Of a stretch of 64,000 bases of DNA, positions 1 to 64,000 are shown piece by piece; position 1 is the first letter of the stretch; each line of letters begins with the position of its first letter. A program made the translations under genes and the position numbers. Source of the DNA: Amyelois transitella. Taxonomy: Eukaryota > Arthropoda > Insecta > Lepidoptera > Pyralidae. The notes beneath the pieces are model-generated. The model searched no databases and was not told where the DNA came from. It saw only the letters and a list, made by a program, of their open reading frames with translations. The stretch lies in the NCBI RefSeq assembly GCF_032362555.1, contig NC_083511.1:11957001-12021000 (forward strand), read 5' to 3'.

Positions 1-108
1 GTTTTTTACCGAATTTTACCAGGGTAAAATTACCGATTTACATCCCTAGTTGGAAGTCGCAAAGTAGAAATATAGTGAGGTGGAGAGTGGACGCGGTCAG
101 AGGAGTAC

Positions 109-5600
<5,492 letters not shown>

Positions 5601-6345
5601 TTTCAGGTCACCTTCGGCTCTGTGAAATTAATTGAACAATGTAAGTACCTATTTAATAATGATAACATACGAACTTTTAATAAAATGCATTTTATTGAAA
5701 TATTGTCTACTTACAGCGAAGGAAATGTTATTTACACTAGAAAGAAATCGAAAAACAGTACGCACTCGTTACGCTACAACTAAAATACCAAAAATAATGA
5801 CTAATCAAATTATCCACCGGCAGAACAGCAAGAATTGTTGTTCGATTTGATTTGATTTTTTGCTTTGCTTTGCGTTTTTTCTGTCAAACCAAATGTCAAA
5901 CTTCAAACCATTTGACAGTTGACGACGAAACGGAACGGACCACAACGGTATAATATTTATTTATATGTATGGACAGTATATTTAGCTCAGACAGGGTACT
6001 ATTTAGTTTGCGAACGTGACCACCAGACACGCACGAACTGCGATTCGAACAATGATTCACATTCGATAACTCAATAGAATCGATTTTGTTGAGTTAATAT
6101 TTTTTAGTGGGCTCAATTATCTAAAAAATATGATGCTCAGGGTGAGGAAGTTTCTACTAATGATTTTGTATCGGGTAGCGATGATTCGGCTCGACCGCCA
6201 CCAAAGGGAAGATCTTCCGCCAGGCTAGGTGTTATGCCTGGGGAACCGCGGCTCCACCGATATTGTGTCGGAGGTTGTATTTATGCTCCAATCCATGAAA
6301 TTTTTGCTGCTATTGGTTAAGCGCGTCAATTTCTTCGCGATGATT
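5601..6345. other. 5' flank of the protease gene plus an S5 repeat
   Basis: The first about 350 bp upstream of the minus-strand protease ATG should hold its 5' UTR and promoter; I see no clear TATA box. From about 6150 to 6345 there is a repeat (S5) with the blocks GGAAGATCTTCCGCCAGGCT, AGGTGTTATGCCTGGGGAAC and GTGTCGGAGGTTGTA. The same blocks recur near 27655-27800 (plus) and 55025-55215 (minus). No coding region is seen. Confidence 0.5.
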
Positions 6346-6353
6346 GACAGTAG

Positions 6354-7006
6354 TAGGGATGTGACATTGCTGTAAAAAAATCGATTTTTATATAATCGAT
6401 TTATTTTTCAAGTATGAAAAATCGATTAACAAATAATCGATTTTTCTTAAGAAAATAATCGATTTTATTATATTGATAGATTATTTCCTAATTTTTCAAT
6501 TTATGTCAAAATAAACGCCATATACATTAAATCAACAGATTTATTCATTAAAAATAAACAACAGAAACAGTAAGTTCTTATATAATCAACACAAGTTTAA
6601 GTTTTTAACAATCAAGTTTGAAAAATGAAGTTTCAGCAACGCATAATGAATAAAATATCAACCGAATGTCGGTAAAATACTGTTCATCGACTAATTCCAT
6701 CTAGAGAATGTTTGATTAAATTAATCATCTAAACTGTTTTAAGAGCACAGAAAGAATGCACAGATGGCGTTAATGTAATATTATGGAGCTATGATATGAT
6801 ATGGTATTCTTTGGCAGTTCACGTTCCGGGCTCCAAGCCAGAAGACAAAAACGTAATGTCGGAGTGCATTTATTGTATGATTATAAAAATCGATTTTTAA
6901 TCGATTATTAATTAAAAAAAAATCACGTATAAAAATCGATTTTTACTTTAAAAAAATCGAGTTTTAATCGATTTTTTCCATAATCGATTTTTTTTTCACA
7001 TTCCTA
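6354..7006. mobile_element. hAT-type MITE, copy 1 (653 bp)
   Basis: Terminal inverted repeats TAGGGATGTGA / TCACATTCCTA are bounded by a perfect 8-bp target duplication GACAGTAG (6346-6353 and 7007-7014). Subterminal regions are packed with ATCGAT-containing repeats. There is no transposase ORF. An 8-bp TSD with TAGGG-type ends is characteristic of hAT elements. Confidence 0.88.
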
Positions 7007-7102
7007 GACAGTAGTTGTTTTGATTGGATGTTGTGACGAGTGGCGTAGAGATGTCGCCACAATTATTTCTGAGTTTTTATAAATATTTCATTGATAACTG
7101 AT

Positions 7103-8236
7103 TAGGGATGTGACATTGCTGACAAAAAATCGATTTTTATCTAATCGATTTATTTTTTAAGTATGAAAAATCGATTAATAAATAATCGATTTTTCTTAAG
7201 AAAATAATCGATTTTATTATATTAATAGATTTTTTCCTAATTTTTCAATTAATGTCAAAATAAACGCTATACAAGGTGACTTTAAATTCAACTGCATAAA
7301 TTTAACTGTTAAGTGTACTCATCTAAAGGATATTTAAAAACGTTAAAAGAAAAATATCGGTTCATAATTAAATATATAAACTACGAAAAAAAAAATAATT
7401 GCTATCGTGCAATTTGATAGGATTTTAATCTCAATGTAATGGAATTTAGGTTGAATGTCGCAATACGCTATGGCCATGCGGAGTTCAGTAGATAGCGTAA
7501 AGGGTTAGTAACCATTTCGCACTGTGAATCTTGACTTGATCTTGATACTAGAAAAATAATTTATTTTTCAGACATTTATTTACATGTTTAGTTTTTTTTT
7601 TGTAGTATTAATAAAGCGTGTGACGTAGTTTTAAAGGGTTTTTTAAATGTGAAAAAGATGACGTTTAATTTAAATAAAAATAGGCTCAAACGGCTCAGAA
7701 GCATGGTATAGTCTATGTTTAAAAGGATGCAGTTGTTTTAAATGTCACCCTGTATACATAATATCAATAGATTTATTCATTAAAAAAGATATTCATGAAA
7801 CAGAAACAGTAAGTTCTTATATAATCAACACAAATAAAAGTTTTTACCAATCAAGTTTGAAAAATGAAGTTTCAGCAACGAATAATGAATAACATATCAA
7901 CCGAATGTCGGTAAAATACTGTTCATCAACTAACTCCATCTAGAGATTTTTTTAATTAAATGAATCATCTAAACTGCAAAAGCACAGAAAGAATGCACAG
8001 ATGGCGTAATTGTAATATTATGGAGCTATGATAGTATTCTTTGTCAGTTGGCGTTCCGGGCTCCAAGCCAGAAGACAAAAACGTAATGTCGGAGTGCATT
8101 TATTGCATAATTATAAAAATCGATTTTTAATCGATTATTAATTTTAAAAAAATCACTCATAAAAATCGATTTTTACTTTTAAAAAATCGATTTTTAATCG
8201 ATTTTTTCCATAATCGATTTTTTTTTCACATTCCTA
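7103..8236. mobile_element. hAT-type MITE, copy 2 (1134 bp, with nested insertion)
   Basis: Same element as 6354-7006: same ends, shared interior (AGTTCTTATATAATCAACAC, CCGAATGTCGGTAAAATACTG). It has its own perfect 8-bp TSD TAACTGAT (7095-7102 and 8237-8244). It is 481 bp longer than copy 1, and the extra length is accounted for by a nested element at 7272-7752. Confidence 0.88.
7272..7752. mobile_element. Tc1/mariner-like MITE nested in hAT MITE copy 2
   Basis: Ends TA-CAAGGTGACTTTAAA ... TTAAATGTCACCCTG-TA are inverted repeats flanked by TA (7270-7271, 7753-7754). Removing it plus one TA restores the layout of copy 1 (653 bp). No transposase ORF is present. TA duplication points to the Tc1/mariner group; the exact family is not determined. 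Confidence 0.75.
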
Positions 8237-8243
8237 TAACTGA

Positions 8244-8605
8244 TGCTCTTACGGTCTGCGAAAACATGACGAAACCCACACATTCAGACATAAATGGATG
8301 TGAAACCATGATCCAATATCGGTCAATTTCCCCTACATGTGTTGTGGAGTGATGGAGGCTATGAAAACCTGTGCTGTGATGGAAATTTTAGTTTCATCGT
8401 CCAAACATGATGTAAAAAAATCACCTAAAAGTAAATGTCAATATTAACAGTGCCGTGTGGTAACCATTACTTAAGAACAAATTACGGTTTGGTTCCCCTG
8501 CAAAGGTTGCAAAAGTCGTCCAATCCATGATTCATGATCAAAAGCATACCCCCGGCTCCTCTCCAGAGTGGTGAGGATGCAACCGGGAGGAAGAAGTGAT
8601 TCTTG
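8244..8605 (+). repeat. S1 SINE remnant, disrupted
   Basis: Starts GATGCTCTTACGG and continues with CCATGATCCAATA. After an unrelated stretch it resumes with CCCCTGCAAAGGTTGC, CATACCCCCGGCTCCTCTCC and GTGAGGATGCAACCGGGAGG. The order is that of family S1 on the plus strand. Confidence 0.6.
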
Positions 8606-8608
8606 GCA

Positions 8609-8840
8609 CCAATATAAAAAAGAATAAGACCACTCCATCTGTTTTTCAAGGGATAGGGTTTTTAAACTTGGGGTTCTTCTTTTAGGCGATTAGCTAGCAA
8701 CCTGTCACTATTTGAATCTCAATTCTATCAGCGGAACGTAGGCCACGTTCCGCTGATAGAATTGAGAATCAGTCTATCAAGACTGCTGGTTTTGTCTACT
8801 CCATAAGGGATATAGACGTGATCATATGAATAAATGAATG
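8609..8840 (+). repeat. S2 copy containing a 51-bp perfect palindrome
   Basis: S2 body from GGCACCAATA through TTTTAGGCGATTAGCTAGCAACCTGTCAC to GGGATATAGACGTGATCATATG. In place of the usual AAGCCAAATAGCTGAACGTGG segment it has a perfect inverted repeat (8717-8739 and 8745-8767, 5-nt loop AGGCC). Confidence 0.7.
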
Positions 8841-11770
8841 AACTATAATACAAAAAAAGACGACATCCATAAATCAAAAGAATAAACAAGGGACTATTTA
8901 GTGCAATGCAATCTCAATATAGTGCAGTAAAAACCAATAGATTTATTTAACACATAATTTGTTTAATAATTATAAAGATTTTATATACAATTTACATATG
9001 TACACTTAGGCTTACTATCTAAGGACGGCTTAGGTACATTTCAGATATACCTAAAAAACCTTACAGATATAATGATATTTGACAACAATAGTCACTGGGG
9101 TCCGTAATATAATTTGAAAGCCGTTTCAACTTTACCCCAGGCCTTAATTGGGCAATATATTATATTTCTCACATCAGCTATTAGTGTAATCTATAAAAAT
9201 ATAGTACATTTGTATTTCAAATCCATAACAAGAAATGAGTCAGAAATGTTTTTTTTACGTTTAGTTAACACAATTTTATTCAATTATATTAATTCATGAT
9301 CAATTTGTAACAAGTAAATTATTAATACTTTATGTACTAGTAATTAAGACATTTAATTTTGATTTAGCACCAAGAAGAAAGAACGTAGGATTATTATATT
9401 TGTTAGTTAAAATGGTTCTTAATAGTTTATGACTTACGACAAAATAATTTGTTTCTAGATTAATTCTATTGTTTTTACCAAGAGAGCTCCTCTCCGGAGA
9501 GGGAACTAACGCCAGAAGAAAAAGTATAAAAACAAGGTTCTCACTAAGAGTTATACTATTTACCAAAGAATCTGCTAAACCTACAACAACCATCTTATTA
9601 TCTAAACCGAACGTTTCAGGTCCTTTGGTACCATGTGTAACTTCAGACTTCGGACAAATTTACCGTTCACGAACCTTGATAAGGATTATCTTGCTTCTTT
9701 TCTATTTTTTCGGTCAACCGTAAAGATAGAAAAAGATAGGAGATAGAGGTCAACGTTCGGGAATATGTTTAAGATTAATTAGCGTGCAAAGTTTTGGTCA
9801 GAAATTCTCACTGGTGTCGTAGAAGTTACAAAATACACAATTATGTAAAAAGATGCTTAAATACTAAAATATAAATGATACAATAAATCATAGGTACTCT
9901 TTAATGAGATAAGGGCCATTTCATCGTAAACTAGCTGTTACCCGCAGATTCGCACGCGCGAATTTAGCGTCACCTACACGAGTGAATTATAAGTCACATA
10001 TATACAAATAAAGAATACCTACAAAATTTTTCGGAAATCCCCCGAGAACTAGTTTTACCGGCATGAAAATTACGCTATATCCTTCACCACATTCTTATTA
10101 TATTTAAGAACTAGCTGTCCTGGTTAACGTTGTTTTGCCATATAAATATTTTTTAAATAATTTCTAGTCAAAAAAAACTGTTAAGGGTGGACAACCCTTA
10201 TCACTAAGGGGTATGAAAAAAGATGTTGGTCGATTCTCTGACCTACTCAATATGCTCACAAAATTTCATGAGAGCAATTTTGGAGGAGTACGGGAACGAA
10301 CATTGTGACACGAGAATTTTATATATTAAATTTCAATTTCAAGATCGGTACAGTAGACAGCGCGTGAAGAGGGAACAAACAAACATATAAAGTTACTTTC
10401 GGATTTTAAATGTTGCTTGGGACGAGTGCCGGTCTATTGTACAATTTGTGATTGTAACATTGCACACTGGACCCGCCATAATTAAAGGAAATATTTTATT
10501 TAACATACAAAAACTTGATTCATATTTATCATTTCCACAAATCATTTTTATTTATATAAAAATAATTTAGTTTTGGTATAAGATTTTACTTGTTACCTAA
10601 TTGATGAAAATACTATATTTTCCATGATTAACTTAGTACTTCTGTACTGTAACCACCACACGATTTGTCTTTAAACCTATAAAATATTAACTAATTGTTT
10701 TAAATCCAATATAAACACAAAATAATATATTAATACTTCAAAATAGGAAAAAATTTGCTACTAATGTAGTTTAAAAAAAGAGGCCCTTAAAAACCATAAT
10801 AAAGGTGCCCATACCAATTTACATTGGATACAATTTCAGGAAGAGTTCTTGCATATTAGTAAATGATTAAGCATCAATTCAATAAAATATAAAACAGAAT
10901 ATTATGTAACTAAATACATAGAATATGAGAATTGACTTGTATATTTATTAAATTTTATTACAATAATGTGAAATCTTTTGCTACCAGACACACAAACAGA
11001 TGATATTGACCTGAAACTAAATTATTGTATTTAAATTCTCTTATCAAGTGACCGGGTTGTTCCAGACTTAGTTCAGAAACAGTTGTGGAAAAACTTACTG
11101 TAGAAACAGAACATACCTAAAGTATATCTATTATTATGACTTTTAAAACGAAGTCAAACTTCTAAATATTCTCTCTTAATTAAATATATCTCTCTGTACA
11201 GATGTACACATAAATTACACAAACGACAAACCACAGAAATATAACCAACCAGGAAATTCAACTCAAAAATATATCTGTACAAGACAATGACCTCAAATTA
11301 CATTGTGACTTTCAATCTTGCACATCAGGCCAATTAGAAAGAAGCAGAATTTTTCAATACCTAATCAAGTGTCTTTCTAATTTGGTTATATTTCTATGTA
11401 ACAGACCATTGTATCCTTTGTACCAAATTTTATAATTTATAATGTTTATTTCAGCTGCAATTTCGGTGATAAAGTATAATCTGTATAGCATATGGATTAA
11501 ATTAACTTTTTTTTGAGGCAAATTTCACTCAATTTCAATGTAATTTTTATAAAAAACATTTCATTTTGGTGTGTGATTCTTACAATCAGTTCAATCTATA
11601 GTTACTTTATGATTAGACGTATCCCATCAAAGACTTCCGAAAATATTAGAATACATGCAATTTGAATAGGCACTCAACCTTTGATTTGCGACAAAAATAC
11701 ATTCAGATTTAAAATTTTTACTTATATATATATTAGTTATATATATTAGTCTTTGCTCGACCTGGTCGAT
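8841..11770. other. AT-rich intergenic DNA without convincing genes
   Basis: Several open frames of 60-90 codons occur here (for example 9114-9299 and 9469-9723). They lack coding character, splice context and recognisable motifs. Around 9936-10150 there are ACTAGCTGTTACCCGC-type sequences that resemble the 3' ends of common non-LTR-derived repeats. The right end probably includes the 3' UTR of the condensin gene. Confidence 0.5.
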
Positions 11771-11776
11771 TTTATT
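11771..11776 (-). terminator. Candidate polyadenylation signal of Cap-H2
   Basis: AATAAA on the minus strand (TTTATT on the plus strand), about 195 bp downstream of the Cap-H2 stop codon. It is the nearest good match I saw; use is inferred. Confidence 0.4.
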
Positions 11777-11971
11777 CACTATTTCACATCACTAGCATCC
11801 TATTGCGATAGTTCACTTTGATAAAAATATTTCACCCGCAAAAGTTCAAGAGATCATTCCATTTGTCCTTGGGTTAAGCTCTATTATACGGTAAATATGT
11901 ACTTATTCCTAGTCTCCAGACTAGAGTTGTTGGTATAATGCGGTGCTGGGATCACTGTCTGCAGCAGGCAG

Positions 11972-14900
11972 TCACGTGCTGCGTACGGGCGCGACGCCGT
12001 CCGCCTCGGCGGCGGCGGCGGCGGCCTCCAGCTGGCGGCGCGCGCCCGACACCAGCCGCACCGAGAACGAGCTCAGCTCCAGGGGCGCGCCTTGGATTAT
12101 TTCCACGTTGCCAGAGTTAGCCTGTCAATTAACAATCACTTACTTTTCTCAATTTGGGGCTAGTTCAATTATTTATTTATTCACATAACTTATATGCAAG
12201 CAATGGACTCAAATCTGAGGATACTGTGGAAAGTACAAAGCGGACAAAGTAGGAAGATTTCGTCAAAAGATTTTGATAGATTCGTGTCATTTGTCATCTA
12301 TAATATAAAAATGAATCGCTAAATGTGATGGTAAGCGCATAACTCAAGAACGCCTGGACAATTTGGCCGATTCTTTTTTTTTATATTCGTCGAAGCTCAT
12401 GGATGGTTTTTACGGCGAAAAAATACCAAATAATTTCCTAAAAAAACCTTAAAAACAGTCTTTTTCTTTATCCCATACAAACGTTTTCTAACTAACACGT
12501 ACAGTCAATTTGAGCTTTATTGCTAATGTATAAAGTTCACTGTTGTCTAAGTAATGTAGGTCTGATAGATAGGAACAAAAAACTGTCATATTACAAATCT
12601 TTTTGACAGAACGAAGTCTGTCGGGTCCGCTAGTTTATAATAAAACTTATACATACATATATATAGTCACATCTGTATCTGGGTAAACAGAGCTCTAGAA
12701 TATCTATACAATTGAGCTATATAGGAGCTCACCAAGAACAGAGTAGCCAGGAAGAGGCCGGAAACGTCATGTTCCGCCGCGGCTTCGGCGCGCAGCACGC
12801 TGGCGAAGGGCCGGCCGTCGCCGGGCGGCAGGCGCGCCAGCAGCCGCCCGGCCAGCGCCCTGACGTCGAACACGCGCGCCTCGCCCGCCGCCGCCCGCTG
12901 CAGCACGCCGCGCTGCCACTCCGACCACGCGTCCGACTCGCTCTCGCACTGGAAATTGTTTACAATGGTTTCAATAATCCATGTCTTGTCATCTTTATCA
13001 TATTGCACTTAAATTCTATCAACACTAATGGCACAATTAACAACATATTAAGTTACCCAAATTGACTTATATTACCATGGTAAGTTCCGTGCAGTGTGAC
13101 TTAACATGTAGTTGACTGTACGTCTTTTTTACAGATCTGATAGTCCACTGTGCTATATTATTCTGAGTTTTTTTAAGATTTTAATGCAAAAAAACTTATA
13201 GGGCTTTATCATTTACGTGGTTTATAATAATCCAACTAATATTTTGAATACAATAGTAAGTTTATTAGTTTTTTTGTTACCTATTCACAGGGTATCTACT
13301 TAATTTTCTTCAAATATCACATACATAGAATTAAGGGTCTGGAGAAGGACATAGGTAATCTTCATCATAAAACCTATAGATCTCGTGTGATTTGTGAAAA
13401 ACCTGTTTTCTTAGTGTTAAATTTGGCGTTTTTGTGTAGATCGATATTTGCGTGCTAAAATTTGCTAATTAGACTAAGATGTGTATAATAATAATAAATT
13501 CACGCTGACGAAGCTGCGGGTAAAAGCTATTACTATATAGAACTCGCATGAGGCGAAGCGACACGCTCGCTAGAAGTTGTGACACCTGTATGTGCGTGTG
13601 GGAATGGTCGCCGGCGCGCGAGCCGTCGGAGTCCCCGGAGGAGGACTGGTCGAAGAAGCCGTCGTCGTCGCTGTCGGGCTCCGCCGTCAGCCGCGGCCGC
13701 TCCGCCGCGCTCCAGCCCGGGAACCCTGCCGGACAGACGCGCCATTATATTGTCTTATTACAGAAGAATGAAAATAGCTTATAACTTCCAAAAAAAGAGA
13801 AATCTGAATTCTATCATTAAGCCAAATAGCTGAACGTGGCCATTCAGTCTTTTCAGGACTGTTGGCTCTGTCTACCCCGCAAGGGATATAGACGGGACCA
13901 TATGTATGTAAAAAAGAGAACCGCCTCTAATCGATATCCTACGTTTTGGAAAGTTGAAATTCTAAAACCTTCTCCAAAGTGTAACAAACAATTTCGTAAA
14001 AACCGCATCAAAATCTCTTCAATGTAACTTGGGATAATCGCGAACGAAAACATACATACAGGTCAAACTGAGAGCCACCTTTTTCGAAGGCGGTTTAAAA
14101 TAAGGGCACGTGCAGAGTACCGCCAACTTCATACTACCTCGATCGTACCGACGTAATTAAACGTGTGTAATTAAATAACTACACAGTTAAGCATGCCCAC
14201 AACCAACGGACTAGTGGTCGTACGACCTGTAACGCTTTTACACAACTTAACGCTTTCGGCACTAATTCTAACGATTCGATTTTTAACCTTTAATATTCAC
14301 TGATTTTTACGCAGTCTCGACGGTAAAAAGAGAAGGGTTTAAAGAGATATCTATTTTCTTGTCGATCAGTCGCTTATCTCCTGAACGCTGCACTGTTTTT
14401 GGTCAGTCAGTCGGCGCGACCGAGGTCGTACGGCAAGCTGCCCCGAACCCATATAAATTATTTTTTTTTGGAAAGTCAGAATTTGGACTTTCTCTGTATC
14501 ATGATAACTTTTTAAAATTTTTAAACAGAAAATAATGATTAAGTAGATATGAAATCTTACCGCCCGCACCACACGCAGTGGAACAATCAAACCCACGAAA
14601 ATCTGTAACAAATAATTGCGTTTGTAACATGGCTCCCGCGGTATTGTAAATGAAGATGATGTTTTTAAACTTGAGATTCTTCTTTTAGGCGATGGGCTAG
14701 CAAAGCAACCTGTCACTTGTCTCTATGAGTATGTATGCATGTATACAGTCAACTGGTTTAAACTAAGAGACAATAAGTACAAAATCTTTGAAACCCCTGA
14801 AACAGACAAGATGAAATTTAATTGAGGACAATCTCTTTTCATGATTTCATCAAGTTCCCATTACCAGATATTGATCTGATCAACTTGGGAGTTACACAAA

Positions 14901-17900
14901 AAACAGACAAATGAATAATCCTTCTTCATTAAAGTTGGTTTAAGACAAAATAGTTACCTCTAGGCTCTTCCTTGGTCTTCTTGTGTTGGTGCCTCATACT
15001 GAGAATCCTCTTGTGGCGGGCGCTCACCACGCTGCGGACCCAGGGCTCGGGCACGCCGAACTCCTGCACCATCGACAGTTTCTGACGTAACGCTGGATTG
15101 ATAAACATACATATGGAATTAATATTCACATCATCTAAAAATAATAATTTAGGACGTTATCACAGAATTAAGAGCTAGACAAGCAAACTAATGATAACAT
15201 CTTACATTCGGCCTTGATTTTTAGTTGTGAAATGGCCTACACTTCCGCACGCAATGCTATATTTAATGTAATGCATATCCATTTGTTTTAAAGTTTGCAG
15301 TATACTTCTTTATCCTGGCAAATATTTTATGGTGTCTCTGAAAAGCATTCGTTTTTTTTCTTTCATATTGACAAAGACGTTACAAAACTATAACTTAACT
15401 ATGGTCGATATCAACAGTCAACACCCTTCGCACCTTGCGATTCGCCAAATCGTTGATCATTCCCTCTCCACGTTTTTTTCCCCGAAATAGAATACTTAAT
15501 CGTAGGAAAGATGACGACACTCACCTTTACTAATCAACAATTTGATCCTCCCCACTTCTTCATCCACATTGACCTCGCATTTCCTCTTCCTTTCGGCTTT
15601 GACGACCGCCACTTCCGGGGTCATTTCTATCGCGGAGTCTAGCGTATCGTCCATCGGTTGCGGCGTGCCGGGCAGTGGGGGCAGTGGGGGGAGTAGGGGG
15701 GGCCCTCCTCCCGTGGGGGTGGAGCAGCGCGGCGGCAGGTCGGGGGGCGCGGCGGCGGCGACGGCGGCCGACAGCTCCAGCAGCGGGATGGGCCGCAGGC
15801 ACACGGCCGACGAGGACCCGTTGCCTTCCAGCTCGTCTACTAGAACCCCGTCCTAAAAATGTCATAAGTTGTCAATGAAAATGAGTCACCCACATCAGTG
15901 TATTTTTGGAGGTTGCCTTTGCAGGAATGTTAAAAGAACCTTAAACTTGCCCAGTTTTTAACATCTAAACCCAGAGGACTTTATTTTTTATCAAACTTTA
16001 AAAGTAAAGCAAAAACCACTAGTCACTAGATCTTCCTTTACTCATGTAGTTATTTAAACTCAGTTGTGGAATCCTATAGGATTCCATAGGATTCCACAAA
16101 GTAATTTAACTATTTACTGTTTCCTCACCTGTAATCTCCACGTGACATGAAAATCTGACAGCAATCCAATGGGTTCTCCTTCGTAATCCGTTAAGGGCAC
16201 GTCATTATCCGTCATGGTCCTGGGCTCCAGCTCTATGTAGATGCGCGGCAGCGTGGGCGGCGGGCGCGGCGCCGCGGGCTCCCGTGCGGCGGCCGCGCTG
16301 CGCGCCAGCTCCACGCCCTGGAAGCCCGCGGCGCCCTGCGAGGGCCCCCGCTTGCGGCGCCCGCTCGGCGTCGCTGGCTCATCGCTTGGAGTGCCCGCCA
16401 CTTCCCTGTCACAACACCATACTGGGATACAGATCACTTCATAGTATGCGACTTTCAACTGCTTGTCAGAAATCTATGATGCAATAATACAGGTAAATTT
16501 GCAGTGAATTGGGGAAAGTGATATTCTGTTGTTAATGTTACGATATACATATACAAAATATTACTATGAAGTTTGTCTGTCAAGTTTCATCTGTTTTTTT
16601 TCATCAACATTGTTGTAACAGAGTAACAAAAACTCAGCTATGAAGTATGATTATGCCTGAAACAGTAGAGTAAGGTACAGCGACTCACTGCGTGCTGGTG
16701 AGCAGCGAGTCGCTGACGTGCAGCACGCGCTGGTACAGCAGGTCCACCTTGCGGCCGTACAGGCTGGCGGAGTGCTGCAGCAGCAGCGCCAGCTCCGCGA
16801 AGTTGACGGCGGCGGGCGCGGGCTCCAGCGGCGCCTCGTCCTCGTCCGCCTCCAGGGCGTGGAGCCCCGCCTCCGTCAGGTACTCCTCCAGTAGCTACAA
16901 TTATATTATGATCATATAAACACACATACTGAAACTGGGGCGCCGAAAACGGGACCAAGTCGAGAGAGAAAAGTCCCGAAACACTGCTATGGTGGGTGCA
17001 ACCCAGGATGCACCACATGCAGAGATGAGAGACAGACTAAAACTCCTTCCTCCAATAACTTTAAGTCTATTCTCTTAAATTATGTAAACTGTCAAAAAAG
17101 CAGCTGGTCAATAAAACATTATCTAAGTGACTATAACTAGGGGCTGAGGAAATTTTCCAAAATAAAAGTATGTATTCTGAATCATTCTTCATCTAACTAT
17201 TATCAAAATTGGTCTAGAAGTTTTCTACTTTATGGATATTGATATCCTGAGAAATGAAATCTGAAAATTCCTACGGGAGCAGAGCCCCAAGCAACAAATA
17301 ATCATCATAATAATATTCTGTCATAGATTTGCTTCATTTAAACTTTCCAACAAAAGAGTATTGACTAATTACTGACTTATACCTATGTGCACAAGTAGTA
17401 GCTTTATCTCCTCTGCATATTTTTCCATTGGCAATAGACCTTGAAAATTGTCATATAACATTTTTAATTAAAAGTATGGTAAGTAGTTCATTGACCTATG
17501 ATTTCCATCGTATCTGAGTAAACAAGCACTTGACTGAATAATAACACTGTGTTTTTGAAACAGCACTTTTAAAAATTACATCTTTAAGTAAGTAACAGAC
17601 TCATTTCTAATTTATCTCAAAATTAGTTAGCATTGAAGGATGTTAGCTCCCAACAAATCTAAATAGTGCCTAATATTGAAAATAACTATACGATATTATA
17701 TAAAATAGTTTTCTTTCTAAGTCTTTTTGTATTTGACTGTACTAATGGAAAAATTTGCACAGCTGGCTGCAGGTTTGCCGGGTCATTAGACAAACAAAAT
17801 ATGGTGTTGTTGTCACCTAACTAATATGTATCATATATACATATTAGGATGACTTGTACTTAATCTGCCATGCTTGTGTCTGTTATAGGACTATGAAATA

Positions 17901-19120
17901 TACATACATACAAACATACATATGGTCATGTCTATATCCCTTGCGGGGTAGACAGAGCCAACAATCTTGAAAAGACTGAATGGCCACGTTCAGCTATTTG
18001 GCTTAAAGATAGAATTGAGATTCAAATAGTGACAGGTTGCTAGCTATGAAATATACACTTGTAAATTTTGAGCAGACTGAATTTTTTTTACAAGTTTACT
18101 GAACTATCAGTCACCTAGTCTAAAAGTCTATTAGGTATCTATTTTAGAGATAGTCAATTCATCCATACAAAATCCATTTATGACCATTTTTCATAATTCT
18201 ACATACCTAGGATTTAGAAAATAATTCAGGCTAACTATACACAACTAATGAAAATTATCATTGGGTTCATTGCTCTCTAACTACTTACATATGGAAAAAA
18301 TATATTTTATTTTTGTGACAAAGATATCGCAGAAAATAACAATGGAAATACGTACAGCATAGCATAGTACTTACTTATTAAGGCACTTGTTGACAGTAAA
18401 GCAGATCAAGAAATACACTTTGAAAACCTATAAACTATCTCTCTAGTTATGATAAATTATGTAATGATTATAAAATAGGTACCAAGACTCATATGAATAA
18501 AAATATATTGTTACAAAATAGTAACATATTTAAAAACTGGACTGTTTAAATTTAGAAAAATTTTCCTACTGATGTTTGTTGAGTTAATTTCTATGTGTTT
18601 ATTGATATTATTTATTTATGTAAAGGTAGTTAAGCGGATACATAAGGTAGTGAATGCCTAGGCATAGGTTCTCATTGAGCAACATGCCGTGCAGTCAACT
18701 CGGCGGGAAAGTAGTGGAAATCAGTCAGGTCAGGGTCCCGAGCACGAGGCCCGTGGGACGCTAGGAGGGTGTGGGGCTCACCGCGCTGAGGTCCGTGTCG
18801 AAGCTGCGGTGGACGTCGCTGATGGGCTTCATCAGCTCCGCCACAATCTCTTCTAGCCTCTGAGAGTTCATGCTCCACCGTTTTTCCCGCTGGGACAATT
18901 TGGACTCCCTGAAAATAGCGTCCGTTTGTTGATAACATTACTGAAAAACGACGCGGTCACAACAGAAACACAAGAAAATGCAGTGGCGCGAAATTTTCTG
19001 TCATCGACCCCGTTTTGATTTGCGAAATCTAATTGCACTTTTGCACTTCACGAAAGCGTCATTTTCATTCTTATTAGACGAAACTTATTACCTCCGCCGT
19101 TCTTGGGAATCGGCGTCCAT
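11972..19120 (-). CDS. Cap-H2: Condensin-2 complex subunit H2 (kleisin), complete, 549 aa
   Basis: Kleisin subunit of condensin II, acting in the nucleus in chromosome compaction and (in flies) interphase chromosome organisation. Ten minus-strand exons: 19120-19092, 18908-18782, 16894-16689, 16405-16129, 15852-15525, 15092-14958, 14602-14561, 13725-13586, 12948-12733 and 12121-11972. All have GT/AG borders and sum to 1650 nt in one frame. The N-terminal H2 domain is visible in exons 2-3: RLEEIVAELMKPISDVHRSF, then NFAELALLLQHSASLYGRKV and VDLLYQRVLHVSDSLL. The middle is a Pro/Gly-rich and acidic linker (DSDDDGFFDQSSSGDSDGS in exon 8). The conserved C-terminal domain (SEWQRGVLQR, ALAGRLLARLP, GNVEIIQGAPLELSSFSVRL) occupies exons 9-10. 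Both ends match the animal NCAPH2 layout, so the call is firm. The short 42-nt exon 7 is supported only by splice sites and phase. Divergent from the tetraspanin gene at 19853. Confidence 0.9.
12297..12640 (+). repeat. Non-LTR-type repeat fragment in Cap-H2 intron 9
   Basis: Starts ATCTATAATATAAAAATGAATCGC and ends ACGAAGTCTGTCGGGTCCGCTAGTTTATAA, with the internal line CTCAAGAACGCCTGGACAAT. These are typical ends of dispersed lepidopteran repeats. Class not certain. Confidence 0.45.
13806..13912 (+). repeat. S2 fragment, 5'-truncated
   Basis: Carries ATTCTATCATTAAGCC, GCTGAACGTGGCCATTCAGTC, CTGTCTACCCCGCAAGGGAT and an ATATGTATG end. Located in the intron between exons 7 and 8 of Cap-H2, just upstream of exon 8 on the gene strand. 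A second short S2 piece lies at about 14655-14720. Confidence 0.65.
17900..18050 (-). repeat. S2 fragment in Cap-H2 intron 2
   Basis: (CATA)n followed by TGCGGGGTAGACAGAGCCAA, GGCCACGTTCAGCTATTTGG and GTGACAGGTTGCTAGCTA. The rest of this 1.9 kb intron (16895-18781) is AT-rich and shows no other feature. Confidence 0.65.
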
Positions 19121-19852
19121 TTTATAAACATAAAACCTAGTGGTTATGAAGAACGTGAAAACAACGGTGGCCATTTATTTATGTTTTCGAGGCGGACATT
19201 TCCATCCATGTTCGCTTGTTGTCAGCAGAAACTTCATTCATGTTCGCTCGTTGTTCGCGAAGTGTAAATGGCGCGCGTGGTTTGTCTATGAATGTATAAA
19301 ACAAAGACAAAAATTTCGTAATTAATAAATTATTAATATATTTAATGTGTGTTATATTTATTTTTATAAATAACATAATGCAGAGAAATAAATATATAAC
19401 AAATTTTGTAAACTGTATATATTGAAATAAACTTGACGTTGACGTGGAGTAAAATCATTTAACTGCTTTCGTGATCTTTTTTTGTTTTTCCTTGAAGATG
19501 CAAAGAAATTTCGGCCATTCTTCTGACCGTGACAATGACATCCATCAACCATCATTGTCAACTTTCATTCAAGTCAAACTAGCTTGCTTGATTTGATGGA
19601 GCTTTCAGGGCAGCGCAGTTTTAGACATTTTATAGTAATATCTGTATCTGTGCGGTTAAGCTTTTTTTCAGGCTTTCTCGCATAAATAATTTGTTCCGTT
19701 TGGTTTATTTTGAATGAAAATATAAACATCTACTTTTATTAAAGACGTTGATTTGATTCACTGTGCTCAATAAACATCCGAGAGCTTTTGCAACGAGATC
19801 TTTCAGGACACCATAAAATTTCTAAATACGTCTTACAAGCTTACACGAAATC
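19121..19852. promoter_or_regulatory. Shared divergent promoter region, Cap-H2 / tetraspanin A
   Basis: 732 bp separate the two divergent start codons. It must hold both 5' UTRs and both promoters unless further upstream exons exist. I see no strong TATA box for either gene. Small open frames here (19140-19325, 19179-19376) look like chance. Confidence 0.5.
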
Positions 19853-21514
19853 ATGGGAATGTCTCGGTGTTATTCGTTAATGAAATGCTTGCTTATTCTA
19901 TTCAACATCATCTTCTTGGTGAGTATCATAAATCAAATAAGAAACTTAACAAGTATTCGGGTGATTTGTTTACTTTTTCAAAAGAAATTTAATGTTGTCC
20001 TTGTAGTGTAGTTTCATCAGTGAGGACGATAAAGTTGTAAGTGTTGCTTACTTTCATTACTTATATGTATTTGTTGTAGTGCGTGGGTGGCGGGGCCAGC
20101 GCCTTCGCGGCTTGGGCGCTATGGGACGGCCGGGCCAGTGAGAGCTCTGAGGGCCGCGCGGGGCTCTGCGCCCTGCTGGCCTGGAGCACCGTGTTGCTGC
20201 TGGGAGCCCTAGCCGCGTTGGCGGGCTGCGGTAGAAGCTCGTCATCGCTCCTCGCAGCAGCATTCGCTCTTCTGGCGTTGAGTGCAGTTGCGGAGGCTGC
20301 GGCTGCGTGGTGGGGCGCTGCCCATCTGCCTCAACTCCAGCATGCTTTGCTCCAAAGGCTGGAGCATACGGTGCGAGTGGATTATGGAGTTCTGCCAGCG
20401 CGGACGAGTGTGATTGATTCTATTCAGCAAGGGGTGAGTATTGCTGTTTGAATTAGCTTATTATGGTTGGGCAAAGTTATTTAATTCAATTGTTTAGTAT
20501 AATTTAAAATGAATATTGCTTAAAACTCTATTACTTCAATAATAAAGGTTGCAACTGGTCACTTATAAAAAAATAAAAAGAAATTTTTGAGTTCATTTGG
20601 AATTCTATTAAGTCATTCAATAAGACCAATTTGAAATTCCTGACGGCTGGGAAGTCCCACCATAAATATATGTTTGTTGATAGGTTAATCTTATATTTTC
20701 AGCCACAAAACATATAAAATTGCAAAATGAAATGCACAAGCAGGTTTATCAACATAGTTTTCTTTTATAATTTCTAGTTGGAGTGTTGTGGTGCGGAGGG
20801 CCCCCGCGACTGGCAGGACTCCGCGTGGTCTCGCTCGCAGGCCCGCGCTGGCGGGGAGCTGGTCGGGGACTCCGCCCCGGCCGCGGAGGCGCGCTCTGAT
20901 ACCCTGGATCTGTCCGTGTCTGCGCCCACGGCTTACTACTGGGTGCCTTCATCTTGCTGCTCTTCCGTAAGTCATATCAAGAACTAGACATTACCTGCAG
21001 CTTTGTTGAATATTTGACTTTGAATTTCCATCTACAATTTGAAATTTCTTAATAATTGAGTCATTGTTTAGTTTGGTTCACCCTAATGGCAATGGTCTGA
21101 AAAGAGTACTTTATTTTTGTTGTTTTCGGTATTGTGTGGAGGACATGACGTATTTTGTACTCAAACTTGTGTTTATAAAAATAAAGTACTCATTGCAGAC
21201 CATTGCCATATTGGCTGCTAAACAGGTCATAATGATTGATTAATATTATTAAATCAAACTAGCACTGGTTTGTGTGGCCGCAGGAGCTGTCGGAGGAGCA
21301 GTGCGAGCGGGCGCGGCGCGCGGCGGCGGCGGCGGCGCCGGGCGGCGGCGTGCGCGGCGCGGGCTGCGGCGCGCGCGTGCTGGCGGCGCTGTGGGCGCGC
21401 GCGCGCGGCCCGCTGCTGGCGGCCGCCGCGCTGCTGGCCGCGCACGCGCTGGCGCTGCTGCTGGCGCTGGCGCTGTGTCTGCGCGCGCAGCCGCACCACA
21501 GGTACAAGGCCTAA
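19853..21514 (+). CDS. Canonical tetraspanin (gene A), complete, 279 aa
   Basis: Four-pass membrane protein of the tetraspanin family, expected to organise membrane microdomains. Exons 19853-19918, 20080-20433, 20778-20966 and 21284-21514, all phase 0. TM1 starts CLLILFNIIFL with the conserved Asn18 fifth from the end of exon 1. TM2 is about residues 52-72. TM3 has Glu94. The large loop holds CCG at 143-145 (LECCGAEGPRDW), PSSCC at 197-201 and further Cys at 210 and 231, the usual six-cysteine set. TM4 is about 243-265, followed by a short tail RAQPHHRYKA. Exon 4 is extremely GC-rich with an Ala run. Which named tetraspanin it is I cannot say. It opens the plus-strand run that leads to genes B-D. 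Confidence 0.9.
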
Positions 21515-24500
21515 GGCGTCACCTTCACGGCGTGCGTACTTGTTCTCACTTGGAGGCCTCGCGTAAAAAATATACATAGCTAGCAGGAACTTTTAAATCG
21601 ATCATAACAAAAAATAATTTTTTTAAATACATTATTCATTTTACTCATTAACACAATATTTCATAAGAAACGTTATAACGGATGTAGGACAAGTTTAAAT
21701 AAAAAAACACAAATTCGAATTTCATAAACAGCACCTCTATTAACTAGCATTTTCACCTCTATACCTGGGTCATGAAGCCAGCCAGTCTGAGTGGGAACAA
21801 GCCCTTCTTTAATTCTTTAAGAACGCTGATCTTTTACTGCCAGAGAAAGAGTACACCACACGAGCCTTTTAATGTAAGCAAACATTACATATAACCAAAT
21901 TAAACAATAAAAATGAATTCATTATTTCGACTATAGAAATCGGAATATTATAAGACAATAGAAATGCCACACTGTATGATATGCTGTGGTCTTGCATTGA
22001 AGTATTCTGTGTAATTGCAAAGCTATAAAATAAAACTCAGAATTGTGATGCAATATCAAAATGTTATGGTGACCAATGGTGGTGATTACCATCAGTTTCG
22101 ACGACACATTTATCAATTTGACTTCCCATTTCAATAGTCTTATATTATTCCAAAGTCTATGATTTCGACTAATAATAGAGTGATGTGTACCTAAATATTA
22201 AAATTCTTTTGGAAACAGTTATTATTTACAATGAATAACAATTTGTATAATTTTTTATTTTTATGTTATCAAGTTTTCCTAACGACTGAATAACTAACAT
22301 TCCTAATGCATTTAATTTGTCTAAAATCTCAAACCAATACTTTGTCTATTCTTTGAAGACTGATCAATTCGGAGGCTTAATTTTTTTTAGTATTTTATTG
22401 TAATCTTATTGAATACTCATCTTGACTTGTGTGTGTCTTATCCTTATGTAAGTCGTAGTTAATTGATGTAACTTGTTTAAAAATTAAGTAATATCTTTTC
22501 AGATGTATTAGATGTATAACTATACTTATTTGTGTTGTTTTTATTGTGCACATGACTTAATAAACTTTTAGTTAAGAATAGTTTCTGTGGCGCAATGTGA
22601 GACGGGCCTTACCCATTTACTTTAAGTATCAAAGGCCATATGCTAAAATGTCGGTGCAATATAGAACTTAAAGTTAGCACAATAAAGATTATTTCACATT
22701 GTGCATCACAGAAATTGTTTTTGACATAGATTTAAGATAGATGGATGTACTGTGTACTAACGTAGGGTAAGCTCGTAACCAAATGTGTGTAGTTAAGTTG
22801 TTTTGTACTGTCTGTACCTTCTCTTTGACAAGCAAGTGTTTAATTGATGTGTTAACTTGAAAAATGAGTGAATGGTGTCACCACACGGGATAGAAATCTA
22901 GTGGAAATGGAGTGGTTAGTGTTTTTAGTTTCATGGGCTAAAGGGTGTCGCGAATCTCTTGAAAGTGACATCATATTGTCGTGCTCTCTATTTGAAAAAT
23001 AGTAATATATTTAATCTGTAAAGGAAATAAATGTGTAACATTTAACATCTCACATCGGGACTTAATAGGATATACCTGTTTCAAATTGTAAAGTGTGATA
23101 ATTGTAATAGGTGTAAACCGTTTTTGTCATAATAAATAAATAAAATAAAAAATAAATAAATAGTTACACAAAAGAAATGATGACAAAATCCTGTGTAAAC
23201 AATGTACAAAACCAATGCGATGTCTGTCATGTGAGACAGAAATTTATCTTTGACACTTCTACTAGATTTCATTTCCAAAATTTGTTGGAAGTGCGCTTGC
23301 TTGTTGCTTGTAGTGCTCCCGCACGAACCAAAGACCCGGGCTGCCAGGGCCCGCTCTATAAGACTGTTCTGTACTTACTCTGTGTTCCCTTGTAGGCTCT
23401 ACTCATGTTTGTATGAGACGTCGTGTTTCGTTTTGTACGCGAAATTTAGGGACCGCAAAATTATGAAATAATATGTAGCTTGTAAGCAAAACTAATTATT
23501 TTATGCATTTCATAGTCTTACTTAGTCAAATGAATGATTGTTTAGATTTTCTGCAGTTTATGCTAATTAATTAGTAATAAAGACGGCAGCTTTAAATAAA
23601 TTTGAACTGATCAACACTTGTTTATGTGTCGCAGCGATCATCCACGTGTCTATATCGTAAGCTATATCGTAAATCTATGTTGATTAAGTTTTTTTTTCAA
23701 ATTGCTGTAATAAAAATATGTGTGTCATCGAGCTACCTCAGATGTCCATAGAGTATCTGCAAATAAAATCATATGATTGATGATAATAATAAATGATCCC
23801 GATGCAAGGCGAGGCGACGTCTCCGCCATATTGATGTCCTAACATAGACTTTAAGTCGCGACTGATTTTCATTTCAATTTATTTTCCTGTTACTTACATT
23901 CATAAATAAGTAATTTAAGTTGTAACGAGTACAAATAATTTAGTGATTAATTTTGTCGTTTTAAATTGCTAATATTTTATTGTTACTTTCAGTACAGTTC
24001 GATATTGTGTAGACTGATTTATATTTAGTTTTAGCGATGGGTAGCGCCGGCCGCAGGTAGAGGAATATTATCTCATAGTAACACGCGTGTCGCGTTGTAA
24101 AACTATTTATAGACTGAGTTCATAAAACATGTGGAACATGCTTTACGCCGATAGAAACTTTTGGACAGTCACCAGCATGGAAACTCGTTCTCCGGTTTTA
24201 GTTTGTATGAACAGGGGGCTATGTTTCTCTGAAGGTGACTGTACGTATAGTTGGGGTTTGATAAAACTTACTCCTGGTAAATAGAAACTCACAGAATTTA
24301 TGTGACTGAAAAATGTAACACTTTTTTTATGACAACCAACAGGCAATGATATTGCAAAAGCAATTTATTTATTTATTTATGTACACACTATTATACAACA
24401 GGAGCATTTATTACAGTAATTCTAGTACAAAGGTGCTACTTATTTCAAAAGAAATCCCTTCCAGTAGACTCATGAGAGGAAAGATGAATTTTGAAGCGGT

Positions 24501-25384
24501 ATGCAATCGTAGTAATGACTTTTTAAAAACTTTTTTTATTAATATTTGATCCACTGTCCTCGAAGCCACTGGATATCTAGTCAGTTCACTGTAAAGAAAT
24601 GTTGTTAATGCTTGCTTAAAAGCAAACAACAAATTGAGGACATTCAAGTTTCGGAATAAATTTAGTTACGTGAATTCGGCTGATGTTGTTTTTCATTATA
24701 TAATCAGTTTAAGGGTCAATTCAAACCAATTTAAAGTGATCGAATATCAACCTGATAAATGCTTAAATATACATATTCATTTCGGAAACTTCACTGCCAC
24801 TTAAAAAGTAGGCACTTAACATTTTTCGGTGTGATCTAAGTTGGGCTTTATGTTAAATTCTACGTCATAATCAGAATTCGGCCGGCATTAGTTCTAGTTG
24901 ATGTGCTTTTATTAACATTTTATTAATTCTTAAATTAGATGTCAGCGACATTATTATGTGCCATAGAGAACTGTCACAATTTATATATTAATCAATGTAA
25001 TAAATGTAACTATGATAATTCATTGTCTATTATTTCTTCAAAAGGTACCTTAGGTCGACTGGAATTTTTATAATTAATGGACGCCCCTTTCGTAATGAAA
25101 AAAAGACAGGTGTAATAGTAAAAGACGTGTGGAATTACTTACAAAGAATTCTTAATTAACCGAATGTTTGATCATTTCTTTGAATTTGTTGTATAGGTAT
25201 TACTAGAAAAAGGTCAGGTTAAGGTCAGAGTGCCCGAAACCGCCGAGCTTGCATGAAGAGAATTTGGATGAAGCGAATGAAATATGCAGAGATCGTGGCA
25301 AGTGGAAAGATGTAGTCTCTACCTATCCCTTCCTGAAAAAGGCGTGATTTTTATAAATGTATGTATTACTAGAATACTTATTAT
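21515..25384. other. 3' UTR of tetraspanin A and intergenic DNA
   Basis: AT-rich, with several AATAAA motifs (21906, 22559 and around 23030-23150) and no ORF with coding character. The first kilobase is probably transcribed 3' UTR. Nothing else is recognisable up to the SINE at 25385. Confidence 0.45.
22559..22564 (+). terminator. Candidate polyadenylation signal of tetraspanin A
   Basis: AATAAA followed by a T/GT-rich stretch about 1 kb after the stop codon; an earlier match lies at 21906-21911. Which is used cannot be told from sequence. Confidence 0.35.
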
Positions 25385-25560
25385 GGAGCTTCGGCGGTCG
25401 AATTGTTAAGATGCCCGGTTCAAAAGCCTGATGCGCATAAGGTAACAGGTTCAACTTCAAATTCTACCTCGGCCATGTATTAATGATTGCGAATGATTCG
25501 GACTCCTGTGCAGAGTGATGAGGATGCAATTTTAATGTAGGTTTAATGCCAGGAAGATGA
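25385..25560 (+). repeat. S1 SINE with tRNA-like head, internally deleted
   Basis: Head GAGCTTCGGCGGTCGAATTG with a GGTTCAACTTCAAATTC box-B-like stretch, then CCTCGGCCATGTATTAATGA. It jumps to the S1 tail (GTGCAGAGTGATGAGGATGC, GCCAGGAAGATG). The S1 middle is absent. Confidence 0.6.
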
Positions 25561-25582
25561 TAAATACTAATACTTAGTCACT

Positions 25583-25690
25583 TCTTAAACCTAAATTCTA
25601 TCATTAAGCCTAAACGTGGCTTATCAGTCGCTTCAGGACTGTTGGCTCTGTCTATATCCGAAGGGCTATAGACGTGACTATATGTATGTT
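25583..25690 (+). repeat. S2 fragment
   Basis: TAAATTCTATCATTAAGCC, CAGGACTGTTGGCTCTGTC and GACGTGACTATATGTATG: the S2 3' half, immediately behind the S1 copy at 25385. Confidence 0.6.
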
Positions 25691-26124
25691 TAATATTAGC
25701 GGCGGACCGCCTATTTACTTCTTTGTGGCGTTAGTCTGGATTCTAGCCTTAATTCTCTGGTGGAGCCCGGGGAACTACTCTTGAATAGTTGGCATAGGCG
25801 TACCTTGGGGTCCTTCCCAAGATAAACGCAACGCAAATTCCAGGAGGAGAATATCTCGAGTGCTGTCACTGTATGTATGTATGTAACTGTAAAATAAACT
25901 CAAGGTAGTAAAACAGAATAACAACAATTTGTACAATTGTTTTATGTGGATTATAAATTTCTAACAAGTACTTAATTACAAACTAAAGTAAGTTAATGCT
26001 TTATTGTACGTTTACAATTATAAAACAGTAGTACAGTATAAAGGTAGGCTCTTCCAGCCTACTTGAACTTAACATAAAGAGTATCGCATACAAAATTGAG
26101 GCAAGGGTGAACAACAGGTCATAA

Positions 26125-26376
26125 TCTATACTAATATTATAAAGCTGAAGAGTTACTTTGTTTGAACGGGCTAATCTCAGGAACTACTGCTTCGAATTGA
26201 AAAATTCTTTTTGTGTTGAATAGACCATTTATCGAGAAAGGCTCACGCTGCAACTATTAAGAACGAAGAAATAATGGAAAATGTGAAAAAAACGGAGAAA
26301 ATTATTCACCCTTGAGGGCTTCAATGATGCCCAAAATAACTATTCCACGCGGACGGAATCGCGGGCACAGCTAGTT
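26125..26376 (+). repeat. Dispersed repeat family S4, copy 1
   Basis: Begins CTATACTAATATTATAAAGC and ends TCGCGGGCACAGCTAGTT. The same unit recurs at 45762-46012 and 62519-63176. Such elements are common in lepidopteran genomes. Their class (non-LTR derived or other) is not determined here. Confidence 0.6.
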
Positions 26377-28631
26377 AAGTAATACATCTTAACGTGTTAC
26401 CTCATTGTCAAAGCGAGGTGACGACAGGTCACGAGAAAAACTCTTGCAGAAATAATGCAGTGCAACAGGAAATCCATCAGAATCGCATTTGCATTCCCAG
26501 TGAAGCAACAGTGGTATGTGAATACGGGGCACATCGTACGAATTGGAACGTAAATGATGAAATAAACCTAACAGATAATGCCCTGTTCAGATTAGTATGA
26601 ACTACACAAAAAAGTTATTGTGAGATTCGAACTCGCTTCCTGTATCAGGCCACGCTACGCGACTGGACTGAATTATAACATCTTAGAGATAGAGAGATGC
26701 CTGAAATCCAGCTTTACCTGGAATGTGCATATTTCAGGGTTTATTACACAAGTTGATGAAGTATCTCTCGGTACCACTTCGAGGAGAATCAGGACGTCAG
26801 GATCTTGATGATGGCCGAAAATATCTTGACAAGATATTTGAAAATTTCAAAGGAATGTATTTATCAAGTCGTAGTCATGTTGCAAAACTGCGAATTATCG
26901 CAGTCCGCTCTCGCATACACTCTAATGTGATTAGTTCCTTCGTTGCGAGATTCAATGATAGACTCGTCTTTCATCCTGATTTTTCATCTAATCAAATCGG
27001 CCGTAATAGTTTGATGCCTAAATTTTGTAAAATACCTACTAAACATACCAAAGATTACCGTTTTTAAACAGTTTCCCAAGGTTTTTATATAGTTTTTGTG
27101 GAATTCTGGGGTGGAAAAATTTACTAGGTGTTGTGTTGTGGCTGTTAGTAAAACTAGACGTAGGTATAGATAATACCTTTGAAGTTAACCTTTCATAAGT
27201 CGTGGCACGAAGTTTTTCAGGAGTGAATGTAACGACCACGCGTCGCACTTTTCTTGGCGGGATACGCGAAAATAATTCTATTGCGTCAGTTCTTGGCCAA
27301 AAGGCCAATTATGACGACATTCATCAATGAATTAAGGCATCTAGTATTCGTCAATGATAAATGTAATTTCGGGCGTAGGTGTCCCGCTCCAAAACTCTGC
27401 CGAATGAGCACAACACGCCGTAATTATGCTTTATTGGTTCCTTAAGACTCCCCAATTGATGCAATGAGGACGGGCACAGTTCAGCTGATTGGAGACGCCG
27501 ACCATCGATTGAAGCTATTGACGGCACGGCTCGGAATTAGCTGAATAGCCGCTCCTTAAGATGGTACTTGGAGGAATGTTAGGCGTTTGCTGCTAGGATT
27601 GCGTAAGATTAACTTAGCCAGGGTTGGGTAAAAATTTTAGTCAATTTTCCTTACATGGCTAGGTGTTATGCCTGGGGAACCGCGCGACAGACGATGTTGT
27701 GTCGGAGGTTGTATAATATTGCTCCAATCCGTGAAATCTTTGCTTGCGCGATTTAGGTTTTTCGCTGTTTATGACTGATAGCGTCGCGTTATTTTATTTT
27801 TTATTTTTGTGACTTGTGGCGTATAGTTATTGCCTACATAGATGAGAGCATGCTTCATGTCTATCCACAAAGCGATTGGTACTTCCTTTAGGGGATGGAC
27901 TTACAATCTGTCACTATACATCTTGCCATTAAGTCAGCTCAAAAAGCCATCTTCCAGTTTAATGACTCTTAACTTTGTCTACCCTGTTAGGGCAATGTCA
28001 AAATAGTTGAATCCAAAGCCCTCTCTATATTTTTCTGTACACGATAACTTGTGAAATATACGTGAATTTGTAAATAATTTAAAAAAATTTCAACTTTACA
28101 AATTCTAAGTATTTTTTTAGCAGGTAATAATAGATGTCGTCGCCTTCGCCTATTGTGATGTTAATTTGAAGACGCCGCGACATCGCCGAGGCAACTGAAA
28201 CATTGCTTCAGCGGCCAAGGTCAGTTGTATTTGGCTGTGCAGTTACCACGACGTGACATTCAAACTTACCTAATTTGAGTTTTTTTAACGCTTATGCAAT
28301 GGGTTGTGAATAAATTTATGAAACGAGAGTTCACAATATCTATACAATATTATAAAAAGGTTTTGTGACTTTCATTCTAGTTTGTTTGTAAGGGTTAAAA
28401 AGGTACATTAAATGCGGATGTTATAGTTAAAAGCTATGATGTATTGTATAGTGTATGTATGTTGTAAGGACTTACCACGGGCGAAGCCGTGACGTATTGC
28501 TAGTATGACTGTACGAGTCCATGACATATAGATACAACAAAACGAATGCTGATTTGATCTCTTACTGATAACAAAAATGCATTAACTTTTCCCAGGGGGT
28601 AGGCGGAGACAACATTTTTCTACGACTACGA
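26377..28631. other. Intergenic DNA with unassigned open frames and an S5 copy
   Basis: Frames at 26394-26600 and 26723-27067 give peptides with no recognisable motif and no splice context. From about 27655 to 27800 a copy of S5 (TAGGTGTTATGCCTGGGGAA, GTGTCGGAGGTTGTATAATA) is seen. A degenerate S2-like piece follows near 27890-28000. Another short repeat end (CCACGGGCGAAGCCGTGAC) lies near 28480. Confidence 0.4.
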
Positions 28632-28687
28632 CAGTCAATACTTACTTTACTTAAGTAAGGATACTTAAGTAAAGTAAGTATTGACTG
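28632..28687. repeat. Perfect 56-bp hairpin
   Basis: Two perfectly complementary 26-nt arms (28632-28657 and 28662-28687) separated by AGGA. The arms contain ACTTAAGTA-type sub-palindromes. Confidence 0.9.
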
Positions 28688-28903
28688 GTTCTTGTTAATG
28701 AAGCCGCTTATTCACTATCTACGTGCTAAACGAAATAACTAACAAACAATTTTTATGATTTCTCACCATGAGTATACCTTTCGTAAGAAGCAATTATCTC
28801 AAGATATACGCAAGCAAAACCGTTGGCATAACATATAGAGTGAAATGAGAATGAATGAGGCAAGGAGATACAAAGGCATTCCAAATGAGACTTGACGAAC
28901 AAC

Positions 28904-29224
28904 TAAAGTGACCATACGTCCCGCTTTCGGCGGGATTGTCCCGCTTTCAGGCTGTCTGTCCCGCTGTCCCCAGCGAGAGCAAAAATGTCCCGCTTTTGCA
29001 AACAAACCAAATTTTTATACTTATTTTATATCAACATTGCACTGACGAGAACAGTCAGTCAAAAATACTAAATGTACAGACAAAATATATTTACTGTTTT
29101 ATTATATGTATAGATAATTATTCATAATTAACTTATATATTAAGTATATAGTATATTTTTTATTTAATTATGTACAAAATTCTGAAAGCGGCCCGCTCTG
29201 ACGCAAAAAAAAATGGTCACTTTA
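28904..29224. mobile_element. Candidate small TIR element (321 bp)
   Basis: Ends TAAAGTGACCAT / ATGGTCACTTTA (the right side read directly) are inverted repeats, with internal CCCGCTTTCGGCGGG and CTGAAAGCGG-type sequences near the ends. The flanks CGAACAAC and CGAATAAA match at 6 of 8 positions, which would fit a decayed 8-bp TSD. No ORF. Confidence 0.55.
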
Positions 29225-29550
29225 CGAATAAAACTCTATTATGGTTTCATTACATTTGAATTGGTACTGTTAATTAAGTATAATTTTTTCTGAAACTTCT
29301 GTGTTTTCAGCTGACGAATAAATTAATTAGTGATATTTCTTGTCATTGTCTGCGCTGAATAATGCGAGTAATTTATACAATTCAAATAGATAACTAAAAT
29401 ACAAATTACTGCTGGAGTGATGTGGTTTAAAAAATACTTCGAGAGTACTTACCTACTAAGTTTCTAAAGATATCGAAGTTGTACTGGCTATGCGATCTAA
29501 AAGTTTTTGTAATATTTTTTAAATCAATGTCACGCCAAATCAATGTCAAT

Positions 29551-29801
29551 GTGCCGTGTGGTTCCCGGCACCAATGAAAAAAGAATAGGGCCACTCCATC
29601 TCTTCCCCATGGATGTCATAAAAGGCGACTAAGGGATAGGCTCACAAGCTTGGGATTCTTCTTTTAGGCGATGGCCTGTCACTATTTGAATCTCAATTCT
29701 ATCATTAAGCCAAATAGCTGAACGTGGCCATTCATTTTTATTAAGACTGTTGGCTCTGTCTACCCCGCAAGGGATATAGACGTGACCATATGTATGTATG
29801 T
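29551..29801 (+). repeat. Full-length S2 element with target duplication
   Basis: Starts with the hairpin GTGCCGTGTGGTTCCCGGCAC and ends in (TATG)n. Flanked by ATCAATGTCA at 29539-29548 and 29802-29811. This is the clearest complete copy (about 250 bp) in the window. The TSD and tail support retrotransposition of a SINE-like element. Confidence 0.8.
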
Positions 29802-30436
29802 ATCAATGTCACAATAAAGAAATCGTAATATTTTGTTATTTACTGTGCCGCAGTTCCGTCCGCGTTAATTTCTGTTATTCTTAATTCCTGTTACTCCTGA
29901 GCGTTGCCTATCTGTGTGCCAAAATTGCCTCAAAATGGGTCCAGTCGTTTTTTAGTTTATAGTTACAAACAAAAATACAAGTAGGCCTTCGATATACTAT
30001 ACTTATAAATAATACTTAATCGAAGGTATGGGCACAAAAGTAAAGAAAAAAAAAACTTTTTACAAAGTATTCTTAAAAATATAAGCAAGACAAGTCGCGA
30101 ACACGAAAGCATTAAGTAGCCTGACCCGTTAAAAACTTGACACAATCTGAAGTGCATCCTGCGTTCCGTCGCGCTCGCACTCGGCCGAGTGGCGCGGGGG
30201 GTTTGTTGACATCCGAGCTTGCGGAGCCGGCGCTCGGGGTGCAAGCTCGGCTCGGGGCGCGGCCGACTCCGCACGAGGCGCGCCCGCCTCCAGCAGTGCC
30301 TTACGGACCGCGCGCGGGACCGCACGCGCCCGACGTCGGCGGAACACATCATGTGTGCCTCGCGAGTGTGACCCCGCTCTTCATGGCTGCTTGACACCAG
30401 ACCTCGGAGACAGCTGACCGCTAACAGCACGCCGCG

Positions 30437-33400
30437 ATGGCCTGCACCAGGGGCCTGTGCATGCAGGACAAAATCTTCATCTTCATAAACATCGCCTTCG
30501 CTGTGAGTAGCACTTGTTGTGACATTTGTCAGATTATCCAGGATCACTCCAGGGTGTCCTGGGAATTTTTGTTCCTTATGTTTAATATGAGAGTAAGTCA
30601 GTAAATAAATTTCACCCCGTGGTTGCTAGGGTGCTAAAAAATACATAGCTTGTATCCCAAATAGATTTGTAATTAGGTATATGAATAATTAAAATTAAAC
30701 TAGGTATGTTAAAATCATTTAACGTGACAAATAATTTGATTACTCATTCCTCATATAATTTCCCATACAAACATTAATTATCTTCCAGTTTTCATACATA
30801 GTGGGCTCTACATCTGCTCTACAAAAAATATTCAAAGCAAAAAGTTAATTCTTAAATAAATGAACACAAGACAAAGTAATATTTGCTTAGGTATATTTTA
30901 TTTTCTGTATGAAACATATTATAAAAGTAATTAATTTTATCGCAGTCGTGATAAAGTATTACTTTTCAAGCACGAACTTCACAAATAATTTAGAATAATG
31001 TAATGTAATTACAAAGAATAACTACAGTTATATAAAAGAAAAATGTACACTCATTACCTAGAATCTTGCTTGATTACAATAATAAACAACACAAGGATCA
31101 AATCAAGTAATATTCTCCGATTGTGGCGTGATCAACAAATAACTTTGGGAAGCGTGTAATTGGAGCGCACCAGTGCTGAGTCCGTTGTTCGTGGTATTTT
31201 TAATAGGAAGAAACCAAATTGACCTTCATGCGTCCGTAAGAAAAGCAGTCGAGGGTAACGCAGAACCAAAATCATTTCTGGCAAATGGTAAAGACAAACA
31301 AACTGCTCAGATAACAGTACGAATACAAATTGAAAGAATTCCAAAGCAAAATATTAAAAGATACGATGCAGACGTTAACTATTCAAAACCGGATTGTGGC
31401 GTCAAAGCAGGCGTCGAAAATGCACAAAAACATGAACGCACCCCACAGCACGCTTACCTGCACCCAAAACTATGCGGGCTAAACACAATGAGTGTCCCAA
31501 TGGTAACTTTATTATGCTTCTTGATGATTGCAGGGTAAGGTTTATTTTCATTCAAAGCCCTCACATGACAGGATTGTTATCGTTAGATTGTTGGGTGGAA
31601 AGAGAGATTCATTTCATGTAATCTTTCAAGTATTCTACACAGGGTCCACCAACAAAACCTGCGACTTTATTTATGAAATAATTATAAAATAAAACACAAA
31701 TAAAAAGTCTCTCCCGAAGCACCACATCGAAGCAACGCGCCCAAAATACTGGCAACGTTTCCCCGCTAAACAGCCAAATTACTAAAATACTAAAATTCCT
31801 CGGGTTACCGGTTGCCTCGATGAGCCGCTTCGTGATGTCCCTCAAAAATATATTAGCTTAAAACCTAGGTATGTAAAGAAAAATGTGTATATTAACATTT
31901 ATTACACAATGACTATTATTGCATTCAGTAGAACCAAGAATAGACTTCTAATCTAAAATCTACAACTTAATTAAATTTAACTAGACACACTACACGAGTG
32001 GATTTGTTAGAAAAATATGATAGCAAGAAGTGGAATAAAAACTTGTTGATAGACTCGATCTCGACAATCGATCACACGTAAAAACCGCGATCAAAGTCTA
32101 CATCAGCATCAGAATTTACGAAGGTTTTTTTATCTCATTCAAACTATGCTTCTGAATCGAAGTTACTTATAAGAATACCTTAAAAGTACTTAATTAACTC
32201 CTGCTGCTAATAATCCAGATAAAAATTTGAACTGTTCCGTGAGTTCCCGGCACCAATAGAAAAAAGAAAATGACCAAGTCTGTAATAAAAAAAATTAAGA
32301 TTTTATCAAAATAATATTATATTTATATAAAGGACCAAATGACTATATGAGAAAACAAAACAACTAACCATATCACATTGCAGTGTAGACACCGGTGACC
32401 TCGCGCGCTCCGGAACAAATACACAAAAGTAAACCAAACTATAATTGCTTACATAAACGCACATTATACCGATGGATCGTATATTTTACGCTAGAATTTT
32501 GGATCACGGTAAAGTGATATCATTCATTTATTGTATACTTAGCGAAGTCTATTCGTGTTCCTGGCTATAGTTCCGGTTTCATCGTCACCAGTCTGGAGAG
32601 GAGCCCGGGGTAAGCCCTTGACCATGGATCCTGGATTGGGTGAATCAGGTTTATACACGAAGCGACTCCCGTCTGACCTCCGCAACCTTTTCAGGGGAAC
32701 CTAACCCGTATTCGATCATATGGTTACACATCCAGTTGCCTGAATGTGCAGGTTTCCTCACGCTGTTTTACCTCACCGTAAGAGCATCAGTTAGTTATCA
32801 AACTAATGTACATAACTTAAAAATTGTCATTAGAATATGGTCGCTCTGTCTAACCCGCAAAGGATATAGACGTGACCATATGAATGTATGTATGTAGAAT
32901 ATGGTCGCGGATTCGAACCCGTGTCTTTATACGCAATCGCCTTTTAACCAGGCTCTGATTCTACCACCGACGCTCTTTTCAATTAATCAATCAATATTTA
33001 GTGAAGACAATACTCTATCTATAGTCATTTTTGATCTATCCTACGAAAATTTGTCAGCTATTTGTAGTAAAGGTGAAGGTTTGAGGAGATAAAATAACTT
33101 AAGTTAATTATGAACGTTCTGCACTCGTAGCCACTTAAAAGCCAGACGAGACGACGCTGGTGTATTCATAGCTATCCCTGATGCAGACGAGGCTGTATTA
33201 GAAACACTAATTGATTTTCGGTGTTTTCGTGCTCTCGATCGAAGCATTGGCACTTTACTGCAATGTGCTCATTTTGCAGTGGCACCGGTTTCAAGGTAGC
33301 AACCTTAAACCACATCCTAGCAGGTTATTAGCTTAATATCCGATGCAAACCGTACACCTACGAGTCCGAGCTAATATTGACCGGCTACTTTATGATCCTG

Positions 33401-36400
33401 TTTATTCACTAAACACTACTTATCTTAAAGTTTGTCTACGCCTGCGAACATGCAAATACGTGTGGTTATAATGTGTCGCAGATAACACGAGCGCTCGTGG
33501 TTATCTTCGGCTGATTTACAAACTGATATCCTCTGATGAGAGTCCCAATATCCTGCAGCAGTAAATGGTGATGGATGGATGTGGTGAAAAAAAAAAAATA
33601 ATTAAAGATGTGAAATGTGTGTGAATACGAGTGCGTTCTTTACATCTAGCTGGGTTCATTTCGTTCATTCGCTAAAGTTTTTTCTGGTTACTGCTAGGAT
33701 TAATTTACCTTTTTTCGGAGTTACTTAGTTTGGGTTTACTTACTTACCCTACTCGGGTCGCCCGATGTTTTGTCCAAAAATTCTTAAATTTTCAATTATT
33801 TATGAAATTCTTTTTACCCTTAGGGTTTTCTATCTCCATTTAAATGCAGAAATTACGATAAAAATAAAGGAAACTAATTACAATAAGTAATTACCTTTGT
33901 TGATCATGCACCACACTTCTGTTTAAATGGGTCAAGATCACAAGTAAACAATACTAACTTTGTATTGTTTATTTGTCAAGACATTGTTTATTACGAACCG
34001 CTTGACGTTAATAAATATAACAAAGTATTTGTATTAGTTATTAGCACTCTTTGAACATATTTATTTTTACATTTTATCCCCGATTTTCGGCTGACTTTGA
34101 TAAGTTGCCGAACTATCAGAATAAAGAAAAAAAGCTGTGACCGAAATTCATTCAAACTTAAACTCTTTCAATAAAGTAGACTCCTTCAATAAAGTAGGTG
34201 AATGACTGGTGAATCACTGCGGAACAATTATAAGTTGTTGGTCCCATCGCCTGGCAAAGCTAGGGAAATCATTCCTGATTAATTGTATAAGATTTTAAAA
34301 TAAATTACCAAAAATGTGTTCTTGAAATGAATGATAGACAATTCGAAAAGTACATGAATGATAAGGTTTGTAGGAAATACTATTACAGCACGGAGGATCA
34401 TATAAATGATAAACATGTGTGGCCCGAGCTTGACATAATGGCCTCTTAAATGCTCAGATAAAAGTTGATCTAAAGAACATTACTTATTCCTCATTAGTAT
34501 GACATTGTCATAACTATTACACACACATGCAATGTAGTGCTGGGCACATGACAAATCAATAATGCATCATGTCAGAAGTATTACGCTATATGGCGATTGG
34601 TCATATCAAACACGTCAGCTTACACGCAGAACTGCATATTATACACAATTTCAGAAATATTTTATAAAGTTTGTTACTAGTAAAACTATGTGGTATGGTA
34701 AAGTAGATAAAGATTACTAATCTCTTACTGGGAATGTCGTTCGACGCGATGAAATGACAAAATCTAAAGTTTTGAAGCATCGGGAAAGCCTTATTTGCAA
34801 CATGTGTCTAGAACCTATTCATCATATAAGCGCTGTGTTGTGGTCACATAGAGGTCAGCAAACTTCGTTGCATATCAGTGAGAAAAAAATAAATGCGCTG
34901 ATAATTATACGATAGAGAAATTTACTAGTTCCAGGATGCTAGCTCTTCCAAGGTCGCGGGGCTCAGCAAAGAACGTTGATTGATATTTTCCATAATATTT
35001 CTAAATAAAATTAGTTATATATAGTATTTGATTCTATCCCATTGTATAATTTTGCTATTATGGGGAACAATGGAAAGGATCTATCATGTGAGGTGAGCAG
35101 TAATTTTTGGGGTTGTTTCATGACGGTGATAAGACATGACTTATCCCCTAATCTTCTCTACTTTTGAATTTAACCTTAGAGGGAAGATAAAATTGTCTAA
35201 AACGCAAAATATTTTATCAGAGTGTTATCATAGTGTGACAATGTGCAATGTGCATCCGCGTTCCCAGCTGCACCGATGTAACTCGCCGAGATATTGTCAT
35301 CGCCTGCGCTTGCGCAACCGCAGTTAAACAAAGCTGTTACAAAACTTACAACAATGGAAATATAACGCTGTCGATTAAATATTATAACATACGAGTTACC
35401 GTTTACATAATTATTCTTACTTAGTTCTCTAATAACCTTAAACATGTTTTTTTTTATATATTGTTTTCGTTGTCGTTTCGAAACGACACGGTGCTTACGT
35501 GTCGCTTGACATCACTTGAATAGTACACATTACAAACATTTTAAAACAAAAAAAATCAAAATGATTGATGAACTTAAAGAAACAAAAAAAAAAGGAAAAA
35601 GTAACATCGAAGATTTACATAATTGCATACTGTACATTATATTTGTTCATATTGTTACACCTTGATTTTTTCTTACACTTATATTTTGTTCTTTCTTTAT
35701 GTAACTTCAGAAGTCTGTAATGTAAGTTTGACGTGTACTATTTAAGTCATAAATATTATTGTTCCATTAACAGGGTAAACATAACCATTGTTTTAAGTTA
35801 ATTTGAGTAAACATGTTCAAAATTAAATGTGGGTTGAATAATTACTGGTTATAAGTAGGTAAACAGTAAGGACTCGTCGTCTAGCGAAACCAAAGTTTTG
35901 GCTGTACAGAAATAAAATTATTTTTTGTTAGTAAAAGATACTGGACCAGTTTTTCAGGAGCCAGACCAGATATTAAGTAATAGTAGTCTTTAACGTAATT
36001 TTTTGCAAGTTTTGATAGAAAATTTATGTTAGATCATTCTTCCTCCTGGCTTAAGTCCCGGTCGCATCCTCACCTCTAGAGAAGAGTCCGGGGTATGTCT
36101 TTGACCATGGATCCTGGATTGGATGAGTCCGGTCATTACACGAAGCGACTCCTGTCTGACCTCCGCAACCTTTGCAGGGGAATCTTACCCGTATTGGATT
36201 GATGATGATTACATACAATGCCTGAATGTTTTCCCTCACCGTAAGAGCATCGGTTAGTATTCAAACTTATGTACTTACTACTACATAACTTCGAAAATAG
36301 TCATTGGTACACGGCCGAGGTGGGATTCGAACTTGTGCCTTTTTGCGCCACGCATTTTAACCGGGCACCTTACAGATTGGACTACCGACGCTCCTCAAAA

Positions 36401-39400
36401 ATTGATGTTAGATTGTTACATAAAAATATTCCAGACTTGCCGAGATAAACCTACCGGCCTGGCGGAGAGATAACGGGAGACAAACAAGGTAGTTACTCCT
36501 TATCTGTGTCGTGGCCAGTTGTTTAGTGTGGGCCAAATTGATACGCAATGTTTAGGTCGGGCTGCGAGCATCATCGCCTTTGCCATAGTATAAACAAAGA
36601 GATGCTAATTTTTGTAATTCGAAAAACTATTTACACCTATTTTTTTATTATTCTTTACATTTATTTTTTTTAAATAATAGCCCGAGTTTATATGTATGTT
36701 TGGGTAGCAGCACACTAAACAGGTGTTGGATGACCCAATTTTTAGATACTTGTCTCGTTTAACAGCGATTAACATCATTTGAATTCAAAATATTCATTAT
36801 TATAGGATACTTCTAGGATGCTTAATAGTTGTCAAATCTTTTGGTTTGACTACATTGGTTGACGTCAAATAAATGACTTCAAACTAATTTTACTGCCGCT
36901 TCCAAGGCGTCAGTGCAGAAGAAGCGGTATGTGTCCCGGTTGCATCTTTGTTTTGATTCAGAGCCCGGGGCCCTCTATCTTGCCTTTGATTATGTTCGGC
37001 GGTAAATAACAATAATAAAATACTTGTAATAAGAAATGATACCATTGGTCACAGTGCGATAAGCGAATGCCGCCCCACATTAGTCAGCACTCCTGTTTCA
37101 TTGTTCCCTAATGACTCATTTATTTTGAGAGCTTTCAGTTTTCTAGAATTTAACTGGCTTCCACACGTCACCTATAGAAATAGAATCAAAGGATTCCGAT
37201 ATTAGGAAAATTGGTCTGGGTCTTGAATGTTTAAATCTATATAAGAATTTATTATAAAATATCGTATCGTTGAGATAGTAATCGTAACACAAGTCTCGAA
37301 CTTACTTCGAGGCTAATTCAATCTGTGTAATTTGTCCCGTATACGAGTATATTTATCTATTATTATTTATTTTTTTTGCTTAAGGAAATTCGTAAATTTT
37401 AAAGGGTTCTTCTATGTGTCTTTATTTCTCCAAAGCGCCAGTTTTTAAATTAATTAAGAATATTAATTTAATACAGTTTAAATTAATGCCCAGAATCCAG
37501 AGTTGAAAACTTTGTGTATGTAAACCATTAGAAATCGGGAAGTACAGGTATTATTTCGTTTGGTATTTGAATTAAACTATTCTCCGGACGATCTAAATTT
37601 GACGAGGAAAATGTAGGTCAGAAAGCAAAGGTTACCAAAATTATATTTATAAGAAAGCTATGCAATATCTAGTCTAGATCATATTGAAGCCAAATTTAAG
37701 TAAAAATAAAATCTATCCACACTATGGCGAAAGTGTTGAATGAGGCGAGGAACTTACATACATACATACATATAGAATTGAGATTCAAATAGTGGCAGGT
37801 TGCTAGCCAATCGCCTAATAAAAGAATCCCAAGGAACGAGGAACTTCCGAATCGGAATTGAACTAAGAACCTACAGCGAAATCTTTACACCAAAAGATGT
37901 TGTAGAGCTAGCCGACTTAATCAGACAATCAACAAATCCAACAAGCAATTATCCATCTTACCGATAACTTTTGTATTTATATTTTATTTATTGTGATTAA
38001 TAAAGAAAAGGAGCACATCATTTATTTTCTTACTGAGTACATTATTAGCCTGGAGGATAACATACATATTATCACGTCAATATCCTTAGCGGGGTAGGCA
38101 GAAATACTAACTAGGGAATAACAGAAGAACAAAATCACAAATGTCCTAATAAAATCCAAAGTTCAGATATGAGAGGACCAAAAGGCTTACTTTCACGTAA
38201 TTCCATGCACGTGGCAAAGAAATATTAATCCACGTGGTAATGATTTATGATAATCGAGCAGGTGTGAGTCATTCGAACTCCCGTTACTCGATACCAATAC
38301 TTACGAAGTGATCGATTCGTGCATCTGGCCCTCTTGGAGCTGGTTAGTCCGGTCCTGTGACGCCCAGCGGTGGACAGTGGACTCGCGCTTCCGAGAACCG
38401 GTCGTCAGTGCTTCCAACAAGTTACAGATAGCCCTTTTTGGCAACTGATCGAACGTTTGCAGAGATTTAGCGCTTTTATAATTGCAACAAACAATAATTT
38501 CGGTAGTTTAGATTTCCATCTGAAAAGGAAATAAATTGAGGAAGCAGTATATAGTAAATGCTAACGAGTATCTACTTATTTATTTCTCACAAATCCGGGA
38601 CTTTTGTTGGCCAATTTTATGAATTTAATGTAGGCTAGCGACAAAAAGTACCTAAATGGAAATCATTGGACAAAAATTTTATAGCGCTTTTGTATTTTCT
38701 TATTAAGACAGTTGGCGACACGGCCGATGGGGCTAGCGGGGTACCGCGTTGCACCAATACTAAGAATAGTTCTATTGTACGCCTGTGGAAATATTTTGCA
38801 TATGAATCCACGTAAAACCATTAAACCACCGTTCGACCAGTTCATACATATGTATTCCGGTACTGATTCAGAGAAACTTGTATATCATTAAAGGATTAAA
38901 GGATTAAAGGAAAAGCCTAGTTGTAATTCTTGTTTGTTCTTATGCTAGAAATGTTAAAGTTTTCCTTCATGACCATCAGCTACTAAGCGCTGGAGCTCTG
39001 CATCGTTGTCAAGTGGGAAGCAATATCAACAGAATCTTCACCGTTCTGCTTAACTGAATTGTCCTATATCTCCGTAATATGTATGATTGGTTTCGAAATT
39101 TGCGTCTCAGAAGAGGTCAAGAGAGGTCCTTCTAACGAGAGTGATAAATGTAGACCAAGCAAGGGAAGGGATTTGTAAAAACGGGTTCACAAACGCAGAT
39201 ATAAATAACTATTAGATTAATATTAACGGCATTGTTGGAAGTTTTGTTTCGTGTAAGTGTATTTGATATGCTTTATCCCAGTAGCATGTTTGGCTATTTG
39301 TAAGCGTATTTTGGTTTAAAAGAAATGATCTTAAACAAAAGGTGGTACAAATAAACTCGTGTTCACCTTGTGGGGAGAGGCTGGTGAGCTGAGATACAAG

Positions 39401-42400
39401 CTCTGCTTAGTTCAGACACCAGTCTCTCACAGACTTACTCTGTAACCTACTTATAATCATGCATCTAAGTATTTGTTTAAGTTTGTGTGGAGAGAATAAA
39501 TAATTTGTGAATTTAGAATTTTGTGTCACTCGCCGTTGTCATGGGCTCTAAATGCTATCAATTCCCTAATAAGTGTAAAGGGGTGTGTGAATCACTGTTT
39601 TATCTCGAAGAGTTAAGCACCTCACTAAAGCCATTAGCCATTTTATTATGCTCTTTACAGAAAAAGACGCAGGTCTGATAACGATTCACCAGCAAAAAGA
39701 TAATCTCTTGACCACGGAACGATTTGGAAACATTTTTTGCGGCAAAAACCAGTTTCCATTGTATTTACTTGTGAGGATCTTGTATTGGATTCTCTACTGT
39801 GGTTGCTACTCACTATTGATAATCTAATTTCTTTAGGTCTTTCTTTTAAAATAAAATTGAAACATTGGTAACTGTACCACGTACATAGATATACCTATTT
39901 ATTTCCGGCCAGCGTGGTGGAATTTTGACCTTTGTGGGAAGACACAAAAGCAATTTATGAACTTTGCACGGATGGAAGTCACAATAGGAAAATTTCAACA
40001 GGCGTCTGCCTCACAAAGAGTATAAACGCTGATATTCCGAGAATTTCCTCATCTGGATTTACCACATTTTAATGGAAATTATTGCATTAGACATGAAAAC
40101 GTTATGGTAGTTCCATTGTCTAGATTTATTTTTTTATCATCAGTTTGCTTTGTTTAGTAACTTGTTTAGTAACTTTGTAAAATATTTCCAATACATACAA
40201 TTCTTTGTCTCAATTATGCGAAATTCCATGCCGTGTATGGTTTCAACAAACATATCCATTATTGATAATTCTCCATTGATTGCTTTATAAAGTGCGTATA
40301 GGTACTTAGGTCGATTCAAATAGCTTTAAACGATTGTAACTAAGTACTTTTATACCTATTAGAATTTTAATAATTTCTCATATGTTCGTATTCAAATTTA
40401 AACAAAGATTTATCCTTAATCTTGGATATTGTCAAAAAGATTTTCAAATAGTAGGTATCTTTCTTTAGGGCTAAAATCATTTCACGCTCCAATGCTTCGT
40501 GTAAGAACAGTCAACATTAAAGCTGACTTGTGGCTGAAGCTCCACCAAATATAATTTAAAACATTTTTCCTGAGCAACGTTACGTGAGTAGTCGTGATTG
40601 CATTAAGTCTCGTTGTCGTGTGGGTGCAATTCAAGATGAATCATTACTTGAGCGTCGCCCGGGGCGGGGTCAACGTCCTCCGTCTTCGACAGTAGTCGAT
40701 CAGTTGGTCTTCAAATTCTGGACAAAGGAGCCATTCAAATGTTCCCGCGACAATTGACCAGTGTTACCAGCCTAATTGATTGGTCTCGCTGGCTATCGAA
40801 ATATCTCTTTATCTATTCTGTGGATAAAATGAAAACTACACGAATTACTTGAATTAACATCCTATTTAATTTTCCAATAAATAAGTGAAGTAAATTGTTG
40901 TCGATATTAAATGTCATGTTTTTTTCAATAAGATTCTTTCTGATGCCAACTATTTTTGTCTAGTGCCGAATTTTATATGAATATTTTTACCACGTCTGAA
41001 TTGCTCAACCTTATCCTGACCTCCCGATTTTGGGGCAGGATCTCCCGTCTGGAAGCACTGAAGTGTCCCCGCTCAGCTGACTGCCCCGGTCAAGTTTGAG
41101 TCGACCCCGTTCGCACAATTGACGCGGTAAATAATTGAGTCGCCGGTGCGACACACTGCACAAATCAGAAACGGATAATAAGAAAGAGAGATTAAGCTAA
41201 TATTTTTTATTCTACAAAATCCGCCGAAATAATTTTTTTTATTAAATTCTTTTAAAAAAAATAATACTAAACGATGCTCTTACGGCGAGGGAAAACATCG
41301 TGAGGAAACCGGCACTTTCAGATAACAGGATGTGTACCTAACCATGATCGATGCAATACGGGTTAGGTTTACCTGCAAAGTTTGCGGAGGTCAGATAGGA
41401 GTCGCTTCGTGTTAAAACCTGACTCCTCAATGGAGTTCCATGGTAAAATGCATAGGGGGAAGTCCCGTAACGCCGGACGGCAGCTAGCGCCGGACACTCG
41501 TACTATTCAAGCGAGTACAAATCAGTTCGATTCAAAATACAAGTGAAAGGGGTGCTGGGGCACACAGGTACAAGATCACGCGCCGTGCTTCGCCAGCGAC
41601 GCACACGGCCGCGGCAGGAGTAACCATTTGCTGTTTTAGGCTCGAAATCACGGCGTCACCTAAATATCAATGTAAGTAATTCTAGTATATTTATGCATTA
41701 ACATTTGAGTGGTATTCAAAGATAAAATCAGTACTCGATTATTATCCGTAAAATGGTAGAATATTATTACATCTTTTAAACAATTTTAGTAGGTACCATC
41801 TAATAAACGAAAATGTGTGTCCCTTAGCACCGGACACTAAGTCGTCCCTTAGTGCCGGACAGTAAACATATTGATATTTCTTGTAAGAAATTACGTATTT
41901 TATTTTAATTATTTAATTTTGTTTTAGAGTATAAAAGAAAGAAGATAGTTAAAATGGAAGAGAAGAAAAAGAAAGGATCCTGGGATCCACAGAGCTTACA
42001 AACTGCTATTGATAAAGTTATGTCAAAAGAACTGAGTGTAAGACAAGCTGCAATGCGATACAATATTCCTAAAAGCACTATACATTAAATAAAGGCCCTA
42101 AATCGAGAAGAAGTAACAATGAAACAAAAACAAAAAAAAAAAAACAAAAAATTAGGTAGATTCACTAACACCTTCTCAGCAGAGTATGAAGAAGTCTTGG
42201 TGGACCACATTAAAGATTTATCAAATAGATGCATGCCGCTCATGAAAAAGAAGTTTCTAAAATTAGCATACGACTTAGCTGAAGTCATGAAGATTCCTCA
42301 TCGATTTCATAAAGAAAAAGGCAGTGCTGATAAATCAAAAATAAAAGTCGCAATAAAAAATTACGACTTCATGAAAAGGCATTCTGACATTTCGTTGAGA

Positions 42401-45400
42401 ACACCGGAATCGACAAGCATGATGCGCCCCGTAGGATTTAACAAACCACGAGTGGATCTCTTCTACGACAACCTTGAAAAGCTGATGAAACAGTACAACA
42501 TTCACACCCTCAAGAATTTATAACTGTGATGAAACTGGTGTCAGTTGCGTGCACAAATATTCGTCCGGTACTAGGTGCCACTTTTTAAAATTATGTTTTT
42601 TGTTACCAAAGTTTGTTTGATAGTATTCATTATTTTTTAGCAGAGGTTGCATTTTTGTTAAATTAATTTGATTGCTAACTTTGTTATCTAATATAAGTCA
42701 TAATTTTATAAACATTCCTTAAATATTTTATGTTTTATTTTGAAATAACCTTAGGTGTCCGCCACTGGGGGACTTCCCCCTACCCCGGGCTCCTCTTCAG
42801 AGCGCTGGGGATGCAATCGGGACTAAAAGCCAGAAGAAGGAGGTTTGTTAAAAAGAATCGTTGAAATCGGTTCATAGCGAGCATATGATTTAGAAATCAT
42901 CTGCGCTACGAGGAATATATATTTGTACTATTTCCTAAACTTGTCAACGTTTTAATGTTGCCGGTCTGGAGAGAAAAAAAAAACAAAAATGTTCATGCTG
43001 ATTTTATGCAAACGAATGATTTTCCTACAGCTGTGAAGCTTTTAAGATTGCAAGTGACAGGTTGCCAGCCAATTTCTTTTACCTTTCTTTTGATTGACTT
43101 TTCTAATCTACACGGAAAGATAATACTTATATCATGATAGAATATTCCTTTCTACTTTGTTTATGTTCGAAGTAACAAGAAGCTTGGTATCTGTACCATC
43201 AATGGTCGAAGACGCGCCGTTCACGACGCTCGCGATTTGCATTCTCCGCGCTCCGGGCGTCCGGCCGACTACGACATTCACTGTATTATGTAGTACATTG
43301 TAGTAAACCACGGTTTGTGGGAAATTGTATTGTGATCCACATTTCACGGCCAATGTTCTACGTGCTTCACATTATGCAAGGTCATCTCCGGAATGACTGA
43401 GGAAAGTAATTTTGTTAGTAGACAGATGCGGAGGTGTAAACGGCCTGAGTCAATGGTGCAAGAAATAGTTTAACGAGTTTCTTTAGTCTACAAAACAACA
43501 CTGCGGCGTCAGCAGAGTTAAATAGTAACAAAACTCGAAGGTAAAGTTAAGCTGGATAGCTTTATGATGGAATTGAGGTTCAAAGATAGTGAAAGTCGCT
43601 AGCTCACCTAAGTTTCTAACATTTTCCTTCGTTGAACGAATACGGTTTAGATATGTATTTTTTGTGATTTTTCCATAAGTAGACTAAATGGAGAGTGGTC
43701 AAGCCGAGTCTAGTCTAGAAATCTAGAAAATTCTAGTTTAAAGTACCGTGTAGACTTGCACGGTAGGTGTTGTACGCTAACATTTACTTAAAGTTAGTCC
43801 AATCCAATCGAATCCTATCTTGTGGAAAATAATTAAGTACTTAATTGCATACCTATTATGTCGAAATTAAATAAATAAATACCTGTTATGTCGAAAATAA
43901 AAAAAATATATTATGCCGAACCTAGTTTTAAGACAGTTCTATCTGTTTTGAGTCACAATATATCACAATGTCTAATTATTTAAGTTGACAAGGCTAGGTA
44001 TTGAACATAGTTCGTCCCAGATATAGGCATAATGCATGTTCACAGCATAAAAACCTGAGTTATGCGCATCATTAGAGCTGACCCCTGCTCGGATGACTGC
44101 GCCGACAGACTTTGTTCTTTATAGATAAAGTATTAAAGTTATTTTTATGACGAATCTCCACAACACTCCTTTGTGAAGTGTTATCTCAGGAATGTCTTTA
44201 CATTATTGAAAACAGAGCTTCTATTGTCTGTCTGTGGACGTTCAGTATGAGTTCAATAAGTCTTTGCTGCAAATTAGGTACTTTGATAAGAGAAATTAAG
44301 ATAAGTGTAACAGACATAATGATCATGAAATACAGAGGTATCAGCGATATGTGACATGTAGGTCAAGTTGGTCTGCGATGTAGGCGCAGAGTTAGCTGAT
44401 ACTGGTATACTATCTCTGCATATAGACTTACATATGTACAGTACATTCGAATACTCAGATATTATATAGATAGAAGACGCCTAATAAAAGAAAAAGGCAA
44501 ATATCATCATCAACATCATCCTTCTGACGTGTGTCCCGGAGGCGTCATCACCTCTGGTGCTCCAGTGACCACGAGCCTGGATGAAGTAAGACAGGTTTTA
44601 CACGAAGCGACTCCTGTCTGACCTCAGACAATTAAAGTATTGTACACAACTCAGAAAATCTCAGTTATGGTATCGGCCCTATCTTGAACTTGTAGGCAAT
44701 TTACATAAATCTGTATAGAAATGAGATTAATTTAAAACGTTACAATCAATGATTACGTAAAAAATATACAAACAGTCGAACCTACAGTGGAAACGACCAC
44801 TGAACACACCTCACTTTGAAATATATTACATCAGATATTGACAAATACAGGCGGATAGCATGGAAGTAGATGACTTTATCATCAAGATGTGATATTAAAA
44901 CAAAAAATGTCCATTTCAGATGTTCAGCGGCGCGCTCCTGGCCACGGCGGCGCGCCTGGCCTGGGACCCCAGCACGTACGCGTGGTTCCGGTTCCTCTGC
45001 GAGACGCAGTACCGCGTGACCCTGGGCTACGTGCTCGCCGCGGGGCTGTGGCTGGCCGCGCTGGTCTACCTGGCCGCCGCCGCCACCGCCTACAGAGCCA
45101 AGAAGCCGGATAGGAATTGTCTCAAATTGGTATGATCAGTTTTGAAATACATCCTTAAGGAAATCTTTGAAATACTTTTGAATATATGCTGTTTTGCAAT
45201 TTATTATAAACTTGGAGAAAGTCGATCGAAACTCCAATAATATTATTTGATCTGCTAATTAACTGGTCGAAAGAGACTTAAAATTGGGCAGCGGACGGCG
45301 CTTAGTAGGTATACGCATCGTAAAGTCAAGTCCATTAGAAAGACAAAGGATACATTTAGAGGACCTAGAGATCCAGTCTCGTATGGTCCAAATACAACAG

Positions 45401-48400
45401 TCCACATCACTCCTACAGACATTCTTCCCCATTTGTCACGATCACAAAATCATAAATAAATGAGTGGCTCTCAGTCTTAACAAGCAAATCTAGCTTCGTG
45501 TATTTTAATAAATTTGTATGTTATTGTTTCAGTACGCTGTGGGCGTAGTAGTGTTGGCGATAAGCGAGGTGGTGTACGGGGCGTGGATGGCGGCGTCCCT
45601 CAAGGAGTGGTGGGAGACCGACCCACACGCTGAGCTGGCGAGGAAGAGCATGAGGCTCATGGAAGACGTAAAACCGGCGCTGTTGGCAGTGAAGAACTAC
45701 CGGGATGTGGTGGAACCGGTGCTGGATATGTTGGAGGTAAAGCCTTCGGGATAGACCTACATCTATACTTATATTATAAAGCTGAAGAGTTTTGTTTGAA
45801 TCTCAGAAACTACGTTCGAAATAAAAATTATTTTTGTGTTGAATAGATCATTTATCGAGGAAGGCTTAAGGCGATATAACATCACGCTGCTATTATTAGG
45901 AGCGGAGAAATAATGGAAAATGTAAAAAAAAACGGGGAAAATTATTCATCCTTGAGGGCTTCAATGATGCCCAAAACAACTATTCCACACGGACACAGTT
46001 AGTATATAATAAGACAAATTTTGTTACGTTGTGGAAAAAGTGAATGTTTTCCATCTGGTTTGTTTCTGTAAGTAACTAGAGTAAGAGTAACTAAAGTGTT
46101 TGCCCATGTTATACTTTTTTTTCTTTTGTTTAATAATGAAGTCCCCATAGATGATGAAATATTATATTTACTATTTAAGAATTATTTGCCAAATACTTTA
46201 TGCCTTTGTATTATTGGCGTAAATAAAGAATTGAAAGTACAAGTGTCGGTGACAGACGTCATGCATCCTGCATCAGCATTAGCTTCTTACGAAACCCTTG
46301 AGAATTAGAGTTAGAGTTTAGTTAGAGTTCCCTTAATAGCTGTATGCCTGAAAAAGACAAGCCAAAGGTATAAAAGATTCCAGTCTCAGCGGTCCCCTCC
46401 CCGGACAGACCGAGATAAAGAGTAATAGTTCAGTTCACAGGCAGGCAAAACAAGGCAGAACAAAAAATACAAGCATATGACAAAAGAAGCACTGATTTAC
46501 AGTTTTCTTTAGATTAAGAGAGAAACAAATTTTTAATATTTCTCTATGACTTGCATAATGAGAATTTCATTTTATTGGTACGAGTACATATAAAACATAC
46601 AATATGAGCAGGTGTGATTCTTACTAATACTTTTTGTTTTGATATACCTAATGAAATATGATTCAATCAGTAAATATGCAATAACAATTTGTATCAAGGT
46701 GTAAGTTCTGGGAACTAGTTCACGATGGTGATGCTATCGCCGAAACACGCGCCCAATCCGTGATAACTATTAGTAATCCTGAGATTATGATGAGTTACAA
46801 CACAAAGATATTGGCATTGAAAACTATACTGTTGTAAATTTTGAGTGACGGCATCCATTGACAAGGTGCGCCACCTCATTAGGAAAAGCCAGTAAAATGG
46901 GAAATAGGAACATAAAACTACTGTTTTTTATATCTTAAATCGCTTATACGAATAAAGGGAAGGAGCCCGAATGAAGGCAGCACCTGTTCATTTTCTACCT
47001 AGGCTATGTGCCAATGATTCATTTCTGATCTTTACACATCTGAAAATGTAGGAGAGCTGCATCCTTAGAAAACTGTCGTAAACGACTTTTTCCTAGTTTC
47101 TTTATTAAACCTGCTTAAAGCTGCGAAAAGTTTAATAAAGGTACTTACCTACACAGATACATATAGTCACGTTTATATCTCGTGCAGGGTAGACAGAGCC
47201 AACAGTCTTAAAAAGACGAATAGGCCACGTTCAGCTGCACGACTTAATGATAGAATTGACATTCAAATAGTGACAGGTTGCTAGCCCATGGCTTAAAAAC
47301 ATCCCTAGTTTATAAGCCTATCACTTAGTCGCCTTTTTCGACACCCATGTGAAAGAGGAGTGTTCCTATTCTTTTTTTTTATTGGTGCCGGGAACCACAC
47401 GGCTTAAAGGTAACTGGTAACTGGTAACATTAGTTCACAAACATTGATGACACTGACGTGTGGTATTGATGTGTCCGCAGGAGGTGGAGCGCAAGGCTCC
47501 CAACAACGTGTTCGTCATCGTCGTCTTCGCTATGCTGGGGCTCGTGTTGCAGGTAATTGAAGCCATTACCCAAACTTTGATGCCTGAAAATAAATGAATA
47601 ATATACACCCTTACGAGCGAACTTAGAAAAACAATGTATAGTGTTTTTAATTTAAAATTAAAAACACATCGTTTCTCTATGCTTCTTCTTCCTGGCTTTA
47701 GTCTCTGTTAAATCCTGTTGCAACCATCAACACTCTGGAGAGGAGCCCGGGGTATACTTTTGACCATGGAGCCTGGATTGGGTGAGTCAGGTTTTAACAC
47801 GAAGTCCCATCTGCCCTTCGCAACCTTTTGCCAATGCAAACCCATTTGCCTCACTGTAAGAGCATTGGTTAGTATTCAAAGTAACATATACATAACTTAG
47901 AAAATAGTTTTGTTTGAACCTGTGCCCACTGACGCTCTTACATTGTTACATACATACATATGGTCACGTCTATATCCCTTGCGGGGTAGACAGAGCCAAC
48001 AGTCTTCAAAAGACTGAATGGCCACGTTCAGCTATTTGGCTTAATGATAGAATTGAGATTCAAATAGTGACAGGTTGCTAGCTCATCGCCTAAAAGAGGA
48101 ATCCCAAGTTTATATCCCTTAGTTGCCTTTTACGACATCCATGGGAATGAGATAGAGTGGTCCTATTCTTTTTTGTAATGCCGTCTTGGTGCCGGTAATG
48201 GTGGTCAATGGTGCCGGGAACTACACGGCACTCACGGCTCTTACATTGTTTTACTATGCATTCATACATAATTACCCACTTGGGCTATTACAGATAGCAG
48301 CATTCGTGATGGCGTGCCGCCTCTCGCGGCGGGCGCCGCCCCGGGCCGAGCCGCGCGCGGGCCCCGAGCGGCGCCTGGAGAAGGGCGCGCCGAGCCCGCT

Positions 48401-48500
48401 GCCCGGCGACGACAGCGACGACAGCCGCGCCGACATGCCCCCCGGCTGGCGGAAGAAGGCCAACCTCAGCATGTACACTATACTTGACAGAATTTTCTAG
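30437..48500 (+). CDS. Tetraspanin-like four-pass membrane protein B, CCG-less, 252 aa
   Basis: Exons 30437-30502, 44920-45129, 45533-45736, 47481-47552 and 48294-48500, phase 0 throughout, stop TAG. TM1 KIFIFINIAFA|MFSGALLATAARL carries Asn18. WDPSTY follows in the small loop. TM2 is GYVLAAGLWLAALVYLAAAA. TM3 YAVGVVVLAISEVVYGAW has Glu104. TM4 VFVIVVFAMLGLVLQIAAF has Gln184. The large loop (about 58 residues) has no cysteine. The tail is basic/acidic (RRAPPRAEPRAG, GDDSDDSRAD). The Asn/Glu/Gln pattern and exon 1 length (66 nt) match tetraspanins, including gene A, but CCG is absent, so I call it tetraspanin-like. Intron 1 is 14.4 kb. A GC-rich exon with a good acceptor at 48851 may give an alternative C-terminus. 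Start choice: ATG in the context GCCGCGATGG. Confidence 0.82.
32560..32980 (-). repeat. S1 SINE interrupted by an S2 fragment
   Basis: Runs from the tail (GAGGAGCCCGGGGTAAGC) through ACGAAGCGACTCCCGTCTGA to a tRNA-like head on the minus strand with box-B-like GGGTTCGAATCC and GTCGGTGGTAGA. A 51-bp S2 tail (32845-32895) is inserted between the middle and the head. Confidence 0.78.
32845..32895 (+). repeat. 5'-truncated S2 insertion with 13-bp target duplication
   Basis: Only the last 51 bp of S2 (CTCTGTCTAACCCGC...ATGTATGTATGT), flanked by AGAATATGGTCGC at 32832-32844 and 32896-32908. This is the pattern of a truncated target-primed reverse transcription product. Confidence 0.8.
36030..36395 (-). 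repeat. Full-length tRNA-derived SINE (family S1)
   Basis: Read on the minus strand: tRNA-like head with GCGTCGGTGGTAGTCC (A-box region) and AAGTTCGAATCCCACC (B-box), then CTCGGCCGTGTACCAATGAC, GATGCTCTTACGGTGAGGG, CAATACGGGTAAGATTCCCC, GGAGTCGCTTCGTG and the end GCCAGGAGGAAGAATGA. About 360 bp; used as reference for the other S1 copies. Confidence 0.8.
37200..37350 (+). repeat. S3 SINE body
   Basis: Shares GGGTCTTGAATGTTTAAATC, ATTTATTATAAAATATCGTA, AACACAAGTCTCGAACTTAC, TTCGAGGCTAATTCAATCTG and TTTGTCCCGTATA with the minus-strand copy at 56385-56625. Resembles the widespread lepidopteran SINEs of the Metulj type; that name is from memory and unchecked. Confidence 0.7.
37755..37838 (-). repeat. 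S2 fragment with internal deletion
   Basis: (CATA)n tail joined directly to AGAATTGAGATTCAAATAGT and GGCAGGTTGCTAGCC; the Ser/Thr-codon-like CTCTGTCTACC block is missing. Another short tail piece lies at about 38062-38110. Confidence 0.55.
41455..42780 (+). mobile_element. Decayed pogo/Tigger-like DNA transposon (1326 bp)
   Basis: Perfect terminal inverted repeats GGGGGAAGTCCC / GGGACTTCCCCC, flanked by TA at 41453-41454 and 42781-42782. It carries a transposase remnant (see 41954-42590). GCCGGAC motifs recur four times on the left half (about 41472, 41489, 41830, 41854). Much of the catalytic region is missing, so this is a non-autonomous, internally deleted copy. Confidence 0.85.
41954..42590 (+). 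pseudogene. Truncated pogo/Tigger-family transposase
   Basis: The ATG at 41954 opens a psq-type helix-turn-helix (WDPQSLQTAIDKVM, LSVRQAAMRYNIPKSTIH). An in-frame TAA follows, then the same frame continues (42119-42523) through a CENP-B-like second DNA-binding domain (LKLAYDLAEVM, RHSDISLRTPES). A one-base shift near 42519 leads into YNCDETGVS, the first catalytic Asp block of DDE transposases. Coding then fades at about 42590 and the rest of the catalytic core is absent. One stop, one frameshift and a large deletion make it inactive. Confidence 0.8.
44510..44630 (-). repeat. S1 SINE fragment
   Basis: GTCCCGGAGGCGTCATCACC, GAGCCTGGATGAAGTAAGAC and ACACGAAGCGACTCCTGTCT in S1 order. Lies about 300 bp upstream of gene B exon 2. 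Confidence 0.55.
45762..46012 (+). repeat. S4 repeat, copy 2
   Basis: ATCTATACTTATATTATAAA, AGCTGAAGAGTTTTGTTTG and the end CAACTATTCCACACGGAC match copy 1 at 26125. It lies just after gene B exon 3, inside the 1.7 kb third intron. Confidence 0.6.
47144..47403 (-). repeat. Near full-length S2 element in gene B intron 3
   Basis: From the tail (ATACATATAGTCACGTTTAT) to the hairpin head (GGTGCCGGGAACCACACGG). Possible short target repeat AAAGGTA on both sides. Its right end lies about 77 bp upstream of gene B exon 4. Confidence 0.7.
47682..47940 (-). repeat. S1 SINE, interrupted near its head by S2
   Basis: CTTCCTGGCTTTAGTC, TGGAGAGGAGCCCGGGGTAT, GCCTGGATTGGGTGAGTCAG and GTAAGAGCATTGGTTAGTAT in S1 order. 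The head is broken at GACGCTCTTA where the next S2 element inserted. Confidence 0.7.
47948..48236 (-). repeat. S2 element with 14-bp target duplication
   Basis: Flanked by GCTCTTACATTGTT at 47934-47947 and 48237-48250. It runs from (CATA)n to a partly duplicated hairpin head (GGTGCCGG, then GGTGCCGGGAACTACACGGC). It sits in gene B intron 4, ending about 57 bp before exon 5. Confidence 0.8.
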
Positions 48501-48850
48501 CAGGTCAGTTTTTATTTTCATTCTTTGTTGAGGTTTCTATTAGAGGTACCGCCGTCGTTTATTTCCGTCTTACTTACTTTAGCATAAACATTAAATCGTT
48601 CAGTTTTGCATGGCTTGGTTGCGTATGTTTTTGGGAACTTGCTCAAAAATCATTGGCTATCTTGCCAGGACACTCGAAGTCAGCAATAACAAGATGTGAC
48701 AAAGACGTAAATAAGGAATGAGTTTGATTCTATATTATGACATCATTGGGAATGAAAACGATCTTCGCCATATTTGGTTATTACTGTGAAGCGACTGCAG
48801 TCATGTTTGCGTGAATCATTTGTTAAACATCTATCTTACTCGTTTTCCAG

Positions 48851-49121
48851 GACGAAGAGGCCGCCGCGGTCTCGCCGCTCCGCGCAGGCATGCCGCCGCC
48901 GTCCGCGCCTCCGGCGCCGCGCCCCCGCACACGGCGGCGCGGCCGCGGGGCCTCCACGGCGCGGCGGCGCGGCGACGGCGTCGCTCGGGACGCGCGCTGG
49001 GACGCCGTGCATGCGCAGCTCCGGGCCGCGCACCAAACTCGCGCTCAGCCCTCCGCACCGGCGCTACTCATTTTACATGCCGACCTATGAACTAAGAATA
49101 AGTGATCAAACAGTCATATAA
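48851..49121 (+). CDS. Candidate alternative last exon of gene B
   Basis: A good acceptor (TTTTCCAG) precedes a GC-rich stretch, open in more than one frame. Read in phase 2 it ends GPRTKLALSPPHRRYSFYMP...DQTVI before TAA at 49119. This phase matches the tail introns of genes C and D. A weak donor inside exon 5 of gene B (AGCAT|GTACAC, about 48472) would join in that phase, at the place where C and D splice (…NLSM versus …TLLL and …SLLY). The alternative phase-0 frame starts DEEAAAVSPLRAG and stops at 49090. If only the CAG|GTCAGT site after the exon 5 stop is used, this would be 3' UTR. Coding status is uncertain. Confidence 0.4.
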
Positions 49122-52100
49122 TATCGCCAATATAATGTACATGGCTTGTTGAACACTAGTCAAATTATCAAACGAAACGATCATAGAATTTATCGATAAG
49201 TAATCCGACTTTTCGTACAAAATAACAACAGATAATTTTATGGGAAATTTGAATTTTTGCTTTATATTTCTTTGAAAACTTGATCTACTTGCTCATAAAA
49301 TTTGGCGGGTGTTTAAAAAGTCATAAACAACTGCACTAAAAAGATAAAGATGGTGTGGCGATAAGTGTGATTTGAGATAATTATAGTGAAAAAGAAAAGT
49401 TTTATCGACAGCACCGTGTCACCAGATAAGGACGCTCCTGAGATTGAATGACAGAGATTAAAACGAATTATTTGTTCCTCAAAGTATTGTAAGATTTTCA
49501 CATTCCTTTTGAATATGTACAAAGTGCGCTCAATAGGTGAGGGTCGTTGTCGAAGGATTGTGGAGACCGCGCTTCCCAAAGGTAGCCCTTGCCTGCTCCA
49601 CAATACTGCCAAACTGCATAGATTACATACAGATTAAATATAGTTCAATCATTTTATAGAATTAAGGATTTAATTTTCTGAGATTTATGCACAATTTGAC
49701 GAATACGATTGTTTTATAATGTAGAATTTGTGCGTAGTCTCGTTGTTAACATTATCTATGGTAAGTAGGAATTCTATAAACCTATAGGTACAAATAAGCT
49801 ATGTTCCGTAGAAAACGAAGACAGACTGCCATATTTTATTAGTGAATAGATAAATTGTATCAAATTTTAGTCATAAGTTTATTAGTGATACTGTAAGTAA
49901 AACTCATATCACTTTGTTTTCGCGTCGCATGCGGCGTTCTCGGAGAGACGTGTGGTGCTATACTACTTGTTGAACTTTCAATCCTAGTTCCGGTCAAAAG
50001 TCAGCTGTGAAACGGCCATTTTATATCGCCGTCTTCTATTAACTGTATCAGTAAGACAAGGACTGCAATATGAAATGTCCGTTTGACATACGACTTCCGT
50101 TCGGGCTGAATAAATTTAGACGTAAGTAGGTTCCATGTGTTCGATTCGACCGAATGACTCCACTTTGCTGTGATTTGCTTTAAAAGTAACGCTAACTAGG
50201 TAGTGTGTGGGTCCCGGTCCGCCATATTGCTGTGACCGCGGTGCGCGGCGTGTTTGTTTGTTCCCTTCCGGATACGGTTGTTTTGTATTTGGTGCCAAAT
50301 AGAATTAAGTACGACGTAAAAAATAGTGCGGGCAACACGGTCTACCGATCTAAGAAGCATCTACTTTTCCCCATAGTGGTATTTATAACGATATTTCAAG
50401 TGATAGCCGTACTTGGCAACCATCGTCTATTTTTGTGGGTAAATCAGAATGTCTAGCCTCGAAACTCCAGCTATCTGTACCTCATGGAACTCTAGAACAC
50501 CAACTCGAGACTACAGAATTACAACTTGAAGGCTTGTCTTGATATATAAAAGATGAGCCTTCAAGTTGGCAACTATCGTCATGTGTAGCCCACTGGCGAG
50601 GGTATATGCTATAATATACATCACTGGTATGATTCACGCTGAATTCCGAAATACAACAACCTCTTATTCTAAGAGGCTGTAAATTTACTGAACACCTTAG
50701 CGGTAGCCGTGCGTGCGCGCACCCTACTAGACAATAAGTCCGACACGAGCCGTGCGGACCGTCGACGGCGGTAATGTTTTCTTACGCACAGACAATGTTT
50801 ACCTAGCACGTAAGGACGAAGCAATAAAGTGATATTTTTGTATTTACTGGTTTCATTTGTCTAATGTTGGATCTGAGTTAGGGATCCAGAATGTAAAAAT
50901 AATTATTATTGATTACATCGACCAATTATTACCCGTGGTTTAGATGTCCGGTCAACCGAACCACAGAAAAATATTATCCAACGATAAAATTACCTTTCAG
51001 TCGCAGTACCTTATACCTAAATCATGAAGACGCATCACTGTTTTAAATACTATAATACTAGCTGTTTTTAACCGTGATTAGCCCGAGATCAAAAAAGTAA
51101 AGGGATTTTTACACAAAGCGACCATCATCTGACTTCCTCAACCTTTGTGGGAACCTAAACTTTATGGATCATGTCGAATCCTTCAGTCGCTTTTTACGAC
51201 ATCCATAGGAGTGGCGCTTTTCTAAAGTGCCAGGAACCACACGGCAAAAACATCACATTACGTCTTGATACCTTACGGGATTGACACAACGAGCCTGCAA
51301 TATGAGGGTACACAAGCGGAAACTAGGTACACTCACCAGCTCAAATGACCGTGTATGTCGTAGGTACTTGTTAAGATTAGTCTCTATCTCTCTCTCTCTC
51401 AGGCTCCCCGAGTAACTAGTAACTATAGAAACCATTTAAAAAAAAAACCATCGAAATAAGTGAGTAGGTATAGATCAACCGTTATTCATGGCAGTCGCCT
51501 TTTTTTATTCTAAATCCGCATCCGAACTGATTTATTCATTGAAGAGATGCCGCGTTCCCGACAGCAGTAACATACATCGATAAACAAGTCAAAATAATAC
51601 AATCATTTTTGCGTCAGACTATAATCAGAGGCTGCTTTTTTTGTAAAATATGTAAAGAATTTTTATTAATCATTGCAATAACTTGAAGCTACTCATCGAA
51701 TAACGCGAATATGCTCTTAACCAGGAAAGCCCCAATATGAATGCAATTTAATTACAATTTGTAACAGTAACAGGAAAACAAAGGCATGAGGAATGAGTAA
51801 TCACGGTTCCCAACAAATGACCATTTCAGCAAAATGGGTCCTCCGACAGTCGCCCGATAGCGGCACCGGAATCATGTTATCTGCAGTCAGCGTTCCAATG
51901 CACTTTGAAGGAAAACATTAATTACAAACAGTTGAACATTTCAACAGTGAACTTATAATTATACTTGGGTACTTATTTGGTAAGGCTTTGATGTAAAGTA
52001 GACCATCAGACTAGTGAAGCTTTGCACTGGTGAAGTGAAGAATAATGTTGGAGATTGTTAAACTCTTGCAGTGAAGTGACTGGTGTCTTTAACAAAGTAG

Positions 52101-52460
52101 TGATAAGGTGAACTTAAAAGTAGTCAAGTGAAGTGAGAAATACCTATATTGGAGAGCTTTTTGAAAAAGTTGAGCATCAAACTAATGAAATGAAGAAAAA
52201 TGTTAGAAATATTTGATGTATTTGTGAAATGACTGGTGTCTTCGACAAAGCAATAAAACAAAGTCAAAATGAATCTGGTGAAGTGAGAAATACTTATACT
52301 GGAAAGTTGAGCTTCGAACTAGAAAAGAGATATAAAAAAATATTTGAAATATTTCATGTGTTCGGAATGTGATTGGTGTGTTAGACAAAAAAAGTTATTC
52401 TTATTTGTAAGAGAAGAAGCAGTGAAGTTGATAAAAAAGTTTAAAAAACAGACTCCTATA
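49122..52460. other. Gene B to gene C intergenic region
   Basis: Probably begins with the 3' UTR of gene B. A 13-bp inverted repeat with a 21-nt spacer sits at 50522-50568. GC-richer patches lie near 50190-50260 and 50700-50770. An S1 fragment (51090-51175, minus) is followed by an S2 head fragment (51175-51245, minus). The last 500 bp upstream of gene C contain loosely repeated GTGAAGTGA-type words. No gene seen. Confidence 0.45.
50823..50828 (+). terminator. Candidate polyadenylation signal of gene B
   Basis: AATAAA followed by GATATTTTTGTATTTACTGG and TTTCATTTGTC (T/GT-rich). It lies 1.7 kb after the candidate last exon, and no better signal was seen closer. Confidence 0.3.
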
Positions 52461-55400
52461 ATGACGGTGTTAGTGTGCGTCATGTTGCAGTACATCAATC
52501 TGCTGTTGATGGTGAGATCTAATAGTACAGTGCAGGAGTTGGTATTCGAGATAATATTCACCTATAAAGAGATGTGGTCTTTCCAAATTATGGAATGAAT
52601 TTGAGGAGCTATGGCGTACATATAGACGCAAAATTCGTCAGATTTCTGTTCAATATCGTTACGATTTGTTAGGTTTGGGATTTTAAATTTTATCAAAAAA
52701 ACGTTTAATAAATCAAAGTTATGATCGTTCCTCATGAAGAAAGTAGTCAAAGAGTGTTTTTACTTTGGGTGATTTATTTCTTAAGAGAAAATCTACATCG
52801 CAGAATTATTGTCTAGGTTCATGGTATGATCCTGCTGCAATTTAGCGATATTTGTGAGGTGGCTTCGGCTCTAATAATAGATGAGTCATCCGTTAAAACC
52901 ATTAACTAGTCAGTTTATGTAATTAATAAATTATACTTCTATTACACGTCATAAAAGCTATTAAACTTTTCATTTGCTTGTGGATACATTCGCCAAGTGA
53001 TTTATTATACTTTAATCTAATTCTGTGTCATTTGAAAGCATTGGATGAATCAAACTCTTTATTTGCGGCCGTTCACCAATAATTAATTTGTCGTCATTGA
53101 ATACAGATGATGGCGGGGGCGGGGCTATCGACGGCGACGCTGCTGCTCTTCTTCGCCAGCTCCACCAAGTATCCTCTGCGGTCGCCGTTACTGCTGGAGT
53201 GTCGTGTAGCGACCGCCGCGCTGACCTCGGTCGCGGCGACCCTGACCTTGCTGGGGTTACTGCTGCAGGCTGGACTCGGAGCCAAGACCTGGCGCCGCCC
53301 TATTCTTATTACAGTAGGTGTCTTTTTTTAAAGTGGCCCATTTGTCTTTTTAAGACTGCTGGCTCTGTCTCCCCCGTAAAAGATAAAATGTGAATGTATG
53401 AACATTCTCGCGTTTATTCTGGTTGCGTCCCCGCCTGCCACGAATAATAATACCTATAGGTGGGTTTTCAGGTTTAACATACTTACAAAAACTACTTATG
53501 GGTACATAAAAAACCACTTTATAAGGTTTAGAACTCTGTCAAACATTGTTTCTTTTTTAGACTATAGACAATTTTGACTAACACAACAAAGTCAGAAAAA
53601 ACTAAAATACTGTACCGACTCCACGTAGAAAGGTAACGACAAAGAAGCAGAACAAAGTTCGGTTGTGTAAGTCCTAATTATTGTTTATTTTTTATTCTAC
53701 CAAGTTTTGAAAATGATTATAAAAGTGAATTTGTTTCCAGTACTCGGCAATGATGGCGGCGGTGGTGTGTTGCGAGGCGTGCGCGGCGGCGTGGCTGTGC
53801 TGGCGGCTGTACCTGCTCGTCGCTGACCAGCGCCTCGTGGCGGCATTCAGCTGGAACAAGATCTATGCTGACATTGTTAAGGTTAGTTTATTTTAAAGTT
53901 CTTATTATAAATAACGATCAAAAACTAGAAGAATTTGCAGGCTAATAGGTAGAATTTCATACTGAGATGTTCGAAACTTGTGTTACGAGATACTCCGTTG
54001 TCAAAACTATCTTATTATAAGAAGGATCTCATGCCTATCTAGATCTTCGAACACCTCAATCAGGATGTAGCTGAGAAAAAAAACATCGAATAATTAAAAA
54101 TGTGCTTTCAGGAGTTGACCCCCGACAGGCCCTACGTTTTGTATGTGGCCGGGGCGTGCGCGGTGTTCTGTGCTGTTCTGCAGTGCCTGGCCTTCCTGCT
54201 GGCAATCCTTGCCTCCAGGTCTTCAGCAGGCTTGGGGACGGTCCCCGCGGAGAGACAGCAGTCAGCAGACCGCGCAGACAACAAGACGCTGCTTTTGTAA
54301 GTAGTTAGTTCCAGATAGACCTAAACATACTTTGTCATCCGAGCAGCGTTAGTCGAAACGGTTAGGTGATACGCATAAAGGCATAAGTTCAAATCCCATC
54401 TCAGCCATGTAACAAATAACATTAGTTTCAATACTAACCTTTGCCCTTATGCTCTTCAACGACCAATGTCATTTCAAACTTTCGCACTCATTACATTTAC
54501 TTTTTACGAGGGCAGCTATTGTGCGTCATTAAGTGTAGTTCAGTTATATGAGGTTAATGTGTAATTTCAGGTCTTACATGCGGTCTCCCGCGAGCACCCC
54601 CCGCTGCTTGCGGCCGCTGAGTGGCTCCAGCGCCGAGTACCAGCCCACTCTGCTGTAAGTCTTACACGTCTTCTCGGCACGATTCTGGATTGGGTTAGTC
54701 AAGCTTTTACACGAAGCGACTCTGAATCCACACTAATCTTTGTTCCGTATTTATATTTGTCTAATAATTATAGATAGGAAATATAATTAGATTTACAAAA
54801 GAAACATTGATGTTGGGAACAATAATTAAATAAAAGAGATGATTGACATAACGCACAGCCACAATCACTGGGCCAAGAGATTAGAAACGGGTTTCTTGTG
54901 TGGTGTGGGGGTGTACACAGAGAGGACCTCCGAAATTCCCGCGAAAACTAAATAAACAGAAATTTGTGTTACTGTGGCGATATCTATACGCCACAAGAAA
55001 CAAAACTAAAAAATATAATCACGCGGCGCTATCAGTCATAAACAGCGAAAAACCTAAATCGCGAAGCAAAGATTTCACGGATTGGAGCTGTATGTACAAC
55101 CTCCGACACAACATCGTCTGTCGCGCGGTTCCCCAGGCCTAACACCTAGCCTGGCGGAAGATCTTCCCTTTGGTGGCGGTCGAGCCGAATCATCGCTCTC
55201 GCTACATTAGTATTCTAAACCACAAAATATGTGCCGTGTGGTTCCCGGCACCATTATAAAAAAGAATAGGACCACTCCATCTCTTTCCCACGGATGTCGT
55301 AAAAGGCGACTATGGGATAGGCTTATAAACTTGGGATTCCTCTTTTAGGCGATGGGCTAGCAACCTGTCACTATTTGAACCTCAATTCCATCACAAAGTC

Positions 55401-55669
55401 AAGACTGTTGGCTCTGTCTACCCCGCTAGGGATATAGACGTGATCATATGCATGCATGCATGCATGTAAATATGTCTTTAACTTAATTTGAACCCATTTT
55501 AATCTGGATTAAAAAATTTGGCTATGTATCTGTATACATCTGTGTTCGTCATAAAGATTTCCACGTGAACTTGTTATTTTGCAGGTCCAAAGATAAGGAT
55601 AGTAGTCGGCGGTCGAGGCGGTCGCGAGGCTGGCAGCTGCAGCCAGATGTCGGCTGGAAGCAGGGGTAG
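52461..55669 (+). CDS. Tetraspanin-like four-pass membrane protein C, CCG-less, 250 aa
   Basis: Exons 52461-52511, 53107-53313, 53741-53881, 54112-54296, 54571-54654 and 55585-55669; phases 0,0,0,2,2; stop TAG. TM1 VCVMLQYINLLLM|MMAGAGLSTA has Asn13. TM2 is ALTSVAATLTLLGLLLQAGL. TM3 YSAMMAAVVCCEACAAAWL has Glu98. The large loop is only about 36 residues and cysteine-free (LVADQRLVAAFSWNKIYAD). TM4 VAGACAVFCAVLQCLAFLLAIL has Gln157. The cytoplasmic tail is long and Ser/Arg-rich (SKDKDSSRRSRRSRGW), spread over two extra exons. The start could instead be an upstream in-frame ATG at 52356, which would add 35 residues; I prefer 52461 because the Asn then sits as in the paralogues. Same orientation and exon plan as B and D. 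Confidence 0.8.
53314..53740. other. Gene C intron 2 with a short S2 remnant
   Basis: 53345-53400 carries CTTTTTAAGACTGCTGGCTC, TGTCTCCCCCGTAAAAGAT and an ATGTGAATGTATGA end, the S2 tail. The rest of the intron shows nothing recognisable. Confidence 0.45.
54340..54500 (+). repeat. S1 head fragment in gene C intron 4
   Basis: GCGTTAGTCGAAACGGTTAG, a B-box-like AAGTTCAAATCCCATC and CTCAGCCATG resemble the tRNA-like S1 head. A further S1 piece (GATTCTGGATTGGG, ACACGAAGCGACTC) is at 54680-54730 in the next intron. Confidence 0.5.
55025..55215 (-). repeat. S5 repeat copy in gene C intron 5
   Basis: Reverse complement of the 6150-6345 repeat: GTACAACCTCCGACACAACA, GTTCCCCAGGCCTAACACCT, GGCGGAAGATCTTCCCTTTG and GGCGGTCGAGCCGAATCATC. 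The open frame 54900-55142 overlaps this repeat and is not a gene. Confidence 0.65.
55231..55467 (+). repeat. Full-length S2 element in gene C intron 5
   Basis: Hairpin head GTGCCGTGTGGTTCCCGGCAC to a tail in which (TATG) has become (CATG)n. It directly follows the S5 copy. Confidence 0.75.
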
Positions 55670-57328
55670 GGGATTCTGTAAACAAGCCCAGAATTAGTGA
55701 GAAGGAAGGGAAAGGCTGCTGCGAGCTGGAAAATATATTCAAGAAAAAAATTACCAACTATTTTGCTGTGCTGCTGCCAATTACTGAACTATTTAGTTGA
55801 TCGGTGAAAAATAACGAAAGCTGAATTTTTTTATTATTAACAGAATAACCTAAGTGGTCCCGAAGCGTTGCGGCAGGGGGTGCAACTGGGAACACGCCAG
55901 GATGAGACTTCTTACAAAAAATCTTCATTTACTGTAAGCTTGTAGGTATGAAGCTCGTACGTAACGCATAATAATTATTAGTTTTCCTCAGTAATTTCAT
56001 TTGTGAATAGTCAGTAACGTTGCTTTAATATTAATTATACAAATTATGTGACCAAAAATTGTACTTAGTGACATAAAAATATATTTTGTTAAAATTGCCT
56101 ATCTACATTTATTGTCACCTGCTGTACTACTTCGACTGTTTGCCGTTATAATCCTTTGGTATCGTTATGATCTTGAATATGGTCCACATAATATGTGACA
56201 GCTGCAAATTAAGTACATGTGTGTAAACTGTCTTAACAGTAACCCAGTTTTGTATCAGATAGTGAGAACGAGAACGCAACAGTTCCTGCTTTGTTGAGAG
56301 GAAGCTATGGAACGTTTATCTGAATACTGCTTAATGGAGATTTTTAAAAGATCGCTTATTGAAGATTAAATAAATAAATAAATAAATATATACGGGACAA
56401 ATTACACTGATTAAGTTAGCCTCGAAGTAAGTTCGAAACTTGTGTTACGAGATACTAACTCAACGATACTATATTTTATAATAAATACTTATATAGATAA
56501 ACATCCAAGACCCAGGACAATCAGAAAAAGTTATTTTCTCATCATGCCTTGACCGGGATTTGAACCCGGGACCTCCGGTGTCACAGACAAGCGTACTACC
56601 GCTGAGCCACAGAGGCCGTCAATTTTAAAGTTATTGATTAAGTTAAAGTTATCGAGAATTTTTAATCTCCACCTATTATTTCCGTATCTATCTATTGTAT
56701 CTATTTAAAAAAAAAATGCTTTCTTATCTTCGCCGAAAACGCGAATCGTGTTCTATCATTATCATCCGACATTCGCTATTTAGTTTTCGTGCGATCGACA
56801 GCTCGTGTGTTTTATACAAAGTAGGTAATGAAAACTCAGGAACCGGTGGGAGCCAAACAAATTTGTTGGTAATCGAACTGATAGTGGACCGATAACGTGT
56901 ATCTTATCCGGCCAAGTACACAACCTCATCGTGGCTCGCGCATGCTCGTGCGCATATTGTCTTCGATTACATTTTTAAATGCATTTTTCAAAATATTCCT
57001 GTGACGTTTTATATTAGGTATTAAAGTGCTTTAAGTGTATTCAGCGCGTGCAAAATGCATGAGCCCGGTTTAACCCTATAGGATGGACGAGCTTAAACTA
57101 AAAGGACGTTATTACGGACTTTGAGCAGTTTTCTATGGAGTTCATCGATCTTGAGGCAGGCGCGATTTGAATCAGAGTGCATCTTATGGTTTCCGTTTAA
57201 GAGACAAAAATATAAAGTGTGTGGATGCAGCAGTGGAAAGCTTGTGTTAAAGTGACAAAGCTTTATTAAGGCAGAAGGCCCCCCTGAAGGTGGTATTTAG
57301 AAGTTACCCCGGATTATTTACGTTCCCG
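55670..57328. other. Gene C to gene D intergenic region
   Basis: Begins with probable 3' UTR of gene C and contains the S3 SINE at 56385-56625. The 5' UTR and promoter of gene D should lie in 56900-57328. A motif GCGTTGCGGCAGGGGGTGCA near 55865 is echoed near 63600. No ORF with coding character. Confidence 0.45.
56385..56625 (-). repeat. S3 SINE with tRNA-like head
   Basis: On the minus strand the head (56625-56550) has an A-box TGGCTCAGCGGTAG and B-box GGGTTCAAATCCC with a GC-rich T-arm. The body CCTGGGTCTTGGATG, CTCGTAACACAAGTTTCG, CTTCGAGGCTAACTTAATC and GTAATTTGTCCCGTATATA follows, ending in a (TTTA)n tail. The acceptor stem does not pair over seven bases, so it is not a functional tRNA. 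Confidence 0.8.
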
Positions 57329-59810
57329 ATGGCGCGCGCTGAACGAGTGGCGGCAGCTGTGTTGCCGCATGTCAACCTGTTACTTACGGTGAGTCACGTA
57401 TCTGATGCCTTGTTTATATTATGAACTTCCAAACGTAAGCGAGCAAATGGCAGAGGTTATCTGCGATTCTTATCAGTCTCTCCCCCTAGTGATTCATTTC
57501 CCGGAATTAATAATTTGCCACCTAGAATTTTATTTATTTTTCTTTTACAATTTAATTATATAAAGTTGATATTGGTCAAAAGGTGAAATAATATGTTTGC
57601 GACTTAAATATAGTTATATCTCTTAGTTCCAGAGTGGAACGAAAAAAATTACTTGATGCCTTGCCCTTAGCTGACATAGAATAAAAGTCACAGTCACATT
57701 AGGTATATGTGCGAAATGCCTTTTGTTCTGGGAATTTATTAACTTGTATGTTTTTGTAGCACAGACATTATCACTCGAGCCGGCCTTGTGTTAGTCATCC
57801 GCGTTGCAGTTTTCTTATCAATTTTTTACATTGATTTTGGTTTATCACTAGCAATTCATACACAAACATACTTACATATAATCACATCTATATCCCTTGC
57901 GGTAAAGACAGAGCAAACAGTCTTGGAATAACTGAAAAGCCGCATTCAGTTATATGGTATTGAAATTCAAATAGTGACAGGTTGCTAGCTCCTCGCCTAC
58001 AAGACAAATACCAAGTTTAATGGCGACCTTAGTCGCCTTTTACGACATCCATGGGATGAAATTAAGTGGTCCTATATTATTTAGTGCCGGAAACCATACG
58101 GCATAGAAATATATCACAGACTTATCAAAATATAATTGTTGAATACCTAACACAAACCTAATTAATAAATTGTTGACTACATATCTCAATCTTAAAGCCA
58201 AATGGTTGGACGTGGCCTATCAGACTTCTCAACACAGTTGGCTCTGTCTACCCCGCAAGCTATATAAACGTGATCATATGTATGTATACCTATGTGTCAG
58301 GTGATAGTGGGCGCTGGCATCGCCACCTCGGCCCGCCTGAAGTGGGACCCCAGCACGTACATCGTGGTGCGCGAGCTGCTGCCGCTGGAGTACCGCGTGC
58401 TGGCCGCGCTGCTGCTGGTGCTGCCGCTGGCGCTGCTGCTGCTGGCGCACCTGGCCTCGGCCGCCCTGGCCGCGCGCTCGCCCGCCGTGCGCCGCGTGCT
58501 GCTGCTCGTGGTGAGTGACTGTCTGGCCTGGGTGATTTCACGAGGTAACTTACTGGTTTTTATTTGTGGTGAGTATTGCACGTATACTTATCAATTTAAA
58601 TTACTTATTTTTGTTTGTTTAAGACCGATTATAATTTGACCAACCTTTAGTGACATAGCTTTTCTTTTAGGTATTTTTTTTTTTAATTTTTACTGCATGC
58701 AACCTAGTGGTTACTAGTTAATAATGATGTTGGTAATTCGATAATCATGTGGACTTTAACATATTTTTTCTTACTGATGGGGTATTTTTACGATTGACAG
58801 AATTATGTGCTTGTCAAGTACCTATATCACTTAAATCAGAAAATGCGAACTTGTCTTTGATAACTGACTGATTAACATAAGGGTTTTATGAAAGCTTATT
58901 AGGTGCTGTTTAAAATGCAATTTAACGTTGTTTCAGTACGCGATATGCATGCTAAGCTTGTTGATCGGCGAGGTGGCGGCAGGGTGGTGGGTGGGGGGCC
59001 GCGCGGTGCAGTGGCTGAACTCTGCGCAGGCGCAGCGGTTCGCTGAGCTGGCGGCGGCGCGCGACGACCTGCGCGCGGTGCTAGCCGTGCTCGCCAAGTG
59101 GCACCCGCTGCCCGAGAGGGTGCATCAGCTTATTGACGTGAGAGTTTATTTACTTTCTGTATCATTGAAATACCAAATGGCATTCGGATGCCGAAAACAC
59201 TATTGTAAATTTTTCATATTTATTTTGCTTGAAGATCAACAAATACCGACACTGGGAAATTAACTGACTAAAAATTATCTTTTATGATTATATTCCAGGA
59301 AGCTTCCGCGGATTTGCCGCGCAACGCATACTGCGCAGCCTCGTTCGCGTTGCTGTGCATCGTGCTACAGCTGCTCGGCGCCGCGCTCGCCGCGCTCATT
59401 GCGCTCGCGCCGCTCTGCTCGAATCGCTCGCGCCGGGAGAGTACCGGGACCGACACCGACAGTCAGAGATCACTTTTGTAATTATATATAAACTTATTTT
59501 TGTTTTAACGATATTTCAAAGAAACTACTGGAGTAGGATTGTTGGAGAGAAAAAAAAACAGAGACAATTAAATATGAAGCTACTAAATAATATACTTAGA
59601 GGCTTTAAAAACCAAATTTTGACGACAAGATACTCTTAGATTGGACGCATTATGTTCGAAAAAAAATGATAAATGTGAGCATACGGCTCATTTGTTACAT
59701 AATATTTGTTATACACTAAACAGTATTTAATGTTTAGGTACAGCAGCAAGACCAGTGACCGACCCTCCCTGAAGACCATCTACAAGAACGGGCGCCTGCA
59801 GATCGTGTGA
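57329..59810 (+). CDS. Tetraspanin-like four-pass membrane protein D, CCG-less, 240 aa
   Basis: Exons 57329-57388, 58301-58510, 58937-59137, 59299-59477 and 59738-59810; phases 0,0,0,2; stop TGA. TM1 VLPHVNLLLT|VIVGAGIATSARL has Asn16. WDPSTY follows, as in gene B, and exon 2 has the same 210-nt length as in B. TM2 is ALLLVLPLALLLLAHLASAA. TM3 YAICMLSLLIGEVAAGWW has Glu102. The large loop (about 55-60 residues) is cysteine-free and helical-looking (FAELAAARDDLRAVLAVLAK). TM4 CAASFALLCIVLQLLGAALA has Gln181. The tail ends SKTSDRPSLKTIYKNGRLQI. Exon 2 begins directly after the tail of an S2 repeat. Closest to gene B by eye. Function unknown; a membrane-organising role is inferred from family only. 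Confidence 0.82.
57859..58102 (-). repeat. S2 element in gene D intron 1
   Basis: (CATA)-type tail (CATACTTACATATAATCACA) through GTGACAGGTTGCTAGCTC to the head GTGCCGGAAACCATACGGC. Nearly full length, diverged. Confidence 0.7.
58185..58290 (+). repeat. S2 3' fragment abutting gene D exon 2
   Basis: AATCTTAAAGCCAAATGG, GACGTGGCCTATCAGAC, GGCTCTGTCTACCCCGCAAG and CGTGATCATATGTATGTATA. The exon 2 acceptor AG is at 58299-58300, only about 10 bp beyond the repeat tail. Confidence 0.7.
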
Positions 59811-62518
59811 GACGCACGCGCTGGCCAGCGTAACCTGCCCAAGTCACTGCGACCTCCCCCCACACCGCGACTTGGAGTCACGCGCCGGATGCCGTGATAT
59901 TCAGTTCACTGTTACTGTCGTGTGATCCGCTACACTTTACAGACTGATTTCTTAATATAGTGAATTTTAAGTATATCTATCTACTTGCCATTTATTTTTA
60001 TATACAAATCGCTCGATCGAAACATTTTCCTGAACCCTTAAATCACTTGTCATATTTCAGAAACATTTTCAACTACAGCTTCCGAATCGTTGTGGTACAT
60101 TTAAAATTATATAAAATGTGAAATGAAACACCAAAAATAGTTCAACATTTATTTATTTATACATTTGAAATTGAAAGACGACCGACGCGCGACCCGCCGC
60201 GCGCCCTCTACGGCCTTTTCAACTTGGTGGTACATTTTAAATTGGTTGGTCGACACCATGCCTCCAGTCTATACATTAATTTGCTTTCCAACATTAAGGA
60301 AAATAGTTAAATCATTGTCGACCCCTATAATAAAAGTTGAGGGACTGAGTGTCATCGGTTTTGAGAATGAAATGCTGAGGCAGCGAGTGGCGCGTCAGCG
60401 GCGCGTCGGGCGGCGCGGCTCCACGATAGACGGTGCAAAAATATATCAACAGTGTAGCGGCCGCGGTGGACAACAACTTTAGTTTCTCGTACAGAACTAT
60501 AACAGAACGTGAGTGAGGACGTCACAGAGGAGATAATTGCGGAGACTAGGGCACATTGAGTCGTCTAGGACATCATTAACAATGTACCTAAAGATCGTTT
60601 GCGTATAACTTGGATCCAATAATGATTATCATGAAATGCAAAAATATTGGGACTTACTTTTAGAAACGCGGCGATTTAAAAGAAAGGCGAAATTGTTTAT
60701 AACTATCAAAAAATAATACAAAATGTCATAGTCTCGTCTTTACGAGAAGTTCCTATTATCTACTCTGTGATGGTGGCGGGGAAGGAACATTCGTTGCTGA
60801 TAGAACCGCCAACGTTGACTTCTGCGTCGAGCAGACGATCAGGTAATAAGCTTACATCGTACATAAAATACATAGATTTATGCAAAGATAAACAATTTAC
60901 AGTCGAAGGAAAGCGAGAGAGTTGCCGCAGCAACCGCTATGTAATCTAACGTGTATAAGTTATATTATAATATATATAAATTTATCTACTCATCACACCA
61001 TGATATGACATCGCTTTTCCATAAATTATACACAATATTGAACGACACTCGCACTTATATAATACAAATAATGAAGAAGCAACAGTGAACATTGCAATAA
61101 TTTGTGCTACGAGTTTTCACAGCTTCGTAGCATTGTAGGCGTAGCTCGTAGAACTTGGGTGGCCTTCAGGTTTATAAGATTGGGAAAATGTACACCTTTT
61201 TTTTTACAAAAAAAAAAACAAATGAATTGAAAGATAGAGAGCAGAGATTTGAAAATAGAAATGCTGTAATAAAACTTAAAGAACAAAACTTGAGCCAAAT
61301 TCTACAATAAAGACTATATTTTCTTATAATACAAGTTTAAATAAATAAGCTATGCCTACTAAATAACATTCAGTATCCAGCTTATTCAACTTTGCTTCGC
61401 TTTTAGTTCCATACATCGCGCTCCCGAGCCTCAGAGCGCTGTAGCTGCTCGACGACACACGACAGGTGACCGCGGCCGCTTGCGGTCGGGCCACCGGTCT
61501 TTGACATAAATATTATTAAACCTACATCGTGTAAGATACATTTATAAGTATAATTAAAAAATAATTTATCTAATATCTTGCACCCATAGATATATGAAAA
61601 TAAGTTTTCCATTCACACAGTCTGTTGAGACATTGAATATTTTATGATTATCGAAATAACAATATAATGTTAACCAAATTATAGCAAACCGCCATTAAGT
61701 TTGTTGAAACTCTCTTTGAAGTAAACAATCTCATTATAATAAATTTAACATCTTCAATTTCGAAATTAACAGGCCGTAGGCCTTCTTTTTGATAAAGCGA
61801 GTTAAAATTGTATCCACTAATTCACTTTAAAAGTGAGATTAGGTTTCTTTCTCTGAAGTTTAGGTCTTAACGAATTAAAATATTAAGTTCCAAATTTTGT
61901 AAATAATTTTGAATAAAATAACAACGTATGAACAACATGATTGCCAACGAACAGGCGCCGGCTTCCGAGCACTCACTATACTTAACAATTTAACAAGAAG
62001 GGGCCATGTTTATGACTAGAATACTTATATTTTGATAAATATCACGAAGTCAAAGCTTTATACAATGGGAAGTGAATTATCAATTAACTTTGAATATGTT
62101 CACAAAATTTTAATATGTTTGTTAGCGATCGTATAAAGCTTGGACTCTATTGTTACTCTGTGGTGCGTGTCAACGGCAAGAGTTGTTCTGATCCTAGTGG
62201 AGAAGGGACAGAAGACAGACTAATTGATGCGTATTCTGAAAACCTGAGTAACACCTGTCAACATATCGAAGTCCACGACATAAATTGTACACTTAGAAAA
62301 CAATGACTCAATTCTGATTCTCCCTCAGGATTTCAGAATAAGATCGGAATCGAAGGAAAACGATCAGAATCGTGGGCATAGAAATCGGAATAATATGGAC
62401 AATGGAAATGTTAAATTGTAGTTAATTACACTGAAAATTATGAGGAATATCTGTGACGTAGCCTGGCATCTTATGTAGTTTTTAACGCAGTTGTAAAGCT
62501 ATCAAATAAATCTCAGAA
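59811..62518. other. 3' UTR of gene D and intergenic DNA
   Basis: Largely AT-rich. GC-rich islands at about 60170-60225, 60370-60475 and 61420-61500 have no consistent ORF with splice context. The open frame 60165-60482 lacks any recognisable motif. Nothing else supported. Confidence 0.4.
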
Positions 62519-63176
62519 TCTATACTAATATTATAAAGCTGAAGAGTTTGTTTTGTTTGTTTGTTTGTTTGTTTGTTTAAACGCGCTAATCTCAGAAACT
62601 ACTGAACCGATTTGAATAATTCTTTCACTGTTATATAGTCTATTTATCGAGGAAGGCTATAGGCTACATTTTATCCCGGATTTCCTACGGGAAACGTCAA
62701 CATTGCAGGTGAAAGTTGAATGAGTCGGCCATCTGCGAGCTTTCCACGCGAACGCTGCGCAAACCAACAACGATATAGTAAAACAATGTACTAAAGATGT
62801 GAAGTACTCATTTTTTGCCACAAAAAAGTCCGCGAGAGCATATATCTATCTCTTAAGGTTTACTTACAATAACCACTTTTATGTTCATTTTTTAAGATTA
62901 TTTTTTCATTATAAACATAAGTTATTTTGAAACCAATTTTCTTTAATTCAGTATTAATCCTTATCCAAATAAATATGTTTATTACTTTCACCTTTTCATG
63001 TAGACTAAAATTGCCATTTACAGTATATAAATCAGACGAATAGGTTTTGAGATATAGTCGTTATAAGCAATTTGCAGCGAAACATTTAATACGGTGAACC
63101 AGCGTTCTTTCTAATACGCGTGACCGCCTGACAAAATAACTATTCCACGCGGACGAAGTCGCGGGCACAGCTAGTT
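62519..63176 (+). repeat. S4 repeat, copy 3 (longest)
   Basis: Starts CTATACTAATATTATAAAGC, contains a (GTTT)n run at about 62547-62580 and CTCAGAAACTACTGAACCG, and ends TCCACGCGGACGAAGTCGCG plus CACAGCTAGTT. It is about 400 bp longer than the other two copies. Confidence 0.65.
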
Positions 63177-63303
63177 GATATATAAAATCAAAACGTTAAG
63201 GTTTTATGATCATCGACAGCGACATCTCATTGACCAGAACTTGTTACTTCTGAAACTCTTATATTATTCCGATTTTCATGTTCGCGGTGGTGGGTCGTCG
63301 TGT

Positions 63304-63935
63304 TTATCTGTAGGCCTGCTGCTGCTCCGCCAGGAAGGGGTTGGCGGGGCGCGGGGCGGGCGCCTGTCCCGGCACGCCCAGGCTCTCGGCGCCGGCGTAG
63401 CTCTGTTACAACATAGTTTACTTCAATACACTATTTTTGATACGGCTGGTTTAAGGTTCTCATGTAGCCTTCTTTTAACTATGTAAAGAAATGTTAGGTA
63501 CTTAGGATCCTCACTTATGTGTTAAATTTCGAGTGATCATAATAAAGAGTATTTTAGACCCAAAACTAATGACGTCGAAAGATCCATCCTGAGTCCAGAA
63601 GCATTGCGATGGGGTGCAATTGGGAACACGCAAACGTAAGAGAGAGAGAGAGGGAAATATTTATTTAGTGGGTGGTATCTATTAGCCCAGGAGGTTTGAG
63701 AACAGGTTAAGTGCGCGAGGCCGCTGGCTTGAGGTTCCTATCATGATGCAGATGAAGTGCCGAGGGCACAGCTCACCTGCGTGGCTCCGTACTGGTCGTG
63801 GTGCGCCAGGTCGGCGAGCCGCGTGGAGGACAGCGCGCGCGGCAGCGGGTTGGAGGGCACCCCGTGCGGCGCCAGCACGCCGGCCTCCGCCACCGCGCGC
63901 GCCTCCTCGTCCGCCGCCGCGCTGCCGGCCGTCAC
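63304..63935 (-). CDS. Unrecognised gene, last two exons (C-terminus, partial)
   Basis: Two minus-strand exons with proper borders and matching phase 0: 63935-63777 (acceptor TTGTTACAG, donor CAG|GTGAGC) and 63402-63304 (acceptor GTTGTAACAG, stop TAA). They encode an 86-residue C-terminus including EEARAVAEAGVLAPHGVPSN, PLPRALSSTRLADLAHHDQY and, at the very end, PRPANPFLAEQQQAYR. Both are GC-rich with GC-biased third positions like the other exons here. The Pro/Ala-rich, probably disordered tail carries an NPF tripeptide, which in endocytic proteins binds EH domains; whether that applies is unknown. The rest of the gene lies beyond the right edge, so I cannot name it. Confidence 0.7.
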
Positions 63936-64000
63936 CTGTAACAAACATCAGTAGAAATTACAGCAAGATTTGATTGGATTGAGGGACACATAGAATGAAT

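Follow-up and report, generated by a model that had tools for sequence, protein, structure and literature searches.

Three tandem tetraspanin-like genes of the moth Amyelois transitella: very probable descent from tetraspanins with loss of the disulfide-bonded head

Three genes, here called B, C and D, that lie in tandem in a 64,000-nucleotide stretch of the Amyelois transitella genome (NC_083511.1, positions 11,957,001 to 12,021,000; hereafter the window) are very probably descendants of tetraspanins from which the coding part for the disulfide head was lost, with tandem duplication following. We take them to be tetraspanin-derived and without that head because they keep intron places of canonical tetraspanin genes, 45–61 codons are missing and introns 2–4 yielded no exon for CCG. 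The CCG head is regarded as the hallmark of tetraspanins, a common family of membrane organisers, and as one of the sites at which partners bind; genes that have the polar triad but no head would tell apart what the membrane bundle does and what the head does. A tandem tetraspanin-derived branch with the triad and without the CCG head is what the first-pass annotation of the window had proposed, and introns, Pfam and a profile search of the PDB agree with it.

Gene models

All 15 exons of B, C and D were placed (Table 1), with GT-AG introns, and the resulting models have five exons each, encode 252, 223 and 240 aa respectively and are free of internal stops. Each gene has introns 1–3 in phase 0, whereas the final intron is in phase 0 in B only and in phase 2 in the other two; exon 2 is, as had been annotated, 210, 207 and 210 nt. 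G+C at codon positions 1/2/3 is 0.61/0.45/0.88 in B, 0.57/0.50/0.79 in C and 0.69/0.49/0.85 in D. Exon 1 of gene B, placed from its pattern alone at a distance of 14.4 kb from exon 2, is the least certain exon and the weakest part of the models: it was chosen from two candidates in a pattern scan of 21500–44900, the rejected one having a less hydrophobic end stretch and a GTACGA donor. The start codon of gene C is uncertain since its frame stays open upstream to 52356. Neighbouring gene A, previously described as canonical with a CCG/PxSCC loop, has LECCG and PSSCC, matches Pfam Tetraspanin at 87.7 bits (E 1.2e-24) and, in the PDB, matches Tetraspanin-7, CD81 and CD9.

Table 1. Positions of genes A to D in the window
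Feature	Position	Strand	Basis
Gene A, canonical tetraspanin, 279 aa	19853..21514	+	Pfam, PDB matches, gene model
Gene A exons (the third with LECCG...PSSCC)	19853-19918, 20080-20433, 20778-20966, 21284-21514	+	gene model
Gene B exon 1: start, first half of TM1, ending INIAFA at the intron	30437..30502	+	pattern scan, model
Gene B exon 2: second half of TM1, EC1 with LAWDPSTY, TM2	44920..45129	+	gene model
Gene B exon 3: TM3, Glu at codon 12, cysteine-free loop	45533..45736	+	gene model
Gene B exon 4: end of loop, TM4 to Gln, then at once a phase-0 intron	47481..47552	+	model
Gene B exon 5: remainder of TM4, cytoplasmic tail, stop	48294..48500	+	gene model
Gene C exon 1: ending YINLLLM at the intron	52461..52511	+	pattern scan, model
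Gene C exon 2	53107..53313	+	gene model
Gene C exon 3: TM3, shortest loop of the three	53741..53881	+	gene model
Gene C exon 4: TM4, Gln at codon 24	54112..54296	+	gene model
Gene C exon 5: tail, stop	54571..54658	+	gene model
Gene D exon 1: MARAERVAAAVLPHVNLLLT up to the intron	57329..57388	+	pattern scan, model
Gene D exon 2: EC1 with LKWDPSTY, TM2	58301..58510	+	gene model
Gene D exon 3: TM3 with Glu, cysteine-free loop	58937..59137	+	gene model, AF2 of exon
Gene D exon 4: TM4 with Gln	59299..59477	+	gene model
Gene D exon 5: tail, stop	59738..59810	+	gene model

Polar triad, loop and topology

Asn in TM1 and Glu or Gln in TM3 and TM4 are typical of tetraspanins. Their presence at equivalent codons of B, C and D, already claimed in the annotation, is borne out by the rebuilt models: in each gene the Asn codon is fifth from the end of exon 1, Glu is encoded by codon 12 of exon 3 and Gln by codon 24 of exon 4 (protein positions N18/E104/Q184 in B, N13/E98/Q157 in C and N16/E102/Q181 in D). 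All three fall in columns of the B-C-D alignment that do not vary, of which there are 32, and the same residue types are present in canonical tetraspanin genes of the genome. Each protein has four hydropathy segments with a mean of at least 1.85, and C and D show, within or close to the loop, a weak fifth peak of about 1.0. The linkers between TM2 and TM3, which carry 5, 3 and 3 Lys/Arg in B, C and D, fit an inside position, and the N- and C-termini would also be inside.

By a fixed cutting rule the large loop is 55 aa in B, 34 in C and 54 in D, with no cysteine in any of them; the earlier claim of a loop without cysteine thus stands, while its length of 36–60 residues gives way to 34–55 aa. 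The cytoplasmic tails, by the same rule, are 46–55 aa. An AF2 prediction of gene D exon 3, for which the alignment consisted of exon 3 of B and C, is nearly all helical, at a mean pLDDT of 66.8 (50–58 beyond residue 30) and a pTM of 0.34.

Intron anatomy against canonical tetraspanins

How closely does this gene structure follow that of the genome's own canonical tetraspanins? Those genes have a phase-0 intron just after a TM1 stretch that matches the end of exon 1 of B–D (after FNIIFL in gene A, and after VNLVFA and VNFLFL in two of the 12 canonical loci scanned), a second one 11 codons ahead of the TM3 polar residue (E or Q is codon 12 of the TM3 exon in six of 14 canonical loci scanned), a third 0–2 codons ahead of the CCG of the loop (six of nine genes in a stricter scan, and also L007 in a looser scan and gene A) and a further phase-0 intron after the TM4 polar residue; most canonical loci compared do not extend far enough to reveal all their introns, and exon ends of L007, L008, L031, L036, L037 and L042 were chosen among several candidates. 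The TM1 and pre-TM3 places are kept exactly in B–D, exon 3 stops where CCG would be expected to start, and B also has the intron after the TM4 residue. The guess that the remaining loop is the constant part ahead of CCG is upheld by the correspondence of exon borders. From the CCG border to the Q, E or M of TM4 the candidate exon runs for 69–85 codons in four canonical genes, against 24 codons from the start of exon 4 to Gln in B–D, and it is here that B–D are without 45–61 codons. Exon 3 has 57–58 codons in five canonical genes, 25 in L034, and 68, 47 and 67 in B, C and D.

The phase-0 introns that we equate with ancestral introns 1, 2 and 4 in B–D, and also with 6 in B, coincide in place with those of the canonical genes; ancestral intron 3 is absent from B–D and intron 5 is indistinguishable from 4. 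This intron anatomy is the strongest new evidence for a tetraspanin origin. The ancestral phase-0 introns 1–6 of tetraspanins are described in PMC2650405.

Profile and sequence searches

The HMM search proposed in the first-pass annotation gave Tetraspanin (PF00335) as the best Pfam match of B, C and D, at 21.2, 7.1 and 21.1 bits (E 2.6e-4, 5.1 and 2.8e-4; C by itself is not significant), all below the curated cut-off of 32.1 bits. Of ten locally shuffled B and D sequences used as a control none matched Tetraspanin, and one matched an unrelated family at 4e-6, above that family's cut-off, so that E-values near 1e-4 are not decisive for sequences of this kind. A B-C-D profile run against 177,635 PDB sequences found CD81 at 7e-4 and 1.4e-3, with the next match at 0.5; CD81, the closest solved structure by sequence, is the sole match at E<0.01, and in the alignment Asn falls on Asn and Glu on Glu. 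With hhalign, B–D against seven tetraspanins of the same genome scored 39.5, over TM1–TM3 only; none of 60 block-permuted controls exceeded this and the highest reached 39.2, a moderate separation.

Mutual identity of B, C and D is 23–33% over aligned codons, and exon 2 of B and D is 44–45% identical. BLASTP of gene A against B, C and D gave a lowest E of 0.42, which is not significant. In whole-genome searches with D, B and C all matches (6, 6 and 5) were to exons of B–D themselves; distant copies could be missed in this way, as neither B nor D recovered C; within 20 kb either side of the window there were no further copies at E up to 1.

Alternative explanations

Might B–D be ordinary tetraspanins in which the CCG exon, lying in an intron or flanked by unusual splice sites, was overlooked? 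Intron 3 of B, with 1744 nt, has room for one. Its counterparts are just 230 nt in C and 161 nt in D. A first cassette scan, which required donors with G at the fifth place, found no cassette in the introns of B–D other than the 14.4-kb intron 1 of B and, because canonical genes here use looser donors too, introns 2–4 of all three genes were rescanned with any AG and any GT. Open in-frame stretches with at least two Cys then numbered 6 and 9 in introns 3 and 4 of B, the four most cysteine-rich in intron 3 being 16–26 aa, and 4 and 4 in introns 2 and 4 of C, and there were none in introns 3 of C and D. No frame of the + strand of introns 2–4 contains CCG and none of the open AG-to-GT stretches there has an adjacent Cys pair, on which grounds a hidden exon was rejected. 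The 14.4-kb intron 1 of B does have one in-frame CCG, in the wrong place for the loop as that intron interrupts TM1. An overlooked exon is, on this evidence, highly improbable.

Scores below the Pfam cut-off, the lack of CCG and the low sequence signal of C would also suit an unrelated four-helix family (L6/TM4SF, MARVEL, claudin-like or other) that came to resemble tetraspanins by convergence, and there is a precedent in the CCG-less fungal Tpl1 proteins, which match the tetraspanin profile and were classed by their authors as tetraspanin-like only (PMC2278132). However, the L6, MARVEL and claudin models of Pfam were unmatched by B–D up to E 10, with the proviso that HMMER filters drop most weak matches, and convergence is hard to reconcile with intron positions and phases shared with canonical genes of the same genome; we regard it as very unlikely. 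Decaying tetraspanin pseudogenes would account for the missing head and for the low mutual identity, and yet each of B, C and D is intact across five exons and has kept the polar triad at a mutual identity of about 30%. Aligned codon identity at positions 1, 2 and 3 is 42–44%, 45–55% and 42–46%, against 26–28%, 26–28% and 36–38% for shuffled pairing, an excess that is larger at positions 1 and 2 than at 3 and in every pair largest at position 2, as in coding sequence, although the alignment is protein-based and favours positions 1 and 2, a bias uncorrected by the shuffle. That the genes are decaying is thus a most improbable reading.

Proposed mode of action and known relatives

The reading that we prefer, descent from tetraspanins, would have the part encoding the disulfide-bonded head of the large loop, corresponding to the canonical stretch from CCG to the last residues ahead of TM4, lost from an ancestral tetraspanin gene, and B, C and D then arising by tandem duplication. 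Each protein would then form the four-helix bundle of tetraspanins, its polar residues packed in the interior and a short helical stalk without cysteine on top. Such proteins may act as lateral organisers of the membrane through their TM faces, the small loop and the rather long cytoplasmic tails, and their large loop would not be expected to grip the ectodomain of a partner, unlike that of CD81 with CD19. It is conceivable, though we lean slightly against it, that B–D are founders of a clade of headless tetraspanins conserved among insects, in which the head part of the exon was removed between two ancestral introns, the triad bundle was kept under selection and function moved to the TM helices, small loop and long tail. 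If true, such a clade would be a natural deletion experiment on which tetraspanin functions need the large loop. The same division between bundle and head is addressed from the opposite side by CD81 chimeras, with which the large loop of CD81 was found to be required for CD19 export (PMC7228769).

With canonical animal tetraspanins (PF00335; CD81, CD63, insect Tsp) B–D share, besides the introns, four TM segments and Asn, Glu and Gln in TM1, TM3 and TM4; in contrast to them they have neither CCG nor loop cysteines, and their tails are longer than the 5–15 aa usual for tetraspanin termini (PMC4517926). The first-pass annotation was aware of no described family of this kind, a remark to be tempered, as there are published CCG-less cases. 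The fungal Tpl1 proteins have four TM segments and a large loop of 56–68 aa without CCG; they differ in two conserved loop cysteines, near TM3 and TM4, in a tail of 9–17 aa and in being reported as confined to ascomycetes (PMC2278132). In their tree Nce2 is among the outgroups (PMC2278132). TM4SF1, of the L6 group, has also been called a tetraspanin superfamily member without CCG (PMC4517926), an absence common to it and B–D. Among the matches listed in a search of open-licence moth and silkworm papers no title concerned CCG-less tetraspanins, a weak negative. Headless tetraspanins could escape annotation that is based on the Pfam cut-off or on CCG. Elsewhere, the tsetse tetraspanins of PMC4592607 are reported to carry CCG; of six vertebrate loop types in PMC2965184 five are printed with CCG and one without a pattern; and in Dictyostelium CCG is modified, to CCK or CCC, with four loop cysteines kept (PMC5012570).

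Gene models and coding signal

The window lies at C7:11957001-12021000. A scan of five stretches between 12000 and 64000 for an ATG, a hydrophobic run and an Asn five codons ahead of a GT donor gave seven rows, among them the first exons expected for the tandem genes B, C and D and for the canonical tetraspanin A beside them (see table). The remaining exons have GT-AG borders and no stop, the proteins being of 252 (B), 223 (C) and 240 (D) aa, and the rebuilt models bear out the coordinates, exon-2 lengths and Asn/Glu/Gln places of the first-pass annotation. Exon G+C is 45–75%, against 37–45% in 2-kb bins of 44001-60000 (which include exons), with 79–88% at third and 45–50% at second codon positions. 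Among aligned codons, identity excess over shuffled pairing is greatest at position 2 (B-D 55% vs 26%, B-C 45 vs 26, C-D 54 vs 28) and least at position 3 (46 vs 38, 42 vs 36, 45 vs 37), in part due to the alignment being protein-based. We take B, C and D as real genes.

Intron anatomy and the missing head

Where did these genes come from? The best evidence is intron anatomy. Their TM1 intron has the position found in gene A (after ...FNIIFL) and in 2 of 12 canonical loci of the same genome scanned, L027 (...VNLVFA) and L030 (...VNFLFL). A TM3 exon with Y or F first and E or Q at codon 12 occurs in 6 of 14 loci (L008, L029, L031, L034, L036, L037), many of those scanned being too short for it and a similar hit in L042 being left out as it falls within the loop. 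A length of 57–58 codons is possible in five of the six, with 25 in L034; the end in L008, L031, L036 and L037 was chosen from several candidate donors as leading to the CCG exon, while L029 and L034 have one candidate each. The first two introns of B–D coincide to the codon with those of canonical genes.

At the loop, an acceptor lies 0–2 codons ahead of CCG in six of nine genes with a readable loop CCG, CCG motifs at the TM2 end being excluded (L006/L033, L008, L031, L034, L036, L042); it is also present in L007, by a looser scan, and in gene A; L035 and L037 yielded no such acceptor. From that acceptor to a TM4 Q, E or M ahead of a donor there are 69 (L031), 74 (L007), 77 (L008) and 85 (L042) codons, with ends chosen among candidates and a weak L007 donor (GTGGGA). 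Exon 3 of B, C and D has 68, 47 and 67 codons and ends ...VLDMLE, ...YADIVK and ...VHQLID, against canonical ...FESIEKQ, ...DFAQSD and ...DFIQDR. Exon 4 runs 24 codons to Q, directly after which gene B has a phase-0 intron, as L007, L008 and L031 have after Q or E. Since exon 3 ends at the canonical CCG boundary and only 24 codons lead to Q, the CCG-to-GC head is the missing part: by these counts B–D lack 45–61 codons, with the pre-CCG part and membrane bundle apparently kept. According to PMC2650405, all nine ancient tetraspanin introns are phase 0, with introns 1 and 4 dating back to the eukaryote ancestor.

Might a head exon lie hidden? None was found in introns 2–4 of B, C and D, where CCG is absent from every + strand frame and open in-frame stretches, any AG and any GT permitted, hold no adjacent cysteines; stretches with two Cys number six in the loop intron (intron 3) of B and none in C or D. 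The large loops, of 55, 34 and 54 aa, have no cysteine. AlphaFold2, with B and C as alignment, predicts D exon 3 as nearly all helical (mean pLDDT 66.8, pTM 0.34), with fair confidence for residues 1–30 only (pLDDT 73–88; 50–58 beyond).

Relatedness and classification

Tetraspanin is the top Pfam-A match of each (B 21.2, C 7.1, D 21.1 bits, spanning TM1–TM3), none reaching the 32.1-bit cut-off. Locally shuffled versions matched it in 0 of 10 cases; one of the ten matched DUF4719 at 4e-6, so Pfam values of this size are not proof. Against 177,635 PDB sequences the B-C-D profile found CD81 at 7e-4 and 1.4e-3, with Asn aligned to Asn and Glu to Glu, and nothing else below 0.5. With seven same-genome tetraspanins, hhalign aligned 100 columns over TM1–TM3 at score 39.5 (block-permuted controls: 1 of 60 at 39.2, others at most 30.2), Asn falling on Asn and the Glu on the TM3 Gln of the tetraspanin locus L001.

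Judged by CCG and Pfam score, B–D fall outside the canonical tetraspanins; judged by descent, they very probably belong to the tetraspanins, and we use the term tetraspanin-derived. Fungal Tpl1 likewise lacks the CCG pattern but retains two loop cysteines (PMC2278132), and TM4SF1 is cited as without CCG (PMC4517926).

Proposed function, further copies and neighbours

The products are most likely headless tetraspanin bundles that would act via lateral membrane contacts and the tail. The tails (B 55, C 53, D 46 aa) differ in motif, with YTIL in B, DNKTLL in C and neither in D; the motifs of B and C resemble sorting signals.

Searches of the own genome (327 Mb, 33 contigs) gave no further copy, but with a sensitivity so low that neither B nor D as query picked up C, and the 20-kb flanks of the window on both sides held none at E up to 1. 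Elsewhere, L001–L003 (G000 C26:4434523-4441956) are three tandem tetraspanins above the Pfam cut-off, each with nearly the whole profile matched in one stop-free open frame, and so seemingly without the family's introns.

Features of the window
Feature	Position	Strand	Basis
Aspartyl protease open frames	33-263 and 3761-4126	-	Pfam Asp 39.9 and 67.1 bits, eukaryotic type
Condensin II CAP-H2 open frames	12670-13008 and 16685-16891	-	CNDH2_N 42.4 bits; CNDH2_C 21.2 bits against a cut-off of 32
Gene A exon 1	19853-19918	+	exon-1 scan
Gene B exon 1	30437-30502	+	exon-1 scan
HTH_psq frame inside gene B intron 1	41909-42523	+	Psq helix-turn-helix 39 bits at 41909-42085; next frame without Pfam match
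Gene C exon 1	52356-52511 in scan; model begins at inner Met, 52461	+	exon-1 scan
Gene D exon 1	57329-57388	+	exon-1 scan
Interspersed repeat, examples	17897-18043, 29629-29802, 47069-47284, 47908-48081	both	recurring translation that resembles a 41-residue sequence

A cathepsin D-like gene is the probable source of the Asp-matching frames, which would be its exons, and the HTH_psq frame looks like a transposase fragment. The CAP-H2 frames, beside gene A, are a possible synteny anchor. The interspersed repeat also occurs within tetraspanin locus L036.
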